64,000 bases of DNA from Streptomyces deccanensis (GTDB lineage Bacteria; Actinomycetota; Actinomycetes; Streptomycetales; Streptomycetaceae), in assembly GCF_022385335.1 (NCBI RefSeq), contig NZ_CP092431.1:2108001-2172000 (forward strand), written 5' to 3'. Under the pieces are notes generated by a model that was given only the letters and a program-made list of their open reading frames with translations, was not told where the DNA came from and ran no database searches. A program made the translations under genes and the position numbers. This document shows positions 1 to 64,000 of the stretch, piece after piece; within the stretch, counting starts at the first letter, position 1; every line of letters starts with the position of its first letter.

Positions 1-70
1 GTGGACCGACCAGTCTACGACGCCGCGCGGCGAAGTGCCTTTCGACAGCGCCGAGCCCTGGGCCAGGGCC

Positions 71-3000
71 TTACCGTGCGTTGAAGTACTTCGCCTCGGG
101 GTGGTGGATGACGATGGCGTCGGTGGACTGCTCCGGGTGGAGCTGGAACTCCTCCGAGAGCTGGACGCCGATCCGCTCGGGTTCGAGGAGCTGGGCGATC
201 TTGGCGCGGTCCTCGAGGTCGGGGCAGGCGCCGTAGCCGAGGGAGAAGCGGGCGCCCCGGTACTTCAGGTCGAACATGTCCTCGATCGCGGCGGGGTCCT
301 CGCCGGCGAAGCCCAGCTCGGAGCGGACGCGTGCGTGCCAGTACTCGGCGAGGGCTTCGGCCAACTGCACGGACAGGCCGTGGAGTTCGAGGTAGTCACG
401 GTAGGAGTTGGCCTCGAAGAGCTTGGCGGTCTCCTCGCCGATGCGGGAGCCGACGGTGACGACCTGGAGACCGACCACGTCGATCTCGCCGGACTCCTCG
501 GGGCGGAAGAAGTCGGCCAGGCACAGCCGGCGGCCGCGGCGCTGGCGCGGGAAGGAGAACCGGGTCCGTTCGTTGCCGTCGTCGTCCAGGATGATCAGGT
601 CGTCGTCCTTGGAGACGCAGGGGAAGTAGCCGTAGACGACGGCCGCTTCGAGGAGGTTCTCGGTCTGCAGCTTGTCCAGCAGGCCGCGCAGCCGGGGCCG
701 GCCCTCGGTCTCGACGAGCTCCTCGTAGGTGGGGCCGTCGCCGGTGCGGGCCTGCTTCAGCCCCCACTGGCCCTTGAACAGCGCACCCTCGTCCAGCCAG
801 GACGCGTACTCCTTGAGCTGGATGCCCTTGACCACACGCGTGCCCCGGAACGGGGGCGTGGGGACGGGGTTGTCCGTGGCGACGTCGGAGCGGACGTGGC
901 CCTCCTCGGGGCGGTCCTCGACGACGGTGGCCGCGGCCGTGGCCTTGACCCGGCGCTGGCGCAGTTCGGGCAGTTGCGCGCCGGGGACGCCGCGCTTGAC
1001 GCCGATGAGGGCGTCCATCAGGCGCAGGCCCTCGAAGGCGTCGCGGGCGTAGCGGACCTCGCCCTCGTAGATCTCGTGCAGGTCCTGCTCGACGTAGGCG
1101 CGGGTGAGGGCGGCGCCGCCGAGGATGACGGGATAGTCGGCGGCCAGGCCGCGCTGGTTGAGCTCCTGAAGGTTCTCCTTCATGATCACTGTGGACTTGA
1201 CCAGGAGGCCGGACATGCCGATGACGTCGGCGCGGTGCTCGGCTGCGGCGTCCAGGATCGCGGAGACCGGCTGCTTGATGCCGAGGTTGACCACGGTGTA
1301 GCCGTTGTTGGACAGGATGATGTCGACGAGGTTCTTGCCGATGTCGTGCACGTCGCCCCGGACCGTCGCCAGGACGATGGTGCCCTTGCCCTCGTCGTCG
1401 GTCTTCTCCATGTGCGGTTCGAGGTGGGCCACGGCGGTCTTCATGACCTCGGCGGACTGGAGCACGAACGGCAGCTGCATCTGGCCGGAGCCGAAGAGTT
1501 CGCCGACGACCTTCATGCCGTCCAGGAGCGTGTCGTTGACGATGTCGAGCGCGGGGCGCTCGGTAAGGGCCTCGTCGAGGTCGGCCTCCAGGCCGTTCTT
1601 CTCGCCGTCGATGATGCGGCGCTTGAGGCGCTCCTCCAGCGGGAGTGCGGCCAGCTCCTCGGCCTTGCCCGCCTTCAGGGACTTGGCGGTGGCGCCCTCG
1701 AACAGCGCCATCAGCTTCTGCAGCGGGTCGTAGCCCTCGGCGCGGCGGTCGTGGATGAGGTCGAGGGCCGTCCGCACCTCCTCCTCGCTGAAGCGCGCGA
1801 TCGGCAGGATCTTCGACGCGTGCACGATCGCCGAGTCCAGGCCCGCCTTGACGCACTCGTCGAGGAAGACGGAGTTCAGCAGGATCCGGGCGGCCGGGTT
1901 GAGGCCGAAGGAGATGTTCGACAGACCGAGGGTGGTCTGGACGTCCGGGTGGCGGCGCTTGAGTTCACGGATCGCCTCGATCGTGGCGATGCCGTCCCCC
2001 CGGGACTCCTCCTGACCGGTACAGATGGTGAAGGTCAGGGTGTCGATGAGGATGTCCGACTCGTGGATGCCCCAGTTGCCGGTGAGGTCGTCGATGAGCC
2101 GTTCGGCGATCTCGACCTTCTTCTCCGGGGTGCGGGCCTGGCCCTCCTCGTCGATGGTCAGCGCGATCAGTGCGGCGCCGTGCTCCTGGGCGAGGCGGGT
2201 GACCTTGGCGAAGCGGGAGTCGGGGCCGTCGCCGTCCTCGTAGTTGACGGAGTTGATGACGGCCCGACCGCCGAGCTTCTCCAACCCGGCCCGGATGACG
2301 TCCACTTCGGTGGAGTCCAGGACGATGGGGAGGGTGGAGGCGGTGGCGAAGCGGCCGGCGAGTTCGGCCATGTCGGCCACGCCGTCGCGGCCCACGTAGT
2401 CGACGCAGAGGTCGAGCATGTGGGCGCCCTCACGGATCTGGTCGCGGGCCATCTCCACGCAGTCGTCCCAGCGGGCCTCGAGCATGGCCTCGCGGAACTT
2501 CTTCGAGCCGTTGGCGTTCGTCCGCTCGCCGATCGCCATGTACGCCGTGTCCTGGCGGAACGGCACACTCTGGTAGAGGGAGGCCGCGCCGGGCTCCGGG
2601 CGCGGGTCACGGGCGGTGGGGGCGAGGTCGCGGACCCGCTCGACGACCTGGCGCAGGTGCTCGGGGGTGGTGCCGCAGCAGCCACCGACCAGGGAGAGGC
2701 CGTACTCGCGGACGAAGTTCTCCTGCGCGTCGGCCAGTTCCGGCGCGGTCAGCGGGTAGTGGGCGCCGTCCTTGGTCAGCACCGGCAGTCCGGCGTTGGG
2801 CATGCAGGAGAGCTGGATGCGGGAGTGGCGGGCCAGATGGCGCAGGTGCTCGCTCATCTCGGCGGGGCCGGTCGCGCAGTTCAGACCGATCATGTCGATG
2901 CCGAGCGGCTCCAGCGCCGTCAGCGCGGCGCCGATCTCGGAGCCGAGGAGCATGGTGCCGGTCGTCTCGACCGTCACCGAGACGATCAGGGGGACGTCGT

Positions 3001-3598
3001 AGCCGGCGGTCTCCATCGCGCGGCGGGCGGCGACGACGGAGGCCTTGGTCTGCAGCAGGTCCTGGGTGGTCTCCACCAGGAGCGCGTCGGCGCCGCCGGC
3101 CAGCAGGCCCTCGGCGTTCTGCTGGTAGGCGTCACGGATGGCGGTGAAGGTGGTGTGGCCGAGCGTGGGCAGCTTGGTGCCGGGGCCGATGGAGCCGAGG
3201 ACCCAGCGCTGCCGTCCGTCGCGGGCGGCGTACTCGTCGGCCGTCTCGCGGGCGATGCGGGCGCCCGCCTCGGACAGCTCGGCGGTGCGCTCGGGGATGT
3301 CGTACTCGCCCAGTGCGGTGAGGTTGGCGCCGAAGGTGTTGGTCTCCACGCAGTCCACGCCCGCGTCGAAGTACGCGGCGTGCACCGAGCGGACGATGTC
3401 GGGACGGGTGACGTTGAGGACCTCGTTGCAGCCCTCCAGCTGCTGGAAGTCGTCCAGTGTGGGGTCCTGCGCCTGCAGCATCGTGCCCATCGCGCCGTCG
3501 GCGACCACCACACGGGTGGCGAGGGCCTCGCGGAGGGCCTCGGATCGGGCCCGGCCTGCGGCGGCGGACGTGAGGGACGTGTTCGGCGACGAGGCCAT
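71..3598 (-). CDS. metH: Cobalamin-dependent methionine synthase MetH
   Basis: This 1175-residue cytoplasmic enzyme transfers a methyl group from methyl-tetrahydrofolate through cobalamin to homocysteine, giving methionine. All four modules are visible. The homocysteine domain ends with the zinc-binding GGCCGTTPEH near residue 307. The folate domain has GERTNANGSKKF near 359. The B12 domain has DVHDIGKN near 750, whose His ligates cobalt, and GMSGLLVKST. The C-terminal AdoMet reactivation domain includes RFSLGYGACPD and ends KYFNAR. I chose the ATG that begins MASSPNTS because AGGGAG lies upstream; a 20-residue longer reading is possible but has no ribosome site. Length and domain order are normal for the family. 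It is divergent from gylR and near the methylthio salvage genes, which also end at methionine. Confidence 0.97.
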   Translation of the reverse strand: MASSPNTSLTSAAAGRARSEALREALATRVVVADGAMGTMLQAQDPTLDDFQQLEGCNEVLNVTRPDIVRSVHAAYFDAGVDCVETNTFGANLTALGEYDIPERTAELSEAGARIARETADEYAARDGRQRWVLGSIGPGTKLPTLGHTTFTAIRDAYQQNAEGLLAGGADALLVETTQDLLQTKASVVAARRAMETAGYDVPLIVSVTVETTGTMLLGSEIGAALTALEPLGIDMIGLNCATGPAEMSEHLRHLARHSRIQLSCMPNAGLPVLTKDGAHYPLTAPELADAQENFVREYGLSLVGGCCGTTPEHLRQVVERVRDLAPTARDPRPEPGAASLYQSVPFRQDTAYMAIGERTNANGSKKFREAMLEARWDDCVEMARDQIREGAHMLDLCVDYVGRDGVADMAELAGRFATASTLPIVLDSTEVDVIRAGLEKLGGRAVINSVNYEDGDGPDSRFAKVTRLAQEHGAALIALTIDEEGQARTPEKKVEIAERLIDDLTGNWGIHESDILIDTLTFTICTGQEESRGDGIATIEAIRELKRRHPDVQTTLGLSNISFGLNPAARILLNSVFLDECVKAGLDSAIVHASKILPIARFSEEEVRTALDLIHDRRAEGYDPLQKLMALFEGATAKSLKAGKAEELAALPLEERLKRRIIDGEKNGLEADLDEALTERPALDIVNDTLLDGMKVVGELFGSGQMQLPFVLQSAEVMKTAVAHLEPHMEKTDDEGKGTIVLATVRGDVHDIGKNLVDIILSNNGYTVVNLGIKQPVSAILDAAAEHRADVIGMSGLLVKSTVIMKENLQELNQRGLAADYPVILGGAALTRAYVEQDLHEIYEGEVRYARDAFEGLRLMDALIGVKRGVPGAQLPELRQRRVKATAAATVVEDRPEEGHVRSDVATDNPVPTPPFRGTRVVKGIQLKEYASWLDEGALFKGQWGLKQARTGDGPTYEELVETEGRPRLRGLLDKLQTENLLEAAVVYGYFPCVSKDDDLIILDDDGNERTRFSFPRQRRGRRLCLADFFRPEESGEIDVVGLQVVTVGSRIGEETAKLFEANSYRDYLELHGLSVQLAEALAEYWHARVRSELGFAGEDPAAIEDMFDLKYRGARFSLGYGACPDLEDRAKIAQLLEPERIGVQLSEEFQLHPEQSTDAIVIHHPEAKYFNAR

Positions 3599-3664
3599 GG
3601 AGCTGCTCCCTGGAGTGCGACGGCTGTCGGCTTTGCGCCCTCCCAGCGGAAGGCGCACGCGGCA

Positions 3665-3694
3665 AGCCTAGCCCGGAGCGGCGCGGATGGTCAG
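3665..3694 (-). promoter_or_regulatory. Probable metH promoter
   Basis: Read on the minus strand, CTGACC and TAGGCT are separated by 18 bp, a good fit to Streptomyces vegetative -35/-10 elements (TTGACN / TAGRRT). The transcript would start about 60 nt before the metH ATG. That leaves no room for a cobalamin riboswitch, and no B12-box-like GCCACTG is seen. Confidence 0.55.
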
Positions 3695-3920
3695 GGGCGT
3701 CCACGGGGCGGACCGGCGTGGCGCACCCGCCCGGGTGCGGTTTACTCCGACGACGAAAAGAACGACGGACACCACTCCGGCATGCTTCGGACACCCCACG
3801 GCCACATGTGCGCCCCCGGGGGCACCGGAGGCGCACCGGACGGACACGAGAGCGCCACCGCTCGGCGAGCGTGGCCGAAAAGCTAGTGACGGCCATTAGC
3901 GAGAGGTCGGCAACGACCGG

Positions 3921-3942
3921 TAGTGTTCGACATTGCCGAACG
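3921..3942 (+). promoter_or_regulatory. gylR -10 box and overlapping GylR operator candidate
   Basis: TAGTGT at 3921-3926 looks like a Streptomyces -10. Overlapping it, 3924-3942 reads TGTTCGACATTGCCGAACG, a near-perfect odd-centred palindrome. The same core recurs at 4987-5005 before glpF. An IclR-type repressor on the -10 implies autoregulation; GylR of S. coelicolor is known to control its own gene. Confidence 0.65.
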
Positions 3943-3993
3943 ATGGAAGTTCAGTCGCGTACGGCGGCCGAAGGGGACGGAGGCAGGACGGCG

Positions 3994-4758
3994 ATGGCAC
4001 GGAACATCCAGTCGCTCGAACGGGCGGCCGCGATGCTGCGCCTGCTCGCGGGCGGCGAACGGCGGCTCGGTCTGTCGGACATCGCCTCGTCGCTGGGCCT
4101 CGCCAAGGGCACCGCCCACGGCATACTGCGCACGCTCCAGCAGGAGGGCTTCGTCGAACAGGACGACGCCTCGGGGCGCTACCAGCTGGGGGCCGAGCTG
4201 TTGCGGCTGGGGACCACGTACCTGGACGTCCATGAGCTGCGGGCGCGCGCCCTGGTCTGGACGGACGACCTGGCCCGCTCCAGCGGCGAGAGCGTGCACC
4301 TGGGGGTGCTGCACCAGCAGGGCGTGCTGATCGTGCACCACGTGTTCCGGCCGGACGACAGCCGGCAGGTCCTGGAGATAGGGGCCATGCAGCCGCTGCA
4401 CTCCACGGCCCTGGGCAAGGTGCTGTCGGCCTACGACCCGGTGGCGCACAGCGAGGTGCTGGAGAGCGAGCGCAAGGCGTTCACCGACCGGACCGTGCAC
4501 GCGCTGGACGACTTCGAGGGCGTCTTGGACATCACCCGCGCGCGCGGGTACGCGGCCGACGTCGAGGAGACCTGGGAGGGCGTGGCGTCCATCGCGGCGC
4601 CCATCCACGACCGGCGGCGGATGCCCGTCGGCGCGGTCGGCATCACCGGTGCCGTGGAGCGGCTGTGCCGCGAGGGCGAGCTGCGCCCCGAGCTGATCGC
4701 GGCCGTGCGGGACTGCGCCCGCGCGGTCTCGCGGGACCTGGGCGCCGGGCGGTTCTGA
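3994..4758 (+). CDS. gylR: IclR-family glycerol operon regulator GylR
   Basis: This 254-residue DNA-binding protein has an N-terminal winged helix-turn-helix (LSDIASSLGLAKGTAHGI, about residues 25-42) and a C-terminal IclR effector domain containing LHSTALGKV. Length and position directly before glpFKD match GylR of S. coelicolor, the substrate-responsive repressor of glycerol catabolism. The ATG at 3994 follows GGACGGAGGCAGGACG; an in-frame upstream ATG exists but lies close to the predicted -10 box. A strong hairpin follows the gene, so it is probably transcribed separately from glpF. Paired operators before gylR and before glpF suggest one regulator for both. Confidence 0.93.
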   Translation: MARNIQSLERAAAMLRLLAGGERRLGLSDIASSLGLAKGTAHGILRTLQQEGFVEQDDASGRYQLGAELLRLGTTYLDVHELRARALVWTDDLARSSGESVHLGVLHQQGVLIVHHVFRPDDSRQVLEIGAMQPLHSTALGKVLSAYDPVAHSEVLESERKAFTDRTVHALDDFEGVLDITRARGYAADVEETWEGVASIAAPIHDRRRMPVGAVGITGAVERLCREGELRPELIAAVRDCARAVSRDLGAGRF

Positions 4759-4763
4759 CCGCC

Positions 4764-4793
4764 CGCCACCGACACGGTCCGCCACCGACACGG
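4764..4793 (+). repeat. 14-bp direct repeat pair
   Basis: CGCCACCGACACGG occurs twice (4764-4777 and 4780-4793), right after the gylR stop and running into the terminator stem. It is probably local slippage; no function is apparent. Confidence 0.6.
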
Positions 4794-4833
4794 CGAAGGC
4801 CGGGACACGTCACGGTGTCCCGGCCTTCGCCGT
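4790..4833 (+). terminator. gylR terminator hairpin
   Basis: Two perfect 19-nt arms (4790-4808 and 4815-4833) flank a GTCACG loop, 31 nt after the gylR stop. There is no T-tract, as is usual for Streptomyces hairpin terminators. It separates gylR from the glp promoter. Confidence 0.8.
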
Positions 4834-4986
4834 ACGCGCGCGTGGGCGCGGGTGCACGCCAGGTGCCCTGGTGGGCGCCCTGGCGGCCGTCTCAAGATCG
4901 ATGAGCCGGTTCGATCAATAACGATCGCGTTTTCGACAACTCAGCTCTTGACGTGCCCGTAACGCCAGAGCAAGACTCCCGTCCAT

Positions 4987-5005
4987 CGGTCGACATTGTC
5001 GAACA
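4987..5005 (+). promoter_or_regulatory. GylR operator candidate before glpF
   Basis: CGGTCGACATTGTCGAACA has the perfect half TGTCGAACA and shares TCGACATTG with the site before gylR. It covers the -35 region of a promoter whose -10 is TAGAGT (5024-5029), so binding should block transcription. A second possible start signal is TTGACG at 4948-4953. Confidence 0.68.
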
Positions 5006-5023
5006 CCTACCGGCAATACGCGC

Positions 5024-5029
5024 TAGAGT
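5024..5029 (+). promoter_or_regulatory. -10 box of the glpFKD operon
   Basis: TAGAGT matches the Streptomyces -10 consensus. It lies about 57 nt before the glpF GTG and 18 nt downstream of the operator palindrome. Confidence 0.55.
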
Positions 5030-5085
5030 GTGACAACGCCACGGGCCGAACTCTTTCCCCTGGACGAAGGACAAAGGAGTCGCGG

Positions 5086-5883
5086 GTGTCCAGCTCCGAC
5101 ATCTTCATCGGCGAGACCATCGGTACCGCCATACTCATCCTGCTCGGCGGCGGCGTCTGCGCGGCCGTCACACTGAAGGCCTCCAAGGCCCGTAACGCCG
5201 GTTGGCTCGCCATCACCTTCGGGTGGGGTTTTGCCGTTCTCACCGCCGTCTACACCTCCGCGCCGCTGTCCGGCGCCCATCTGAACCCGGCCGTGACCCT
5301 CGCGCTCGCGCTGAAGAAGGACGGCATCGACTGGGGCGACGTCCCGATCTACTGGGGCGGGCAGCTGCTCGGCGCCATGATCGGTGCCGCTCTGGTCTGG
5401 ATCGCCTACTACGGGCAGTTCCACGCCCACCTGACCGACGAGGAGATCGTCGGAGACGCGGAGACGCTGGCCAAGGCCAAGTCGGTCGAGGCCCGGGAGA
5501 AGGGCGCCGGCCCCGTGCTCGGCATCTTCTCCACCGGTCCGGAGGTCCGCAACGCGGTCCTGAACATCGCCACCGAGGTCATCGGCACCGTCGTGCTGGT
5601 CCTGGCGGTGCTCACACAAGGTCTGAACGACTCGGGCAAGGGCCTCGGCACCCTCGGCGCCCTGGTCACCGCGCTCGTCGTGGTCTCCATCGGTCTGTCC
5701 CTCGGTGGCCCGACCGGTTACGCGATCAACCCGGCCCGTGACCTCGGTCCGCGCATCGTGCACGCCCTGCTGCCCCTGCCCAACAAGGGCGGGTCGGACT
5801 GGAGCTACGCCTGGGTCCCGGTGGTCGGCCCCCTGATCGGTGCCGCCATCGCCGCAGGCCTCTACAACGTCGCATTCGCCTGA
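5086..5883 (+). CDS. glpF: Glycerol uptake facilitator GlpF
   Basis: This 265-residue membrane channel of the aquaporin/glyceroporin family carries both signature boxes. NPA lies in [10 protein letters not shown] near residue 69. The second loop reads [13 protein letters not shown] near residue 215, and the Asp after NPAR is typical of glycerol channels. Six hydrophobic segments are evident. The GTG start is set by AAAGGAG with 6-nt spacing; a longer ATG reading begins inside the operator. It is the first gene of glpF-glpK-glpD, in which glycerol enters, is phosphorylated and then oxidised. The loop between the third and fourth segments (about residues 115-155) is long and charged. Confidence 0.95.
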
Positions 5884-5984
5884 GAAACCCGTTGAGCCGC
5901 CGTTCCGCGGGGCCCGACCCGCGGAACGCTCAGCACGCGCCGTACGTACAGCCCGTTGACCAGTTGACCTTTCAGGAGCACACC

Positions 5985-7523
5985 GTGACCGACGCCCACA
6001 CCGCCGGCCCCTTCATCGCCGCCATCGACCAGGGCACGACCTCGTCCCGCTGTATCGTCTTCGACCGCGACGGACGCATCGTCTCCGTCGACCAGAAGGA
6101 GCACGAGCAGATCTTCCCGAAGCCGGGCTGGGTCGAGCACGACGCCACCGAGATCTGGACGAACGTCCAGGAGGTCGTCGCCGGGGCCATCGAGAAGGCC
6201 GGCATCACCCGTGACGACATCAAGGCCATCGGCATCACCAACCAGCGCGAGACCACGCTGCTCTGGGACAAGAACACCGGTGAGCCCGTCCACAACGCCA
6301 TCGTCTGGCAGGACACCCGTACCGACGCCCTCTGCCGCGAGCTCGGCCGCAACGTCGGGCAGGACCGTTTCCGCCGTGAGACCGGTCTGCCGCTGGCCTC
6401 GTACTTCGCCGGTCCGAAGGCCCGCTGGCTGCTGGACAACGTCGAGGGCCTGCGCGAGCGCGCCGAGGCCGGCGACATCCTCTTCGGCACCATGGACACC
6501 TGGGTCATCTGGAACCTGACCGGCGGTGTCGACGGCGGCAAGCACTACACCGACGTCACCAACGCCTCCCGCACGATGCTGATGAACCTGCACACGCTGC
6601 AGTGGGACGAGAAGATCGCCGAGTCCATCGGCGTCCCGCTGTCGATGCTCCCGGAGATCCGCTCCTCCGCCGAGGTGTACGGCGAGGTCACCGGCGGCCG
6701 CCTCGGCGACCTGCTCGGCGGCATCCCGGTCGCCTCCGCGCTCGGCGACCAGCAGGCGGCGCTCTTCGGCCAGACCTGCTTCGAGGAGGGCGAGGCCAAG
6801 TCCACGTACGGCACCGGAACGTTCATGCTGCTGAACACCGGTGAGAAGATCATCAACTCCTACAGCGGTCTGCTGACCACCGTCGGCTACCGGATCGGCG
6901 ACCAGAAGCCGGTCTACGCGCTGGAGGGCTCGATCGCCGTCACCGGTTCGCTGGTGCAGTGGATGCGCGACCAGATGGGGCTCATCTCCACCGCCGCCGA
7001 GATCGAGACGCTGGCGCTCTCGGTCGAGGACAACGGCGGCGCGTACTTCGTGCCGGCCTTCTCCGGTCTGTTCGCCCCGTACTGGCGCTCCGACGCCCGC
7101 GGTGTGATCGCCGGTCTCACCCGGTACGTCACCAAGGCGCACCTCGCGCGCGCCGTCCTGGAGGCCACGGCCTGGCAGACCCGTGAGATCACGGACGCCA
7201 TGACCAAGGACTCGGGCGTCGAGCTCGCGGCCCTCAAGGTCGACGGCGGCATGACCTCCAACAACCTGCTGATGCAGACGCTCTCGGACTTCCTGGACGC
7301 CCCCGTGGTGCGTCCGATGGTCGCCGAGACCACGTGCCTCGGCGCCGCCTACGCCGCCGGTCTCGCCGTCGGCTTCTGGACCAGCACCGACGACCTGCGC
7401 GCCAACTGGCGCCGGGCCGCCGAGTGGACCCCCCGTATGGACGCGGAGACCCGCGACCGTGAGTACAAGAGCTGGCTCAAGGCCGTCGAGCGGACCATGG
7501 GCTGGATCGAGGACGAGAGCTGA
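5985..7523 (+). CDS. glpK: Glycerol kinase GlpK
   Basis: This 512-residue cytosolic FGGY-family kinase makes sn-glycerol-3-phosphate from glycerol and ATP. The N-terminal phosphate-binding segment [12 protein letters not shown], the NQRETT glycerol-site loop, [10 protein letters not shown] and the C-terminal [17 protein letters not shown]-site segment are all present. Length is normal. The GTG at 5985 follows AGGAG; an upstream in-frame reading adds 31 residues without homology to the family. It lies about 100 nt downstream of glpF and presumably shares the GylR-controlled transcript. Confidence 0.96.
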
Positions 7524-7579
7524 GCGGGGCCCTCGAAGGCTCCGTTCGTCCGGCTCTGATTGAGGAGTAAGAACCCGAC

Positions 7580-9196
7580 ATGACCAGTCAGACCACCCTG
7601 CAGACCCTGCCTGCCCTGGGGACGCGCCCGGCGTCCGGCTCGAACCCGAGCCGTGCCGAGACCCGGGAACAGCTTTCCAAGGCGTCGTACGACCTCCTCG
7701 TGATCGGCGGCGGCATCCTGGGCATCTCCACCGCCTGGCACGCCGCGCAGTCCGGGCTCAGGGTGGCCCTGGTCGACGCCGGCGACTTCGCCGGCGCCAC
7801 CTCCTCCGCCTCCTCCAAGCTGCTCCACGGCGGTCTGCGCTATCTGCAGACCGGCGCGGTGAAGCTGGTCGCGGAGAACCACTTCGAGCGCCGTGCGGTC
7901 TCCCGCCAGGTGGCCCCCCACCTGGCGAACCCGCTCACGTTCTACCTCCCCGTGTACAAGGGCGGGCCGCACGGCGCGGCGAAGCTCGGGGCGGGCGTCT
8001 TCGCCTACTCCGCGCTCTCGGCGTTCGGTGACGGCGTCGGCCACCTCCTCTCCCCCGCCAAGGCGGCGCAGGACGTGCCCGAGCTGCGCACCGACAACCT
8101 CAAGGCCGTCGCGGTCTACGGCGACGACCAGATGAACGACTCCCGGATGGCCCTGATGACGGTCCGCGCGGCCGTCGAGTCGGGTGCCGTCGTCCTGAAC
8201 CACGCCGAGGTCACCGGGCTGCGCTTCACCCGGGGCCGGGTCACCGGTGCCGAGCTGCGCGACCGGCTCTCGGGCGACGAGTTCGGCGTCAACGCCCGGC
8301 TGGTGCTGAACGCGACCGGGCCGTGGGTCGACCACCTGCGCCGGATGGAGAACCCGGACGCGGCCCCCTCCATCCGCCTGTCCAAGGGCGCGCACCTGGT
8401 GCTGAAGCGGACCGCTCCCTGGAAGGCCGCGCTCGCCACCCCGATCGACAAGTACCGCATCACGTTCGCCCTCCCCTGGGAGGACATGCTGCTGCTCGGG
8501 ACGACCGACGAGGTGTACGAGGGCGACCCGGCGGACGTCGCGGTCACCGAGAAGGACACGGCCCAGATACTCGACGAGGCCGCGTTCTCCATCCGCGACC
8601 AGCAGCTCGACCGTGACCTCATCACCTACGCCTTCGCCGGTCTGCGGGTGCTGCCGGGCGGGCCCGGCGACACCGCCAAGGCCAAGCGGGAGACCGTGGT
8701 CACCGAGGGCCGGGGCGGCATGCTGTCCGTCGCGGGCGGCAAGTGGACGACGTTCCGGCACATCGGCCGCACCATCATGAAGAAGCTGGAGGCGCTGCCC
8801 GGGCACCCGCTGGGCGAGGACTTCGAGCCGGTCGCCTCTCTGCCGAAGAAGCTGCCGCTGCCGGGTGTCGCCAACCCGCGGGCGGTCGCGCACCGGCTGC
8901 TGGTGGACCGTCCGGCGCCGGGTCCGCGGATGGGCGCCGACACGGCACGGCACCTGGCCACGCACTACGGTTCCCTGGCCTTCGACATCGCCCGTCTCGC
9001 CAACGAGAACCCCGAACTGGGCGAGCGGGTCCACCCCGACGCCCCCGAGATCTGGGCGCAGGTCGTCTACGCCCGCGACACCGAGTGGGCCGAGACGGCC
9101 GACGACGTACTGCGCCGCCGGACGACGCTGACGATACGGGGCCTCGCGACGGACGAGGTCCGCGCGAAGGTGCAGGACCTGCTCGACAAGAAGTGA
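7580..9196 (+). CDS. glpD: Aerobic glycerol-3-phosphate dehydrogenase GlpD
   Basis: This 538-residue membrane-associated FAD enzyme oxidises glycerol-3-phosphate to dihydroxyacetone phosphate and passes electrons to the quinone pool. The FAD-binding VIGGGILGISTAWHAA begins near residue 41. SSKLLHGGLRYL, AGLRVLPGG and SVAGGKWTTFRHIG are family motifs. GAGGAGTAAG before the ATG is a good ribosome site. It ends the glp operon and is followed by two strong hairpins. Neighbours and length agree with GlpD1 of other streptomycetes. Confidence 0.95.
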   Translation: MTSQTTLQTLPALGTRPASGSNPSRAETREQLSKASYDLLVIGGGILGISTAWHAAQSGLRVALVDAGDFAGATSSASSKLLHGGLRYLQTGAVKLVAENHFERRAVSRQVAPHLANPLTFYLPVYKGGPHGAAKLGAGVFAYSALSAFGDGVGHLLSPAKAAQDVPELRTDNLKAVAVYGDDQMNDSRMALMTVRAAVESGAVVLNHAEVTGLRFTRGRVTGAELRDRLSGDEFGVNARLVLNATGPWVDHLRRMENPDAAPSIRLSKGAHLVLKRTAPWKAALATPIDKYRITFALPWEDMLLLGTTDEVYEGDPADVAVTEKDTAQILDEAAFSIRDQQLDRDLITYAFAGLRVLPGGPGDTAKAKRETVVTEGRGGMLSVAGGKWTTFRHIGRTIMKKLEALPGHPLGEDFEPVASLPKKLPLPGVANPRAVAHRLLVDRPAPGPRMGADTARHLATHYGSLAFDIARLANENPELGERVHPDAPEIWAQVVYARDTEWAETADDVLRRRTTLTIRGLATDEVRAKVQDLLDKK

Positions 9197-9204
9197 CCGG
9201 ATGT

Positions 9205-9240
9205 CGGTGCCGGCCCCTCCCCTGACCGGGGCCGGCACCG
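9205..9240 (+). terminator. First glpD terminator hairpin
   Basis: Perfect 13-bp stem CGGTGCCGGCCCC / GGGGCCGGCACCG with a 10-nt loop, starting 9 nt after the glpD stop. Confidence 0.75.
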
Positions 9241-9280
9241 AGAGGGTCGGCCCCTTCCGCTCTGGGGTCGGACCACGGCG

Positions 9281-9313
9281 AAGGGGCGGCTCCCTCTACG
9301 GAGCCGCCCCTTT
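9281..9313 (+). terminator. Second glpD terminator hairpin
   Basis: AAGGGGCGGCTCC and GGAGCCGCCCCTTT form a stem with a 6-nt loop ending in TTT, tandem to the first hairpin. The pair should end the glp transcript efficiently. Confidence 0.75.
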
Positions 9314-9320
9314 GTCGCGT

Positions 9321-9352
9321 TCGCCGTTGCCGTTGCCGTGGCCGTTGCCGTC
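9321..9352 (+). repeat. GCCGTT hexamer microsatellite
   Basis: About five imperfect copies of GCCGTT/GCCGTG lie between the glp terminators and the SUKH remnant. Such tracts are prone to slippage. They may mark where the 5' part of the neighbouring gene was lost. Confidence 0.6.
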
Positions 9353-9366
9353 GGCCCGGTTGTCAG

Positions 9367-9719
9367 TGGACGTTCGTGCCGGAGATCTCCGACGGCTCGT
9401 CGCAGGGGCCGCCCGAGTACGGGCTCGTGGGGCTGGCCGAGCGGAGGACGAGGGGCCCTACGGCGACGGCTGGGACGCGGCCGTCGACAGGGTCTACCAC
9501 CACGGCTCGATCGTGCTCGGCACGGACGGCTGCGCCATGAACTGGCATCTCGTCGTCAGCGGGCCCCATCGAGGACACATATGGCACATCACCGATGTGG
9601 GTGCCATGCCGTTCGGCGCGGAGTTCGGGCACACGACCTCCGCGCCCGGCTTCGGCGGCTGGGTGGCGCACTGGGCCGCCGGGAAGGAGTGGTTCGACGC
9701 CGAGTCAGCCGAGTGGTGA
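9367..9719 (+). pseudogene. Remnant of a SMI1/KNR4 (SUKH)-like gene
   Basis: Two reading frames must be joined to give a recognisable product. The first (codons from 9367) reads WTFVPEISDGSSQGPPEYG. Around 9440-9455 the sensible frame shifts to DEGPYGDGWDAAVDR, VYHHGSIVLGTDGCAMNWHL and HIWHITDVGAMPFG, running to the stop at 9719. The second part looks like the C-terminal half of SMI1/KNR4 (SUKH) proteins, which bind toxin or other partners and include contact-toxin immunity proteins. The N-terminal half is missing and replaced by a microsatellite and terminators. The 3' end overlaps the mtnK stop by 15 nt. A sequencing error or a very short intact gene are alternatives; family assignment is moderate. 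Confidence 0.5.
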
Positions 9720-10880
9720 GGCGACGAGGTCGCGGACGGCGTCCGGCGAGGTCAGCTCCGCACGGCGGACGATGAGTTCACGGCCCAGCAGCAGGGCCCG
9801 GCGCGACGCCGGGACCGGGTCGTCCAGCGTCGTCAGGTCCGTGAGGTGGGCGAAGCCGATGATGCGGCGGACGAGTTCCGTGCCGGCGAAGCCGAGGGAC
9901 TCGGTCCAGACGCGGGTCAGGAAGCGGTCCAGGTAGGCGTCGTCGAAGAAGGTGTCGACGCGGGTGGGCCACAGGCGGCGGAACTCGGTCTCGAAGGCGT
10001 CCCAGGACAGCCGGAGTTGGTCGCCGTGGTCCGTCAGGGTCCCCAGGGCGCGGGCCCGTTCCTCGGAGACCAGCGCGTTGGCCCAGTACAGGCCGAGGTC
10101 GAAGCCGATGGGGCCGACGAAGGAGAACTCGGGGTCGAAGACCCGGACGACATGGGCGCCTTCGCGTGCGCCGACCATGACGCTCCCGGAGTGGAGGTCA
10201 CCGTGGAGGAGGGCCTGGGCGCTCGTCATGAAGACATGGCGCAGGTCGGCGACCTCGGTGCGCAGCACGGTGTCCGCGCGGAACGCGGTGGCCAGGTCGT
10301 CCAGGCCCGGGTGCCAGTGGTTGTGCTCGTGCTCGATGTACGGCTCGGAGAGGACGACATCCTCGGTGATCTTGCACAGCTCCGGGTTGACCGAGGCGGC
10401 GAGCAGCGCCTTGCGGTCGGCGGAGGTCATGCCGAAGTCGCTGGTCGCGAAGGAGAGCCGGGCGACGAGGCGGCCGATCTGGGGTGAGGTGTGCGGGCCG
10501 TAGGAGGCGCCCTCGTTGAGGAGGGTGCGCAGGACCTCCAGGTCGGAGAGGTCCTCCATGACGAGGGCGTGGTTCTCGGGGTCGTAGCCGTGGATGCCGG
10601 GGATCTCGTCGGGGGCGACCTTCGCGAGCTGCTCGTACGCGCGGGCCTCGGCGTCGGCGCGGTCGGGGCTCAGCGGCCAGGAGGGGCCGGCGACGCGGAC
10701 CCAGGGCAGGGCCTGCTTGAGGGCGAGGCTGCGGGTGCCGTCCGCGTTCGAGGCGAGGAAGACGCGGTTGACGTTGCCGTCCGACACCTCGCGGACGGTG
10801 ATGTCGTCCACGTCCTCCCAGTGGCCCCGCTCGCGCAGATACGCGGGGATGTCGTCGGTCTCCAGGATGCGGTAGCCCAT
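9705..10880 (-). CDS. mtnK: 5-methylthioribose kinase MtnK
   Basis: This 391-residue cytoplasmic kinase phosphorylates methylthioribose at C1 with ATP, feeding MtnA. It has an aminoglycoside-phosphotransferase fold. A Gly-containing nucleotide loop lies near residues 34-40 (DGNVNRVF), the catalytic loop HGDLHSGS at 226-233, and the metal-binding DPEF at 249-252, all typical of MtnK. Length is normal. It is the last gene of a minus-strand operon behind binding protein, ATPase and permease genes, with only 15 nt to the permease, so the transporter probably supplies its substrate. Confidence 0.9.
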   Translation of the reverse strand: MGYRILETDDIPAYLRERGHWEDVDDITVREVSDGNVNRVFLASNADGTRSLALKQALPWVRVAGPSWPLSPDRADAEARAYEQLAKVAPDEIPGIHGYDPENHALVMEDLSDLEVLRTLLNEGASYGPHTSPQIGRLVARLSFATSDFGMTSADRKALLAASVNPELCKITEDVVLSEPYIEHEHNHWHPGLDDLATAFRADTVLRTEVADLRHVFMTSAQALLHGDLHSGSVMVGAREGAHVVRVFDPEFSFVGPIGFDLGLYWANALVSEERARALGTLTDHGDQLRLSWDAFETEFRRLWPTRVDTFFDDAYLDRFLTRVWTESLGFAGTELVRRIIGFAHLTDLTTLDDPVPASRRALLLGRELIVRRAELTSPDAVRDLVASPLG

Positions 10881-10895
10881 GGTCGGTGAACTCCC

Positions 10896-11942
10896 TTATG
10901 CGGTGCGGCGCTTGGACAAGGTGAAGCTGAAGACCAGGGCGAGGATGAGGACCGCGCCCTCGACGACGTCCTGGGTGTAGTACGGCAGGCCCTTGATGGT
11001 GAGGCCGGTCGTGATGATGCCAATGAGGACCGCGCCGAGGGCGGTGCCCCAGACGTTCGGGCGGCCCCGGCCGAGGACCGAGGTGCCGACGAGGGCGACC
11101 GCGACCGCCTCCAGCAGCTGGGAGGTGCCGGCGCTCACGTCGCCCTGGCCGATGCGGGAGGCCAGGATCAGGCCGCCGATGGAGGCGAGGACGCCGGAGA
11201 GGACGTACGCCAGCGACCGGTACGCGCCGACGCGGATGCCGGCCAGGCGGGAGGCCTCGGGGTTGGCGCCGATCGCGTAGAAGACGCGGCCCCAGCGGGT
11301 GCGGGCCAGGAAGACCCAGGCGGCGACGGTGAGCGCGCCGAAGATCAGGACGGAGATCGGGACGCCGAGGACCGTGCCCCGGTCGATCTTCAGGAAGCCG
11401 GCGGTGAACTTGCCGGGGGCGGTGGTGCCGTCCTCCAGGGTCATGCCGGGGGTGATCGACTGGCCGTCGACGAGGATCAGTTTGGTGCCCTGGATGACGA
11501 ACATGGTGCCGAGCGTGGCCAGCATGTCGGGGATCTTCAGGACGACGATCAGCAGGGCGTTGAGGAGGCCCGCGAGCGCCCCCGCCGCGAGGACGGCGAG
11601 GATCGCGACCGTGCCGATCTGGTTGAGGACGACCATGCTGTGGGCGGCGACGGAGACGCCGAGGCCGGCGACCGCTCCGACGGACATGTCCATGCCGCCG
11701 ACGGCCATGGTGAGGGTGACGCCGAGGCCGAGGATGGCGGCGACGGAGACGTACCGGAGGGTGTCGAGGAGGGTCGCCGACTCGCGGAACGAGCCCTCGC
11801 TGAGCGCGAAGTACGCGAAGAGCGCGACCGTGACGAAGATGAAGCCGTACTTGATGACGGCGTTCTGGATGCGGACGGCGGTGGAGGTGCCGGGCGGGAT
11901 CGCCGCCTTCGCCACGGGCGCGGTGCTCTGGGTGGTGGTCAT
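10896..11942 (-). CDS. Ribose-type ABC transporter permease (probable methylthioribose uptake)
   Basis: This 348-residue inner-membrane permease belongs to the RbsC/BPD_transp_2 family. It has about nine hydrophobic segments, a conserved AVGGMDMSVGAVAG near residue 81, and the cytoplasmic coupling signature AIGANPEASRLAGI. It should pair with the downstream-encoded tandem-domain ATPase and lipoprotein. The substrate cannot be read from the sequence. Being co-directional with mtnK suggests methylthioribose or a related pentose, which is an inference. The spacing of 31 nt from the ATPase gene supports one operon. Confidence 0.85.
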   Translation of the reverse strand: MTTTQSTAPVAKAAIPPGTSTAVRIQNAVIKYGFIFVTVALFAYFALSEGSFRESATLLDTLRYVSVAAILGLGVTLTMAVGGMDMSVGAVAGLGVSVAAHSMVVLNQIGTVAILAVLAAGALAGLLNALLIVVLKIPDMLATLGTMFVIQGTKLILVDGQSITPGMTLEDGTTAPGKFTAGFLKIDRGTVLGVPISVLIFGALTVAAWVFLARTRWGRVFYAIGANPEASRLAGIRVGAYRSLAYVLSGVLASIGGLILASRIGQGDVSAGTSQLLEAVAVALVGTSVLGRGRPNVWGTALGAVLIGIITTGLTIKGLPYYTQDVVEGAVLILALVFSFTLSKRRTA

Positions 11943-11973
11943 GGAAGCGCTTCCTCAGGGGGCCGGGCCGGGG

Positions 11974-13527
11974 TCACACGGACGCCGAGATGGTCTGGAT
12001 GACGCGGTCGCGTTCCGCGTCCTCGCCGTACGCGTCGAGGTGGATCTCACCGGCGGCGAGCACGACGACCCGGTCGGCGATCTCCAGGACCTCGTCGACG
12101 TCGGCGGACAGGACGAGCACGGCGGCGCCCTCGGCGGCGAGCGCGCGGGCGCGGCGGCCGATGTCCCGGCGGGCACCGATGTCCACGCCTCGGAACGGTT
12201 CGTCCAGGATGAGGACGCGGGGGGTCTCGGCCAGCCAGCGGCCGACGACGACCTTCTGCTGGTTGCCGCCGGACAGCTCCTCGACGGTGCTGTGCTCGTC
12301 GCGGGCGACGACACCGAGGCCCTCGATCGTGTCGCGGCCGAGGGCGTTCTCCCGGGCCGTGTTCAGCAGGCCCAGCCGGGACAGGGACTTCAGGAACGGC
12401 AGGGAGATGTTCCGGGCCACCGACCAGCCGGGGACGAGGGCGTCCGCGTGCCGGTCCTCGGGGACGAGGTGGACGCCGTCGCGGATGGCGTCGGCGGGGC
12501 GGCGGGGCGCGTACGCCTTGCCGTCCAGCTCGACCGTGCCGGTGGTGAAGGGTTCGGCGCCGAAGAGCCCCCGGGCCAGTTCGGTCTTGCCGGCGCCCAA
12601 CAGGCCGACGACACCGGTGACTTCACCGGCACGGAGGTCGAGGTCCAGTGGGGTGCGGCCCTCGAAGAGGCGGACGCCCCGCAGGGAGAGGACGACGTCC
12701 CCCTGGTCGCCCTCGCGGACCGGGCGGGCGGTGGTCGTCTCCTGGGCCTGGGCGAGCATCGCGCGCAGGGCGGCGTCCCAGTCGAAGGGGCGGGCCTGGT
12801 CCTCGGCGAGACGGCCGTCCCGCAGGACGACCAGTCGGTCGGCGAGGGCGTCGATCTCGCCGAGGCGGTGGGAGACGTAGAGGACCGCGATGCCGTCCGC
12901 CCGCATCCGCTCGACCAGCGCGAACAGGCGCTCGGCCTCGGCGGCGGAGAGCGCGGAGGTCGGCTCGTCGAGGATCAGCAGGCGGGGGCGGGTGGCGAGG
13001 GCGCGGGCCAGGATCAGCAACTGGCGGTCGGAGATGCCGAGTTCGGTGACGTCCTGCTTGAGGACGGCGTCGGTCCAGTCGAGGCCGAGGGCGGCCTGGA
13101 TCTCCCGGGCGCGGGCGAGCAGCCTGCTCCCGTTGAGGAACGGGTTGCCCCGGCTCTGCGCCAGCTCCTCGAACACGAGGTTCTCGGCGACGGTGAGGCC
13201 GGGGACGACGCCCTCGCTGATGCGCTGGTGGACGGTCTGGATGCCCAACTGGCGGGCGGCCAGGGGGGACTGGAGTGCCGCGGGCTCCCCTGCGATCCGT
13301 ACCTGCCCGCCGTGGTCCGTGTGCACGCCGGACAGGATCTTGATGAGGGTGGACTTGCCGGCGCCGTTCGCGCCGAGCAGCGCGACGACGCTGCCCGGTG
13401 CGATGTCCAGCGAGACGGAGGCGAGCACCGTTCTGCCCCCGAACGCCATGCTGACGTCCCGCAGGCTGACGGCGGCGATGCCCTCGCCGCCGTCAGGCTT
13501 CCCGCGACCGGTTTCAGTGGGCGACAT
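11974..13527 (-). CDS. Ribose-type ABC transporter ATPase, two fused domains
   Basis: This 517-residue RbsA-like protein carries two nucleotide-binding domains. Domain 1 has Walker A GANGAGKST, a weak signature loop LGISDRQ and Walker B LLILDEPTSAL. Domain 2 has the shortened Walker A GLLGAGKTE, a good LSGGNQQK and VLILDEPFRGVD. Asymmetric domains are usual in carbohydrate uptake type 2 ATPases. The ATG overlaps the stop of the binding-protein gene by 14 nt, so translation is coupled. It energises the permease next to it, with methylthioribose the likely cargo by context. Confidence 0.88.
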   Translation of the reverse strand: MSPTETGRGKPDGGEGIAAVSLRDVSMAFGGRTVLASVSLDIAPGSVVALLGANGAGKSTLIKILSGVHTDHGGQVRIAGEPAALQSPLAARQLGIQTVHQRISEGVVPGLTVAENLVFEELAQSRGNPFLNGSRLLARAREIQAALGLDWTDAVLKQDVTELGISDRQLLILARALATRPRLLILDEPTSALSAAEAERLFALVERMRADGIAVLYVSHRLGEIDALADRLVVLRDGRLAEDQARPFDWDAALRAMLAQAQETTTARPVREGDQGDVVLSLRGVRLFEGRTPLDLDLRAGEVTGVVGLLGAGKTELARGLFGAEPFTTGTVELDGKAYAPRRPADAIRDGVHLVPEDRHADALVPGWSVARNISLPFLKSLSRLGLLNTARENALGRDTIEGLGVVARDEHSTVEELSGGNQQKVVVGRWLAETPRVLILDEPFRGVDIGARRDIGRRARALAAEGAAVLVLSADVDEVLEIADRVVVLAAGEIHLDAYGEDAERDRVIQTISASV

Positions 13528-14623
13528 TCGAGATCCAGTCGGCGGTCGAGACCTGCGACAGGTTCAGCGCGGGGAGCGCCTTCCGCAGCTGGTCCATGTT
13601 CTCGATCTTCTTCTCGCGCAGGAAGTCCTGGGTGATGGCGACGGCCGGGAACTCGACGGAGGTCTTGTTCAGCTGACCGGCCAGCTCCAGCGCGGTCGTG
13701 CGGACCACGGCGGCGCCGACGGCGGACGGGTCGGTGCCTGCGGTGGCGACCCAGGGGCTGCCCTCGGCGGTGATGGCCTGGATGTCGGCGTTAGAGACGT
13801 CGGCGCCGAAGACCTTCACCTTGTCCTGCAGCTTCTTGTTCTGCACGGCGAGGACGGTGCCCTTGGCCAGCTCGTCGTAGGGGGCGAAGACGCCCGCCAC
13901 GTCGGAGTTCTGGGTGAGGGCGGCGGAGACGAGGGGAACGTTGTCGGTGGCCGTGGAGTCGGTGACCTTGCCGACCTTGAAGGCCTGCTTCCAGCCCTGG
14001 GCCTCGACGGTGGACTTCCAGACGGTGTCACGCTTGTCGAGGGCCGCGTAGCCGGCGACGTTCACGTAACCGACCTTGGCGTCCTTGCCGACCTCCTTGG
14101 CCATCACGTCGAGGACGGCCTGGGCCATGCTGGCGTCGTCCTGCTTGGTGGAGACGACGCCCTTCGTGGACGTCTCGACGTCGTAGACGACGACCTTGAT
14201 GCCCTTCTTCACGGCCTTGTCGATCTCCGGCTGGATCGTCGCCGGGAAGCCGTGGTCGATGATGATCGCCTTGGCGCCGGAGTTGATCGCGGAGGAGAGG
14301 TCGGTGGCCTGCTTGGCGTTGTCGGCCTGGGCGTCGTACACGGTGAGGTCGATGCCGAGGGCCTTGGCCTGCGCCTTCGCGCCGTTGCCCCACTGCTCGA
14401 AGTAGTCGCCGGCGCCGCTCTGTCTGACCAGCGCGACCTTGACGGCGCCGGCGCTGAAGGGGGCGGGCTTCTCGCCGGTGGCGGCGGATGCCTTCGCGGC
14501 GGTGTCGCCGGTGTCCTTGGAGGCGTCGGTGGACTGCGAGCAGGCCGACAGCAGCAGGGCCGAGGCAGACGCGAGGGAGAGGGCGGCGAGCGGGAGACGG
14601 GTACGGCGGGACGAACGGGACAT
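13514..14623 (-). CDS. Sugar-binding lipoprotein of the mtnK-linked ABC transporter
   Basis: This 369-residue secreted substrate-binding protein has an Arg-rich N terminus, a hydrophobic stretch and a lipobox LLLSAC, so Cys28 should be lipidated and anchor it outside the membrane. The mature part resembles periplasmic-binding family 4 (RbsB/LsrB type), with segments such as INSGAKAIIIDHGFPA and GVFAPYDELAKG. It is the first gene of binding protein-ATPase-permease-mtnK. Its start faces a 360-nt gap with palindromes and the divergent mtnDCB leader, so both operons may share control. Confidence 0.86.
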   Translation of the reverse strand: MSRSSRRTRLPLAALSLASASALLLSACSQSTDASKDTGDTAAKASAATGEKPAPFSAGAVKVALVRQSGAGDYFEQWGNGAKAQAKALGIDLTVYDAQADNAKQATDLSSAINSGAKAIIIDHGFPATIQPEIDKAVKKGIKVVVYDVETSTKGVVSTKQDDASMAQAVLDVMAKEVGKDAKVGYVNVAGYAALDKRDTVWKSTVEAQGWKQAFKVGKVTDSTATDNVPLVSAALTQNSDVAGVFAPYDELAKGTVLAVQNKKLQDKVKVFGADVSNADIQAITAEGSPWVATAGTDPSAVGAAVVRTTALELAGQLNKTSVEFPAVAITQDFLREKKIENMDQLRKALPALNLSQVSTADWISNVAH

Positions 14624-14841
14624 GACGGCTCCAGGTGCGGTGCGAAGGGAGGAAGGGAGTACTCGACCCGGAGCGGGGGCGAAAACGCGCCACCGTGACC
14701 ATGACGAGGTGCACGGTGAACGCCCGGGACAGCAGGGCGCGTCGGGGCTCCGGGAGTGGTCAGCGACAGCTGGCCGTGGTCGACCGGAGCAGGTCCACGT
14801 ACAGCCGCCGTACGAGCAGCAGCGTCTTCATACGCAGATCA

Positions 14842-14898
14842 TGAGAACGATTTCAGCCATGCGTCAAAGTAATGAGAGCGGTTTCTCAGCACGTGAGA
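14842..14898. promoter_or_regulatory. Cluster of TGAGA/TCTCA palindromes between the two mtn operons
   Basis: Three overlapping dyads are visible: TGAGAACGATTTCA (14842-14855, LacI-like), TGAGAGCGGTTTCTCA (14873-14888) and TCTCAGCACGTGAGA (14884-14898). The block is AT-richer than its surroundings and lies between divergent operons, so it is a good operator candidate for a shared regulator. The regulator is not identified, and no LacI-family gene is in this window. Confidence 0.5.
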
Positions 14899-14984
14899 CA
14901 ACGACTACGTCACACATGGCTGGTACAGCGACCGGCGTTACCATCGCGGTACCGGCACCCGACCGGCACCACAGTGAGGCCCCG

Positions 14985-15059
14985 ATGACGACATTCGACG
15001 CGACGGCGCAGCGCATGCCCGGTATGCGCTGTTGTCCCGGCGCGCCGTGTCACGCCTGA
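14985..15059 (+). CDS. Short cysteine-rich leader peptide before mtnDCB
   Basis: A 24-codon ORF begins [15 protein letters not shown] and ends CCPGAPCHA. It has three Cys and three Met codons crowded near the stop, and GTGAGG sits just upstream as a ribosome site. It ends 95 nt before mtnD. Position, size and Cys content resemble the putative leader peptides found before sulfur-metabolism operons in actinobacteria, where ribosome pausing can couple amino-acid supply to expression. A modest GTCCGG/CCGGAC stem (15097-15124) follows. Function is inferred; it could also be a chance ORF. Confidence 0.5.
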
Positions 15060-15153
15060 CCGGTCGCTCGCCCCTCACTCTTCCCGCTTCCCAGCCGTCC
15101 GGGTGCTCGTCTCGGTATCCGGACATCCCTCCCAGACTCCTGGAGTTGCGCTC

Positions 15154-15753
15154 ATGACCTTGCTGACCACCTGGCCCGAGTCCGGACCGGAGACCGTGGT
15201 GCGCCGTACCGCCGACCCCGTCGAGATCGCGTCCGCTCTCGCGCCGCTCGGGGTGCGCTACGAGCAGTGGCCGATCCGTGAGGACGTTCCGTTCGACGCG
15301 GACAGTGAGACCGTGTTCGCCGCGTACGGCCCGGAGATCGAGCGGCTCAACGCCGAGGAGGGCTTCACCACGGTCGACGTCCTCGGCCTCCACCCGAGCG
15401 ACGACCCCGAGTTCCCGGTGAAGGCGAAGGCCGCGCGGGAGAAGTTCCTCCAGGAGCACACCCACGACGACGATGACGAGGTCCGCTTCTTCGTCTCCGG
15501 TTCCGGCATCTTCTACCTGCACGTGAACGGCGAGGTGCACGCGGTCTACTGCGAGAAGGGCGACCTGCTGGGCGTGCCGCGCGGGACCACCCACTGGTTC
15601 GACATGGGCACCAACCCCTCGTTCACCGCGATCCGGTTCTTCCACGAGGAGGACGGCTGGATCGGCAACTTCACCGGCTCCACCATCGCCTCCCGCTTCC
15701 CGGACTACGACACGATCGACGCCGGGTACCGACAGGACAAGGCCGCGGCGTGA
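15154..15753 (+). CDS. mtnD: Acireductone dioxygenase MtnD
   Basis: This 199-residue cupin oxidises the acireductone 1,2-dihydroxy-3-keto-5-methylthiopentene with O2. The iron form gives formate and 2-keto-4-methylthiobutyrate, the methionine precursor. Metal ligands are visible as His102, His104, an acidic residue at 108/109 and His147 (RGTTHWFD). The [11 protein letters not shown] segment seems to carry one extra Asp compared with the usual H-x-H-x3-E spacing. TGGAG lies before the ATG. Its stop overlaps the mtnC GTG by 4 nt, and it is the first structural gene of mtnD-mtnC-mtnB. Confidence 0.92.
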
Positions 15754-16484
15754 GCCTGGACTTCGACACCGGCTCCCTCGACTCCGTGGTGCTCGACATC
15801 GAGGGCACCACGAGCGCCACGGGGTTCGTCGTCGACGTGCTCTACCCGTACTCCCGCTCACGCTTCGGCGCACTGCTCGCCGAGCGGAGCGGCGATCCGG
15901 ACGTGGCGCGGGCCGTCGCGCAGGTGCGGGAGCTCATCGCCGAGCCGGACGCGGACGCGGCCCGTGTCGAGCGGGCGCTCAACTCCTGGCTCGACGAGGA
16001 CCGCAAGGCGACCCCGCTGAAGACCCTCCAGGGGATCATCTGGTCCGAGGGCTTCGCGCGCGGCGACCTCGTCTCCCACTTCTACGACGACGTCGTGCCG
16101 GCCCTGCGCGCCTGGCACGCGGCGGGCGTACGCCTCCAGGTGTACTCCTCGGGTTCCGTGGCCGCCCAGCGCGCGTGGTTCCGGTCGAGCCCCGAGGGCG
16201 ATCTGCTGCCGCTGGTCGAGGGGTTGTACGACACGGAGAACGCGGGGCCGAAGCAGGAGGCGGAGTCGTACCGCACGATCGCCTCGGCCCTCGGTCTCGC
16301 CGCGACCCCCGACCGCGTCCTCTTCCTCTCCGACCGGCCCGGCGAACTGGACGCGGCGCGGCAGGCCGGCTGGCGGACCGTCGGGGTCCGGCGGCCCGGG
16401 GAGCCGTACTACGAGCAAGGCGTCGGCGACCACCCGCAGGCGGGGACGTTCGACGAGATCACCATCACGAGGAGCACCGCATGA
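15750..16484 (+). CDS. mtnC: Enolase-phosphatase E1 MtnC
   Basis: This 244-residue HAD-superfamily enzyme enolises 2,3-diketo-5-methylthiopentyl-1-phosphate and then dephosphorylates it to the acireductone used by MtnD. The family motif VLDIEGTTS (Asp16, Glu18) replaces the usual Dx[11 protein letters not shown] and [14 protein letters not shown] are HAD motifs II and III. The GTG overlaps mtnD by 4 nt, and its own stop overlaps the mtnB ATG by 4 nt. Length is normal for bacterial MtnC. Confidence 0.93.
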
Positions 16485-17089
16485 CCACCGAGATCTCGGC
16501 ACTCGACCTGGAGGAGGCGGGCGCCGTCCTGGCCGCCGAGTCGGCCCGCTTCGCCTCCTTCGGCTGGATGCGCGGCACCTCGGGCAATCTGTCGGTGGTG
16601 CTCTCGCGCGATCCGCTGCGGCTGGCGGTGACCGCGAGCGGGCACGACAAGGGTGAACTGACGCCCGCGGACGTGGTGTTGGTGGACGGGGGCGGTGCCG
16701 CCGTGCGGGGAGGCAAGCCGTCCGCCGAGGCCGAGCTGCACGCGCGCGTGGCGGCGCTGACCGGGGCGGGGGCCGTGGTCCACGTCCACACGGTCGCCTC
16801 GGTCGCCATGGGGCGTCGTGAGCCCGGGGGCATCGTCTTCAAGGACCTGGAGATGCTCAAGGGCGTCGGCCAGCCCGCCCACGACGTCGAGGTCACGCTC
16901 CCCGTCATCGCCAACAGCCAGGACATGAAGGTGCTGGGCGACCGTCTGGAGGCCGCCCGTGACCCCCGTATGCCCGCGGTGGTCGTCGCCGGGCACGGCC
17001 TGTATGTCTGGGGCGACACGCCCCGCCAGGCCCGCCACCACACCGAAGTGGTCGAGTGGCTGCTGGAGTTGGAGCTGTCCGAGCGCTGA
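16481..17089 (+). CDS. mtnB: Methylthioribulose-1-phosphate dehydratase MtnB
   Basis: This 202-residue class II aldolase-fold zinc enzyme dehydrates methylthioribulose-1-phosphate to the diketo intermediate for MtnC. Visible motifs are GTSGNLSV, TASGHDKGEL, the zinc pair VVHVHT (His101, His103) and a C-terminal zinc His in RHHTEVVEWL. The ATG at 16481 overlaps the mtnC stop and is preceded by CACGAGGAG; a longer open frame upstream lies inside mtnC. It closes the mtnDCB operon and is followed by a bidirectional hairpin facing mtnA. Confidence 0.92.
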   Translation: MTTEISALDLEEAGAVLAAESARFASFGWMRGTSGNLSVVLSRDPLRLAVTASGHDKGELTPADVVLVDGGGAAVRGGKPSAEAELHARVAALTGAGAVVHVHTVASVAMGRREPGGIVFKDLEMLKGVGQPAHDVEVTLPVIANSQDMKVLGDRLEAARDPRMPAVVVAGHGLYVWGDTPRQARHHTEVVEWLLELELSER

Positions 17090-17098
17090 CGACACGTC

Positions 17099-17135
17099 AG
17101 AAGGCGGCCCGGTCAAGGTGACCGGGCCGCCTTCT
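17099..17135. terminator. Bidirectional terminator between mtnB and mtnA
   Basis: Perfect 15-bp stem AGAAGGCGGCCCGGT / ACCGGGCCGCCTTCT around a CAAGGTG loop, between two convergent genes. Confidence 0.85.
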
Positions 17136-17185
17136 CGTGTGCGGGGGCTGCGGACGGGACAGGGGCTGGGGTACGGGCGTGCGTC

Positions 17186-18217
17186 CTACCGCAGGCGCTC
17201 GCCCGGCAGTTCGCCCGCCGAGACCTCGAGGACGCCCCTCTCGGTGACCAGACCCGTCACCAGACGGCCGGGGGTCACGTCGAAGGCCGGGTTGTGGCCC
17301 CGGGACTCGGCCGGGGCCGTGCGGATGCCGCCCCACTCCAACACCTCGTCCTCGTGCCGGAGTTCGATGTGGATGTCGGATCCGGAGGCGGTGGCGAGGT
17401 CGACCGTCGTCGTGGGGGCGGCCACGACGAACGGGATGCCCGCGTCGGCGCAGGCGAGGGCGACGCCCACCGTGCCGACCTTGTTGGCGGTGTCGCCGTT
17501 GGCGGCGATGCGGTCCGCGCCCACGATCGCCGCGTCGACCTCGCCCCGCAGGATCGTGCCGGCGGCGGCGCCGTCCGCCTGGACGTAGTGCGGGATGCCC
17601 TCCTGGACCAACTCCCAGGCGGTCAGGCGGGATCCCTGGAGGAGGGGGCGCGTCTCGTCGGCGTGGACGACTTCGAGGCGGCCGCGTGCGTGGAGTTCGC
17701 GGATGACGCCAAGTGCCGTACCCCATCCGGCGGTTGCCAGCGCCCCCGTGTTGCAGTGGGTCAGCACGCGCAGCGGACGGTCGACGCCCACCCGCTTCAG
17801 CAGCCAGTCGGCGCCGTGCGCCCCCATCGCCCGGTTCGCCTCGACGTCCTCGCGCTGGACGGCGGCCGCCTCCTCCAGCACCGCGTCCAGCCCCTCGTCG
17901 AAGCGGGTCATGACCCGGTCCACGCACACCATCAGGTTCACCGCGGTCGGCCGGGCCTCGCGGACGCGGGCGACGGCGGCCCGTACCTCCTCGGCCGACC
18001 AGTTCTCCCGCTCGCCCTCCAGGATCGCGAGCGCCACCCCGTACGCGCCCGCGGCCCCGATCGCGGGAGCGCCCCGGACGACGAGGCGCTGGATGGCGGA
18101 GACCAGGGCGTCGACGTCACGGATCTCGACCGTCTCGGTGCGGTGCGGCAGGACCGTCTGGTCGATGAGCGCGAGGCTGTTTCCGGTCCAGTCGACGGCG
18201 CGCAGTTCCTGGGGCAT
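17186..18217 (-). CDS. mtnA: Methylthioribose-1-phosphate isomerase MtnA
   Basis: This 343-residue eIF-2B-like isomerase converts methylthioribose-1-phosphate to methylthioribulose-1-phosphate, the entry step from both MtnK and phosphorylase products. RGAPAIG (49-55), the catalytic Cys155 in THCNTGAL and Asp235 in VGADRIAANGDTANKVGT match the known catalytic pair. I chose the ATG starting MPQELRAVDW, with AGGAG about 10 nt upstream; the open frame continues far upstream as an artefact of high GC. It stands alone, convergent with mtnDCB and divergent from the bmp operon. Confidence 0.94.
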   Translation of the reverse strand: MPQELRAVDWTGNSLALIDQTVLPHRTETVEIRDVDALVSAIQRLVVRGAPAIGAAGAYGVALAILEGERENWSAEEVRAAVARVREARPTAVNLMVCVDRVMTRFDEGLDAVLEEAAAVQREDVEANRAMGAHGADWLLKRVGVDRPLRVLTHCNTGALATAGWGTALGVIRELHARGRLEVVHADETRPLLQGSRLTAWELVQEGIPHYVQADGAAAGTILRGEVDAAIVGADRIAANGDTANKVGTVGVALACADAGIPFVVAAPTTTVDLATASGSDIHIELRHEDEVLEWGGIRTAPAESRGHNPAFDVTPGRLVTGLVTERGVLEVSAGELPGERLR

Positions 18218-18325
18218 AGCGGGGCACTCCTGGTGTTCCGAAGGTGCCCGACACCGTACATGACCTCGGAGAACCGTCGGGAACCACAGTTCGAGACGAC
18301 GAAGCGGGCGCCCGGAAAGCGGTGT

Positions 18326-18331
18326 TACAGT
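18326..18331 (+). promoter_or_regulatory. Possible -10 of the bmp operon leader
   Basis: TACAGT lies 49 nt before the leader GTG. It fits a -10, but no clear -35 is seen. Confidence 0.3.
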
Positions 18332-18374
18332 CCAGCACCGCCCGCAGCCCGTAGGCCGATGTGAAGGAGGATCC

Positions 18375-18440
18375 GTGCTGCTCACCATGCGCCGTTTCCT
18401 CGACCACGGCCGCTGCGCGAGCGACGGCTGTCGCCGCTGA
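18375..18440 (+). CDS. Short leader peptide before the BMP-type transporter operon
   Basis: A 21-codon ORF with an excellent ribosome site (GAAGGAGG, 4-nt spacing) starts at GTG and reads MLLTMRRFLDHG then RCASDGCRR. Two Cys lie near the end. It stops 137 nt before the lipoprotein gene, and a 9-bp hairpin (18519-18542) lies in the gap. The ribosome site, basic and Cys-containing C terminus and following hairpin suggest a translated attenuator. The same arrangement precedes mtnD. No homologue is claimed. Confidence 0.5.
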   Translation: MLLTMRRFLDHGRCASDGCRR

Positions 18441-18518
18441 CGCCGGTCCCGAAGACCGCCTCGGCGCCCCGCCGCTCCTCCCCCACACCGCTCCACCTCC
18501 CGCACCGCCCCCTTTCCA

Positions 18519-18542
18519 GGGCTCGTCGACGATGACGAGCCC
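18519..18542 (+). terminator. Attenuator-like hairpin before the bmp gene
   Basis: GGGCTCGTC and GACGAGCCC pair around GACGAT, 36 nt before the lipoprotein ATG and downstream of the leader ORF. It could be an attenuator terminator or a ribosome-site-masking structure. There is no strong T-tract. Confidence 0.5.
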
Positions 18543-18577
18543 GGCCCTTGCCGCATGCTCCGGAAGGTCGCCCCCCG

Positions 18578-19675
18578 ATGTCCCGCACCGCCGGCGTCAC
18601 CGACGTCACCCGTTCCGCCCGCCCCACCCGCAGATCCCGCCGCTCGCTCCGGCTGGCCGCGCTCGCCACCGGCACCGTCCTGCTGGCCACCGCCTGCAAC
18701 GCCGCCGCGAAGAAGGACGGTTCCGCCGACGCCGCCGGTGGTGGCAGCGGCAGGACCTTCACGCTCGTCACGCCGGACGCCGTCGGCCAGAACGAGTTCC
18801 TGAAGAACGCCGTCACCGGTGTGAAGGCGGCGGCGAAGGCGCACGACGGCTCGCAGAAGGTCTACGAGTCCACGGACTCGGCCTCGCAGCAGCAGAACGT
18901 GCAGGCGGCGGTGGACGAACGGCCGGACGTGATCGTGCTGGTCGGCTTCGAGTTCGCGGACCTGGTCGCCCAGCAGGCCGAGGCCCACCCGAAGCAGCAG
19001 TTCCTGCTCGTGGACGCGTGCACGGAGAAGACGTTCGAGAACGTGTCGTGCGCGGTGTTCCGTGAGCACGAGGGTGTCTTCCTCGCGGGCGCGGAGGCGG
19101 GTCTGCTCAGCGAGAGCGGCAAGGTGGGTGCCGTGGACGTGCTGGACACTCCCCAGTTCCGCCGCTTCAGCGACCCGTTCGCGGCCGGTGCCAAGCACGT
19201 CGCCGCCACGACGCAGACCTCGACGCGCTTCGTCGGCGGCCAGTCCCCGTTCGACGACTCCGCCCGCGCCAAGGAGCAGGCCAACTCCCTGCTCGCCAAG
19301 GGCTACGACCAGCTCATGGCCGCCGCCGCGGCCGGCAACTACGGCGTGTTCGAGGCGGCGAAGGCCAAGGGCGCGTTCGCGTACGGCGTCGACGTCAACC
19401 AGTGCCCCTCGGCGCCGGGCACGGTCGTCGACAACGTCGTCAAGCGGACGGACGTCGCGGTGGAGAAGGGGATCGAGCGGGTCCTCGACGGCCGGACCGG
19501 CACGGTGTCGTACGGCCTGAAGGAGGGCGGTATCACCCTCACCGGTCTGGAGGACGGCGTGGAGTCGTCCCAGTGCGTGATCGCCGACCACGAGGACGTG
19601 CTGAAGAAGGTCGAGGCGCTGCGCGACCGGATCGTGTCGGGAGAGCTGAAGGTCGATGACCCCGCTGCCGCCTGA
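18578..19675 (+). CDS. BMP-family nucleoside-binding lipoprotein
   Basis: This 365-residue secreted substrate-binding protein of the Med/BMP family, which binds purine nucleosides in characterised members, has an Arg-rich signal peptide and lipobox LLATAC. Family-type segments include VTGVKAAAKAH, RPDVIVLVGFEFAD, FREHEGVFLAGAEAGLLS and a C-terminal VIADHEDVLKKVEAL. The ATG at 18578 follows GGAAGG. It starts the operon binding protein-ATPase-two permeases-phosphorylase-deaminase. With the mtn genes alongside, methylthioadenosine or related nucleosides are the likely cargo; this is inferred. Confidence 0.85.
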   Translation: MSRTAGVTDVTRSARPTRRSRRSLRLAALATGTVLLATACNAAAKKDGSADAAGGGSGRTFTLVTPDAVGQNEFLKNAVTGVKAAAKAHDGSQKVYESTDSASQQQNVQAAVDERPDVIVLVGFEFADLVAQQAEAHPKQQFLLVDACTEKTFENVSCAVFREHEGVFLAGAEAGLLSESGKVGAVDVLDTPQFRRFSDPFAAGAKHVAATTQTSTRFVGGQSPFDDSARAKEQANSLLAKGYDQLMAAAAAGNYGVFEAAKAKGAFAYGVDVNQCPSAPGTVVDNVVKRTDVAVEKGIERVLDGRTGTVSYGLKEGGITLTGLEDGVESSQCVIADHEDVLKKVEALRDRIVSGELKVDDPAAA

Positions 19676-21422
19676 CGATGCGGCGGGTGCCGGGGCCTGG
19701 CACGGGGACGGGACGTCCGAGGCGGCAGGGGTGTCGAAGGGGGACACCCCGGCCGCCGGCGCCGAGGTCCCGGCCGGCCGCGCCGACACTCCGGTTGCCG
19801 ACGCGGAGGTCCCGGCCGGCCGCGCCGACACCCCGCCCGCCGTCGAACTCCTCGGCATCACCAAGCGCTACCCCGGCACCCTCGCCAACGACCGCGTCGA
19901 CCTGACCGTCCGGCCCGGCGAGATCCACGCCCTCATGGGCGAGAACGGGGCGGGCAAGTCCACGCTCATGTCGGTCCTGTACGGCATGGAGCGCCCGGAC
20001 GCCGGCACGATCCGGCTCGACGGGCGCGAGGTGTCCTTCGCCGGGCCCGCCGCCGCGATGGCCGCCGGGCTCGGCATGGTCCACCAGAGCTTCAAGCTGT
20101 TCGACTCGCTGACGGTCGCGGAGAACGTGGTGTACGGCGCCGAGCCGCGCCGCTTCGGCCTGGTGGACCGGGCCGCGGCCCGTCGCCGGGTCCGTGAACT
20201 CGGCGCGGACCACGGCCTGTCGGTCGACCCGGACGCCCGGGTCGGCGAGCTGCCGGTCGGGCTGCGGCAGCGCGTGGAGATCCTCAAGCTGCTGCACCGC
20301 GGCGCCCGCGTCCTCATCCTGGACGAGCCGACGGCCGTGCTGACGCCCGCCGAGGCCGACGCCCTGTTCGCGGTGCTCAAGTCGCTGGCGGCGCGGGGCC
20401 GTACGGTGATCCTCGTCACGCACAAGCTGCGCGAGGTGCTGGAGGGCAGCGACCACGTGACGGTGCTGCGGGACGGCCGGGTGGTGGCCCGGCTGCGCAC
20501 CGCCGACACCACCGCCGACGAGATCGCGGCGGCCATGACAGGCCGCGCGGTGGAGTTGGACCGGGTGCACGCGCCCGGCACCCCGGGCGCCGTCGTGCTG
20601 GATGTCGACGGCCTCACCACCGACGGGGTGCGCGAGGTCGCGCTCACCGTCCGCGCCGGGGAGATCCTCGGCATCGCGGGCGTCGCGGGCAACGGCCAGA
20701 GCGAACTGGTCGAGGCCCTCGCCGGGTTGCGCCCGGTGACCTCGGGCCGGATCCGGCTGCGGGGCGAGGACGTCACCCACGCCTCGGCGACCGAACGGCG
20801 CGCCCGGGGCCTCGCGTACGTGCCGGAGGACCGTCACGCCGTGGGTACGGCACCGGCGGCGTCCGTGGCGGAGAACCTGGCCATGGGGCATCACCGTACG
20901 TCGCTGTCGGCCGGGTCCCGGATCGGTCTGCTCACGCCCGCCGCCGTACGCGACCACGCCCGGCGGCTGATCGAGCGGTTCGGCATCAGGACGCCGGGCC
21001 CCGGGGCGCCCGCGTCGGCGCTGTCCGGCGGCAATCTGCAGAAGCTCCTCATCGGCCGCGAACTCGCCCACGAGGCACCGCTGTTGCTGGTCGAGCAGCC
21101 CACGCGCGGGGTCGACATCGGCGCGGTCCAGAACATCCACGACGACCTGATCGCCCACCGCGACGCCGGTCACGCGGTCCTCCTCGTCTCCGCCGAACTG
21201 AGCGAGATCCGGGGGCTGTCGGACCGGGTGCTGGTCATGTACGAGGGCCGGGTGACCGCCGCGTACGACAAGGCCGACGCGGACGAGGGCGTGCTGGGTC
21301 TGGCGATGGCCGGCGGCAGCGGCGGGCGCGGTGCCCTCGACGACGCCGACGACGCCGACGACGCCCTCGGCACCACGAGCGCCGCCGGAGGCGGCACGGC
21401 ACCGGTGGAGGCCGGGCACTGA
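19656..21422 (+). CDS. Nucleoside-type ABC transporter ATPase, two fused domains
   Basis: This 588-residue NupO/YufO-like ATPase has Walker A GENGAGKST, signature LPVGLRQRVEI and Walker B VLILDEPTAVLT in domain 1. In domain 2 the Walker A is degenerate (GVAGNGQSE), with LSGGNLQK and LLLVEQPTRGVDIG. Degeneration of the second domain is common in this family. The first 60 residues are unusual, with two copies of AEVPAGRADTP in a Pro/Ala-rich stretch. The C terminus has a repeated DDADD tail. The ATG overlaps the lipoprotein stop by 20 nt. Confidence 0.88.
   Translation: MTPLPPDDAAGAGAWHGDGTSEAAGVSKGDTPAAGAEVPAGRADTPVADAEVPAGRADTPPAVELLGITKRYPGTLANDRVDLTVRPGEIHALMGENGAGKSTLMSVLYGMERPDAGTIRLDGREVSFAGPAAAMAAGLGMVHQSFKLFDSLTVAENVVYGAEPRRFGLVDRAAARRRVRELGADHGLSVDPDARVGELPVGLRQRVEILKLLHRGARVLILDEPTAVLTPAEADALFAVLKSLAARGRTVILVTHKLREVLEGSDHVTVLRDGRVVARLRTADTTADEIAAAMTGRAVELDRVHAPGTPGAVVLDVDGLTTDGVREVALTVRAGEILGIAGVAGNGQSELVEALAGLRPVTSGRIRLRGEDVTHASATERRARGLAYVPEDRHAVGTAPAASVAENLAMGHHRTSLSAGSRIGLLTPAAVRDHARRLIERFGIRTPGPGAPASALSGGNLQKLLIGRELAHEAPLLLVEQPTRGVDIGAVQNIHDDLIAHRDAGHAVLLVSAELSEIRGLSDRVLVMYEGRVTAAYDKADADEGVLGLAMAGGSGGRGALDDADDADDALGTTSAAGGGTAPVEAGH
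19764..19831 (+). repeat. 26-bp in-frame direct repeat in the ATPase gene
   Basis: The 26-nt sequences at 19764-19789 and 19806-19831 are identical and 42 nt apart (start to start). They encode the duplicated EVPAGRADT stretch. This is a recent duplication in a poorly constrained N-terminal extension. Confidence 0.8.
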
Positions 21423-21423
21423 C

Positions 21424-22485
21424 ATGAACCCCATACCCAGGGACCGGCTGACAGCGGTCCTCCGCTCCCCCGTCGCCTTCTCCGTCCTCGCGGGCGTCCT
21501 CATCGGCGCCCTGTTCCTGCTGGGCACGGGCGCCGACCCGCTGACCGCGTACGGCGCCGTCCTGACCGGTTCGCTCGGCGCCGACGGCATCGGCTCGACG
21601 CTCACCACCGGGACGAGTGTGCTCGGCATGGCCCTGGCGCTGGCGATCCCACTCCGCGCGGGGCTGATCAACCTCGGCGGCGACGGGCAGCTGGTCCTGG
21701 GCGGCATCACGGCCGCCGTGACCGGCCTGTACTCGCCGCTCCCGGCCCCGCTCACCGTCGTCCTCGCCCTCCTGGCGGGCATGGGGGCCGGCGCCGCGTA
21801 CGCCGCCCTGGCCGCGGTGTGCGAGAACCGGTTCGGTGTTCCACTCCTGGTCAGCAGCCTTCTGCTCAGCTATCCGGCGGTGTCGCTCGCCTCCTATCTG
21901 GCCCGCTATCCGCTCAAGGAGCCCGGCTCCAGCCTGCCCCAGACGCGCAGGCTCCCGGAGGGCGTGGCGCTGCCCGCGTTCGGCGGCTCGACGGTGACCG
22001 CGGGACTGGTGCTGGTGGTGCTCGTGGCGGTCGCGTACTGGTTCACCGACCGGCGCACGGCGCTCGGCTACGAGATCCGGATGACCGGCCTCAACCCGCG
22101 CTTCACGGCGTACGCCGGCGTGGAGCGGGCGGGGCTGACACTGCGGCTGTTGGCGGTCTCGGGTGCGCTGGCCGGGCTGGTCGGCGCGATCGGGGTGCTC
22201 AGCTTCCCGTACCGCTTCCTGGACGGCTCGCTCACCGCCCCCGGCTACACCTGGACGGGGCTGACGGCCGCGCTCCTCGCGGCGGCGGCGCCGCTCGGCA
22301 CGCTCCTCGCGTCGTTCTTCTTCGCGGTCCTCCAGGTCGGCGGGCTGTCGATGGAGCGCACGACCGAGGTGCCGCGCGAGCTGACACAGGTGCTCCAGGC
22401 CGTCGTCATCGTGTTCCTGGCGGCCCGGTCGCGGTTCCCGCGACGGTGGTCCGGCGGGCGGGACCGGCGGAAGGCGGTCGTGTGA
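21424..22485 (+). CDS. Nucleoside-type ABC transporter permease 1
   Basis: This 353-residue membrane protein of the BPD_transp_2 family (NupP/YufP-like) has about eight to ten hydrophobic helices, AGLINLGGDGQLVLGG near residue 80 and the coupling motif EIRMTGLNPRFTAYAGV. The ATG lies one base after the ATPase stop. It forms the channel with the next gene product. In characterised relatives, pairs of unequal permeases import nucleosides. Confidence 0.88.
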   Translation: MNPIPRDRLTAVLRSPVAFSVLAGVLIGALFLLGTGADPLTAYGAVLTGSLGADGIGSTLTTGTSVLGMALALAIPLRAGLINLGGDGQLVLGGITAAVTGLYSPLPAPLTVVLALLAGMGAGAAYAALAAVCENRFGVPLLVSSLLLSYPAVSLASYLARYPLKEPGSSLPQTRRLPEGVALPAFGGSTVTAGLVLVVLVAVAYWFTDRRTALGYEIRMTGLNPRFTAYAGVERAGLTLRLLAVSGALAGLVGAIGVLSFPYRFLDGSLTAPGYTWTGLTAALLAAAAPLGTLLASFFFAVLQVGGLSMERTTEVPRELTQVLQAVVIVFLAARSRFPRRWSGGRDRRKAVV

Positions 22486-23417
22486 TGTTCTTCGACTCCG
22501 ATCTCCTGATGTCCGCGTTGCGGGCGCTCACCCCCATCCTGCTGGCCGCGCTCGGCGGTGCCCTGTGCGAGCGGGCGGGGGTCTTCAACATCGGCCTCGA
22601 AGGCATGATGCTGCTGGGCTGCTTCACGGCGGTGACGACCAGCTGGTTCACCGGCAGCCCGTGGCTCGGTGTCCTCGCGGCGGCGCTGGCGGCGGCCGCG
22701 TACTCCCTCGTCCTGGCCGTCGGCGCGGTGACCCTGCGCGGGGACGCGGTGGTCCTCGGCATCGCCATGAACCTCCTCGCCGTGGGCCTGACCAGCTTCC
22801 TGCTCCGTACCGTCTTCGGCGTCCAGGGCACGTTCGACGATCCGTCGCTCGCCGGGCTCCCGCTGATCGGCGGGCTGTCCCCGCTGGCGTACCTGGCGTG
22901 GGCGTCCGTCGGGGTCGCCGCGCTCGCGCTCTCCCGCCATGTGTGGGGGCTGCGGCTGCGCGGGGTCGGCGAGGCGCCGGACGCGGCGGCCACGCTCGGG
23001 GTGAGCCCGGCCGGGTACAAGTACGCGGCGGTGCTCGTCTCCGGTGTGCTGTGCGGGCTCGCGGGTGCCCAACTCGCCCTGGGGAACGTCACGTTGTTCT
23101 CCGAGAACATGACGGCCGGCCGGGGCTGGATCGCCGTGGTGGCGGTGATGCTCGGCCGCGCGCTGCCGCTCGGCGTCCTGCTGGCGGCCCTGCTCTTCGG
23201 TCTCGCCGAGGCGGCCGGCTTCCGCCTCCAGGGGCTCGGACTGCCGCAGCAGGCGACGGACGCCGCGCCGTACGTCGTCACGCTCGGCGCCCTCTTCCTG
23301 ACGACGGCCCGCCGCCGTCGCCGTACCGGTCGCGGCACCAGCACAGGCAGCACAAGCAACACAGGCAGCACCGGCGCGCGCAGCACCGGCACGAATCACT
23401 CGGGAGCCACCGCATGA
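22485..23417 (+). CDS. Nucleoside-type ABC transporter permease 2
   Basis: This 310-residue NupQ/YufQ-like permease has CERAGVFNIGLEGMMLLG near residue 29 and the coupling region LRLRGVGEAPDAAATLGV. The start ATG shares its A with the stop of permease 1 (TGATG). The last about 25 residues after the final helix are a Ser/Thr/Gly/Asn tail (RGTSTGSTSNTGSTG) made by a short DNA repeat, which is atypical and probably unstructured. The stop overlaps the phosphorylase ATG by 4 nt. Confidence 0.87.
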   Translation: MFFDSDLLMSALRALTPILLAALGGALCERAGVFNIGLEGMMLLGCFTAVTTSWFTGSPWLGVLAAALAAAAYSLVLAVGAVTLRGDAVVLGIAMNLLAVGLTSFLLRTVFGVQGTFDDPSLAGLPLIGGLSPLAYLAWASVGVAALALSRHVWGLRLRGVGEAPDAAATLGVSPAGYKYAAVLVSGVLCGLAGAQLALGNVTLFSENMTAGRGWIAVVAVMLGRALPLGVLLAALLFGLAEAAGFRLQGLGLPQQATDAAPYVVTLGALFLTTARRRRRTGRGTSTGSTSNTGSTGARSTGTNHSGATA

Positions 23418-24181
23418 CCCAGGACCTCCTGCCCATCACCCGCATACCCAGGACCGGGCTGCCGCCGCGCGCGGTCGTGGTCGGCGACCCGGCGCGCGCC
23501 GCGGCGGTCGCCGCGCTGCTGGACGGCGCCGAGGAGGTGTCGTACCACCGTGAGTACCGTGTGTTCAGCGGGAGTTGGAAGGGTGTGCCGGTCGTGGTCG
23601 CCTCGCACGGGGTGGGCGGTCCGGGCGCGATCCTGCTGTTCCAGGAGCTGGCGGACGCGGGGGTCCGCACCTTCCTGCGGTTCGGCACGGCCGGCGCGAT
23701 GCGGCCCGGGATCGGCGACGGCGATCTCGTGATCGCCGAGGCGGCCGTGCGCGACGACGGGGTGACCCAGCAGTTGCTGCCGCCCGAGTACCCGGCCGTC
23801 TCCGCACCCGAGGCGGTCCTCGCGCTCCAGCGTGCCGCCCGCGAGGTGGGAGCGCCGCATCATCGGGGCATCGTATGGACGAGGGCGGCCTTCCAGCCCG
23901 GCCTCATCCCGCTCGACGCGTACGACCGCGCCGGACTCGCGGCCATCGAGATGGAGCTGTCCGCGCTGTACGTGACGGCTTCGCTGCGCGGTCTCCTCGC
24001 CGGCGGGGTCCTCGTCGTGGACGGTGCGAACGCCGACGAACTGGTCGACGTCGAGACCACCGGCGGCTACGACCCGCACCGCGAGGTCGTCGCACGCGGC
24101 GTGGAGCGGGGCGCGGTCGTGTCACTGGAGGCACTGCGGCTGTTGGCCGAGGAGTACGGGGTCGAGGGGGGCGCCGCGTGA
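23414..24181 (+). CDS. Nucleoside phosphorylase (NP-I family), possibly acting on methylthio-nucleosides
   Basis: This 255-residue cytosolic enzyme should split a nucleoside with phosphate into base and pentose-1-phosphate. Family motifs are VVVGDPARAAAVA (phosphate loop), SHGVGGPGA, FGTAGAMRPG and the ribose-binding IEMELSALYVTAS. It looks closest to hexameric uridine or purine phosphorylases rather than trimeric MTA phosphorylase. Tight coupling to a nucleoside importer and an MTA-deaminase-like gene suggests methylthioinosine phosphorolysis to methylthioribose-1-phosphate for MtnA. Uridine or inosine are alternatives. Confidence 0.82.
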   Translation: MTQDLLPITRIPRTGLPPRAVVVGDPARAAAVAALLDGAEEVSYHREYRVFSGSWKGVPVVVASHGVGGPGAILLFQELADAGVRTFLRFGTAGAMRPGIGDGDLVIAEAAVRDDGVTQQLLPPEYPAVSAPEAVLALQRAAREVGAPHHRGIVWTRAAFQPGLIPLDAYDRAGLAAIEMELSALYVTASLRGLLAGGVLVVDGANADELVDVETTGGYDPHREVVARGVERGAVVSLEALRLLAEEYGVEGGAA

Positions 24182-25476
24182 GCGAGCACGTCGATCTGCT
24201 GGTCACCGGCGGTGACGTCCTGACCGTCGACGAGGCCGGTACCCGGCTGCGGGACGGGGCCGTCGCCGTCCGGGACGGCGAGATCCTCGCGGTCGGACCG
24301 GCGGCGGAACTGGACGCGGCCTACGCGGCGGCCGAGACCCTCGACGCCGAGGGCTGTCTGGTGCTCCCCGGGCTCGTCAACGCCCATACGCACCTGGCGA
24401 TGACGCTGCTGCGGGGGCGCGCGGACGACGTCACCCTCCAGGGGTTCCTGGAGCGGGTGCTGCGGTGGGAGGCGCGCCTGCTGTCGCCGAAGAACGTGGC
24501 GGCGGCGGTGCGGGTGGCGATCGCCGAGAGCCTGCGGGCCGGGGTGACGTCCGCGCTGGACATGTACTGGTTCCACGAGGCGGCCGAGCGGGTCGCGCGC
24601 GAGACGGGCTGGCGGCTGCACACCGGCCCGACCTTCATGGACGTCCCCGACCCCGCCGACGGCAGGGCGTACGAGGAGCGGCTGGAGTGGGCCCGGCGGG
24701 ACCTCGCCGACCGCTCCCACCGGCCGGGGACGCGTCCGGTGCTCTTCGCGCACTCGACGTACACGCTCGCCCCGGACCAGCTGCTCGGCATAGCCGCGCT
24801 GGCGCGGGAGTTCGGGGCGCTGCTGCACATCCACGCGGCGGAGAACGCCACCGAGGTCGCCACGGTCGAGGTGCGGCACGGCAAGCGCCCGGTGGAGCTG
24901 CTGGACTCGCTCGGGCTGCTCGGCCCCGATCTGCTGCTCGCCCACGCGGTCGACCTCACCGGCCCGGAGATAGCGGCGCTGGCCCGGACCGGGACCTCGG
25001 TCGCGCACTGCCCGGTGTCGAACCTGAAACTGGGGTGCGGGATCGCGCCCGTCCCCCGGCTGCTGGGCGCGGGCGTCACGGTCGCGCTGGGCACGGACGG
25101 CGCGGTCAGCTCCAACACGCTGGACGTGCTGGGTGCCGTCCGGCAGGCGGCGCTGGTGCACAAGGCGGGCGGCGACCCCACGGCCGTCGGCGCGGAGCAG
25201 GCGGTGCGCATGGCGACGATCGAGGGGGCCCGCGCGCTGGGTCTCGGCGATCACCTGGGTTCCCTGGAGCCGGGCAAGCGGGCCGATCTGATCGTGCTCG
25301 ACCTGGGCGGCCCGCATCTGCGGCCGCTGCACGACCCGTGGTCCACCCTCGCCTACGCGGCGCACTCGGCGGACGTACGCGACACGGTCGTCGAGGGGAG
25401 GGTGCTCATGCGCGAGCGGGTCCTCACCACCCTCGACGAGGCGGCGGCCCTGGCCGACCTGGAGGCTTTGGCCTGA
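24178..25476 (+). CDS. Amidohydrolase, probable 5'-methylthioadenosine/S-adenosylhomocysteine deaminase
   Basis: This 432-residue amidohydrolase-superfamily enzyme is of the MtaD/SAH-deaminase type. Metal and catalytic residues are NAHTHLAMTLLRG (His70, His72), LHIHAAEN (His219, Glu222), LLAHAVDL (His256) and ALGTDGAVSSNTLDV (Asp307). SNLKLGCGIAPVPRL is also typical of this group. It would convert MTA to methylthioinosine, the substrate proposed for the neighbouring phosphorylase. The GTG start overlaps the phosphorylase stop by 4 nt. Other aryl-amine deaminations are possible. Confidence 0.82.
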   Translation: MSEHVDLLVTGGDVLTVDEAGTRLRDGAVAVRDGEILAVGPAAELDAAYAAAETLDAEGCLVLPGLVNAHTHLAMTLLRGRADDVTLQGFLERVLRWEARLLSPKNVAAAVRVAIAESLRAGVTSALDMYWFHEAAERVARETGWRLHTGPTFMDVPDPADGRAYEERLEWARRDLADRSHRPGTRPVLFAHSTYTLAPDQLLGIAALAREFGALLHIHAAENATEVATVEVRHGKRPVELLDSLGLLGPDLLLAHAVDLTGPEIAALARTGTSVAHCPVSNLKLGCGIAPVPRLLGAGVTVALGTDGAVSSNTLDVLGAVRQAALVHKAGGDPTAVGAEQAVRMATIEGARALGLGDHLGSLEPGKRADLIVLDLGGPHLRPLHDPWSTLAYAAHSADVRDTVVEGRVLMRERVLTTLDEAAALADLEALA

Positions 25477-25494
25477 TGGACTCGGTGGAGCCCG

Positions 25495-25519
25495 CATAAT
25501 GGCCTGATACATCGGATGT
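25495..25519 (+). promoter_or_regulatory. Promoter and operator candidate of the FadR-type regulator
   Basis: CATAAT (25495-25500) is a good -10. Nine bases on, ACATCGGATGT (25509-25519) is a perfect odd-centred palindrome at the expected start point, in the size range of GntR/FadR operators. It suggests autoregulation; no second copy was noticed before the mtn operons. Confidence 0.5.
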
Positions 25520-25561
25520 CTGAACGCCCGGAACGGCCGGAAACGACAGGGAGGGGTCGCC

Positions 25562-26233
25562 ATGGCAGTCACCGACGAGGCGATCGAGAAGATCAAGGGC
25601 ATGATCGTCTCCGGCGCGCTGCGCCCCGGCGACCGGCTCCCGAAGGAGAGCGAGCTCGCGGCCGACCTCGGGCTGTCCCGCAACTCCCTGCGCGAGGCCG
25701 TGCGCGCCCTGTCGTTGATCCGCATCCTGGACGTACGGCAGGGCGACGGCACCTATGTGACCAGCCTCGATCCCCAACTCCTGCTGGAGGCGATGAGTTT
25801 CGTCGTCGACTTCCACCGCGACGACACGGTCCTGGAGTTCCTCGCCGTGCGCCGCATACTGGAACCGGCGGCGACGGCGATGGCCGCCCTGCGGATCAGC
25901 GAGCAGCAACTGGACGCGCTGGCGGCCCAGTTGGACAAGCTCGGCACCGATCCGTCGGTGGAGGAACTGGTCGCCTGCGACCTGGAGTTCCACCGGGGCA
26001 TCGTGCAGACCTCCGGGAACTCCGTGCTGTGTTCGCTTCTCGACGGCCTGTCGGGTCCGACCACGCGGGCCCGCATCTGGCGCGGACTGACCCAGGAGGA
26101 CGCCGTCAGCCGGACCCTGCACGAGCACCGCGCCATCCTGGCCGCCCTGCGCGACCGCGACGCCGACGCCGCGCGCTCCTGGGCGACGGTGCACATCGCG
26201 AGCGTGGAGCAGTGGCTGCGATCGTCGCTGTGA
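25562..26233 (+). CDS. GntR-family regulator, FadR subfamily
   Basis: This 223-residue regulator has an N-terminal GntR winged helix (RLPKESELAADLGLSRNSLREAVRAL, split as residues about 27-52) and a helical FCD effector domain with metal-type ligands (DLEFHRGIV, TLHEHRAIL). GGGAGG precedes the ATG. It lies 85 nt after the deaminase gene on the same strand with its own promoter-like sequence. It may control the salvage operons or only itself; the ligand is unknown. Confidence 0.85.
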   Translation: MAVTDEAIEKIKGMIVSGALRPGDRLPKESELAADLGLSRNSLREAVRALSLIRILDVRQGDGTYVTSLDPQLLLEAMSFVVDFHRDDTVLEFLAVRRILEPAATAMAALRISEQQLDALAAQLDKLGTDPSVEELVACDLEFHRGIVQTSGNSVLCSLLDGLSGPTTRARIWRGLTQEDAVSRTLHEHRAILAALRDRDADAARSWATVHIASVEQWLRSSL

Positions 26234-26391
26234 GAAGTTGATCACCTGAGGCTCCGGCGGCGGACGCGTGTTTGTGCCGTGCGAACGGGGCAGTGATCCG
26301 TTCACTCCCCCGTGCAAGGGGGCTGCGGTAGGCCCCTCGGCACGCCGTAAGGTTGGGGCGTACGCGAGGGCACGTCGGAAGGAGGCGCTGG

Positions 26392-27408
26392 GTGATCGAG
26401 CTGGAGGGGGTTCCCGAGCTGATCGACCCAGTGATGGTGGCCGCGTTCGAAGGCTGGAACGACGCCGGCGACGCCGCCTCCACCGCGGTCGCGCATCTGG
26501 ACCGGGAATGGAAGGGCGAGGTGTTCGCGGCGCTGGACGCCGAGGACTACTACGACTTCCAGGTGAACCGTCCCACGGTGTGGCTGGACGGCGGCGTACG
26601 GAAGATCACCTGGCCGACGACAAGGTTGTCGGTGGTCAGGGTGGGCGGCGACAAGCCCCGCGATCTCGTACTCGTCCGGGGTATCGAGCCGTCGATGCGC
26701 TGGCGCTCGTTCTGCAACGAGCTGCTGGGCTTCGCCCATGAGCTGGGGGTGGAGCTGGTGGTCGTGCTGGGCGCGCTGCTCGGCGACACCCCGCACACGC
26801 GTCCGGTCCCGGTCAGCGGTGTCACGTCCGATCCCGATCTGGCACAGCGGATGGATCTGGAGGAGACCAAGTACGAGGGGCCCACGGGCATCGTCGGCAT
26901 CCTCCAGGAAGCGTGCACGCACGCCGGTGTCCCCGCGGTCTCGCTCTGGGCGGCGGTGCCGCACTACGTGTCGCAGCCGCCGAACCCGAAGGCGACGCTG
27001 GCCCTCCTGAACCGCCTGGAGGACCTCATCGACGTACGCATCCCGCTGGGTGAGCTGCCCGAGGACGCGCGCGCCTGGCAGGTGGGCGTGGACCAGCTGG
27101 CGGCGGAGGACAGCGAGGTCGCCGAGTACGTGCAGACGCTGGAGGAGGCCCGGGACACGGCGGAGCTGCCGGAGGCGTCGGGCGAGGCGATCGCCCGCGA
27201 GTTCGAGCGGTATCTCCGGCGGCGGGACGGTGGGCCCGGCTCCGCCGGTCCGGCCGGGGGCCACGCCACGGCCGACGGGGGTGACACGGGCCCCGGCGCG
27301 TGGAACCCGAAGGAGAACCCCGGGGGGCGTACGCGGCCGCCGAAGCCGTCGCGGCCTGACGCCGCAGGCGAGGACGAGGGCGACGGCGAGGGTTCGTCGG
27401 AGGAGTAG
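26392..27408 (+). CDS. PAC2-family protein (SCO1662-like)
   Basis: This 338-residue PAC2 (proteasome-assembling chaperone 2) family protein is found throughout actinobacteria. Typical segments are VAAFEGWNDAGDAAS near the start, GALLGDTPHTRPVPV, and GIVGILQEACTHAGVPAVSLWAAVPHYV in the middle. The last about 70 residues are a Gly/Pro/acidic tail. GTG at 26392 follows GGAAGGAGG. In S. coelicolor, from memory, its counterpart sits directly after glpD; here the salvage block lies in between. The biochemical role of bacterial PAC2 proteins is not established. Confidence 0.88.
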   Translation: MIELEGVPELIDPVMVAAFEGWNDAGDAASTAVAHLDREWKGEVFAALDAEDYYDFQVNRPTVWLDGGVRKITWPTTRLSVVRVGGDKPRDLVLVRGIEPSMRWRSFCNELLGFAHELGVELVVVLGALLGDTPHTRPVPVSGVTSDPDLAQRMDLEETKYEGPTGIVGILQEACTHAGVPAVSLWAAVPHYVSQPPNPKATLALLNRLEDLIDVRIPLGELPEDARAWQVGVDQLAAEDSEVAEYVQTLEEARDTAELPEASGEAIAREFERYLRRRDGGPGSAGPAGGHATADGGDTGPGAWNPKENPGGRTRPPKPSRPDAAGEDEGDGEGSSEE

Positions 27409-27460
27409 TGGGCCGGGGATGCCGTGGCGGTGGCGCTGCGCGGGATCTGCGGGTTTGTTG

Positions 27461-27540
27461 TTGCTGGTCGCGCCCACGCGGCGGAGCCGCACATCGAGTG
27501 GAGCCCCGCGCCCCTTCGGGCGCGGGGAACTGGGCCAGGA
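27461..27540. repeat. Interspersed palindromic element, copy 1 (divergent)
   Basis: TTGCTGGTCGCGCCC with CCCCGCGCCC CTTC GGGCGCGGGG and GGAACTGGGCCAGGAG resemble, in reduced form, the element at 36066-36151. It lies between convergent PAC2 and beta-propeller genes. Confidence 0.5.
27504..27527. terminator. Hairpin between convergent genes
   Basis: Perfect 10-bp stem CCCCGCGCCC / GGGCGCGGGG with CTTC tetraloop, inside repeat copy 1. Confidence 0.75.
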
Positions 27541-27552
27541 GTTACCGGGTGC

Positions 27553-28593
27553 TCAGCATTTGATCGCCACCACCGCGTAGGTCGTGTCCGGGGTCGGGGT
27601 CGTGGTGAAGCGGGCGTTGGGCAGGTACAGGCGGTTCTTGTGGGCCGCGACCGTGGTCGGGACGTCGAAGTCGGCGTCGCTGAGGCGGCCCTCGAAGATG
27701 CCGCTGCGGCCGTCGGCGGAGAGCTGGAACACGTCGATCGCGTTCTGTCGGTTCTGCACGACGTAGAGCCGCCGGCCGAGGAGCAGCATGCCGTCGCCGT
27801 TGGTGAGGGGGGCCGCGTCCCCCAGGTCGACCAGGGTCGTGACTCCGGTCCTCGGGTTCACCCGGTGGAGACCACCGACGCCGGACTGGACGACCAGGAG
27901 AGCCTTGCCGTCCGGGGTCCGGGTGATCCCGTTGGCGTTGACCACCTCGCCCGGCGTCTGGGTCCAGGCGCCGCTGAGGGGGACCGTGACGACCTCGTCC
28001 GGGCCCGGCAGCCGGCCGTCGCGGCCGAGCGGCAGGGCGTACAGGGCGGGCTGGAACGAGTCGGTGAACCAGGCGGCGCCGGGGGTGAGGAAGACGTCGT
28101 TGGCGAAGGTCGGCGTCTTCGTGGTGAGCGTGTACGAGGCGATGATCTTGCCGGTACGGACGTCCACCACCCGGGCGCCCTGACCGCGCCCGGCGACGAA
28201 CAGCCGCCCCCGGTCGTCGAGTTTGAGCCCGACGGAGGGCGTACCGGGGCCGGCCGAGATGATGCGGCCCGCGCCGGTGCGCAGGTCGGCGCGGTAGATC
28301 GAGCCGTCGCCGAGGGAGCCGAGGTAGGCGTAGGGGTCGGCGCCGATGGTGATGCCCTCGGGACGGAAGCCGTTCGGCAGGGGAATGACGTCGGGCCACG
28401 GGTCCCCGGACGCCGAGTCGGTGGCGGAGGCGGTCGAAGCCGCGGAGGCGGCGGAGGCGGAGGCGGCGGAGGCCCCGACGAGCAGCGCGCCGGCGGTGGC
28501 GGCCGACAGCGTGAGCAGGCTCCGCCGACCGAGGTGGGGGGCGGGGCCGGCGGAGGGGGATTGCGGGGGATGCGGGGGGAGCGGGGGTGCCAC
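27553..28593 (-). CDS. Secreted SMP-30/beta-propeller-like protein
   Basis: This 346-residue exported protein has a likely twin-arginine signal (GRRSLLTLSAATAGALLVG, Arg23-Arg24) and an Ala/Ser-rich linker to about residue 62. The rest is a six-bladed propeller of the SMP-30/gluconolactonase/superfamily type, with repeats such as GFRPEGITIG, RGRLFVAGRG, NANGITRTPDGKALLV and NGDGMLLLGRRLYVV. It may be a lactonase or only a sugar- or metal-binding shell; the catalytic set was not resolved. The GTG start follows AAGGGAC. Confidence 0.75.
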   Translation of the reverse strand: MAPPLPPHPPQSPSAGPAPHLGRRSLLTLSAATAGALLVGASAASASAASAASTASATDSASGDPWPDVIPLPNGFRPEGITIGADPYAYLGSLGDGSIYRADLRTGAGRIISAGPGTPSVGLKLDDRGRLFVAGRGQGARVVDVRTGKIIASYTLTTKTPTFANDVFLTPGAAWFTDSFQPALYALPLGRDGRLPGPDEVVTVPLSGAWTQTPGEVVNANGITRTPDGKALLVVQSGVGGLHRVNPRTGVTTLVDLGDAAPLTNGDGMLLLGRRLYVVQNRQNAIDVFQLSADGRSGIFEGRLSDADFDVPTTVAAHKNRLYLPNARFTTTPTPDTTYAVVAIKC

Positions 28594-28892
28594 TGTGCGT
28601 CCCTTCCACGAAGGGACCGGCAGCTGGCCGGTCCGGCTTCAACTGACGTCTGTCACCCCATCACATGCCGACCGGCCCCGCAGCCCTTCACCCCTCGACC
28701 GACAGCGCCTTGACAGCCCCGGAAGAGCTCGCGGCCGGGATTGTGACGGTCTGTTCGGCTCGGCCGATCAGCTCCTCCTCCGTCCCTCCGTGAACTTCCG
28801 TCCAGGCACCGCGCCTTCGTGCCCCCTGCGGCGGGAGACCGGCCGTCCGCCCCGCGAGGAGCAGTAGCGGCCCTGCCTACGCCGCCTACGAG
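28594..28892. other. Non-coding stretch upstream of the beta-propeller gene
   Basis: About 300 nt between divergent-facing ends: the 5' side of the propeller gene and the terminator of mshC. Open frames here show no ribosome site or recognisable protein. It presumably holds the propeller gene's promoter; no clear -35/-10 was picked. Confidence 0.5.
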
Positions 28893-28932
28893 CGCTGGGG
28901 CGCGTCCTCCGGTCGGAGGACGCGCCCCAGCG
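28893..28932. terminator. mshC terminator hairpin
   Basis: Perfect 18-bp stem with a GGTC tetraloop (arms 28893-28910 and 28915-28932), about 70 nt downstream of the mshC stop on the minus strand. Confidence 0.85.
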
Positions 28933-29001
28933 GTGTCCGTGTGGTGCGTATGGTGCGTGAGGCGTGGGCGACGCCTGTGCAGAGTCGTTACTGCAACGGC
29001 T

Positions 29002-30231
29002 TCACAGGGCCACGCCCAACAGCGCGTCCACGGCGCGCGACACCACGCCGGGCGCGCCCTCGTCCGTACCGCCCCGCTCCTGCTGGAGGGCGGCCCAGCG
29101 GTCGACCGCGGTGAGCGCGGTGGGCGCGTCCAGGTCGTTCGCGAGGGCCTCGCGGATCTCCTCGACCAGGGCCTCGGCGGGCGGTCCGTCGGGGCGGGAG
29201 ACGGCGGCGCGCCACCGGTCGAGGCGGGCCACGGCGTCCTGGAGCACCTGGTCGGTCCACTCCCAGTCGGACCGGTAGTGGTGGGCGAGGAGCGCGAGCC
29301 GTATCGCTGCCGGGTCGACCCCGTCGCGGCGGAGCTTGGAGACGAAGACCAGGTTGCCCTTGGACTTCGACATCTTCTCGCCGTGCAGGGCGACCATGCC
29401 GGCGTGGACGTACGCCTTGGCCATGGGGAACTCGCCGGTCAGCGCCTGCGCGTGCGATGCGCCCATCTCGTGGTGCGGGAAGGCGAGGTCGGAGCCGCCG
29501 CCCTGGACGTCGAAGCCCATGCCGAGGTGGTCGAGGGCGATGGCGACGCACTCGATGTGCCAGCCGGGCCGGCCGCGGCCGAGGGAGCCGCCGTCCCAGC
29601 TGGGCTCGCCCTCGCGCGCGGCCATCCAGAGCATCGGGTCGAGGGGGTTCTTCTTGCCCGGCCGGTCCGGGTCGCCGCCGCGCTCGGCGGAGAGCAGCCG
29701 CATGGTGGCGGCGTCGAGGCGTGAGACCTTGCCGAAGTCGGGGTCGGACTCGACGGAGAAGTAGATGTCGCCCTCGAGTTCGTAGGCGGCGCCGGAGTCA
29801 CGGAGCCGCTCGACGAGCGGAACGATGCCGGGGATGGCCTCGACCGCGCCGATGTAGTGGCGGGGCGGGAGCATCCGCAGGGCGGTCATGTCCTCGCGGA
29901 AGAGGGCGGTCTCCTTCTCGGCGAGGGCCACCCAGTCGATGGAGTCGCGCTCGGCCCGCTCCAGCAGGGGGTCGTCGACGTCCGTCACGTTCTGGACGTA
30001 GTGAACCTGCCGCTTGGTGTCGAGCCACACGCGCTGAACGAGGTCGAACGCGTTGTAGGTCGCCGCGTGACCCATGTGGGTCGCGTCGTACGGGGTGATA
30101 CCGCAGACGTAGATACGGGCGACGGGACCGGGGTCAAGGGTGATGAGCCCATCGGTCGCGGTGTCGTGGATCCGAAGGTCGCGGCCCTTGCCGGGCAGGG
30201 CGGGGACCTCAGAAGCGGGCCAGGCATGCAT
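29002..30231 (-). CDS. mshC: Cysteine:1D-myo-inosityl-glucosaminide ligase MshC (mycothiol synthesis)
   Basis: This 409-residue paralogue of cysteinyl-tRNA synthetase ligates cysteine to GlcN-inositol with ATP, the penultimate mycothiol step. It has the class I motifs THMGHA (HIGH, residues 52-55 HMGH) and KMSKSKGN. The zinc-binding Cys43 sits in [14 protein letters not shown], with ECVAIALDH and HHEMG as further ligand regions. It lacks the anticodon-binding domain of true CysRS, and [13 protein letters not shown] is characteristic of MshC. The ATG has no ribosome site and lies 6 nt after a TAGGCT box, so the mRNA may be leaderless. Confidence 0.95.
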
Positions 30232-30237
30232 GCCACG

Positions 30238-30243
30238 AGCCTA
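30238..30243 (-). promoter_or_regulatory. -10 box implying leaderless mshC mRNA
   Basis: TAGGCT on the minus strand ends 6 nt before the mshC ATG, so transcription should begin at the A of the start codon. The same hexamer is the metH -10 and precedes the histidine phosphatase gene. Confidence 0.5.
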
Positions 30244-30404
30244 ACCCGATCGCCGCGCCGCTATGCCGGGCCCTCCGGGGGTTCGGCCGGTCGCCCCGTG
30301 ACTCGCGGGGGACACGCTGTCGCGCGAGTGCGGCCGGGTGGGTGGCGGGGCGCCTATCGACCCGGGGGTACGGGCTGTTGCGCGACTGCCGCCGGGGCGT
30401 GGCT

Positions 30405-30438
30405 GATCGCGCAGTTCCCCGCGCCCCGGACGGGGCGC
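30405..30438. repeat. Interspersed palindromic element, copy 2 (partial)
   Basis: GATCGCGCAGTTCCCCGCGC continues into GCGCCCC GGAC GGGGCGC, the left arm of the family plus a small hairpin. It lies between mshC and the preceding gene's stop, and is truncated relative to 36066-36151. Confidence 0.65.
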
Positions 30439-30441
30439 GCC

Positions 30442-31299
30442 TCAGACCGGGGGCCAGGGGATCGCCGGCCAGTCGCCGGTCGGCTCCGGGTGTCGGCCGC
30501 TCTTCAGCAGCGCGGCGACCCGCTCCCGTGTGGCGTCCAGCTCGGCCGGTGTGATCAACGCGACGAGCTTCGCGGCCAGGGCCCCGCCCTCGCCGAGCCC
30601 GTCGCGCAGCCGCTCCAGCACCCCCACGGCCTCCTCCGTGAGCGGCTCCCCCGCCCAGCCCCACAGCAGCGTCCGCAGCTTGTTCTCGACGTTGAAGGTC
30701 ACTCCGTGGTCGATGCCGTAGAGCCGCCCCTCGGCGGCCGGCAGGAGGTGCCCACCCTTGCGGTCGGCGTTGTTGACGACCGCGTCGAGGACGGCGAGCC
30801 GCCGCAGCCGCTGGTCGTCGGCGTGCACGAGGAGCGCGGTCTCGCCGTTCCCGACCTCCGCGAAGCCGACGGCCTTCCAGCCCTCCCCGGCCTCCTCGCC
30901 GTCGACGAGGGCCAGCAGCTCGGACCCGGGCGCGCCCTCGATCCACAGCTGGCACATGCCCTGCCCGTACGGCCCGTCGCGCAGGACGGTGGGCGGGACG
31001 AGCCCCCAGCCGGTCGCCTCGGACACCTCGTACGCGGCGACCTCCCGCTGCGCGAGCGTCCCGTCGGGGAAGTCCCACAGGGGCCGCTCCCCGGCGACGG
31101 GCTTGTAGACGCAGGCGGCTTCCTGGCCTTCGTGCGAGACCGTGCAGTACAGCACCGCGTTGGACGCCTCCCGCACCTGCCCGCGCACCGTCAGCTCGCC
31201 CTCGGCCAGCAGCCTGACCGACGGCTCGGCCGGCGGGGTGGGCGCCGGCTCGGCGGAGGAGGTCACTCCCCGCGCCGGTATCCGTTCTGGCGCGGACAT
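30442..31299 (-). CDS. Conserved actinobacterial SCO1664-family protein (TIGR03843)
   Basis: This 285-residue protein belongs to a family known only by genome context. It has a kinase-like look: VYKPVAGERPLWDFP (possible nucleotide Lys), LRRLAVLDAVVNNADRKGGHLL (catalytic-loop-like NNADRKGGH) and YGIDHGVTFN (DH instead of DFG), as in phosphatidylinositol 3/4-kinase-related folds. Activity is unproven. The ATG lies 35 nt inside the DUF3090 gene, after GAGGGAC, so the two are co-translated. In other actinobacteria these three genes sit next to mshC, as here. Confidence 0.82.
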   Translation of the reverse strand: MSAPERIPARGVTSSAEPAPTPPAEPSVRLLAEGELTVRGQVREASNAVLYCTVSHEGQEAACVYKPVAGERPLWDFPDGTLAQREVAAYEVSEATGWGLVPPTVLRDGPYGQGMCQLWIEGAPGSELLALVDGEEAGEGWKAVGFAEVGNGETALLVHADDQRLRRLAVLDAVVNNADRKGGHLLPAAEGRLYGIDHGVTFNVENKLRTLLWGWAGEPLTEEAVGVLERLRDGLGEGGALAAKLVALITPAELDATRERVAALLKSGRHPEPTGDWPAIPWPPV

Positions 31300-31853
31300 A
31301 CGTGTCCCTCCGGGTCGAGCGGCAGACTGCACAGCGGGCACGGTGGCCGCCCCGCGTTGACGACGTCGAGGGCGCGCTTGGCGAAGGCCCGGGCCTGGGA
31401 GCCGGTGAGGCGGACGCGGAGCATCGGCGGGCCGTTCTCCTCGTCCTGGAGCATCCGCTCCTCCGCCTCGGCCAGGTCCTCCTCGGAGTCGGCGTCCAAC
31501 TCGACCAGGGCCTGCGCCTCGACGATCATCCGCTCTTCGTCGCCGTCCCAGGCCAGCGCCATGGTGCCGACCCGGAACTCCTCCTCGACGGGGGTCTCCA
31601 GCGGCGCCGTGTCCGACACCTCGGTGGGGGCGACGGCCGGGACCGCGGCGCTGCCGCCGCTGCGCCGCACGACCTCGTCCAGCAGTTCGTCCATGCGCTC
31701 GGCGAGCGCGGCGACCTGGGTCTTCTCCAGGGCGACGCTGGTGACGCGCTGCCCGGAGGAGGCCTGCAGGAAGAAGGTACGGCGCCCGGGCAGCCCGACC
31801 GTACCGGCCACGAAGCGGTCCGGGGGGTCGTAGAGGAACACCTGACGGGACAC
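31263..31853 (-). CDS. DUF3090 protein (TIGR03847)
   Basis: This 196-residue cytoplasmic protein starts MSRQVFLYDPPDRFVAGTVG, ends in a zinc-ribbon-like segment CPLCSLPLDPEGHVCPR, and has an acidic middle (about residues 85-130). The family co-occurs with the SCO1664-family protein and the histidine phosphatase. The function is unknown. GTG start with purine-rich GGAGACAGG upstream. Confidence 0.85.
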   Translation of the reverse strand: MSRQVFLYDPPDRFVAGTVGLPGRRTFFLQASSGQRVTSVALEKTQVAALAERMDELLDEVVRRSGGSAAVPAVAPTEVSDTAPLETPVEEEFRVGTMALAWDGDEERMIVEAQALVELDADSEEDLAEAEERMLQDEENGPPMLRVRLTGSQARAFAKRALDVVNAGRPPCPLCSLPLDPEGHVCPRQNGYRRGE

Positions 31854-31949
31854 GTCCTGTCTCCATTGGAATCGACGTCGGGACCGGCCGCGTCGGCTGC
31901 TGACTTGCTCAGCGCCGCCGCGACCGCTTCACCCTACTGCGGTTGACGA

Positions 31950-32636
31950 TCACGGTGCCCCCGCACCGCCCCCCACGGTCGCGTCACCGCTCGGGGGCTC
32001 CTCGCGCGGCGCCAGGGACGAGAAGTCCCCGGTGTCGCCGAGGCGGACGAGAAACGGCCTGAGTCGGGTGTAACGGATCGCGGTGATGGAACACGGTTCG
32101 ACAGAGATCCGCTGGAAGAGGTCCAGATGAAGTCCGAGTGCGTCCGCGACGAGCGACTTGATGATGTCGCCGTGCGAGCACATCACGTACACGGCGTCGG
32201 CGCCGTGGTCGCGCTCCACGCGCGCGTTCCACTCCCGGACCGCCTCGGCGGCCCGGTGCTGCATGGCCCGCATCGACTCACCGCCCGGGAACGCGGCGGC
32301 CGTCGGATGCGCCTGGACGACCTGCATCAGCGGCTCGTCGTTCAGCTCGGCGAGCTTGCGGCCGGACCAGTCGCCGTAGTCGCACTCGCCGATGCGCTCG
32401 TCGGTGTGCGCGGCGAGTCCCGGCCGGGCGTCCAGCAGTGGCCGGATCGTCTCCTGACAGCGCTGGAGCGGGCTGGTGACGACCTCGGCGATCGGCAGCC
32501 CGGCGAGGCGGTCGGGCAGCGCCGCGGCCTGCGCGGCGCCTCGCTCGTCGAGCGCGACCCCGGGCGTCCACCCGGCGAGCACGCCCTCGGTGTTGGCGGT
32601 GGAACGTCCGTGCCGGACAAGGATCAACGTGGGCAT
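31950..32636 (-). CDS. Histidine phosphatase (TIGR03848, MSMEG_4193 family)
   Basis: This 228-residue phosphoglycerate-mutase-fold phosphatase has the catalytic LVRHGRSTAN near the N terminus, a second His in VMCSHGDIIKSLV, and the acid GECDYGDWSGRKL. The substrate is unknown. The ATG has no ribosome site and follows TAGGCT by 7 nt, so the mRNA is likely leaderless; a longer upstream reading lacks support. It is the first gene of the trio preceding mshC. It is divergent from corA with about 73 nt between starts. Confidence 0.87.
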   Translation of the reverse strand: MPTLILVRHGRSTANTEGVLAGWTPGVALDERGAAQAAALPDRLAGLPIAEVVTSPLQRCQETIRPLLDARPGLAAHTDERIGECDYGDWSGRKLAELNDEPLMQVVQAHPTAAAFPGGESMRAMQHRAAEAVREWNARVERDHGADAVYVMCSHGDIIKSLVADALGLHLDLFQRISVEPCSITAIRYTRLRPFLVRLGDTGDFSSLAPREEPPSGDATVGGGAGAP

Positions 32637-32643
32637 GCGCCCC

Positions 32644-32649
32644 AGCCTA
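32644..32649 (-). promoter_or_regulatory. -10 box before the histidine phosphatase gene
   Basis: TAGGCT on the minus strand, 7 nt before the ATG, no Shine-Dalgarno: the same arrangement as at mshC. Confidence 0.45.
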
Positions 32650-32709
32650 GACGCCCGCCCGACGGCCTCCCCCGGCCCTGTGGACAAGGCTCTGCGAAAG
32701 GAACTCCCC

Positions 32710-33705
32710 GTGATCGTCGACTGCGCCGTCTACCGCGACGGGCACCGCACCGAGGGCCCCGACGACCTCTCCGACGCCCTGGCCGCCGCCCGCGCCTCCG
32801 GTGGCTTCGTGTGGATCGGCCTGCATGAGCCGTCGGAGAAGGAGTTCGCCCTGGTCACCGAGGAGTTCGCGCTGCATCCGCTGGCTGTGGAGGACGCCCT
32901 GAAGGCCCACCAGCGGCCCAAGCTGGAGGTGTACGACGACTCGCTGTTCATGGTGCTCAAGCCGGTCGTGTACGAGCCGTCCAGCGACACCGTGACCACC
33001 GGCGAGGTGATGGTCTTCCTCGGCCACGCCTTCGTGGTGACCGTCCGCCACGGCGAGGGCTCGCCCCTGGGCGTCGTACGCCGTCGTCTGGAGCAGGAGC
33101 CCGAACTGCTCGGCAAGGGGCCCACGTCCGTGCTGTACGCGATCACGGACGCCACCGTCGACCACTATCTGGAGGTGGCGACCGAGCTCCAGACCGACCT
33201 GGAGGAACTGGAGACGGAGGTCTTCTCCCCCGACGTCGGCGGCTCACGGAACACGGCGTCCCGGATCTACACGTTCAAGCGCCAGGTCCTGGAGTTCCGC
33301 CGGGCCACCGGCCCCCTCGCCGCCCCGCTCGCCCGGCTCTCGGGCACCGGCACCTCCACCCCCGCGGTGCCCTTCGTCGAGGAGAAGGCCCAGCCCTTCT
33401 TCCGCGACGTCAACGACCACCTCACGCGCGTCAACGAGTCCGTCGAGGGTCTGGACCGGCTGGTGTCCGACATCCTCTCCGCGCATCTCGCGCAGATGAG
33501 TGTCCGCCAGAACGACGACATGCGGAAGATCTCGGCCTGGGCGGCGATGGCCGCGATCCCGACCATGGCCGCCGGGGTCTACGGCATGAACTTCGAGCAC
33601 ATGCCGGAACTGCGCTGGGTGTGGTCGTACCCGGCGCTGATGGCGCTGATGGTCATGACGGAGGTGCTGGTGTACCGGCTCTTCAAGCGCCGGGGCTGGC
33701 TGTAG
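32710..33705 (+). CDS. corA: CorA-type Mg2+/Co2+ transporter
   Basis: This 331-residue pentameric cation channel has a large cytoplasmic N-terminal domain and two C-terminal membrane helices. The first helix is followed by the selectivity loop YGMNFEHMPEL with the essential GMN, and the protein ends KRRGWL, the basic tail after TM2. The GTG at 32710 follows GAAAGGAAC. Length is normal for CorA. It stands alone, convergent with the ferritin-like gene. Confidence 0.93.
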   Translation: MIVDCAVYRDGHRTEGPDDLSDALAAARASGGFVWIGLHEPSEKEFALVTEEFALHPLAVEDALKAHQRPKLEVYDDSLFMVLKPVVYEPSSDTVTTGEVMVFLGHAFVVTVRHGEGSPLGVVRRRLEQEPELLGKGPTSVLYAITDATVDHYLEVATELQTDLEELETEVFSPDVGGSRNTASRIYTFKRQVLEFRRATGPLAAPLARLSGTGTSTPAVPFVEEKAQPFFRDVNDHLTRVNESVEGLDRLVSDILSAHLAQMSVRQNDDMRKISAWAAMAAIPTMAAGVYGMNFEHMPELRWVWSYPALMALMVMTEVLVYRLFKRRGWL

Positions 33706-33741
33706 CGACCACCCGCCCCCGGGACGCTGTTCCTGGGCCGT

Positions 33742-33780
33742 ACGCGCGCGTGGGCGGACGGTGCGGCCCCACGCGCGCGT
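33742..33780. terminator. Bidirectional terminator after corA
   Basis: ACGCGCGCGTGGG and CCCACGCGCGCGT form a perfect 13-bp stem with a 13-nt loop between convergent genes. Confidence 0.75.
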
Positions 33781-33798
33781 GACGGGTGTGCGAGGTGC

Positions 33799-34587
33799 TC
33801 AGGCGAACTCGGGGGCGGCGGTCGCCGGTCCGCCGAGGGCGTCGCGGCGTTCCGGCATCGTCAGCGTCACCATGCGACGCCAGCCGACCGCCCGCTCGTA
33901 CGCGTACACGGCGTGGATGCCGGCGGCGAGGACGGCCGCCTTCGCCCTGGGCCAGCCGAGGACGCGCCCCATCCGGTCCATCACGGCGAGGCTGACGTCC
34001 CGGTAGACGGCGATCTCCGCGAGGGCGCACTCGCGCAGGGTCCGCTGGATCAGACGCCCGTGTCCGGCGGCCGCGTAGCGCAGCAGTTCCTCGTGGGTGT
34101 AGGCGAGGTGGTTGTCCTCGTCGTCGGAGATCATCCGGACGGCCTTGCCGATCTCGGGATGGTCCGCGAAGTGCTTGCGGAGCATCACCATCTGGTCGGC
34201 TGCGCGCTGTTCGGTGACCCGGCTGTGGGACAGGTAGACGATGATGTCCCGCAGGGTGAGGGCCTGGTCGGCCTTGAGCTTCTCGTGCGCGAGACCGATG
34301 CCGCGGCGTTCGAGGAGCATGGTGTAGTCGGTCTCGGGCGGGACCTCCACCGGTTCGAGGCCGCGCTTCTTCATGAGGGCGTTGAAGATCCGCCCGTGTT
34401 TGTCCTCGTCGGCACCGTGGCGGGTGATCTTCGGTGCGAGTGCGCGCTCGCTCTGCGGGACGAGCGCGGCGATGCGCGCGTTCTCCCAGCCGCCCTGCGT
34501 CTCGCCGCTGGCGGCGATCGAACAGAACAGCCGGAACGACTCGTCGTTGTCGACGATCTCCTGGAACAGACTCTTGGCCGAAAGCAT
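33799..34587 (-). CDS. Ferritin-like domain protein
   Basis: This 262-residue protein is mostly helical, with metal-ligand-type segments spaced as in ferritin-like four-helix bundles: SGETQGGWENARIA, HGADEDKHGRIF, RVTEQRAADQ and SDDEDNHLAYTHEEL. A rubrerythrin- or oxygenase-like diiron site is plausible. A C-terminal about 70 residues are extra. I chose the ATG beginning MLSAKSLFQEIV, preceded by GAGGTGCC; the open frame upstream is not protein-like. The substrate or role is unknown, possibly oxidative stress or hydroxylation. Confidence 0.75.
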   Translation of the reverse strand: MLSAKSLFQEIVDNDESFRLFCSIAASGETQGGWENARIAALVPQSERALAPKITRHGADEDKHGRIFNALMKKRGLEPVEVPPETDYTMLLERRGIGLAHEKLKADQALTLRDIIVYLSHSRVTEQRAADQMVMLRKHFADHPEIGKAVRMISDDEDNHLAYTHEELLRYAAAGHGRLIQRTLRECALAEIAVYRDVSLAVMDRMGRVLGWPRAKAAVLAAGIHAVYAYERAVGWRRMVTLTMPERRDALGGPATAAPEFA

Positions 34588-34878
34588 CGGAGGCACCTCT
34601 CTGCAGGGGGCCTGGCAGGGTCCTGCAGAAAACGAGTCAAATGGGGTACCAGGAGCCGGGCAACAGCTGTGTCGGACAAATCCGCCGAACGAAGGATGCC
34701 GGGGCGGCGCGAACGCGTAACCGAGCGGGTCGCGCCGCGTTGTCCTTCGTGACGGCCGTGGCGGGGAAGACCCCCGAGCCCCCACCACGGCCGCTGAACT
34801 TTCTGCCCCCGCCGACCCCCCTGCCGTCCGGCCGATTCCGGCCGGTTCCGGCGCGCGGCGGCCGTTGCGCCGTTCGGG

Positions 34879-35934
34879 TTACGCGAGCCCGGCCAGCTCC
34901 AGGGCCTCGGTGCCGGCTCGGAGCGAGGCGATCCGCTCGTCCAGGGTGAAGCCCGCGGGGGCGAGGGTGAGGGTGGTGACCCCGGCCGCGGCGTAGGCCT
35001 TCATCCGGTCGGCGATGCGCTCCACGGAGCCGAGCAGCGTCGTCTGGTCGATCAGCTCGTGCGGGATGGCCGCCGCGGCCCCGGCCTTGTCGCCGGCCAG
35101 GTACTTGTCCTGGATCTCGGCGGCCTCCTTCTCGTACCCCATGCGCTGGGCGAGCTGGTTGTAGAAGTTCTGCTTGCGGCTGCCCATGCCGCCGACGTAC
35201 AGGGCGGTGTACGGGCGGAAGGTGTCGGCGAGCGTCGTGACGTCCTTGTCGTCGCCGACGGCCAGCGGCAGGGTCGGGCAGACGTCGAACCCTTCGAGGG
35301 TCTTGCCGGCCTTCTCCCGTCCCGCGCGCAGGTACGTGATCGCGGTGTCCTCCAGGTGCGCGGCCGAGGGGAAGATCAGCAGGGCGCCGTCGGCGATCTC
35401 GCCGGTCTGCTCCAGGTTCTTCGGGCCGATCGCGGCGATGTACAGCGGGATGTGCTCGCGGGTGGGGTGCACGGTCAGCTTGAGCGGCTTGCCGGGGCCG
35501 CCGGGCAGGGGCAGCGTCCAGTGCTCGCCGTCGTGCGACAGGCGCTCACGGGTCATCGCCTTGCGGACGATCTCGACGTACTCGCGGGTGCGGGCGAGCG
35601 GCTTGTCGAACTTGACCCCGTACCAGCCCTCCGAGACCTGCGGTCCGGAGACGCCGAGGCCGAGCCGGAAACGGCCGCCGGAGAGCGAGTCCAGCGTCGC
35701 GGCGGTCATCGCGGTCATCGCGGGCTGGCGGGCCGGGATCTGGAAGATGGCCGAGCCCACGTCGATGCGGTCGGTCTTGGCGGCGACCCAGCTGAGCACG
35801 GTGGCGGCGTCCGAGCCGTACGCCTCCGCCGCCCAGCACACCGCGTACCCCAGCCGGTCGGCCTCCTGGGCCACGGCCAGGTTGTCCCCGTCCATTCCGG
35901 CGCCCCAGTAGCCGAGGTTGATCCCGAGCTTCAT
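34879..35934 (-). CDS. LLM-class F420-dependent oxidoreductase
   Basis: This 351-residue luciferase-like TIM-barrel enzyme reads MKLGINLGYWGAGMDGDN at the start. SAIFQIPARQPAMTAMTAATLD, GRFRLGLGVSGPQVSEGWYG and YIAAIGPKNLEQTGEIADGALL are characteristic of F420-dependent oxidoreductases in actinobacteria. The substrate is unknown. The ATG at 35934 is preceded by GGAAGG; upstream extension is repeat-derived. It is a single gene behind an intergenic repeat. Confidence 0.88.
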   Translation of the reverse strand: MKLGINLGYWGAGMDGDNLAVAQEADRLGYAVCWAAEAYGSDAATVLSWVAAKTDRIDVGSAIFQIPARQPAMTAMTAATLDSLSGGRFRLGLGVSGPQVSEGWYGVKFDKPLARTREYVEIVRKAMTRERLSHDGEHWTLPLPGGPGKPLKLTVHPTREHIPLYIAAIGPKNLEQTGEIADGALLIFPSAAHLEDTAITYLRAGREKAGKTLEGFDVCPTLPLAVGDDKDVTTLADTFRPYTALYVGGMGSRKQNFYNQLAQRMGYEKEAAEIQDKYLAGDKAGAAAAIPHELIDQTTLLGSVERIADRMKAYAAAGVTTLTLAPAGFTLDERIASLRAGTEALELAGLA

Positions 35935-36065
35935 AGAGACCCGCCTTCCCTTACCCATCGGTAACGTCCTTGTTCCCGCCGACCCTACCCTTGCGCTCCG
36001 CTGAGGGGGCGGGGGAGCTCGGGAGGTTGAGGTTGTCGGGCGAGTGCGGGTCGGTCGTGGTTGCT

Positions 36066-36151
36066 CGCGCAGTTCCCCGCGCCCCTGAAAGGCCTGCGGC
36101 CTTTCGGCATCGGCCCGCAGGGCCGTCCCGAGGGGCGCGGGGAACTGCGCG
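36066..36151. repeat. Interspersed palindromic element, copy 3 (intact)
   Basis: Two perfectly complementary 21-nt arms (36066-36086 and 36131-36151) containing GCGCAGTTCCCCGCGCCCC flank a 44-nt loop with an inner GGCCTGCGGCC-type dyad. It fills the gap before the aldo/keto reductase. Other copies: 27461, 30405, 39561, 57332 and 62815. Confidence 0.85.
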
Positions 36152-36236
36152 ACAAGCCCCCACTCGGTCGCGGACGGCGAACCCGCACTGCCAAATTCGG
36201 TTATCCACAGGCCCCCACGTGACCAAGCCTGGCCAG

Positions 36237-36242
36237 TAATGT
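36237..36242 (+). promoter_or_regulatory. -10 candidate for the aldo/keto reductase operon
   Basis: TAATGT lies 8 nt before the ATG at 36251, which has no ribosome site, so a leaderless start is likely. It overlaps the alternative upstream ATG at 36239. Confidence 0.4.
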
Positions 36243-36250
36243 CGGCGTTC

Positions 36251-37234
36251 ATGGAGCAGAGGCATCTCGGCCGTACCGGCCTGCGCGTGTCCCGGATCGG
36301 GCTCGGCACCCTGACGTGGGGCCGCGACACGGACGAGCATGACGCCGCGGACATGTTGAAGGTGTTCTGGGAGGCGGGCGGCACCCTCGTGGACACGGCC
36401 GACGTGTACGGGGACGGCGAAGCCGAGTATCTGCTGGGGCAGTTGATGGACGGGCTGGTGCCCCGCCGCGACCTGGTCATCTCCACGAAGGCCGGCAGCG
36501 TCCCCGACCCCGACCGCCGCTTCGACGGTTCCCGGGGCCATCTGCTCGCCGCGCTGGACGCCTCCCTCGCCCGCCTCGGCACGGACTACGTCGACGTCTG
36601 GCACATCCACGCCTACGACCCCGAAACACCGCTCGACGAAACGCTGCAGGCCCTCGACCTGGCCGTCAGCAGCGGCCGCGCCCGGTACGCCGGGGTCTCC
36701 AACTTCTGCGGCTGGCAGCTCGCGAAGGCGGCCACCTGGCAGCTCGCGGCCCCCGGCATACGCACCCGCCTGGCCAGTACGCAGTTGGAGTACTCCTTGT
36801 TGCAACGCGGCGTCGAACGCGAGGTGCTGCCCGCCGCGCTGGACCTCGGCGTCGGTCTGCTGCCCTCGTCGCCACTGGGTCGCGGGGTGCTGACCGCCAA
36901 ATACCGCCACATCACGCCCCCCGACTCCCGGGGCGGCTCCGAGCACATGGCGCCGTTCGTCGCGCCCTACCTCGACGAGACGGCGACCAGCATCGTGGAG
37001 GCGGTGCAGACCGCCGCGGACGGTCTCGCCGTCACCCCGCTCCAGGTGGCCCTCGCCTGGGTGCGCGACCGGCCGGGCGTGGCCGCGCCCATCGTCGGCG
37101 CGCGCAACGCGCTGCAGCTCACGGGGGCATTGTCAGTGGAGAGCCTTAGTCTTCCTGACGAGATCTGCCGGGCTCTCGACGACGTGTCGGCGCCCGTGCA
37201 CCGCTATCCCGATCACGACTGGAGCACGCTGTGA
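36251..37234 (+). CDS. Aldo/keto reductase
   Basis: This 327-residue NADPH-dependent TIM-barrel reductase shows the catalytic tetrad regions: VDTADVYGDGEAEYLLG (Asp, Tyr), VISTKAGSVPD (Lys) and VDVWHIHAYD (His). A C-terminal cofactor-binding APIVGARNALQL is present. The start is MEQRHLGRTGLRVSRIG; an ATG 12 nt earlier is possible. Substrate is unknown. Its stop overlaps the GTG of the RecD2-like gene by 4 nt, so the two are translated together, an unexpected partnership. Confidence 0.88.
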   Translation: MEQRHLGRTGLRVSRIGLGTLTWGRDTDEHDAADMLKVFWEAGGTLVDTADVYGDGEAEYLLGQLMDGLVPRRDLVISTKAGSVPDPDRRFDGSRGHLLAALDASLARLGTDYVDVWHIHAYDPETPLDETLQALDLAVSSGRARYAGVSNFCGWQLAKAATWQLAAPGIRTRLASTQLEYSLLQRGVEREVLPAALDLGVGLLPSSPLGRGVLTAKYRHITPPDSRGGSEHMAPFVAPYLDETATSIVEAVQTAADGLAVTPLQVALAWVRDRPGVAAPIVGARNALQLTGALSVESLSLPDEICRALDDVSAPVHRYPDHDWSTL

Positions 37235-39531
37235 GCACGGAGCCCTCGACCACGGGGACGGACGAGCCGGGAGGAGGGGGCGACACGACGGCCTCCGCCG
37301 CGCCCGACGACGCGGCCGCCGACGCCGGGGCCGCTCCGGAAGGCTCGGCCGGGGACAGCGAGTCGGCCGACACCGCCGAAGTCGATACCGAATCCGGCGA
37401 CGAAGCCGAGGCCGGTACCGAGCCCCAAGTCGGTGCCGCCGAAACCTCCGAGGCCGCGCCCGAAGTCTCCGAGGCTCAGGCCGAGTTGGCGGCGCAGCGG
37501 CTGGAGCGGGAGCGGATCGAGCGGCGCAAGGCGGAGAAGAGCGCGCCGATCACGAGCGGGGCCAAGCTCAGCGGGACGGCCGCCGACCTGCTGGCCGCCG
37601 TGCGGGCCGTGGAGGGCGGCCAGAAGCCCACGGCCACCGTCTTCGACGGGCCGGAGCCGACGCCGCGTCGGCCCGCGGAGGAGCCGGTGCGGCGGCCACA
37701 GCCCGTGGCGCCCCCGGTCGGCGTGGCTGTCCCCTCCGGCGAGACGGTCGACGCGGTGCGCGCGGTGCTAACCGAGGGTGGTGCTCCCGAGGCCCTGGTG
37801 CCGCAGGTCGCCGAGGCGCTCGGCGAGGGCGCGGGCGCCCGGCTGCGGGAGGATCCCTGGCAGTTGCTGCGCGTGCCGGGCGTACGGCCCGAGCAGGCGG
37901 ACGGGTTCGCGCGGGCCCTGCTCGGCGCGGAGTGCGGCCCGGACGACGAGCGGCGGGGCCGGGCGGTCACCGTATGGCTGCTGGAGCAGGCGGCCGTGGC
38001 CGGGCACACGGCGTTGGAGGCCCCGGCCCTGGTCGCCGCGCTCGGTCAGCGTTCCGTCCCCGACCCCGACGAGGCGGTCCAGAGCACCGTGGCCGAGGGC
38101 GAGGCCCTGGTCTTCCAGGACGCGTTGGACGACGCCCCGGCCGCGACCCGTTCCGCACCGGCCCCCGCATCCGCGCACGCCGACGACGAGGGCGAGGGTG
38201 AGGGCGACGAGGCGGAGGAGGAGCGCCCGGTCCGTGTCCTCATCGGCCTGGAGCGTTACGCCCTCGCCGAGGAGAGCCTCGCCGACGCACTCGCCCGCCT
38301 CATGAACTCCCTGCCCAAGGAGGATCCGACCGACTGGGCCTCGGCAGCGGCGTCGGCCCCGCGTTCCGCCGCCGAGCTGATCCGTGCCGTCGCCGGACAC
38401 GGGCTCGTGCTGCACACCGGCGGCGAGGCGGCCCGCGCCGAGCCGGCGGCGCTCGTCACGGCCGCCCGGTCGCTGGGCCTGCGGGCGTACGCGGCGACGC
38501 ACAGCGCGGACGGCAGACGACGCTTCGCCGCACAGCTGGGCTCCGCCGGCGCCGAGCCCGCTGAGAGGGACGACACCGTCGTGGCGACCCTCGCCGGGCT
38601 GCTGTCCGGCGCCGAGGGACCCGGCCGTGACGTGGACGGCGCGCTCGACCTGGACCTTCTCGTGGTGCTGGACGCGCCCCAGTTGGACGTCGAGACGGCC
38701 GCGCTGCTCGCCGAGTCGCTGCCCGACGGGGCCCGGCTGGTGTTCAGCGGCGACCCGGGGGTGCTGTGGTCCGCCGGGCCGGGCCGGGTCTTCGCCGACC
38801 TGCTCGCCGCCCGGGCCTGCCCGCAGGTGGCCTCCCGGACACCCGACCCCGGGCCCATCGGCGAACTGGTCTCCGGCATCGGGATCGGCGAGCTGAACCA
38901 GGTCGACGCGCCCGGCAAGGAGGTCGTGATCGTGCCGGTGCGGGACGCCGGTGAGGCCGTGCACCGGACCGCGCAGCTCGTCGTGGACTCGGTGCCGAGG
39001 GCGTTCGGGATCCCCGCGGAACAGGTGCGGGTGATCACCCCCGGCCATGGGGGCGCCGCCGGTACGCGTGCGCTGAACGCCGCGTTGAAGGAGCGGCTGA
39101 ACCCCGGTCCGGGCCGTTTCGGCGGCTTCGACCCGGGCGACCGTGTGGTCCACTCCCCCGCGCCGGGCCGTACGACCCCCGGCCGCGTGGTGAAGGCCGA
39201 TGCCGAGGGGCTGCACCTGGAGTGCGCGGGCACGGCCGTCGTCGTACCGAAGGAGCGGGTCGAGCAGACCGTGCGGCACGGGTGGGCGCTGACCGCGCAC
39301 CAGGCCGTGGGGCACCGGTGGCCGGCGGCGGTGGTGGTCCTGCCGGGTGACGCGGCGCAGGCCCTCACGCGCCCCTGGGTCTACACGGCCTTCGGTCGCG
39401 CCGAGCGGCACCTGTCCGTCGTGCACGGGGTGGAGCAGGCCCTGCCGCGCGCGGTCGCCGAGATCCCGCCGAAGCCCCGCACGACCCGACTGCCGGCCCT
39501 GCTCAAGGCCCAGGTGCCGCCGACCGATTGA
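37231..39531 (+). CDS. RecD2-like helicase-fold protein with degenerate ATP site
   Basis: This 766-residue protein has an acidic, disordered first 80 residues and a charged coil (RLERERIERRKAEKS). A helix-hairpin-helix RecD2-like region follows (LREDPWQLLRVPGVRPEQADGFA, in two parts near 205-227), then a helicase-like core. Where Walker A should stand (about 385-415) the sequence is GHGLVLHTGGEAARAEP, with no GKT/S. The Walker B region reads LLVVLDAPQLD and lacks the DE pair. FSGDPGVLWSAGPGRVFADL, ALTAHQAVGHRWPAAVVV and YTAFGRAERHLSVV still match later RecD motifs. It is probably a non-hydrolysing DNA-binding relative. GTG overlaps the reductase stop. Confidence 0.78.
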   Translation: MSTEPSTTGTDEPGGGGDTTASAAPDDAAADAGAAPEGSAGDSESADTAEVDTESGDEAEAGTEPQVGAAETSEAAPEVSEAQAELAAQRLERERIERRKAEKSAPITSGAKLSGTAADLLAAVRAVEGGQKPTATVFDGPEPTPRRPAEEPVRRPQPVAPPVGVAVPSGETVDAVRAVLTEGGAPEALVPQVAEALGEGAGARLREDPWQLLRVPGVRPEQADGFARALLGAECGPDDERRGRAVTVWLLEQAAVAGHTALEAPALVAALGQRSVPDPDEAVQSTVAEGEALVFQDALDDAPAATRSAPAPASAHADDEGEGEGDEAEEERPVRVLIGLERYALAEESLADALARLMNSLPKEDPTDWASAAASAPRSAAELIRAVAGHGLVLHTGGEAARAEPAALVTAARSLGLRAYAATHSADGRRRFAAQLGSAGAEPAERDDTVVATLAGLLSGAEGPGRDVDGALDLDLLVVLDAPQLDVETAALLAESLPDGARLVFSGDPGVLWSAGPGRVFADLLAARACPQVASRTPDPGPIGELVSGIGIGELNQVDAPGKEVVIVPVRDAGEAVHRTAQLVVDSVPRAFGIPAEQVRVITPGHGGAAGTRALNAALKERLNPGPGRFGGFDPGDRVVHSPAPGRTTPGRVVKADAEGLHLECAGTAVVVPKERVEQTVRHGWALTAHQAVGHRWPAAVVVLPGDAAQALTRPWVYTAFGRAERHLSVVHGVEQALPRAVAEIPPKPRTTRLPALLKAQVPPTD

Positions 39532-39560
39532 CGCACCGCCCGGCAACGGACGCGCGCCTC

Positions 39561-39618
39561 CTGGAGCGGCCCGCAGGGCCGTCCTCCAGGGGGCGCGGGG
39601 AACTGCGCGAGCAACCAC
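39561..39618. repeat. Interspersed palindromic element, copy 4 (right half)
   Basis: CTGGAG...CTCCAG followed by GGCGCGGGGAACTGCGCGAG and CAACCACG, the right arm of the family, between convergent genes. The left GCGCAGTTCCCC arm is missing. Confidence 0.65.
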
Positions 39619-39679
39619 GCACGACCCGAGGCCGCCGACGACGGACGCCCCGAGCTCTCAGGCGCCCCGCTGAGGACCC

Positions 39680-40369
39680 CTACCGGTCCACATCCAGCGG
39701 TTCCAGGTCCTCGTCCTCGTCCAGGTCCGCGACGAGCGTGACGTCGTCGTCCAGGTCGTCGTCGTCCGGCTCGTCGTCGAAGACCGCGCTGACGTCGAAG
39801 CGGCAGACGGTCAGCTGTGTGTCGACCCCTTCGAAGGGCGCCTCCAGCCACTCCCCGGGCTCGGCGGCGTCGTCCGCGGCGGTCACCCAGAGCGTGGAGT
39901 CGCCCTCCTCCAGGCCGAACTCCTTGTGCCGGGAGGCGATCTCGTCCGGTTCGAACTCGCCGAACAGCACCCCGAGGGCGCCGAGCACCGTGCTCGCGGC
40001 CCCCTCGGAGGCGGTCGGCTCCTCGGCCGCCTCCACGCGCTGCGCCTGTGCCAGCAGCCGCTGCGGCTCGCCCACCGTGTAGTCGCGGCGGATCAGCACA
40101 CTGAGCGCGCCTGGCTCGTCGGGGCCGATGTACGGCGGCCTGTCCTCGGTGCCGGGGATCTCGAAGGGCGTGACCTCGTCATAGCGGTCGTAGAGCAGTT
40201 CGTCGTACTCCTCGGCGGCCGCGGCCAGCTCGTTGAACGCCTCGTAGACGGCCGGGTCGTCCTCCCCCGACCGGCGTTCGACCGCGGCCAGGTGGCGGTC
40301 GAGCGCGGTCTTGACCGCCTCGGCGGCGGCGCGTACCTCGGCAGCGGTGGGCTGCGCAGCATCAGACAT
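39680..40369 (-). CDS. Conserved acidic protein of unknown function
   Basis: This 229-residue soluble protein is rich in Glu/Asp, with a helical N terminus (AAEVRAAAEAVKTALDRHLAA), a middle with IPGTEDRPPYIGPDEPGALSVLIRRDYTVGEP, and an extremely acidic C terminus (DDEPDDDDLDDDVTL, then more Asp/Glu). No catalytic motif is seen. I believe it is conserved in Streptomyces. The ATG faces DUF5703 divergently with 48 nt between starts, so the promoters overlap. Confidence 0.75.
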   Translation of the reverse strand: MSDAAQPTAAEVRAAAEAVKTALDRHLAAVERRSGEDDPAVYEAFNELAAAAEEYDELLYDRYDEVTPFEIPGTEDRPPYIGPDEPGALSVLIRRDYTVGEPQRLLAQAQRVEAAEEPTASEGAASTVLGALGVLFGEFEPDEIASRHKEFGLEEGDSTLWVTAADDAAEPGEWLEAPFEGVDTQLTVCRFDVSAVFDDEPDDDDLDDDVTLVADLDEDEDLEPLDVDR

Positions 40370-40417
40370 AGTGCAGACGCTATCCGTACCGGGCCCCAGC
40401 CCGCACAATAGATACCG

Positions 40418-40606
40418 ATGCCGGAATACGAATTTGTCGACGTGTACGTACCGCGCGGGGTCTCCCGCAAGGACGCCACACGCCTGCTGACGGACCATGC
40501 CGAGTACGGACACTGGGAGTTGGACCGACTGAGCCTGCTGCGTGACGGCAGCCGCAGGGTGCGGTTGCGCCGACGGATCATCCGCCAGGTGCGCGCCACA
40601 TGGTGA
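40418..40606 (+). CDS. Small basic DUF5703-type protein
   Basis: This 62-residue protein begins MPEYEFVDVYVPRGVSRKDA, continues RLLTDHAEYGHWELDRL and ends in an Arg-rich tail RRVRLRRRIIRQVRATW. It is a short conserved streptomycete family whose function is unknown. CACAAT 9 nt before the ATG may be a -10 of a leaderless mRNA, as no Shine-Dalgarno is seen. A strong hairpin follows. Confidence 0.8.
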   Translation: MPEYEFVDVYVPRGVSRKDATRLLTDHAEYGHWELDRLSLLRDGSRRVRLRRRIIRQVRATW

Positions 40607-40618
40607 GTGGGCGGAACG

Positions 40619-40658
40619 CGACGGAGCGGGCCCCGCGGATGCGGGGCCCGCTCCGTCG
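40619..40658. terminator. Bidirectional terminator between DUF5703 and the long chaplin
   Basis: Perfect 18-bp stem with GGAT tetraloop (arms 40619-40636 and 40641-40658), containing CGGAGCGGGCCCCGC. Confidence 0.88.
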
Positions 40659-40676
40659 CGTGGACGCCGGGTCCGG

Positions 40677-41654
40677 TTACAGCGCGGCGGCGCGTGCCTT
40701 GCGGTAGATCAGGGCACCGCCGATCAGCGCCCCCGCGCCCACCGGGAGCATCATCCCCAGCGGCAGGTCGCCGCCGGTCTGGGCGAGCTGCGCGGCGCCG
40801 TCGGGCCGGCTGACGGTCTGCGTGCCCGGGGTGTTGGTGTCACCGCCGGGGACCTCGCCGCCGGGCGTGCCCGGACCGCCGGGCCCGCCGGGCTTGCCCG
40901 GAGCCTGCGGGGACGCCTCCTCGGAGTCGCCCGGCGGGTTCTGCGTGCCGCTGCCCGGGTTCTCGTGCGCCCCTCCGCCGCCCGAGTTCCCGCAGTCGTC
41001 GTCCGCGACCCCGTTGCCGATGCCGACCACGCTGACGCTGTTGCCGCACACGTTGACCGGCACGTGGACCGGAACCTGGATGTGGTTGCCGGAGGCCACA
41101 CCCGGCGAGTCACCGGTGTGACCGCCTGCGTGGGAGCCGCCGCCGTAGGACGGACCGTGGCCGTCGTCGCCGTAACCGCCGCCATAACCGCCGCCGCCCG
41201 AGCCGTTGGAGCAGTCGTTGCCCACGGCCGTGTTGCCGACGCCGACCACGTTCACGCTGTTGCCGCAGACGTTGACCGGTGCGTTCACCGGGGCCTGCAC
41301 GACGTTGCCGGAGGCCACGCCGGGCGAGTCACTGGCGTGACCCCGGGCCTGGGAACCCCCGTGCGAGGAACCGTGGCCCTGGTCGCCGTGGCCGCCGCCT
41401 GCGTGCTTGCCACCGCCGTTGGAACACTTGTTGCCGGCTGCCGGGTTGAGCAGCCCGACCACGTTCACCGTGTTGCCGCAGACGTTGACCTCGGCCTCCA
41501 CCGGCGCCTGCACGGTGTTGCCGGAGAGCACGCCCGGCGAGTTGGTGGCGGAGCCCTGCGCGCCGGAGTCGGCGTGCGCCATGCCTCCGGCCGCGGCGAA
41601 GACCCCGGACGCGGCCGCCACCGTCATGAGGCCTTTGCGGGTGACCTGTCGCAT
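40677..41654 (-). CDS. Long chaplin with three chaplin domains and a sortase signal
   Basis: This 325-residue secreted, wall-anchored surface protein would coat aerial hyphae. A Sec signal ends near AHA-DS (about residue 28). Three chaplin domains follow, each with a Cys pair 18 apart: Cys59/77, Cys130/148 and Cys203/221, with repeated VNVCGN and VVG motifs. Gly/His-rich linkers separate them. A Pro/Gly wall-spanning region leads to LAQTG (290-294), a hydrophobic helix (about 299-317) and RKARAAAL, the LAxTG class-E sortase signal. S. coelicolor long chaplins (ChpA-C) have two domains, so the third is notable. Position matches chpC. Confidence 0.92.
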   Translation of the reverse strand: MRQVTRKGLMTVAAASGVFAAAGGMAHADSGAQGSATNSPGVLSGNTVQAPVEAEVNVCGNTVNVVGLLNPAAGNKCSNGGGKHAGGGHGDQGHGSSHGGSQARGHASDSPGVASGNVVQAPVNAPVNVCGNSVNVVGVGNTAVGNDCSNGSGGGGYGGGYGDDGHGPSYGGGSHAGGHTGDSPGVASGNHIQVPVHVPVNVCGNSVSVVGIGNGVADDDCGNSGGGGAHENPGSGTQNPPGDSEEASPQAPGKPGGPGGPGTPGGEVPGGDTNTPGTQTVSRPDGAAQLAQTGGDLPLGMMLPVGAGALIGGALIYRKARAAAL

Positions 41655-41715
41655 TGCTGAATTACCTGCCTTAAGCCTTATGTTGTGATCTTGTACACCT
41701 TGTCGGGAGACCGAA

Positions 41716-41750
41716 CGGCCCCGGAGTGCATGGCGCGCACTCCGGGGCCG
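41716..41750 (-). terminator. chpH terminator hairpin
   Basis: CGGCCCCGGAGTGC and GCACTCCGGGGCCG form a perfect 14-bp stem with a 7-nt loop, downstream of chpH and before the long chaplin on the same strand. The two chaplins are thus probably separate transcripts. Confidence 0.8.
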
Positions 41751-41787
41751 ACGGTTTGTTCAGACCCTCACCGGGTGAGGCACAACG

Positions 41788-42021
41788 TCACTTGTTGATG
41801 CAGGTGTTGCCGAAGGCGGGGTTCAGCAGCCCGATCACCGAGATCGTGTTGCCGCACACGTTCACGGGGACGTGAACCGGCACCTGGACGACATTGCCGG
41901 ACGCGACACCCGGGGAGCCGACGGCGGCACCCTGAGCCCCGGCGTCGGCGACGGCCATACCCGCGCCCGCGAGAACCAGACCACCGGTGGCAGCCGCAGC
42001 GGCGACGACCTTCTTGAGCAT
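41788..42021 (-). CDS. chpH: Short chaplin ChpH
   Basis: This 77-residue secreted amyloid-forming surfactant protein lowers surface tension for aerial growth. The signal peptide MLKKVVAAAAATGG...GMAVA is followed by one chaplin domain with Cys56 and Cys74, VPVHVPVNVCGNTISVIG and the end LLNPAFGNTCINK. It is nearly the sequence I recall for S. coelicolor ChpH, and adjacency to a long chaplin fits the chpC-chpH pair. AAGGAGG with 5-nt spacing fixes the ATG; an upstream TTG reading is not real. Confidence 0.95.
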   Translation of the reverse strand: MLKKVVAAAAATGGLVLAGAGMAVADAGAQGAAVGSPGVASGNVVQVPVHVPVNVCGNTISVIGLLNPAFGNTCINK

Positions 42022-42176
42022 TGTTCCTCCTTGTTGGCAAAGCGACTCCAAGTAGCGAGTCGCATCACCTGTAACGAGGAGGGAGTAATGGAGCTACGAG
42101 CTTATGGTCGGATTCACTCGTCACGGTCGACCTTCGTACGCCCGGCCGAATTAAGTGCCGGACGGGTCAGGACGGG

Positions 42177-43502
42177 TCAGGACGCGTCGATGAAACGGTC
42201 GAGCACGCGCACACCGAACTTCAGGCCCTCCACCGGCACCCTCTCGTCGACACCGTGGAACATGCCCGCGAAGTCCAGCTCCGGCGGCAGCTTCAGCGGC
42301 GCGAAGCCGAAGCCCCGGATGCCGAGGTCGTCGAAGGACTTGGCGTCCGTACCGCCGGAGAGCATGTACGGGACCGCCTGCGCGGCCGGGTCCTCGGCGA
42401 GCAGCGCGGACTGCATGGCGTCGACGATCGCCCCGTCGAAGGAGGTCTCCAGCGCCTTGTCGGAGTGCACGTCCTCGCGCCGCACCTTGGGGCCGAGGAT
42501 CTTGTCGAGGTCGGCGAGAAACTCCTCCTCGAACCCGGGCAGGAACCGTCCGTCGACGTGCGCGGTGGCCTCACCCGGGATGACGTTGACCTTGTAACCG
42601 GCGCCGAGCTGGGTGGGGTTGGCGGTGTTGCGCAGCGTCGCGCCGATGAGCTTGGCGATTCCGCCCAGCCTGGCGAGGGTGCCCTCCATGTCCTCCGGGT
42701 CGAGCGTGGTGCCGAGGGCGTCGCCGAGTTCGTCGAGGAAGGCGCGGGTGGTCTTGGTGACCCGTACCGGGAACTGGTGGCGGCCGAGGCGTGCGACGGC
42801 CTCCGACAGTTCGGTGATGGCGTTGTCGCGGTGGATCATCGAGCCGTGGCCCGCCGTTCCGGCCACGGTCAGCTTCATCCAGTGCATGCCCTTCTCGGCC
42901 GTCTGGATCAGATAGAGCCGCCGCTGCTCGTTCACGGTGAACGAGAACCCGCCGACCTCGCTGATCGCCTCGGTGACGCCCTCGAAGAGATCGGCGTGGT
43001 TCTTGACGAGGTGCTTCGCCCCGTAGGTGCCGCCGGCCTCCTCGTCCGCGAGGAAGGCGAGCACGATGTCGCGCGGGGGCTTGCGGCCACTGCGCATCCG
43101 GTCACGGACGACCGCCAGCGTCATGGCGTCCATGTCCTTCATGTCGACCGCGCCCCGGCCCCACACACAGCCGTCCGCGACCTCGCCGGAGAACGGGTGG
43201 TGGGTCCAGTCCGCCGCGTTGGCGGGGACGACGTCGGTGTGGCCGTGGATGAGCAGCGCGGGCCGGGACGGGTCCTCGCCCTCGATCCGGGCCACCGTGG
43301 AGGCGCGGCCGGGGTGCGACTCGAAGATCTTCGGCTCCAGGCCCACCTCGGCCAGCTTCTCGGCGACCCACTCGGCGGCCTTGCGCTCGCCCGGGCCCGA
43401 GTGGTCGCCGAAGTTGCTGGTGTCGATCCGGATCAGCTCGCGGCAGAGGTCGACGACCTCGTCCTCGCCGGTCACGTGCCTGCCCGTGTCCGTCTCACTC
43501 AC
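42177..43502 (-). CDS. M20-family metallopeptidase
   Basis: This 441-residue zinc peptidase or deacylase is of the ArgE/DapE/CPG2 type. Metal ligands and catalytic acids are visible: LLIHGHTDVVP (His, Asp), GRGAVDMKDM (bridging Asp), LADEEAGG (Glu-Glu) and a C-terminal AGMFHGVDERVP (His). A dimerisation lid lies in the middle (HWMKLTVAGTAGHGSM). Substrate is unknown, probably a dipeptide or N-acyl amino acid. GTG start (VSETDTG) follows GGGAGGAACC. It is a single gene between chpH and tRNA-Leu. Confidence 0.9.
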   Translation of the reverse strand: MSETDTGRHVTGEDEVVDLCRELIRIDTSNFGDHSGPGERKAAEWVAEKLAEVGLEPKIFESHPGRASTVARIEGEDPSRPALLIHGHTDVVPANAADWTHHPFSGEVADGCVWGRGAVDMKDMDAMTLAVVRDRMRSGRKPPRDIVLAFLADEEAGGTYGAKHLVKNHADLFEGVTEAISEVGGFSFTVNEQRRLYLIQTAEKGMHWMKLTVAGTAGHGSMIHRDNAITELSEAVARLGRHQFPVRVTKTTRAFLDELGDALGTTLDPEDMEGTLARLGGIAKLIGATLRNTANPTQLGAGYKVNVIPGEATAHVDGRFLPGFEEEFLADLDKILGPKVRREDVHSDKALETSFDGAIVDAMQSALLAEDPAAQAVPYMLSGGTDAKSFDDLGIRGFGFAPLKLPPELDFAGMFHGVDERVPVEGLKFGVRVLDRFIDAS

Positions 43503-43701
43503 GCTGGTTCCTCCCGCTGTCGCTGCTGGTGGTTCCCCCTCATCCTCCTCCTGCCCCACCGCCCCTCCCAAGACCGGGACCGGCCCGTCACACGCCGTTC
43601 ACGCCGGGCCGCCCCCGGGGACGGGGTGTGATCGGGGGCCCTCGAAAGCCTGGTAATGTTTCCTTCGTCGCCGCGGGGAGAACCCGCACGACAGACACCT
43701 T

Positions 43702-43786
43702 GTCCGGGTGGCGGAATGGCAGACGCGCTAGCTTGAGGTGCTAGTGCCCTTTATCGGGCGTGGGGGTTCAAGTCCCCCCTCGGACA
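43702..43786 (+). tRNA. tRNA-Leu (anticodon GAG)
   Basis: An 85-nt class II tRNA. GTCCGGG pairs with CTCGGAC in the acceptor, D arm GGCGGAATGGCAGACGC, anticodon loop TTGAGGT with GAG at 43735-43737, long variable arm TGCCCTTTATCGGGCG and T arm GGGGGTTCAAGTCCCCC. CCA is not encoded. It reads CUC/CUU codons. A terminator follows immediately, and no integrase is nearby. Confidence 0.97.
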
Positions 43787-43794
43787 CATAGTGG

Positions 43795-43826
43795 CGAAGG
43801 CCGCGACCCCAGGGTCGCGGCCTTCG
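43795..43826 (+). terminator. tRNA-Leu terminator hairpin
   Basis: CGAAGGCCGCGACCC and GGGTCGCGGCCTTCG form a 15-bp inverted repeat separated by 2 nt, 8 nt after the tRNA. Confidence 0.8.
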
Positions 43827-43964
43827 TGCGTTGGGCGGCGAAATGTGGGACATATCTCTCGCTGTTCGAGAAAGCGCAGGTCACAGCCGTTCGGGAGTCC
43901 CCTGCGGGCCGCTCCGCGGTTGCCTCCGCTTGGCCGACACGACAGGCCGTAGTCACCCGAGCAC

Positions 43965-43970
43965 TAGAGT
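43965..43970 (+). promoter_or_regulatory. -10 candidate for the Pls/PosA-like synthetase operon
   Basis: TAGAGT, a consensus-like Streptomyces -10, about 98 nt before the ATG. No convincing -35 is seen. Confidence 0.35.
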
Positions 43971-44067
43971 ATGGGGCTTGTTCGGCACCGGTACGGAAAT
44001 ATCCCCAGGCAGACCTGTGGCCCCTCCGGCGCCCCCGGATGGTCCGGGTTCGAGAGGCGAGGATCCG

Positions 44068-47000
44068 ATGGCCGCCGTATACGAGAGTCCTGACCTGACG
44101 CTGCTCGACGGAGAGTTGGCCGAGGGGACCGGGCAGTTCGGCCAGGTGGCCCGTTTCTCGGCCGGTCCCGCGGCCTCCCCCCGCACCCTCGTCGACGTCT
44201 TCGAGGCGTCCGTGCGGTCGTACCCGGAGGAGCCCGCGCTGGACGACGGGAAGCGGCGGCTGACCTACCGTGCGCTGGCCGTCGAGGTGGAGAACCTGCG
44301 GCGACGACTGGGAGCCGCCGGGGTCGGGCTCGGGGACCGCGTCGGGGTGCGGGTGCCGTCGGGCACCAACGAGCTGTATGTCGCGATCCTCGCGGTGCTG
44401 GCCGCCGGGGCCGCCTACGTGCCCGTCGACGCCGAGGACCCCGACGAGCGGGCCGAGCTGGTGTTCGGCGAGGCCGAGGTACGGGCCGTCATCGGGGCCG
44501 GGCAAGAACTGACCGTGCACGGCGCGTCCGACTCCCCCGCCGCGCGGCCCGGGGTCGAGCACGACGCGTGGATCATCTTCACCTCCGGGTCGACGGGCAG
44601 GCCCAAGGGCGTGGCCGTCAGCCACCGCAGTGCCGCCGCGTTCGTGGACGCCGAGGCGGCGCTGTTCCTGACCGAGGAGCCGATCGGGCCCGGGGACCGG
44701 GTGATGGCCGGGCTGTCCGTCGCCTTCGACGCGTCCTGCGAGGAGATGTGGCTGGCCTGGCGGTACGGCGCCTGCCTGGTGCCGGTGCCGCGCGCGCAGG
44801 TCAGGAGCGGCGCGGATCTGGGGCCCTGGCTGGTGGAGCAGGAGATCACGGTCGTGTCGACCGTGCCGACGCTGGCCGCGCTGTGGGAGCCCGAGACCCT
44901 CAACGACGTACGGCTGCTGATCTTCGGCGGTGAGGCGTGCCCGCCGGAACTGGCGCAGCGACTGGTGACGGAGGGGCGGGAGGTCTGGAACACGTACGGG
45001 CCGACCGAGGCCACCGTCGTCGCCTGCGCCTCGCTGATGTCCGGTGCGGAGCCGATCCGGATCGGGCTGCCGCTCGACGGGTGGGAGCTGGCCGTCGTGG
45101 ACGAGGCCGGGGAGCCCGTGCCGATGGGCGGCAGCGGGCAGCTCGTGATCGGCGGGGTCGGGCTCGCGCGGTATCTCGACGCCGAGAAGGACGCGGAGAA
45201 GTACGCGCCGCTTCCGTCGCTCGGCTGGGAGCGGGCCTACCGCAGCGGTGACCTGGTGAAGGCCGAGCCCGAGGGGCTGATCTTCCTCGGGCGGGCCGAC
45301 GAGCAGATCAAGCTCGGCGGTCGGCGGATCGAGCTGGGCGAGGTCGACGCCGCGTTGCAGGCGCTGCCCGGTGTCGCGGGCGCCGCGGCGGCCGTACGGA
45401 CCGCGCGGAGCGGCAACCAGCTGCTCGTCGGATACGTGGTCACCCAGGAGGGCTGGGACCACGCGGCGGCCGTGGAGAAGCTGCGGGCCGAGCTGCCTGC
45501 CGCGTTGGTGCCGCTGCTGGCGCCGGTGGCGGAGCTGCCGACCCGGACGTCCGGGAAGGTCGACCGGAACGCCCTGCCGTGGCCGCTGGCGGACCTGGAG
45601 ACCGCTGGTCCCACCGAGGAGCTGTACGGGACCGAGGCGTGGCTCGCCGAGCAGTGGGCCGAGGTGCTGGGGATCCCGGTCGGCGGCGCGGGCGACGACT
45701 TCTTCGCCATCGGCGGCGGCAGTCTGGCCGCCGCGCAGCTGACGACGCGGCTGCGGACCCGGTACCCGAGCGTCGCGGTGGTGGACGTCTACCAGCGGCC
45801 CACGCTCAGGAAGCTGGCCCGGTACCTGGAGGAGTCCGGCGGCGAGGACGGTGCCCGGCGGGCTGTGGCGCCGGTGCCGGTGCGGGCGCGGCTCGTCCAG
45901 CTCGCGCTGCTCTTCCCCCTGTTCACCCTGCTCGGCCTGCGGTGGGTCGTCCCGCTGGCGGCACTGGGGAATCTGCTGGGGTCCTACGCCTGGCTGCCGA
46001 CCGCGCCCTGGTGGGCCGTGGCGGTCGGGGCGGTGCTGTTCTTCACCCCGCCGGGGCGGCTGGCGATCGCGGCGGGCGGGGCGCGGCTGCTGCTGCGTGG
46101 CGTCGAGCCGGGCCGGTACGCGCGCGGCGGGAGCGTGCATCTGCGGCTGTGGGCGGCCGAGCGGCTGGCCGAGTTCAGTGGGGCGACCTCGCTGACCGGG
46201 GTGTGGCTGGAGCGGTACGCGCGTGCCCTGGGCGCCAGGGTCGGGGCCGATGTCGATCTGCACGCGCTGCCGCCGGTGACCGGGATGCTGAAGCTCGGGC
46301 GGGGCGCGGCCGTGGAGTCGGAGGTGGACCTCTCCGGGTACTGGCTCGACGGGGACCGGCTGGAGATCGGGCCGGTCAAGGTGGGGGCCGGCGCGGTCGT
46401 GGGGACGCGGAGCATGCTGCTGCCGGGGGCCAGGGTCGGCAAGCGGGCCGAGGTGGCGCCCGGGTCGGCCGTGGTCGGCCAGGTGCCCACCGGTCAGCGC
46501 TGGGCCGGGGCGCCGGCGGTCAAGCTGGGCAAGGCGAAGCGGAACTGGCCCAAGGAGCGGCCGCAGCGGGACCTGTTCTGGCGGGCGTCGTACGGCGTGA
46601 CCGGTGTCGGGCTGACCGGGCTGCCGGTGCTCGCCGGGGTCGCCGCGCTGGCCGTGCTGGGCCTGTTCGTGGATCCGGCGGCCGGGCTCGGCGGTGCCCT
46701 GCGGGGCGCGGCGCTCGGGCTGGTGCCCGCCACGCTCGCGTTCGGGGCGGCGTACGCGCTGCTGCTGCTGGTCGCCGTGCGGCTGCTGAGCCTCGGGCTG
46801 CGGGAGGGTACGCATCCCACGCACAGCCGGGTCGGCTGGCAGGCGTGGACGGTCACCCAGCTGATGGACCGGTCGCGGGAGACGCTGTTCCCGCTGTACG
46901 CGGGGCTGGTCACGCCGGTGTGGCTGCGGCTGCTGGGGATGCGGATCGGCAAGGGCGCCGAAGTGTCGACCGTCCTTGCGCTGCCGAGTCTGACGACGGT

Positions 47001-47943
47001 CGGGGACGGGGCGTTCCTCGCGGACGACACCCTGACCGCGCCGTACGAACTCGGCGGGGGCTGGATGCGGATCGGGCGGGCGGAGATCGGGCGGCGGGCG
47101 TTCCTGGGGAACTCCGGGATGACCGCGCCGGGGCGTTCCGTGCCGGACGGCGGTCTGGTGGGGGTGCTGTCGGCGACGCCGAAGAAGGCGAAGAAGGGCA
47201 GTTCGTATCTGGGGCTGCCGCCGGTCAAGCTGCCCCGGGCGGCGGCGGACGGCGACCAGAGCCTGACGTACGAGCCGCCGGCGCGGCTGCTGTGGGCGCG
47301 GGCGCTGGTGGAGCTGTGCCGGATCGTGCCGGTGTTCTGCTCGGCGGGGCTCGCGCTGCTGACGGTGGCGGTGCTGAGCGCGCTGGGCGGCTGGGCGTGG
47401 CTGTGGGGCGGCGTCGTGCTGCTGGGGGCGGGTGGGCTGGCGGGTCTGGTGTCCGTCGTCGCGAAGTGGCTGCTCGTGGGGCGGCACCGCACGGGTGAGC
47501 ATCCGCTGTGGAGCGGTTTCGTGTGGCGCAACGAGCTGGCGGACACCTTCGTGGAGGTGCTGGCGGTGCCTTGGCTGGCGGGTGCGGTGCCGGGGACGCC
47601 GGTGCTGAACGTGTGGCTGCGCGGGCTGGGGGCGCGGATCGGCAAGGGGGTGTGGGTCGAGAGTTACTGGCTACCCGAGACCGACCTCGTGACGCTCGGC
47701 GACGGGGCCACGGTGAACCGGGGATGCGTCCTGCAGACCCACCTCTTCCACGACCGGATCTTGCGGACGGATACTGTGGAGCTCCGTGAGGGTGCCACTT
47801 TGGGCCCGGGCGGAATCGTCCTGCCCGGCAGCGTGGTCGGGGCCCGCACCACGCTGGGTCCGGCGTCGCTGGTCATGGCCGCGGAGTCCGTTCCCGACGA
47901 CACCCGGTGGCTGGGCAACCCGATCGAGTCATGGCGCCGCTGA
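44068..47943 (+). CDS. Pls/PosA-family single-module synthetase (A-T plus membrane/hexapeptide region)
   Basis: This 1291-residue membrane-embedded amino-acid-activating enzyme has adenylation core motifs IIFTSGSTGRPKGVAVSH (A3, about 169), NTYGPTEATV (A5, about 308), YRSGDLVK, GRADEQIKLGGRRIELGE (A8) and RTSGKVDRNAL (A10). A carrier domain follows with DDFFAIGGGSLAAAQ (Ser for phosphopantetheine, about 552). The C-terminal half alternates membrane helices with left-handed-helix acyltransferase-like repeats (GRAEIGRRAFLGNSGMTAPG, LREGATLGPGGIVLPGSV), the TIGR02353 region found in epsilon-poly-lysine synthetase. A homo-poly-amino acid or amino-acyl conjugate is possible; substrate unknown. It overlaps the M1 peptidase gene. 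Confidence 0.88.
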   Translation: MAAVYESPDLTLLDGELAEGTGQFGQVARFSAGPAASPRTLVDVFEASVRSYPEEPALDDGKRRLTYRALAVEVENLRRRLGAAGVGLGDRVGVRVPSGTNELYVAILAVLAAGAAYVPVDAEDPDERAELVFGEAEVRAVIGAGQELTVHGASDSPAARPGVEHDAWIIFTSGSTGRPKGVAVSHRSAAAFVDAEAALFLTEEPIGPGDRVMAGLSVAFDASCEEMWLAWRYGACLVPVPRAQVRSGADLGPWLVEQEITVVSTVPTLAALWEPETLNDVRLLIFGGEACPPELAQRLVTEGREVWNTYGPTEATVVACASLMSGAEPIRIGLPLDGWELAVVDEAGEPVPMGGSGQLVIGGVGLARYLDAEKDAEKYAPLPSLGWERAYRSGDLVKAEPEGLIFLGRADEQIKLGGRRIELGEVDAALQALPGVAGAAAAVRTARSGNQLLVGYVVTQEGWDHAAAVEKLRAELPAALVPLLAPVAELPTRTSGKVDRNALPWPLADLETAGPTEELYGTEAWLAEQWAEVLGIPVGGAGDDFFAIGGGSLAAAQLTTRLRTRYPSVAVVDVYQRPTLRKLARYLEESGGEDGARRAVAPVPVRARLVQLALLFPLFTLLGLRWVVPLAALGNLLGSYAWLPTAPWWAVAVGAVLFFTPPGRLAIAAGGARLLLRGVEPGRYARGGSVHLRLWAAERLAEFSGATSLTGVWLERYARALGARVGADVDLHALPPVTGMLKLGRGAAVESEVDLSGYWLDGDRLEIGPVKVGAGAVVGTRSMLLPGARVGKRAEVAPGSAVVGQVPTGQRWAGAPAVKLGKAKRNWPKERPQRDLFWRASYGVTGVGLTGLPVLAGVAALAVLGLFVDPAAGLGGALRGAALGLVPATLAFGAAYALLLLVAVRLLSLGLREGTHPTHSRVGWQAWTVTQLMDRSRETLFPLYAGLVTPVWLRLLGMRIGKGAEVSTVLALPSLTTVGDGAFLADDTLTAPYELGGGWMRIGRAEIGRRAFLGNSGMTAPGRSVPDGGLVGVLSATPKKAKKGSSYLGLPPVKLPRAAADGDQSLTYEPPARLLWARALVELCRIVPVFCSAGLALLTVAVLSALGGWAWLWGGVVLLGAGGLAGLVSVVAKWLLVGRHRTGEHPLWSGFVWRNELADTFVEVLAVPWLAGAVPGTPVLNVWLRGLGARIGKGVWVESYWLPETDLVTLGDGATVNRGCVLQTHLFHDRILRTDTVELREGATLGPGGIVLPGSVVGARTTLGPASLVMAAESVPDDTRWLGNPIESWRR

Positions 47944-49403
47944 CCGCGGCTCGTGCGGCGTCGGGCGACCCGGGGGACGATGGACGTCGTACGAGAGCGG
48001 AGCGGGGAGCAGAAGCGGCAGTGGCGGTTCAGCAGTCAGTGGGTCCGGACCCGTACTTCCCGGCGAACGGCGATTCCCGTTACCGGGTGCATCGGTACGA
48101 GCTGGCTGTGGACTACCGGCCGGGGCCGAACCGGTTGTCGGGCACCGCGCGGCTCAACGCGATAGCGGGCCGGGCCGCGCTCGCCGAGTTCCAGTTGAAC
48201 CTGGCCGACTTCAAGATCGGGCGGGTGCGGGTCGACGGGCGGGCGCCGCACTACTCGCACCGGGGTGGCCGGCTGCGGATCCGGCCGGCCAAGCCGATCC
48301 GGCCCGGGGCCGCGTTCACGGTCGAGGTGCACTGGTCGGGCAATCCCAAGCCGGTCAACAGCCCCTGGGGCGGGCTCGGTTGGGAGGAGCTGACCGACGG
48401 GGCGCTGGTGGCGAGCCAGCCGGTCGGCGCGCCGTCCTGGTATCCGTGCAACGACCGGCCCGCCGACAAGGCCTCGTACCAGATCTCGGTGACGACGCCG
48501 TCGGCGTACCAGGTGGTGGCGGGCGGGCGGCTGCTCACCCGTACGGCGAAGGCGTCCACGACGACCTGGGTGTACGAGCAGTCGGCGCCGACGTCTAGTT
48601 ATCTGGTGGGGCTGTCGATCGGCAGGTACCAGACGGTGCTGCTGGGCGATCCGCGGCCGGGCGGGGTGCCGCAGCACGGGCACATCCCGGCGCACCTGCT
48701 CACCGAGTTCTCGCGGGACTTCGCACGGCAGCCCGCCATGATGGAGCTGTTCGAGGAGCTGTTCGGGCCGTACCCGTTCGGGGAGTACGCGGTGGTGGTG
48801 ACCGAGGAGGAGCTCGATGTCCCGGTCGAGGCACAGGGGTTGTCGCTGTTCGGCGCCAACCATGTGGACGGGGCGCGGGGTTCGGAGCGGCTGGTGGCGC
48901 ACGAGCTGGCGCACCAGTGGTTCGGCAACAGCGTGTCCATCGCGGACTGGCGGCACATCTGGCTGAACGAGGGGTTCGCCAAGTACGCCGAGTGGCTGTG
49001 GTCGGAACGTTCCGGCGGGCGCAGCGCGCAGCAACTGGCCGCCGCCGCGCACCAGAAGCTCGCCGCGCTGCCGCAGGACCTGCGGCTGGCGGACCCGGGC
49101 CGCAAGCTGATGTTCGACGACCGGCTCTACGAGCGCGGCGGTCTCACCGTCCACGCGGTCCGCTGCGCCCTCGGTGACGAGGCGTTCTTCCGGATGCTGC
49201 GCGGCTGGGCGACCGTCCACCGCGGTGGTGCCGTGACGACGGCCGGTTTCACGGCGCACGCCGGCCGCTACGCCGACGGGCCGCTGGACGCCCTGTTCCG
49301 GGCCTGGTTGCAGGAGCCGGCGCTGCCGCCCCTGCCCTCCCCGAGGGAGCCCGGGGTGCCGGCGCGACCGCCGTATCCGCCAACGAACGCGGGCTCGGTG
49401 TGA
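47931..49403 (+). CDS. M1-family zinc aminopeptidase-like protein
   Basis: This about 490-residue gluzincin peptidase has the zinc site HELAHQWFGN with the third ligand in WLNEGFAKYAEW. The substrate loop reads QGLSLFGANHV instead of the usual GAMEN. It lacks the long C-terminal helical domain of classical aminopeptidase N. The ATG at 47931 overlaps the synthetase by 13 nt; GTG at 48021 (VAVQQSVGPDPYFPANGD), with GGGGAG upstream, is equally plausible and removes a low-complexity leader. It is co-transcribed with the synthetase, so it may process or degrade its product, an inference. Confidence 0.87.
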   Translation: MAPLTAARAASGDPGDDGRRTRAERGAEAAVAVQQSVGPDPYFPANGDSRYRVHRYELAVDYRPGPNRLSGTARLNAIAGRAALAEFQLNLADFKIGRVRVDGRAPHYSHRGGRLRIRPAKPIRPGAAFTVEVHWSGNPKPVNSPWGGLGWEELTDGALVASQPVGAPSWYPCNDRPADKASYQISVTTPSAYQVVAGGRLLTRTAKASTTTWVYEQSAPTSSYLVGLSIGRYQTVLLGDPRPGGVPQHGHIPAHLLTEFSRDFARQPAMMELFEELFGPYPFGEYAVVVTEEELDVPVEAQGLSLFGANHVDGARGSERLVAHELAHQWFGNSVSIADWRHIWLNEGFAKYAEWLWSERSGGRSAQQLAAAAHQKLAALPQDLRLADPGRKLMFDDRLYERGGLTVHAVRCALGDEAFFRMLRGWATVHRGGAVTTAGFTAHAGRYADGPLDALFRAWLQEPALPPLPSPREPGVPARPPYPPTNAGSV

Positions 49404-49467
49404 CGAGCGGCGTACGCGGGGTCGGCGTCGCGGCCGACTCCGCGGGGTCGGCCGGGGAGCGGGCACA

Positions 49468-49923
49468 ATGACTGCCATGTCGTCGCGCCGAGGTGGTTCC
49501 AGGGCCAGGTCGAAGAGTGCGTCACGGGCTGCTTCCCAAAGCCCCCGTACGTGCCCCTGCGGGCTGCCCGAGGCGTACGAGGCCTGTTGCGGCCGGTACC
49601 ACTCGGGGAGCGCCGCCGCGCCGACCGCCGAGGCGTTGATGCGGTCCCGGTACAGCGCGTTCGTGATGCGCGACGAGGCGTATCTGCTGCGCAGTTGGCA
49701 TCCCCGGACGCGGCCCGCCGAGGTCGCCTTCGACACGACGATGCGCTGGACCGGGCTGGAGATCCTGGACACCCGGGACGGTACGCCCTTCCACACCACC
49801 GGCACGGTCACCTTCCGCGCCTCGTTCCGGGGCGGCTCGCTGCACGAGCGGAGCCGGTTCGAGCGGGTGGATGGGGCGTGGGTGTACGTGGACGGGGAGT
49901 TCCTGGCGGACGACCAGGGCTAG
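49468..49923 (+). CDS. YchJ-family (UPF0225) SEC-C metal-binding protein
   Basis: This 151-residue protein has a basic N-terminal extension, then a SEC-C-like zinc motif CPCGLPEAYEACCGRYHSG, followed by APTAEALMRSRYSAFV and an NTF2-like domain (EILDTRDGTPFHTTGTVTF). This family is widespread; function is not established. GGGGAG before the ATG. Convergent with gntR, only 16 nt apart. Confidence 0.88.
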   Translation: MTAMSSRRGGSRARSKSASRAASQSPRTCPCGLPEAYEACCGRYHSGSAAAPTAEALMRSRYSAFVMRDEAYLLRSWHPRTRPAEVAFDTTMRWTGLEILDTRDGTPFHTTGTVTFRASFRGGSLHERSRFERVDGAWVYVDGEFLADDQG

Positions 49924-49939
49924 CGGACCTCCGTCCCGG

Positions 49940-50665
49940 TCAACCGGCCGCCGGAGAATGGCCGTTGGGGGCCAGGATGTCCAGTTCCTGGAGGGCGCCG
50001 ACCGTGATCTCGCGGGTGAGTCGTTCGGCCCGGGGGGCGTCGTGCTCGCGGATGGCTTCGGCGACCTGGACGTGGAGGGTGACGGCGGCCGGGTCGGGGT
50101 CGTGGAACATCACGGCGTGGTGGGTGCGGCCGGCGAGGACCTCCTCGACGACGTCGCCGAGGCGGGCGAACATCTCGTTGCCGGAGGCGTCGAGGATCAG
50201 GCGGTGGAAGGCGACGTCGTGCCGGAGGTAGCCCTCCAGCTGGTGGCCGCGTGAGTTGGCGACCATGCCGATGGCGCACTCGGTGAGCGCGGCGCACTGC
50301 TCGGCGGTGGCGTGGCGCGCGGCGAGGCCCGCGGCGATCGGTTCGACGGCGGAGCGCAGGACCGTGAGGGAGCGCAGCTGGCGGGGGCGGTCCGCGCCGG
50401 CCAGGCGCCAGCGGATGACCTGCGGGTCGTAGACGTTCCACTCGGCGGGCGGGCGGACGATCACGCCGACCCGGCGGCGGGACTCGACCAGGTGCATGGA
50501 CTCCAGCACGCGGACCGCCTCGCGCATCACGGAGCGGGACACCTCGAAGGTCTGGGCGAGTTCGTCCGTGCGCAGCACGCTGCCCGGCGGGTACTCGCCC
50601 GCCGTGATCGCCGGTCCGAGGGTCTCCAGTACTCGGCCGTGCAGCCCCCGGCCCGGTGTGGTCAT
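49940..50665 (-). CDS. gntR: GntR-family gluconate operon regulator
   Basis: This 241-residue FadR-subfamily regulator has an N-terminal winged helix (RTDELAQTFEVSRSVMREAVRVLE, in two stretches) and an FCD ligand domain (DVAFHRLILDASGNEMF, HVQVAEAI). It is divergent from gntK-gntP with 143 nt between, the standard layout in Streptomyces. From memory, the S. coelicolor counterpart represses gluconate genes in the absence of gluconate. No ribosome site is clear at the ATG beginning MTTPGRGLHG. Confidence 0.9.
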   Translation of the reverse strand: MTTPGRGLHGRVLETLGPAITAGEYPPGSVLRTDELAQTFEVSRSVMREAVRVLESMHLVESRRRVGVIVRPPAEWNVYDPQVIRWRLAGADRPRQLRSLTVLRSAVEPIAAGLAARHATAEQCAALTECAIGMVANSRGHQLEGYLRHDVAFHRLILDASGNEMFARLGDVVEEVLAGRTHHAVMFHDPDPAAVTLHVQVAEAIREHDAPRAERLTREITVGALQELDILAPNGHSPAAG

Positions 50666-50700
50666 GGAGATCAGGGTACGAGGAGCGGGGAGCGGAGAAA

Positions 50701-50711
50701 AAGTCAGACTT
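50701..50711. promoter_or_regulatory. GntR operator candidate
   Basis: AAGTCAGACTT is a perfect 11-bp palindrome between gntR and gntK. GGTACGA (about 50675) and TCGTACC (about 50735) also form a wider dyad around it. Either could be the shared operator. Confidence 0.4.
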
Positions 50712-50808
50712 ATTTGTGTCCGGGACTTGAATTCGTCGTACCTAATGGGTTTCAGTGTCGTCGACGTCGGGTGACGTCCCAGATGTCGACGAAGACAGCG
50801 AGGTAGTG

Positions 50809-51327
50809 ATGCGCAGCCCTCACGTCGTCGTGGTGATGGGCGTGGCAGGGACCGGGAAGACCACGGTCGGCCCCCTGCTCGCGGCCCGGCTCGGCGTTCC
50901 CTACGCCGAGGGCGACGACTTCCACCCCGAGGCCAACATCGCCAAGATGTCGGCCGGTACACCGCTGGACGACGCGGACCGAGGGCCGTGGCTGGACGCC
51001 ATCGGCGCCTGGGCGCACGACCGGGCCGGACTCGGCGGGGTGGTCAGCTGTTCCGCGTTGAAGCGCTCCTACCGGGACCGGCTGCGGGCGGCGGCGCCCG
51101 GTGTGGTCCTCGTGCATCTCGCCGGTGACCGGGCCCTCATCGAGGACCGGATGTCCCACCGGCAGGGCCACTTCATGCCGACGGCGCTGCTCGACTCGCA
51201 GTTCGCCACGCTGCAGCCGCTGGAGGCGGACGAGGCGGGCGTCACGGTCGATGTGTCGGGCGCGCCCGAGGAGATCGCCGAGCGGGCGGTCGAAGCGCTG
51301 CGGGAGCTCGGTCCGGCGTCGTCGTAG
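50809..51327 (+). CDS. gntK: Gluconokinase GntK
   Basis: This 172-residue shikimate-kinase-fold enzyme phosphorylates gluconate to 6-phosphogluconate. P-loop VVMGVAGTGKTT, GDDFHPEANIAKMSAGTPLDD (substrate site), SCSALKRSYRDRLR and the lid region MSHRQGHFMP are all family motifs. The ATG at 50809 follows GAGG. Gene order gntK-gntP, divergent from gntR, supports the assignment. Confidence 0.94.
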   Translation: MRSPHVVVVMGVAGTGKTTVGPLLAARLGVPYAEGDDFHPEANIAKMSAGTPLDDADRGPWLDAIGAWAHDRAGLGGVVSCSALKRSYRDRLRAAAPGVVLVHLAGDRALIEDRMSHRQGHFMPTALLDSQFATLQPLEADEAGVTVDVSGAPEEIAERAVEALRELGPASS

Positions 51328-51399
51328 GCCCTCGGCGCGCCGCCTCCTCCTTCCGTCTCTCCCCCACCTCCCCCGAAACCCACCGACCAAGGAATCACC

Positions 51400-52797
51400 G
51401 TGACCAGACTCAACGTCGAGCTGCTGGCAGCGGACCCCGTCGAGCCGATCACCTCGGCGGGGCACGCACAGCTGGGCATCGCCGTACTGGCGGGCATCGC
51501 CGTGATCGTCGTGCTCATCACCAGGTTCAAGGTGCACGCCTTCCTGGCGCTGACCATCGGCTCGCTCGCGCTCGGCGCGTTCGCCGGGGCGCCGCTGGAC
51601 AAGGCGATCGCCAGCTTCACCACCGGGCTCGGGACGACCGTGGCCGGGGTCGGCGTGCTCATCGCGTTGGGCGCGATCCTCGGCAAGCTGCTGGCGGACT
51701 CCGGGGGCGCCGACCAGATCGTCGACACCATCCTCGCCAAGGCCCAGGGGCGGGCGATGCCGTGGGCGATGGTGCTGATCGCCTCGGTGATCGGACTGCC
51801 GTTGTTCTTCGAGGTCGGGATCGTGCTGCTGATCCCGGTGGTGCTGATGGTCGCCAAGCGCGGCAACTACTCGCTGATGCGCATCGGCATCCCGGCGCTG
51901 GCCGGTCTGTCGGTCATGCACGGGCTGATCCCGCCGCACCCCGGGCCGCTGGTCGCGATCGACGCGGTCCAGGCGAACCTGGGCGTCACGCTGGCGCTGG
52001 GCCTGCTCGTCGCGATACCGACCGTGATCATCGCCGGTCCGCTGTTCTCGAAGTACGCGGCGCGCTGGGTGGACGTCCCGGTGCCGGAGCGCATGATCGA
52101 GGCGAGGCCCTCGGAGGAGCTGGAGAAGCGGCCCGGGTTCGGCGCGACCGTGGCGACCGTCCTCCTGCCCGTCGTCCTGATGCTGGCCAAGGCGCTCGTG
52201 GACATCGTCGTCGACGACCCCGAGAACATGGTGCAGCGGGTCTTCGACGTCGTCGGCTCACCGCTGATCGCGCTGCTGGCGGCCGTGCTCGTGGGCATGT
52301 TCACGCTGGGGCGGGCGGCCGGGTTCACCAAGGAGCGGCTCGGTTCGACCGTCGAGAAGTCCCTCGCGCCGATCGCGGGCATCCTGCTGATCGTGGGCGC
52401 GGGCGGCGGCTTCAAGCAGACGCTCATCGACTCCGGGGTCGGGCAGATGATCCTGGAGATCTCCGAGGACTGGTCGATCCCCGCGCTCGTCCTGGCCTGG
52501 CTGATCGCGGTGGCGATCCGGCTGGCGACGGGGTCGGCCACGGTCGCCACGATCTCGGCGGCGGGCCTGGTGGCCCCGCTCGCCGCGGACATGTCGACCA
52601 CGCACACGGCCCTGCTGGTCCTCGCGATCGGCGCGGGCTCCCTCTTCTTCAGCCACGTCAACGACGCCGGTTTCTGGATGGTGAAGGAGTACTTCGGGAT
52701 GAGCGTCGGCCAGACCATCAAGACGTGGTCGGTGATGGAGACGATCATCTCGGTGGTGGCCGGGGCGATCGTGCTGCTGCTGTCGCTGATCATCTAG
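51400..52797 (+). CDS. gntP: Gluconate:H+ symporter GntP
   Basis: This 465-residue integral membrane permease of the GntP family has about 12-14 hydrophobic segments, HGLIPPHPGPLVAID near the middle, LIVGAGGGFKQTLIDSGVG and GSATVATISAAGLVAPL, all typical. GTG start after AAGGAATCACC. It brings in gluconate for GntK, and length is as expected. It ends near the convergent cytochrome b gene; a direct repeat GGTACGGGAGC follows the stop. Confidence 0.94.
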   Translation: MTRLNVELLAADPVEPITSAGHAQLGIAVLAGIAVIVVLITRFKVHAFLALTIGSLALGAFAGAPLDKAIASFTTGLGTTVAGVGVLIALGAILGKLLADSGGADQIVDTILAKAQGRAMPWAMVLIASVIGLPLFFEVGIVLLIPVVLMVAKRGNYSLMRIGIPALAGLSVMHGLIPPHPGPLVAIDAVQANLGVTLALGLLVAIPTVIIAGPLFSKYAARWVDVPVPERMIEARPSEELEKRPGFGATVATVLLPVVLMLAKALVDIVVDDPENMVQRVFDVVGSPLIALLAAVLVGMFTLGRAAGFTKERLGSTVEKSLAPIAGILLIVGAGGGFKQTLIDSGVGQMILEISEDWSIPALVLAWLIAVAIRLATGSATVATISAAGLVAPLAADMSTTHTALLVLAIGAGSLFFSHVNDAGFWMVKEYFGMSVGQTIKTWSVMETIISVVAGAIVLLLSLII

Positions 52798-52861
52798 GCG
52801 GTACGGGAGCGCGGTACGGGAGCAGGTCCTGCCCGAAGAGCATCCGCTGTGACCGTCGCGT

Positions 52862-53485
52862 CTACGGCCGCCACAGCGGGTGCTCGCTCTCCGCCCACTC
52901 CCTGCTCACCGACCCCGTCCGCAGGCCCCGGCGGGCCTCCGGGTCGCCCAGGGCCATGCCGATGTGGCCGGCCAGGACGATGCCGATGGTCAGGGCCAGC
53001 CAGTCGTGGACGAAGGTCGCGCTGGTGCGCCACATCAGGGGGGTGAGATGGGTGAACCACATCATCAGGCCCGTGGCGAGCATGACGAGGGTGGCGCCGG
53101 CGATCCAGGCGGCGTAGAGCTTCTGCCCGGCGTTGAACTTGGCGGCGGGGCGCGGACCCGGCGCCCGGCGGCGGGCGGCGCGGAGCCAGAGGCGGTCGTG
53201 CGGGCCCCAGCGGTTGAGGCGCCCGATGTCCGCGCGGAACGCGCGGGAGGCGAGACCCGCCAGGACCGGGAGCGGCAGCAGCAGACCCGTCCACTGGTGG
53301 ACCGTCACCAGCAGGGCCCGGCGGCCGACCAGTTCCGCGAGGGCGGGGAGGTAGAGGCAGGCCGCCGTCGCCACGCAGATGCCCATCAGGGCGGCGGCCG
53401 TCCGGTGGATCCAGCGTTCGGCGGCGGTGAAGCGCGGGACGCGGGAGTCCGTGACGACCGGCCGCTCCTCAAGTCGTCGGTTCAT
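52862..53485 (-). CDS. Cytochrome b subunit of a molybdopterin oxidoreductase
   Basis: This 207-residue membrane protein has about four to five hydrophobic helices with paired His candidates for haem ligation: RWIHRTAAALMG, TVHQWTGLLLPLP, FVHDWLALTIGIVLAGHIGMALG. It resembles cytochrome b561/FdnI-type subunits. Its ATG lies 17 nt inside the upstream molybdopterin protein gene, so the two are co-translated. It should anchor the oxidoreductase and carry electrons between it and the quinone pool. Confidence 0.8.
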   Translation of the reverse strand: MNRRLEERPVVTDSRVPRFTAAERWIHRTAAALMGICVATAACLYLPALAELVGRRALLVTVHQWTGLLLPLPVLAGLASRAFRADIGRLNRWGPHDRLWLRAARRRAPGPRPAAKFNAGQKLYAAWIAGATLVMLATGLMMWFTHLTPLMWRTSATFVHDWLALTIGIVLAGHIGMALGDPEARRGLRTGSVSREWAESEHPLWRP

Positions 53486-54257
53486 CGTCCCGCCCGTTCG
53501 ATCGGCCGACCCACGCGTCGATGTCGTAGCCCCGCTCCTCCCAGTAGCCGGGCTCGACCTCCTCGGTGACCTCGATGCCGGAGAGCCACTTCGCCGACTT
53601 GTAGAAGTACATGGGGGCGACGTAGAGGCGGACCGGGCCGCCGTGGTTGTGGCCGAGGTCCTTGTCCTGCATGCGCAGGGCCACCAGGACGTCCGCGCGG
53701 CGGGCCTGCTCCAGGGTGAGGCTCTCGCTGTACGCCCCGTCGAAGCAGGTGAAGCGGACCGCCGTCGCCGAGGAGCGCACCCCGGCCGCGTCCAGCAGCA
53801 CGGAGAGCCGTACGCCCTCGAACGGGGTGTCCGGCACGCGCCAGCCGGTGACGCACTGGACGTCCTTCACCATCCGGGTCTGCGGGAGGGCCCGCAGGTC
53901 GGCGAGGGTGTAGGTGGCGGGTTTGTCGACCAGTCCGCCGACGGTGAGGCGGTAGTTCGCGGCGGACTTGCGGGGGACCGACGCCGTCACCGAGTAGTAG
54001 CGGAAGCCGCCGCCGTTGGGGAGCAGGCCCGTCAGTCCGGTGGGGTCCTTCTGGGCCGCCTCGCCGAGGAACGCCTCCATGCCGCGCTGGAGGACGGGCG
54101 CGGAGACGACGCCGAGGGCGCCGAGTCCGAGGGTGCCGAGGAGGATACGGCGGCCGATCGGTCGGCCCGGCTCCCGGCCGCCCCGATCCTCCTGGTCCTC
54201 GTGGTGCTCGTGGTGCTCCGTCGGCGCTTCCCGCGCTTCGGGATGTTCAGGGTTCAC
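53469..54257 (-). CDS. Sulfite-oxidase-type molybdopterin protein (YedY/MsrP-like)
   Basis: This 262-residue exported protein has a twin-arginine signal GRRILLGTLGLGALG (Arg36-Arg37) behind a His/Glu-rich leader (EHHEHHEDQED). The molybdopterin domain has the Mo-ligating Cys135 in VKDVQCVTGWRV, plus DTPFEGVRLSVLL and KWLSGIEVTEEVEPGYWEERGY. The pairing with a cytochrome b resembles MsrP-MsrQ, which repairs methionine sulfoxide in exported proteins, but that activity is not shown here. Confidence 0.85.
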   Translation of the reverse strand: MNPEHPEAREAPTEHHEHHEDQEDRGGREPGRPIGRRILLGTLGLGALGVVSAPVLQRGMEAFLGEAAQKDPTGLTGLLPNGGGFRYYSVTASVPRKSAANYRLTVGGLVDKPATYTLADLRALPQTRMVKDVQCVTGWRVPDTPFEGVRLSVLLDAAGVRSSATAVRFTCFDGAYSESLTLEQARRADVLVALRMQDKDLGHNHGGPVRLYVAPMYFYKSAKWLSGIEVTEEVEPGYWEERGYDIDAWVGRSNGRDDEPTT

Positions 54258-54361
54258 CCCTTGATTCGAACATCCGCCGCCCCCGTCATGCCAGGAACGG
54301 CGGAAATTCGACGGAATTCCTCACCCGCCGGAGCCTCCGCGAGGGGCGGGCGGGACCCGGA

Positions 54362-56017
54362 TCAGCCCGTCGCCTTCGCCGCGGCCCGGCCCGCCGTGCG
54401 GCCCGAGAACAGGCAGCCGCCGAGGAACGTGCCCTCCAGGGAGCGGTAGCCGTGGACACCGCCGCCGCCGAAGCCGGCGGCCTCGCCCGCCGCGTACACG
54501 CCCTCCAGCGGGTCGCCGCCCTCGGTGAGGACGCGGGAGGAGAGGTCGGTCTCCAGACCGCCGAGGGTCTTGCGGGTCAGGATGTTCAGGCGGACGGCGA
54601 TCAGCGGGCCCGCCTTGGGGTCGAGGATGCGGTGCGGGGTGGCGGTGCGGATGAGCTTGTCGCCGAGGTAGTTGCGGGCCCCCCGGATCGCCATGACCTG
54701 GAGGTCCTTGGTAAAGGGGTTGGCGACCTCGCGGTCCCGGGAGACGATCTCGCGGCGCAGCTCGGCCTCGTCGATCAGCGGTTCCTTGGTGAGCGCGTTC
54801 ATGCCGCGGACCAGGGAGCCGAGGTCCTTCTCGACGACGAAGTCGACGCCGTGGTCCATGAAGGCCTTCACCGGGCCGGGGACGTCCGCGCGGGCCCGGA
54901 TGAAGACGTCCTTGATGGACTTGCCCGTCAGGTCGGGGTTCTGCTCGGAGCCGGAGAGGGCGAACTCCTTGCCGATGATCTTCTGGTCGAGCACGAACCA
55001 GGTGTAGTCGTACCCGGTCTTCATGATGTGTTCGAGGGTGCCGAGGGTGTCGAAACCGGGGAAGAGCGGCACCGGCAGGCGCTTGCCGCGGGCGTCCAGC
55101 CAGAGCGACGACGGGCCCGGGAGGACGCGGATGCCGTGGTTCTCCCAGATGGGGTTCCAGTTCTGGATGCCCTCGGTGTAGTGCCACATGCGGTCGCGGT
55201 TGATGAGGCGCGCGCCCGCCTCCTCGGCGATGCCGAGCATCCGGCCGTCGACGTGCGCCGGGACACCGGAGATCATCTTCTCCGGTGCCTTGCCGAGGCG
55301 CTCGGGCCAGTTGGCGCGGACCAGGTCGTGGTTGCCGCCGATGCCGCCGGAGGTGACGATCACGGCCTGGGCCCTCAGCTCGAAGGCGCCGGTGACCTCA
55401 CGGCTGCTCGGCTGACCGCGTTCGATCGTCGACGGCTCCAGGATCTCGCCGGTGACGGTGTCGACGGAGCCCGCGCTGCGCGACAGGCCCGTCACGCGGT
55501 GCCGGAACTTCAGCTGGACCAGTCCCCGGGCCACTCCCTCCCGCACCCGCCGCTCGAAGGGCGCGACGAGGCCGGGGCCGGTGCCCCAGGTGATGTGGAA
55601 GCGGGGGACGGAGTTACCGTGGCCGTTGGCGTCGTAGCCGCCGCGCTCGGCCCAGCCGACCACCGGGAAGAAGCGGACGCCCTGCTGGTGGAGCCAGGAC
55701 CGCTTCTCGGTGGCCGCGAAGTTCACGTACGCCTCGGCCCACTTGCGCGGCCAGTGGTCCTCCTCGCGGTCGAAGGCGGCCGTGCCCATCCAGTCCTGGA
55801 GGGCGAGGGCGTGGCTGTCCTTGATCCGCAGTCGGCGCTGCTCGGGCGAGTCGACGAAGAAGAGCCCGCCGAACGACCAGTGCGCCTGGCCGCCGATCGA
55901 CTGCTCCGGCTCCTGGTCGAGGAGGATCACCTTGCGGCCCGCGTCGACGAGCTCCGCGGTCGCCGCGAGCCCGGCGAGGCCCGCCCCGATCACGATCACA
56001 TCTGCGTCGTACGACAT
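54362..56017 (-). CDS. FAD-binding dehydrogenase (KstD/fumarate-reductase-like flavoprotein)
   Basis: This 551-residue flavoprotein has the N-terminal dinucleotide motif VIVIGAGLAGLAATAEL and ends GVYAAGEAAGFGGGGVHGYRSLEGTFLGGC, where the family contacts FAD. EQSIGGQAHWSFGGLFF and VIVTSGGIGGNHDLV are typical of the 3-ketosteroid dehydrogenase/fumarate reductase superfamily. No signal peptide. Substrate is unknown. It is single, on the minus strand, divergent from the DMT transporter. Confidence 0.87.
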   Translation of the reverse strand: MSYDADVIVIGAGLAGLAATAELVDAGRKVILLDQEPEQSIGGQAHWSFGGLFFVDSPEQRRLRIKDSHALALQDWMGTAAFDREEDHWPRKWAEAYVNFAATEKRSWLHQQGVRFFPVVGWAERGGYDANGHGNSVPRFHITWGTGPGLVAPFERRVREGVARGLVQLKFRHRVTGLSRSAGSVDTVTGEILEPSTIERGQPSSREVTGAFELRAQAVIVTSGGIGGNHDLVRANWPERLGKAPEKMISGVPAHVDGRMLGIAEEAGARLINRDRMWHYTEGIQNWNPIWENHGIRVLPGPSSLWLDARGKRLPVPLFPGFDTLGTLEHIMKTGYDYTWFVLDQKIIGKEFALSGSEQNPDLTGKSIKDVFIRARADVPGPVKAFMDHGVDFVVEKDLGSLVRGMNALTKEPLIDEAELRREIVSRDREVANPFTKDLQVMAIRGARNYLGDKLIRTATPHRILDPKAGPLIAVRLNILTRKTLGGLETDLSSRVLTEGGDPLEGVYAAGEAAGFGGGGVHGYRSLEGTFLGGCLFSGRTAGRAAAKATG

Positions 56018-56330
56018 GGAGGACGTCCTCTCGGGAACGGGTCAGGCAAGCGGGGCGAACGGGGGCACACCGGAACGGGCCGGGCCCGGCCCCGCTTTGT
56101 TACCGGCCGGTCAGCAGCTTAGGGATCAGATCCTTCGGCAGAAGGCGTGACCTAGTCAACTGCCGAGATGTGTCTCCTCTTACGGACAGCCCACGGCGGG
56201 GCCGCTACAGTCGCCTGAATACCTATCGGGCCACCCATCGGGGCACAAATCGCCCTCCGGCCAGGATGCCGAGCGGAGACTCCCTCGGGGACGTCCGCCG
56301 TGGCCCGTCCGACGACCCGAGGTACTCCGC
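56018..56330. other. Divergent intergenic region
   Basis: 313 nt between the flavoprotein and DMT transporter starts. A modest dyad CCTTCGGCAGAAGG (about 56131-56144) and a possible -10 TACAGT (56206-56211, plus strand) are visible. No gene or repeat element is evident. Confidence 0.4.
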
Positions 56331-57227
56331 GTGTCGGTTCTCGTTCTCCTTCTCTCCGTGGGCGCCGCCTGCTGTCTGGGCTTCGGCTTCGTGCTCCAGC
56401 AGCAGGCCGCCGTGCGCGCCCCGCTGGGCGACTTCCTCTCGTTCCGCCTGCTGCTCGACCTGATCCGGGTGCCGCGCTGGCTCGGCGGCATCGCCCTGAT
56501 GGTGTGCGGCATGGCGCTCGGGGCGATCGCGCTCGGTCAGGGCGAGGTCACGCTCGTCGAGCCGCTCCTCGCCACGAACCTGCTCTTCGCGCTGGCCCTC
56601 TCCCGCCGGCAGACCCGGCAGCCGCTGGGCCGCCAGGGCTGGGCGGGGCTGCTGCTGCTCGCGGGCGGTGTCACCGCGTTCATCGTGGCCGGGCGGCCGG
56701 AGGGCGGGGCGGCGGTCGGCGGACCGTTCCGGCAGTGGCTGATCATCGGCGTGATGGTGGGGCTCGCGCTGCTGCTCGCGGCGTACGCGAAGCGGTCACG
56801 GATGAGCGCCGCGCCGGTGCTGCTGGCGGTGGCCGCCGGGCTGCTGTACGGCGTGCAGGACGCGCTCACGCGGGTCAGCGGGCAGTTGTTCGCGGGGTCC
56901 GGCTGGGGCGGGCTGTTCACCTCGTGGCAGCCGTACGGGGTCGCTGCGCTCGGCGTGACCGGTCTGGTGCTGGTGCAGAGCGCGTTCGAGACGGGGCCGC
57001 TGCGGATGTCCCTGCCGGCGCTCACGGCGGCGCAGCCGTTGGCGGGGATCGTGTGCGGGGTGGGGTTCCTGGGGGATCGGCTGCGGATGGACGCGGGGGC
57101 GCTCGCGTGGGAGGGCGTGGGGTTGGCGGGGGTGGTGGTGGGGGTGGTGCTGCTCGGGATGCATCCAGCCATGCCGTGCGGCTCCGCCGGGGGTGCGCGG
57201 GTTGGGGAGTTGCAGCGGAGCGCGTGA
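56331..57227 (+). CDS. DMT-superfamily (EamA-like) membrane protein
   Basis: This 298-residue inner-membrane protein has nine to ten hydrophobic segments in two similar halves, with GFGFVLQQQAAV at the start and VTLVEPLLATNLLFAL and FETGPLRMSLPALTAAQPL as conserved regions. It is probably a metabolite exporter; substrate is unknown. GTG start after CGAGGTACTCC. Length is normal. It is followed by an expanded intergenic repeat. Confidence 0.84.
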   Translation: MSVLVLLLSVGAACCLGFGFVLQQQAAVRAPLGDFLSFRLLLDLIRVPRWLGGIALMVCGMALGAIALGQGEVTLVEPLLATNLLFALALSRRQTRQPLGRQGWAGLLLLAGGVTAFIVAGRPEGGAAVGGPFRQWLIIGVMVGLALLLAAYAKRSRMSAAPVLLAVAAGLLYGVQDALTRVSGQLFAGSGWGGLFTSWQPYGVAALGVTGLVLVQSAFETGPLRMSLPALTAAQPLAGIVCGVGFLGDRLRMDAGALAWEGVGLAGVVVGVVLLGMHPAMPCGSAGGARVGELQRSA

Positions 57228-57331
57228 TGAGTGGGGGCGCGTGATGAGTGGGGGCGTGTGAGGGAGTGGGTCGGGCGCGTGAGGGGGTGGGGGTGCCTGT
57301 TTCGTCGGCGGGTGCGGGTGGGTCGTGGTTG

Positions 57332-57638
57332 CTCGCGCAGTTCCCCGCGCCCCTGAAAAGCAGGGGCTGCGCCCCGTGCTTTTCAGGCCGCAGCACCGTC
57401 GCTTTCAAGCCCGCAGCCCGGTCGCCTTTCGAGCCCTCAGCCCGGTCGCTTTCAAGCCGCACCCCGGTCGCCTTTCCAGCTCTCAGCACCGTCGCTTTCA
57501 AGCCGCAGCCCGGTCGCCTTTCCAGCTCTCAGCACCGTCGCTTTCGAGCCGCAGCCCGGTCGCCTTTTCAGCCCTCAGCCCCGTGGCTTTTCAGGCCCGC
57601 AGGGCCTGGGTTTTCAGGGGTGCGGGGAACTGCGCGAG
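57332..57638. repeat. Interspersed palindromic element, copy 5, with expanded tandem repeat inside
   Basis: The 28-nt arms (57332-57359 and 57611-57638, one mismatch) match the family of 36066-36151. Between them lies about 250 nt of roughly ten 21-25 nt units such as CACCGTCGCTTTCAAGCCGC and CCCGGTCGCCTTTCCAGC, alternating two types so that a 46-nt period shows. No gene is coded: open frames differ per strand and lack ribosome sites. Confidence 0.85.
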
Positions 57639-57697
57639 AAGCCCCGCCGGGCCGGCGGCCGAGAACGCGCCGCACCACTCCCTGCTTGGATGGGGGT

Positions 57698-58231
57698 ATG
57701 AGCGCAGCCGACGAGATCCTCGACATCGTGGACGAGAACGACCAGGTCATCGGGCAGGCACCGCGGGGGGAGGTGTATGCCCGGGGGATGCGGCACCGGG
57801 CCGTGTTCGTGCTGGTCAGGGACGCCGAGGGGCGGATCTTCGTGCATCGGCGTACGGCGACGAAGCTGGTCTTCCCGGCGCTGTACGACATGTTCGTGGG
57901 CGGCGTCGTCGGCGCGGGCGAGGCCTACGACGACGCGGCGCTCCGCGAGGCCGAGGAGGAGCTGGGGGTCCCGGGGCTGCCGCGACCCGACCCGCTGTTC
58001 AAGTTCCTGTACGACGACGGGGCGGGACGCACCTGGTGGTCGGCCGTGTACGAGGTCCGCTGCACGTCGCCGGTGAACCCGCAGGTCGAGGAGGTCGACT
58101 GGCACGAGTTCCTCACGGAGGCCGAGGTGGAGCAGCGGCTGGGCGAGTGGGAGTGGGTGCCCGACGGGACGGCGGCGTACGAGCGGTTGAAGGAGCACAG
58201 GGGCGGCGGAGGCTTCGAAGCCGACCGGTAG
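57698..58231 (+). CDS. NUDIX hydrolase
   Basis: This 177-residue pyrophosphohydrolase-fold protein has a complete Nudix box, GVVGAGEAYDDAALREAEEE followed by LGV (about residues 69-91). HRAVFVLVRDAEGRIFVHRR precedes it. It looks like the YfcD/isopentenyl-isomerase-like subgroup; substrate unknown. The ATG lies just after the expanded repeat; GGATGGGGG upstream may serve as a ribosome site. It is followed 10 nt later by the DUF202 pair. Confidence 0.88.
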   Translation: MSAADEILDIVDENDQVIGQAPRGEVYARGMRHRAVFVLVRDAEGRIFVHRRTATKLVFPALYDMFVGGVVGAGEAYDDAALREAEEELGVPGLPRPDPLFKFLYDDGAGRTWWSAVYEVRCTSPVNPQVEEVDWHEFLTEAEVEQRLGEWEWVPDGTAAYERLKEHRGGGGFEADR

Positions 58232-58241
58232 TGTCCCGCGT

Positions 58242-58634
58242 GTGATCGAATTTGTACGGAACGTCCGGCTCTGGTTCGTCCCCGAGGACGTACGGAAGGA
58301 CGGCGTAACCCCGGACTACCGGTTCTCCCTGGCCAACGAGCGGACGTTCCTGGCGTGGCTGCGCACCTCGCTCGCGCTGATCGGCGGCGGCTTCGCGGTG
58401 GACCAGTTCCTGCCGGACCTGCGCTGGGGCTGGCGGGTCGGGCTCGCGCTCGCCCTGCTGGCCGCGGGGGTGCTGTGCGCGCTCCGGGCGGTCAACCACT
58501 GGGTGCGCTGCGAGCGGGCGATGCGGCGCGGGGAGGACCTGCCGGTGTCGCGCTTCCCGGCGCTGCTCGGCCTCGTCGTCGCCGTGGTCGCCGTCGCGAT
58601 GGTCGCCGTCGTCCTGCTCGGGTGGGAGGGGTGA
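58242..58634 (+). CDS. YidH/DUF202 membrane protein 1
   Basis: This 130-residue small membrane protein has the DUF202 start pattern DYRFSLANERTFLAWLRTSLALIGGGFAV and three helices. Function is unknown. It is translationally coupled to a second DUF202 gene (GTGA overlap), forming a pair commonly seen in bacteria. Confidence 0.87.
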   Translation: MIEFVRNVRLWFVPEDVRKDGVTPDYRFSLANERTFLAWLRTSLALIGGGFAVDQFLPDLRWGWRVGLALALLAAGVLCALRAVNHWVRCERAMRRGEDLPVSRFPALLGLVVAVVAVAMVAVVLLGWEG

Positions 58635-58963
58635 GCACACCAACCGCTCCCCCGGCGTCCCCCGACCGCGACCCGGGCCTCCAGCCCGAGCGCACCCGGC
58701 TCGCCTGGCGCCGTACGACCCTCACGGGGGCCGTGATCGCCGTGCTCGCGGTGAAGTCCGCGCTGCACGGCGGACCGTCCACGGCCGGCGTACTGGCCGC
58801 CGCCCTGTGCGCGGTGCTGTGGCTGGCCCTCCTGGCGCTCGCCCACCGCCGTATCGCCGCCCTGGCCGCCGCCCGACCGCCCGTCCTCTCGCCCCCGGCC
58901 GCCACGGCGGCCGTCCTGTGCGTGATCGCCCTCGCGGTGTGCGGCGCGGCGCTGGTGTTCTGA
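58631..58963 (+). CDS. DUF202 membrane protein 2
   Basis: This 110-residue protein has LQPERTRLAWRRTTLTGAVIAVL and two more hydrophobic helices. It is shorter than its partner. GTG start overlaps the previous stop by 4 nt. The pair may form a hetero-oligomer. Confidence 0.85.
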   Translation: MSTPTAPPASPDRDPGLQPERTRLAWRRTTLTGAVIAVLAVKSALHGGPSTAGVLAAALCAVLWLALLALAHRRIAALAAARPPVLSPPAATAAVLCVIALAVCGAALVF

Positions 58964-59006
58964 GGGGCAGGTCTTGGTCTGTGCATGGAGTTGCAGAAAG
59001 GAAGAA

Positions 59007-59035
59007 TTGAGACTTCTGTGACTAGCCTGGATATG
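59007..59035 (+). promoter_or_regulatory. Promoter of the His-rich protein
   Basis: TTGAGA, 17-bp spacer, GATATG, followed about 30 nt later by the ATG. The sequence is AT-rich against its surroundings. No clear Zur or Nur box was recognised. Confidence 0.5.
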
Positions 59036-59065
59036 TCATTCCTCGTACCAGCGAAGGCGAGCACC

Positions 59066-59362
59066 ATGACCACCCTTCACCAGGAACACCCCGTCCACGA
59101 CCACGACCACGGCCCGGCCTGCGGACACACCGCCGTGACGCACGGTGACCACACCGACTACGCGCACGACGGGCATCTGCACCGCGAGCACTCCGGGCAC
59201 TGGGACGAGTGCGAGCCGAGCGGGCACGCCGCGCACGAGGGGCACGCGCACGAGCACGGCGAGGACTGCGGGCACCAGGCGGTGACACACGGGGACCACG
59301 TGGACTACGTGCACGACGGACACCGGCACGCCGCCCACGAGGGGCACTGGGACGACCACTGA
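59066..59362 (+). CDS. Histidine-rich metal-binding repeat protein
   Basis: This 98-residue soluble protein is about one quarter His. Two about 30-residue repeats share CGHxAVTHGDHxDYxHDGH, xH and GHWD. Each holds one Cys and many His, flanked by acidic residues; this suits binding of Zn, Ni or Cu as a chaperone or buffer. The ATG at 59066 is chosen for GCGAAGGCGAG upstream and because upstream codons overlap the promoter. No signal peptide. Metal specificity cannot be read. Confidence 0.85.
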   Translation: MTTLHQEHPVHDHDHGPACGHTAVTHGDHTDYAHDGHLHREHSGHWDECEPSGHAAHEGHAHEHGEDCGHQAVTHGDHVDYVHDGHRHAAHEGHWDDH

Positions 59363-59461
59363 CCCGCGGCGTTCCCGCACCCCGGATTCCACCGGTTCGT
59401 CGTCGACTGGCAGGCTCTGACCACCAGTTGGCGACGATCCGGGGGGATGAAGGGGGTCACT

Positions 59462-60373
59462 ATGACCGCGGAAGAGCCGTACACCGTCGAGCTCGCGAGC
59501 GACGTGTACGCGTATGTGCAGCCGGACGGCGGATGGTGTCTGAACAACTCGGGTTTCGTGAGTGACGGCACCTCCACCCTGCTCGTGGACACGGCGGCGA
59601 CGGAGCGCCGGACCCGCGCGCTGGGCGCCGCGCTCGACGCGACGGGCGTCCCGAGGCCCCGGCTCCTGGTCAACACCCACCACCACGGGGACCACACCTA
59701 CGGCAACGGCTTCTTCACGCCGACCGCCACCCTCGTCTCGCACGCGGCCTGCCGCCGCGAGGCCCTCGCCAGCGGACAGCACCTGCATCTGCTGTGGCCG
59801 CAGACCGACTTCGGCGACGTGAGCATCCAGGGCGCGGACCTGACCTACGACGACCGGGTGACGCTGCACGTCGGCGACATCGAGGCCCAGGTCATCCACC
59901 CCGGCGTCTCGCACACCGTCGGCGACTCGGTCGTCTGGCTGCCCCACCGTCGGGTGCTGTTCGCGGGGGACCTGGTCTTCGAGGGCGGGACGCCGTTCTT
60001 CCTCATGGGGTCGCTGAGCGGTTCGCTGCGGGCGCTGGCTCTGCTGCGCGAGCTGGGTGCCGAGACCGTCGTACCGGGGCACGGGCCGGTGACCGACCCG
60101 TCGGCGTTCGACCGGGCCGAGCGGTACATGCGGTTCGTGGCGGAGGTCGCCGAGACGTCGCACGCGGCGGGGCTGACGCCGTTGGAGGCGGCCCGGAAGA
60201 CCGATCTCGGGGAGTACGGCGCGCTGCCGGAGAGCGAGCGGCTGGTGGCGAACCTGCACCGGGCGTACGCCGAGCTGGACGGGCATCCGGAGGGTGAGGG
60301 CGTCGACCCGTTCGCCGGGTTCATGGACATGGCGACCATCAACGGCGGGGAGATGATGACCTGCCACGCGTGA
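59462..60373 (+). CDS. Metallo-beta-lactamase-fold hydrolase
   Basis: This 303-residue binuclear-metal hydrolase has LLVNTHHHGDHTYGNGFF (HxHxDH), HPGVSHTVGDSVVWLP, LFAGDLVFEGG (bridging Asp) and VVPGHGPV (last His). It resembles cyclase/hydrolase MBL proteins; substrate unknown. AAGGGGG before the ATG at 59462 is a good site; an ATG 15 nt earlier is also possible. A palindromic terminator follows. Confidence 0.87.
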   Translation: MTAEEPYTVELASDVYAYVQPDGGWCLNNSGFVSDGTSTLLVDTAATERRTRALGAALDATGVPRPRLLVNTHHHGDHTYGNGFFTPTATLVSHAACRREALASGQHLHLLWPQTDFGDVSIQGADLTYDDRVTLHVGDIEAQVIHPGVSHTVGDSVVWLPHRRVLFAGDLVFEGGTPFFLMGSLSGSLRALALLRELGAETVVPGHGPVTDPSAFDRAERYMRFVAEVAETSHAAGLTPLEAARKTDLGEYGALPESERLVANLHRAYAELDGHPEGEGVDPFAGFMDMATINGGEMMTCHA

Positions 60374-60409
60374 CGGCACGCCCGGCGGCGCGTGTGCCGG
60401 GGTGCGTCG

Positions 60410-60437
60410 GATCCGGCCGCTCGCGAGCGGCCGGATC
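60410..60437. terminator. Terminator palindrome after the MBL gene
   Basis: GATCCGGCCGCTCG and CGAGCGGCCGGATC are contiguous complementary 14-mers, a perfect 28-bp palindrome about 37 nt after the stop. Confidence 0.75.
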
Positions 60438-60479
60438 GTGTGGAGACGCCGATCACTTTCGTGTGGCCCACTGGACGAC

Positions 60480-60497
60480 ATACCGACCGGTCGGCAT
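60480..60497. promoter_or_regulatory. TetR-type operator before the phosphotransferase-ACAD operon
   Basis: ATACCGACCGGTCGGCAT has a perfect CCGACCGGTCGG core (60483-60494), a form common to TetR regulators of acyl-CoA genes. A partial copy, CCGACCGGT, lies upstream of the TetR gene at 63699-63707. Confidence 0.65.
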
Positions 60498-60542
60498 CAT
60501 GAGACGGGTCCCGGTAGAACGCGTTCGCGTGTAGGAGCGATG

Positions 60543-61589
60543 ATGCACCCAGACCACCCGCCAGGTCTCGACCCCGACCGGCTCCGCGCCCTGCTCGACG
60601 CCGAGCGGCCCGGACTCGTGGGCGGCCCGCTCACCGGCCGGCTGATCGAGGGCGGGCGGTCGAACCTGACGTACGAGGTCACGGACGGCACCGCGAAGTG
60701 GGTCGTACGGCGGCCGCCGCTGGGCCATGTGCTGGCGACCGCGCACGATATGAAGCGGGAGCACCGCGTGATCAGCGCGCTGCACCCGACGGACGTCCCC
60801 GTGCCCCGCCCCGTGCTGCTCTGCGAGGACGAGGAGGTGCTCGGCGCGCCCTTCTACGTCATGGACTTCGTCGAGGGCACCCCGTACCGCACCGCCGAGC
60901 AGCTGGCCCCGCTCGGTCCGGAGCGCACCCGGGCCGCCGTGCTGGGCCTGGTCGACACCCTCGTCGAGCTGCACGCGGTGGACCCGGCCGAGGTGGGCCT
61001 CGCCGACTTCGGGCGCCCCGAGGGCTTCCTGGACCGGCAACTGCGGCGCTGGGGCAAGCAGTTGGACGCGTCCCGCAACCGCGAACTGACCGGCATCGAC
61101 GAGCTCCACGCGACGCTGGGCCGCCGGCTCCCCCACTCCCCCACGGCGACGGTCGTCCACGGCGACTACCGCCTCGACAACGTCCTGCTCGGCGAGGACG
61201 ACGCGATCAAGGCCATCCTCGACTGGGAGATGTCCACGCTCGGCGATCCCCTCACCGACCTGGGCCTGCTGGTGATGTACAGCGTGCCGCTGGCCACGCC
61301 CGACTCCCCCGTCTCGACGACCGCGACGGCCGCCGGGCACCCGGATCCCGCCGAGATCATCGAGCGGTACGCGGCGCGCTCGGGCCGTGACGTCTCCTCG
61401 GTGTCCTGGTACACGGCGTTCGCCTGGTTCAAGCTCGCCGTGATCCTGGAGGGCATCCACTACCGGTACACCCTCGGCCAGACGGTCGGCCGCGGCTTCG
61501 ACCGCATCGGCGACCTGGTCCCCGTCTTCATCGAACACGGCCTCACGACTCTTCGTACCGGCTCCGGTTCCGGCTCCCAGGAAGGCTGA
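60543..61589 (+). CDS. Aminoglycoside-phosphotransferase-fold kinase (ACAD10/11-type)
   Basis: This 348-residue kinase-fold protein has VVHGDYRLDNVLLGEDD (catalytic loop) and ILDWEMSTLGDPLTDLG (metal-binding). LIEGGRSNLTYEV is the nucleotide loop. Proteins of this type are fused or adjacent to acyl-CoA dehydrogenases (ACAD10/11). In characterised fusions they phosphorylate 4-hydroxy-acyl substrates to help remove the hydroxyl. Here it lies 5 nt before such a dehydrogenase. ATG 60543 follows GGAGCG. Confidence 0.88.
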   Translation: MHPDHPPGLDPDRLRALLDAERPGLVGGPLTGRLIEGGRSNLTYEVTDGTAKWVVRRPPLGHVLATAHDMKREHRVISALHPTDVPVPRPVLLCEDEEVLGAPFYVMDFVEGTPYRTAEQLAPLGPERTRAAVLGLVDTLVELHAVDPAEVGLADFGRPEGFLDRQLRRWGKQLDASRNRELTGIDELHATLGRRLPHSPTATVVHGDYRLDNVLLGEDDAIKAILDWEMSTLGDPLTDLGLLVMYSVPLATPDSPVSTTATAAGHPDPAEIIERYAARSGRDVSSVSWYTAFAWFKLAVILEGIHYRYTLGQTVGRGFDRIGDLVPVFIEHGLTTLRTGSGSGSQEG

Positions 61590-61594
61590 TCCCC

Positions 61595-62809
61595 ATGGAC
61601 TTCGCATTCGACGCGCGTACGGAGGAGCTGCGCGCCAAGCTCCTCGCCTTCATGGACGAGCACGTGTACCCGGCGGAGGCCGTGGCCGAGGAGCAGCGGG
61701 CCGAGCTGGACTCGCCGTGGGACACGCCCGCCGTGGTGGAGGAGCTGAAGGCCGAGGCCCGCAGGCAGGGCCTGTGGAACCTCTTCCTGCCGGACTCGGA
61801 GTACGGCGCGGGGCTCACCAACCTCCAGTACGCGCCGCTCGCCGAGATCACCGGCCGGTCCCCGCAGCTGGCGCCGACCGCGCTGAACTGCGCCGCGCCC
61901 GACACGGGCAACATGGAGGTGCTGAGCCAGTTCGGCGACGAGGCCCAGCGCAAGCAGTGGCTGGAGCCGCTGCTCGCCGGTGAGATCCGCTCGGCGTTCG
62001 CGATGACCGAGCCGGAGGTGGCGTCGTCGGACGCCACCAACATCACCACGCTGATCGAGCGCGACGGCGACGAGTACGTCATCACCGGGCGCAAGTGGTA
62101 CATCTCCGGGGCCATGAACCCCGACTGCCAGATCTTCATCGTGATGGGCAAGACGGACCCGGACGGCGCCGACATCCGCCGCCAGCAGTCGATGATCCTG
62201 GTCCCGCGTGACACCCCGGGTGTCACCGTGAAGCGGGCGATGCGGGTCTTCGGGTACGAGGACCACTACCACGGCGGACACGCCGAGGTGATCTTCGAGG
62301 GTGCGCGGGTGCCGGCCTCGAACCTGATCGGCGAGGAGGGCGGCGGCTTCGCCATCGCGCAGGCGCGGCTGGGCCCCGGGCGCATCCACCACTGCATGCG
62401 GCTCATCGGGATGGCCGAGCGGGCGATCGAGCTGATGTGCCGGCGGGCGGTGGCGCGGGAGGCCTTCGGCAAGGCGCTGGCGCAGCAGGGGGTCGTGCAC
62501 AACTGGATCGCCGACGCGCGGGTCGCCGTCGAGCAGCTGCGGCTGCTGGTGCTGAAGACGGCCTGGATGATGGACACGGTGGGCAACAAGGGGGCCCACG
62601 CGGAGATCCAGGCGATCAAGATCGCCACGCCCCGGACGGTCGTGGACATCATCGACCGGGCGATCCAGCTGCACGGCGCGGGGGGTGTGAGCCAGGACTT
62701 CCCGCTGGCCGAGCTGTACGCGGGGGCGCGGACGCTGATGATCGCGGACGGGCCTGACGAGGTGCATCAGCGGTCGCTGGCCCGGCGGGAGCTGAAGCGG
62801 TACGTGTGA
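61595..62809 (+). CDS. Acyl-CoA dehydrogenase (ACAD11-like)
   Basis: This 404-residue flavoprotein carries FAMTEPEVASSDATNI (FAD/substrate signature), GRKWYISGAMNPDCQIF, and a C-terminal QLHGAGGVSQDFPLAELYAG and ADGPDEVHQRSLARREL. AGGAAGG before the ATG. Paired with the phosphotransferase, it may act on phosphorylated 4-hydroxyacyl-CoA as in the mammalian ACAD11 pathway; this remains an inference. It is probably repressed by the TetR encoded convergently downstream. Confidence 0.92.
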   Translation: MDFAFDARTEELRAKLLAFMDEHVYPAEAVAEEQRAELDSPWDTPAVVEELKAEARRQGLWNLFLPDSEYGAGLTNLQYAPLAEITGRSPQLAPTALNCAAPDTGNMEVLSQFGDEAQRKQWLEPLLAGEIRSAFAMTEPEVASSDATNITTLIERDGDEYVITGRKWYISGAMNPDCQIFIVMGKTDPDGADIRRQQSMILVPRDTPGVTVKRAMRVFGYEDHYHGGHAEVIFEGARVPASNLIGEEGGGFAIAQARLGPGRIHHCMRLIGMAERAIELMCRRAVAREAFGKALAQQGVVHNWIADARVAVEQLRLLVLKTAWMMDTVGNKGAHAEIQAIKIATPRTVVDIIDRAIQLHGAGGVSQDFPLAELYAGARTLMIADGPDEVHQRSLARRELKRYV

Positions 62810-62814
62810 GGCCG

Positions 62815-63049
62815 GGCGCCTTATAGCTCGGGGGTGCCTGTTTCGTCGGCGGGTGCGGGTGCGTGGGGGCTGGTCGCGCAGTTCCCCGCGCCCCTGAAAG
62901 GGCCGCAGGCCCTGGCGGGCCCACGGCCCTTTCGGGCCGAAAAAGCAGGGGCGCAGCCCCGCTTTTCAGGGGCGCGGGGAACTGCGCGAGAAGCCCCACC
63001 GGGCCTGCGGTCGCCGACGGACCCCCGCACCCTTGAGCTATCAGGCGCC
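62815..63049. repeat. Interspersed palindromic element, copy 6 (long, nested)
   Basis: The whole 235-nt gap between convergent genes is one nested palindrome. Outer ends GGCGCCTTATAGCTCGGGG and CTTGAGCTATCAGGCGCC, inner arms CGCGCAGTTCCCCGCGCCCC and its complement, plus internal CAGGGGC-type hairpins. It starts 5 nt after one stop and ends at the next, and is likely a bidirectional terminator. Confidence 0.85.
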
Positions 63050-63652
63050 CTACGGTCGCAGGGCCCTCAGCAGCAGGTCGGCCAGGTGGTCCGCGACCTC
63101 CTGGGGGGTCATCGGGCCGTCGGGGCGGTACCACGTCGACAGGTGGTGGACCGAGCCGAAGTGGTAGTCGACCACCAGGTCCGCCGGGGTCGCCTTGGAG
63201 AAGACCCCGGTCTCCTGGCCCTCCTCCACGAGCGCCCGGAAGCGCTCGTGGTACCGGCGGCGCTCAGCACGGACCTGCTTGTTCTTCTCGGGGCTCAGGT
63301 GGTGCATCGAGCGGAAGAAGATCGACGCGTCGTCGAGGTTGTCGATGGTGGTGACGACGACGTCCGCCGCGGCCCCCCGCAACCGCTCCTCCACCGGCGC
63401 GTCGGCCCCCGCGAACGCGTCCAGCCGTTCCTGCTGGATCCGCAGCACGCGCGCGTACACCTCGTGCAGCAGGTCGTCCTTGGAGCCGAAGTAGTGGTAC
63501 AGCGCGCCCTTGGTGACGCCGGCCGCCTCGACGATCTCCTGCACGGAGGTGCGGTCGTAGCCCCGCTCGGCGAAGAGCCGGGTGGCGGCGGCCAGCAGCC
63601 GCTGCGGGACGGGCGTTCCGTCTCCGTCCGTGGTCCTGGGCACTGCCGCCAC
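63050..63652 (-). CDS. TetR-family regulator
   Basis: This 200-residue repressor has the helix-turn-helix region RTSVQEIVEAAGVTKGALYHYF then GSKDDLL (about 28-60) and a helical ligand domain with DNLDDASIFFRSMHHL and STWYRPDGPMTPQEV, as in regulators of acyl-CoA metabolism. The GTG at 63652 (VAAVPRTTDG) follows GGAAGGCAG. The operator before the adjacent phosphotransferase-ACAD genes and the half site at 63699 fit local control. Ligand probably an acyl-CoA. Confidence 0.87.
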   Translation of the reverse strand: MAAVPRTTDGDGTPVPQRLLAAATRLFAERGYDRTSVQEIVEAAGVTKGALYHYFGSKDDLLHEVYARVLRIQQERLDAFAGADAPVEERLRGAAADVVVTTIDNLDDASIFFRSMHHLSPEKNKQVRAERRRYHERFRALVEEGQETGVFSKATPADLVVDYHFGSVHHLSTWYRPDGPMTPQEVADHLADLLLRALRP

Positions 63653-63698
63653 CTGCCTTCCGAGGTTCTGTTGTCGCCTACTGGTCGCCCGCCGGAGG

Positions 63699-63707
63699 CC
63701 GACCGGT
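63699..63707. promoter_or_regulatory. Partial TetR site upstream of the TetR gene
   Basis: CCGACCGGT repeats nine of twelve bases of the operator core at 60483-60494 and lies about 47 nt before the GTG. It could allow autoregulation. Confidence 0.35.
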
Positions 63708-63783
63708 TCCCGATCGGGCGGAATCGGGCGCTCCCGCCGGAGGATCATCCCACTCTCCGGCATTCGTCCGCCGGGCAGGGCGG

Positions 63784-64000
63784 TCAGCCGGTCGTCTCCC
63801 ACTTCTGCTGGATGTGGTTCATGTTCGTCAGCCAGCGGTCCGGATCGGCGGCCCTGGCCGCGTAGTAACCGGCCACCTCGGGGTGCGGCAGGATCAGGAA
63901 GCGGTCCTTCTCGATGCCCTCGAAGAGCGCGTCGGCCACGTCCTCCGGCTCGATCGCGGTCGGCGCGAGCACCAGGTCGCCCGCGCTGCCGGAGGCCGTC
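63784..64000 (-). CDS. Short-chain dehydrogenase, C-terminal part (runs off the window)
   Basis: Seventy-one codons are visible, reading SAGDLVLAPTAIEPEDVADA, then LFEGIEKDRFLILPHPEVAG and YYAARAADPDRWLTNMN to the stop. The pattern 'P-x-D-V-A-D-A-L...FLILPHPEV' is the usual C terminus of SDR oxidoreductases in actinobacteria. The N-terminal cofactor and Tyr-Lys motifs lie beyond position 64000. The internal GTG near 63972 is not the start. Confidence 0.75.
   Translation of the reverse strand, partial: TASGSAGDLVLAPTAIEPEDVADALFEGIEKDRFLILPHPEVAGYYAARAADPDRWLTNMNHIQQKWETTG

Follow-up and report, generated by a model that had tools for sequence, protein, structure and literature searches.

We analysed a 64-kb window on a Streptomyces chromosome, and all coordinates below are positions within this window. 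All the genes named in an initial annotation were present at 9705-25476, and NCBIfam and Pfam family matches bore out its full gene list. A ribose-type ABC importer and mtnK form a minus-strand block, mtnDCB lies on the plus strand, and a BMP-type ABC importer, a phosphorylase and a deaminase form a plus-strand block. The arrangement first described held for its content and was corrected in two respects: mtnA is on the minus strand, and a GntR/FadR-type gene merely flanks the cluster. Because mtnA points towards mtnDCB and away from the BMP operon, its orientation suggests that the cluster may comprise four transcription units. The set of mtnDCB, mtnA, bmpS, phosphorylase and deaminase genes recurred in 55 of 80 loci (the best 80 of 132 confirmed deaminase loci), so the gene order exceeds chance. 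Searched against Rfam, the stretch 9000-28000 had three matches, every one far under its gathering score.

Four methionine salvage enzymes scored over curated NCBIfam equivalog cut-offs: the S-methyl-5-thioribose kinase MtnK (9705..10880, minus strand; TIGR01767, 409 bits, cut-off 275), the S-methyl-5-thioribose-1-phosphate isomerase MtnA (17186..18217, minus strand; TIGR00512, 426 bits, cut-off 279), the methylthioribulose-1-phosphate dehydratase MtnB (16481..17089, plus strand; TIGR03328, 172 bits, cut-off 137) and the acireductone synthase (enolase-phosphatase) MtnC (15750..16484, plus strand; TIGR01691, 227 bits, cut-off 128). The acireductone dioxygenase gene mtnD (15154..15753, plus strand) had no match in the NCBIfam profile search and was identified by Pfam (PF03079 ARD, 95 bits, cut-off 27); its start at 15154 was chosen by inspection, the longest open reading frame beginning at 15103. 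All five enzymes of the universal methionine salvage pathway are present, and the cluster differs from that pathway in adding two flanking importers and a deaminase/phosphorylase entry. The last transaminase (MtnE), previously reported as missing, was indeed not among the annotated cluster genes.

The ribose-type importer, a proposed methylthioribose importer, is encoded on the minus strand by a permease gene (10896..11942; NCBIfam ribose/arabinose-type permeases, below equivalog cut-offs), a double ATPase gene (11974..13527; NCBIfam AraG/XylG-type, below cut-offs) and mtrS (13514..14623), whose product is the substrate-binding lipoprotein. By sequence and by fold, the best match of this lipoprotein was 4ry8 (TLET_1677 of Thermotoga lettingae), described as a 5-methylthioribose-binding protein in the structure's title; a literature search on 4RY8 found no paper. 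Identity to 4ry8 is only about 38%, and the methylthioribose ligand is a prediction here. Methylthioribose import is not new in itself, because a passage of a review (PMC6302742) cites Borriss et al. 2018 for the identification of methylthioribose transporters.

The plus-strand importer belongs to the BMP/PnrA type, with a PF02608 lipoprotein, an ABC ATPase and two PF02653 permeases. The lipoprotein gene bmpS (18581..19675; PnrA-like; PF02608, 145 bits, cut-off 24) is proposed from family and context to encode a methylthioadenosine (MTA)-binding protein; its AlphaFold model was poor (pLDDT 48.8) and was left out of the fold comparison. It is followed by the ATPase gene (19656..21422, true start possibly later; best NCBIfam match NF047930, 453 bits, below the cut-off of 670), permease 1 (21424..22485; NF047929, below cut-off) and permease 2 (22485..23417; NF047928, below cut-off). 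As predicted from sequence, this system most likely imports MTA.

The amidohydrolase at 24178..25476 (plus strand) is a proposed methylthioadenosine deaminase. Its best solved relatives were 4f0r, 4dyk and 4gbd (285 to 282 bits), which are MTA/SAH deaminases and agree with the earlier MtaD-like assignment; 4f0r carries that name, and we take 4dyk and 4gbd to be the Pseudomonas MTA deaminase. The metal-ligand motifs NAHTH, HIHAAE, AHAVDL and GTDGA, aligned by inspection, are kept. The protein stayed below every NCBIfam equivalog cut-off (PRK15493, 211 versus 779; best PRK09045, 400 versus 540). The methylthioinosine phosphorylase of Pseudomonas aeruginosa is of the MTAP-like type, whereas the cluster enzyme is of the uridine-phosphorylase/PfPNP type and its route is coupled to an importer. 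In that species, according to a section of PMC6302742, MTA is deaminated before phosphorolysis; we propose the same order here, and the deaminase is of the type found there (4dyk and 4gbd being among its matches).

The nucleoside phosphorylase at 23414..24181 (plus strand), a proposed methylthioinosine phosphorylase, was present as annotated, its type being uridine-phosphorylase/PfPNP and not MTAP-like. It matched PF01048 (PNP_UDP_1) and attained no NCBIfam equivalog cut-off, and its best solved relative was 3mb8 (125 bits). We aligned 77 orthologues from 78 loci with the gene. The PfPNP residues D206, E184, M183, R88 and R45, which include the purine Asp (206) and the phosphate-binding Arg residues, were kept in 77/77. 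The position of PfPNP His7, which contacts the 5'-OH, was I, V or L in every aligned sequence, and that of Tyr160 was always Phe. PfPNP, the PNP of Plasmodium falciparum and an enzyme of the same broad type, accepts methylthioinosine (MTI), as parts of PMC3885546 state, and its mutants are described there: the inosine/MTI ratio fell from 1.6 to 0.1 in His7Ser and to 0.3 in His7Phe, His7Ala gave a ratio of 2.2 with MTI not favoured, and Tyr160Phe lowered MTI use at least tenfold. The cluster enzyme differs from PfPNP in lacking a His7 equivalent and in carrying Phe for Tyr160; because this Phe is found in 77/77, we class it, from its residues, as PfPNP-like in type and not as a member of the methylthioinosine-using PfPNP-type group.

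Short open reading frames with Cys codons lie ahead of three of the operons. A pattern search placed the putative leader peptide MKTLLLVRRLYVDLLRSTTASCR (14760..14831, minus strand) upstream of the methylthioribose importer operon; six bases separate a -10-like CATGAT from its ATG, and it is possibly leaderless. The putative leader MLLTMRRFLDHGRCASDGCRR (18375..18440, plus strand), with a GTG start, precedes the BMP operon, and a candidate Cys-containing leader of 24 residues (14985..15059, plus strand; by pattern) precedes mtnDCB. The patterns were written after the leaders had been seen, and the scan took upstream regions of at least 450 bases, with genes matched over 60% of their length. 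The leader pattern occurred upstream of mtrS in 27/27 regions (27 of at least 36 loci with mtrS) and of bmpS in 51/56 (the exceptions being L016, L037, L051, L077 and L085), compared with none in eight control regions. It was likewise absent upstream of the phosphorylase gene (0/77 regions); the 64-kb window held only two matches, and two paralogous BMP loci held none. A separate pattern of the mtnD-leader type was found in 31 of 50 mtnD upstream regions, in 2/56 of bmpS and in none of the other eight. A terminator scan at 14600-18700 returned no terminator-like site.

These leaders resemble the NF042934 putative leader peptides, nothing firmer. The mtrS leader missed the NF042934 cut-off (25.1 versus 27 bits), the window's own leaders of bmpS and mtnD had no match, and an orthologue of the bmpS leader at L086 matched both NF042934 (26.3, cut-off 27) and NF042933 (21.7, cut-off 45). 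In the Cys-rich leaders of mycobacteria and in these two families, as here, a short open reading frame with Arg-Arg and late Cys codons precedes a sulfur-related operon, and the likeness includes the possible leaderless state of one of the two leaders here. The present leaders differ in scoring below the curated cut-offs and in preceding methylthioribose and nucleoside importers. Their Cys codons point to sulfur.

A co-occurrence survey, which had been named as a check on the initial annotation, showed that the BMP importer tracks methionine salvage in three families and in rearranged versions, the sampled species sharing ancestry so that the counts are not fully independent. Among 199 sampled Streptomyces genomes, bmpS was found in 21, all of which (21/21) also have mtnB and the deaminase gene; the 178 genomes lacking bmpS included 5 with mtnB, and a deaminase orthologue occurred in 27 of the 199. 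In another family (180 genomes), bmpS was present in 23, of which 21 have mtnB and 2 lack it, compared with mtnB in 4/157 without bmpS. Clusters of mtn genes in two other families contain bmpS in a different order. We fetched 20 loci outside Streptomyces (18 of the 23 bmpS genomes of one family and both of another): mtn genes adjoin bmpS in 18, and a nucleoside hydrolase replaces the phosphorylase and deaminase in 15.

From these results we infer substrates, a direction of flow and an attenuation mechanism. In the first route, the ribose-type importer would take in methylthioribose, which MtnK would phosphorylate to methylthioribose-1-phosphate. In the second, the BMP-type importer would take in MTA, the deaminase would convert it to methylthioinosine, and the PfPNP-type phosphorylase would cleave this to hypoxanthine and methylthioribose-1-phosphate. 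MtnA, MtnB, MtnC and MtnD would carry both routes towards ketomethylthiobutyrate, and the Cys-codon leaders may switch on both importer operons, and probably mtnDCB too, when cysteine, and hence sulfur, is short. We are confident, short of certainty, in reading the locus as a supercluster that scavenges sulfur by two entry routes, MTA arriving through the BMP importer, under proposed Cys leader control. The core proposal made at the outset, dual uptake of methylthioribose and MTA-type nucleosides converging on methylthioribose-1-phosphate, is supported by the 4ry8 match, the deaminase match, the missing His, the Cys leaders, and the co-occurrence and re-assortment in three families, its substrates being predicted from sequence. 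A broader reading is somewhat favoured: the BMP importer would be a bacterial importer dedicated to MTA and would form one orthologous group across several actinobacterial families, wired to methionine salvage and combined with one of two non-homologous modules that split nucleosides, a deaminase with a phosphorylase or a nucleoside hydrolase with MtnK. On this reading, the MTA and methylthioribose importers of Streptomyces, both under Cys-codon leaders, would form a scavenging regulon for sulfur starvation.

Other substrates were weighed against this scheme. It is improbable that the true substrates are other 5'-deoxynucleosides, chiefly 5'-deoxyadenosine and 5-deoxyribose, and that MtnK and MtnA process the deoxy sugars. 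MtnC and MtnD act downstream on methylthio-carrying intermediates and belong to the cluster at 55 of those best 80 loci, the cysteine leaders indicate sulfur, and the closest fold match of the ribose-type lipoprotein is the methylthioribose-binding protein. The deaminase does score 333 bits on the model for 5'-deoxyadenosine deaminase, short of the 522 required. Excerpts of PMC6079011 also describe DrdK, an MtnK relative that uses 5-deoxyribose about as well as methylthioribose, and 5-deoxyribose disposal clusters with MtnK-/MtnA-like enzymes that hold sugar transporters in some genomes; those clusters use an aldolase, whereas MtnB, MtnC and MtnD here would retain sulfur.

Slightly less probable still is a role of the BMP importer, with the phosphorylase and the deaminase, in the salvage of ordinary purine nucleosides (adenosine, inosine), their place beside the mtn genes being incidental. 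BMP proteins commonly bind ordinary nucleosides, and the Phe at the Tyr160 position fits such a role. A paralogous locus in the same genome combines an amidohydrolase (42% identical), a DeoD-type phosphorylase and a BMP importer, and its stretch had no match to the mtn genes of the cluster. In addition, the fetched stretch of 19 of the 80 loci (best 80 of 132) carries the phosphorylase and deaminase genes but none of bmpS, mtnB, mtnD and mtnA; most show this pair alone, in two a contig end interrupts the locus next to BMP permease genes, and two retain a fragment of a BMP permease gene. Against this stand the presence of mtnB in every bmpS-bearing Streptomyces genome, the reordered mtn clusters of the two other families, the absence of the 5'-OH-contacting His of PfPNP, and the Cys leader pattern, which in the sequence examined precedes the importers of the cluster and is absent at the two paralogous BMP loci. 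Very unlikely is a cluster that chiefly recycles MTA made inside the cell, its importers recovering leakage only: given an ordinary MTA phosphorylase gene elsewhere in the genome, the cell presumably makes and handles MTA of its own, but two importers each lie beside the first enzymes of their route, with Cys leaders ahead of the importer operons.

MTA is formed in cells that use S-adenosylmethionine for several reactions. For Rhodospirillum rubrum grown on MTA, a portion of PMC4958253 merely suggests the methionine transporter MetINQ as importer, and an excerpt of PMC10986504 held nothing on importers. A literature search over titles and abstract openings, covering few subscription journals, found no description of this locus. 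The locus supplies a concrete candidate for a bacterial MTA importer, which accompanies methionine salvage genes in three actinobacterial families, and a regulatory hypothesis, both open to test.

The GntR/FadR-type gene (25562-26233), first taken as part of the cluster, encodes an existing GntR/FCD protein that is unspecific to it. We rejected it as the cluster's own regulator and regard it as a flanking gene, because relatives (67-100% identical, E 1e-80) occur in 123/199 Streptomyces genomes, compared with 27 having the deaminase orthologue; it was absent from the fetched stretch in 11/55 full clusters, some stretches being short. The MTA phosphorylase encoded elsewhere in the genome passes the methylthioinosine phosphorylase cut-off (229 versus 223 bits), so that the deaminase route would be an addition and not the sole route, and the cluster phosphorylase would in principle be dispensable for that step. 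At the paralogous BMP locus, the phosphorylase reads TPHIS, its row being misaligned near the start in the active-site alignment, and the locus adjoins a regulator whose start resembles LacI-type repressors.

A single contig of 10.1 Mb carries the window at positions 2,108,001-2,172,000. Around the cluster lie glycerol genes and genes for a B12-dependent methionine synthase, an IclR regulator, a PAC2 protein and a product resembling cysteinyl-tRNA synthetase. The gene content proposed in the initial annotation was confirmed, since MtnK, MtnA, MtnB and MtnC passed curated cut-offs and MtnD exceeded the Pfam ARD cut-off; mtnA was present as claimed, and its strand was corrected to minus. Judged by strand, the genes suggest four transcription units: on the minus strand, mtnK with the ribose-type importer and, separately, mtnA; on the plus strand, mtnDCB and, separately, the BMP importer with the phosphorylase and deaminase. 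Uptake and salvage genes linked to sulfur form a supercluster here that is real and conserved; all of its substrates are predicted.

Searching with the deaminase gave 132 confirmed sites, of which the 80 best were retained: 76 from Streptomyces, 2 from Actinacidiphila and 2 other actinobacterial loci. At 55 of these 80 loci, mtnDCB, mtnA, bmpS (the lipoprotein gene of the BMP importer), the phosphorylase and the deaminase all occurred together, and mtrS (the proposed methylthioribose-binding lipoprotein gene of the ribose-type importer) was within reach in 36 of the 55 full clusters. The phosphorylase lay within the fetched stretch at 78 of the 80 loci; at 19, phosphorylase and deaminase stood in the fetched stretch without bmpS, mtnB, mtnD or mtnA. 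Among these 19, the contig ended beside BMP permease genes at L066 and L074, and L033 and L034 retained a piece of a BMP permease gene, which suggests that the rest of the cluster was lost there. Co-occurrence was assessed in 199 Streptomyces genomes, with deaminase orthologues at 74% identity or more. The results revealed the orthologue in 27 genomes (any match at E 1e-80 in 34), mtnB in 26, bmpS in 21 and mtnK in 17. All 21 genomes with bmpS had mtnB and the deaminase, compared to mtnB in 5 of the 178 without bmpS (Fisher p 5e-24, shared ancestry ignored); the deaminase occurred without mtnB in four genomes, and mtnB without the deaminase in three.

Several smaller observations accompanied this survey. 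In some Streptomyces (L107 and L108, and loci such as L026, L038, L054 and L061), the phosphorylase and deaminase stood alone at the corresponding glpD to PAC2 site, with no bmpS, mtn genes or leader pattern in the stretch. At L011 9821-10001 (S. caniscabiei) the deaminase directly followed mtnA, with the BMP importer and phosphorylase missing between them. The mtnK matches of two sampled genomes (G068 and G183) had one in-frame TGA each, suggesting that the gene is decaying there. The GntR/FadR-type gene (window 25562-26233), which the initial annotation had counted as a cluster member, was rejected as the cluster regulator: it is far commoner than the cluster, with relatives (67-100% identical, E 1e-80) in 123/199 Streptomyces genomes, most of them lacking a deaminase orthologue, and it was missing from the fetched stretch in 11 of the 55 full clusters among the best 80 of 132 loci. 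We treated it as a flanking gene.

Of 296 genomes sampled across the class, 4 had a bmpS match at E 1e-40; besides the own genome, these were three members of two other families. The first of these families had bmpS in 23 of 180 genomes, with mtnB in 21 of the 23 compared to 4 of the 157 without bmpS; the second had bmpS in 2 of 22. We fetched 20 non-Streptomyces loci, from 18 of the 23 genomes in the first family and from both in the second. The BMP protein of one of them, L103, had its nearest named counterparts in Herbidospora, Acrocarpospora, Sphaerisporangium and Nonomuraea. At 18 of the 20, one or more mtn genes stood beside the BMP importer, the exceptions being L115, with only the hydrolase in the stretch and the genome's mtnB on another contig, and L119, at a contig start and without an mtn gene beside the importer. 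A nucleoside hydrolase replaced the phosphorylase and deaminase at 15 of the 20 loci (PF01156 checked for two). The order at L101 and L102 was mtnD-bmpSAPP-mtnA-hydrolase-mtnK-mtnC-mtnB, with an extra gene between mtnD and bmpS at L102, and L117 had a Streptomyces-like arrangement (phosphorylase 64%, deaminase 71%). Because mtnK and at least one methylthioribose-importer gene adjoin the BMP cluster at 9 loci (L103, L109, L113, L116, L118, L120, L122, L123 and L125), the predicted layout with two routes is seen again, with another enzyme to split the nucleoside. Imported methylthioadenosine (MTA) would reach methylthioribose-1-phosphate via the hydrolase and MtnK, or via the deaminase and phosphorylase. 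Since either splitting module would yield this product from MTA, this re-assortment speaks, more than any other evidence, for a BMP importer that feeds methionine salvage. Divergent from mtnD in the hydrolase-type cluster L102, a class I/II aminotransferase gene (12106-13290), with an 87% identical relative at L101, is a candidate for the absent final transaminase.

The first three solved relatives of the deaminase were 4f0r (named MTA/SAH deaminase), 4dyk and 4gbd (285 to 282 bits). As the deaminase reached no cut-off of the NCBIfam equivalog models (best 400 bits, cut-off 540; 5'-deoxyadenosine deaminase model 333 bits, below its cut-off of 522), its predicted substrate is MTA or a related 5'-deoxynucleoside. 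The phosphorylase, of the uridine-phosphorylase/PfPNP type (PfPNP, Plasmodium falciparum PNP), reached no NCBIfam cut-off. We compared the residues lining the 5' group with PfPNP positions in 77 aligned orthologues. The His7 position was I, V or L and the Tyr160 position F in all 77, which also retained Met183, Glu184, Asp206, Arg88 and Arg45; at the Val66 position 75 sequences had V and 2 had I, and 64 had I at the position of Val73. In passages of PMC3885546, the inosine/methylthioinosine ratio of PfPNP is 1.6, compared to 0.1 for His7Ser, 0.3 for His7Phe, 2.2 for His7Ala and 12 for Tyr160Phe, and it is little altered by Val73Ile. The pocket evidence thus leans towards 5'-deoxy-type nucleosides, though part of it points the other way.

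By reading the gaps between operons, we spotted short ORFs with late Cys codons. The leader before the methylthioribose operon, MKTLLLVRRLYVDLLRSTTA[S/R]CR, showed few changes among loci, and that before the BMP operon had the form MLLT.RRFLD.GRCA.D.C. One pattern made to cover both was tested on upstream regions from the best 80 of 132 deaminase loci. It occurred upstream of mtrS in 27/27 and of bmpS in 51/56 regions examined, and in none upstream of mtnD (50), mtnA (58), phosphorylase (77), deaminase (80), gntR (61), pac2 (65), glpK (17) or glpD (17). Of 95 matches in these 80 loci, 88 preceded mtrS or bmpS by no more than 700 bases; 3 others were the mtrS leader where a locus ended, and 4 looked like chance matches. 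Within the 64-kb window only the two leaders matched, and the pattern was absent at both paralogous BMP loci (L089 and L090). A third, looser Cys leader preceded mtnD in 31 of 50 regions. The leaders resemble the NF042934 'putative leader peptide' family below its cut-off of 27 (mtrS leader 25.1 bits, bmpS leader of locus L086 26.3 bits), and neither the bmpS nor the mtnD leader of the window had an NCBIfam match. In the bmpS leaders (33 distinct sequences among 48 found), codon position 3 varied in 13 of 17 columns and the others in 6 and 8, much as in translated sequence; in the mtrS leaders (15 distinct among 39), positions 1, 2 and 3 varied in 6, 1 and 5 of 24 columns, which says less about translation. 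Only six bases separate a -10-like CATGAT from the ATG of the mtrS leader, suggesting a leaderless ORF. Cys-rich leaders have been proposed ahead of actinobacterial cysteine operons in parts of PMC1262725 and PMC4633059, and a scan found no terminator-like site near the leaders here. We infer that both importers are controlled in response to cysteine. At the 20 loci outside Streptomyces, no Streptomyces-like Cys leader was seen before bmpS, so leader control lies outside the shared core.

A deaminase-first MTA route is described for Pseudomonas in a section of PMC6302742, where earlier work on methylthioribose transporters is cited, and a section of PMC4958253 gives the importer of R. rubrum growing on MTA as unknown, with MetINQ as a guess. 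Within the open-access literature, we found no paper describing this locus, nor one on a bacterial importer dedicated to MTA. The pathway itself is already known; the importer pairing, interchangeable splitting modules and leader control look new.

The own genome has six PF01048 matches, counting the cluster's phosphorylase. Among them is an MTA phosphorylase, at 457 bits for PRK07823 (cut-off 306) and 290 for TIGR01694 (cut-off 275); it also exceeds the cut-off of the methylthioinosine phosphorylase model, with 229 bits for PRK09136 (cut-off 223). A paralogous locus at about 7.835-7.844 Mb (L089 2653-11700) carries an amidohydrolase (42% identical), a phosphorylase of the DeoD type and a BMP importer adjoined by a regulator that, by its opening sequence, begins like LacI-type repressors; this stretch had no match to the Cys leader pattern or to the cluster's mtn genes. 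A second mtnA-like gene (51% identical) lies at 4,124,357-4,125,373 of contig C1. Since the MTA phosphorylase, the paralogous nucleoside locus and this second mtnA lie elsewhere in the genome, the cluster is an addition to its basic MTA-handling set. The widespread second mtnA copy probably serves some other role, because mtnA matched at E 1e-50 in 175/199 Streptomyces genomes and mtnB in only 26.
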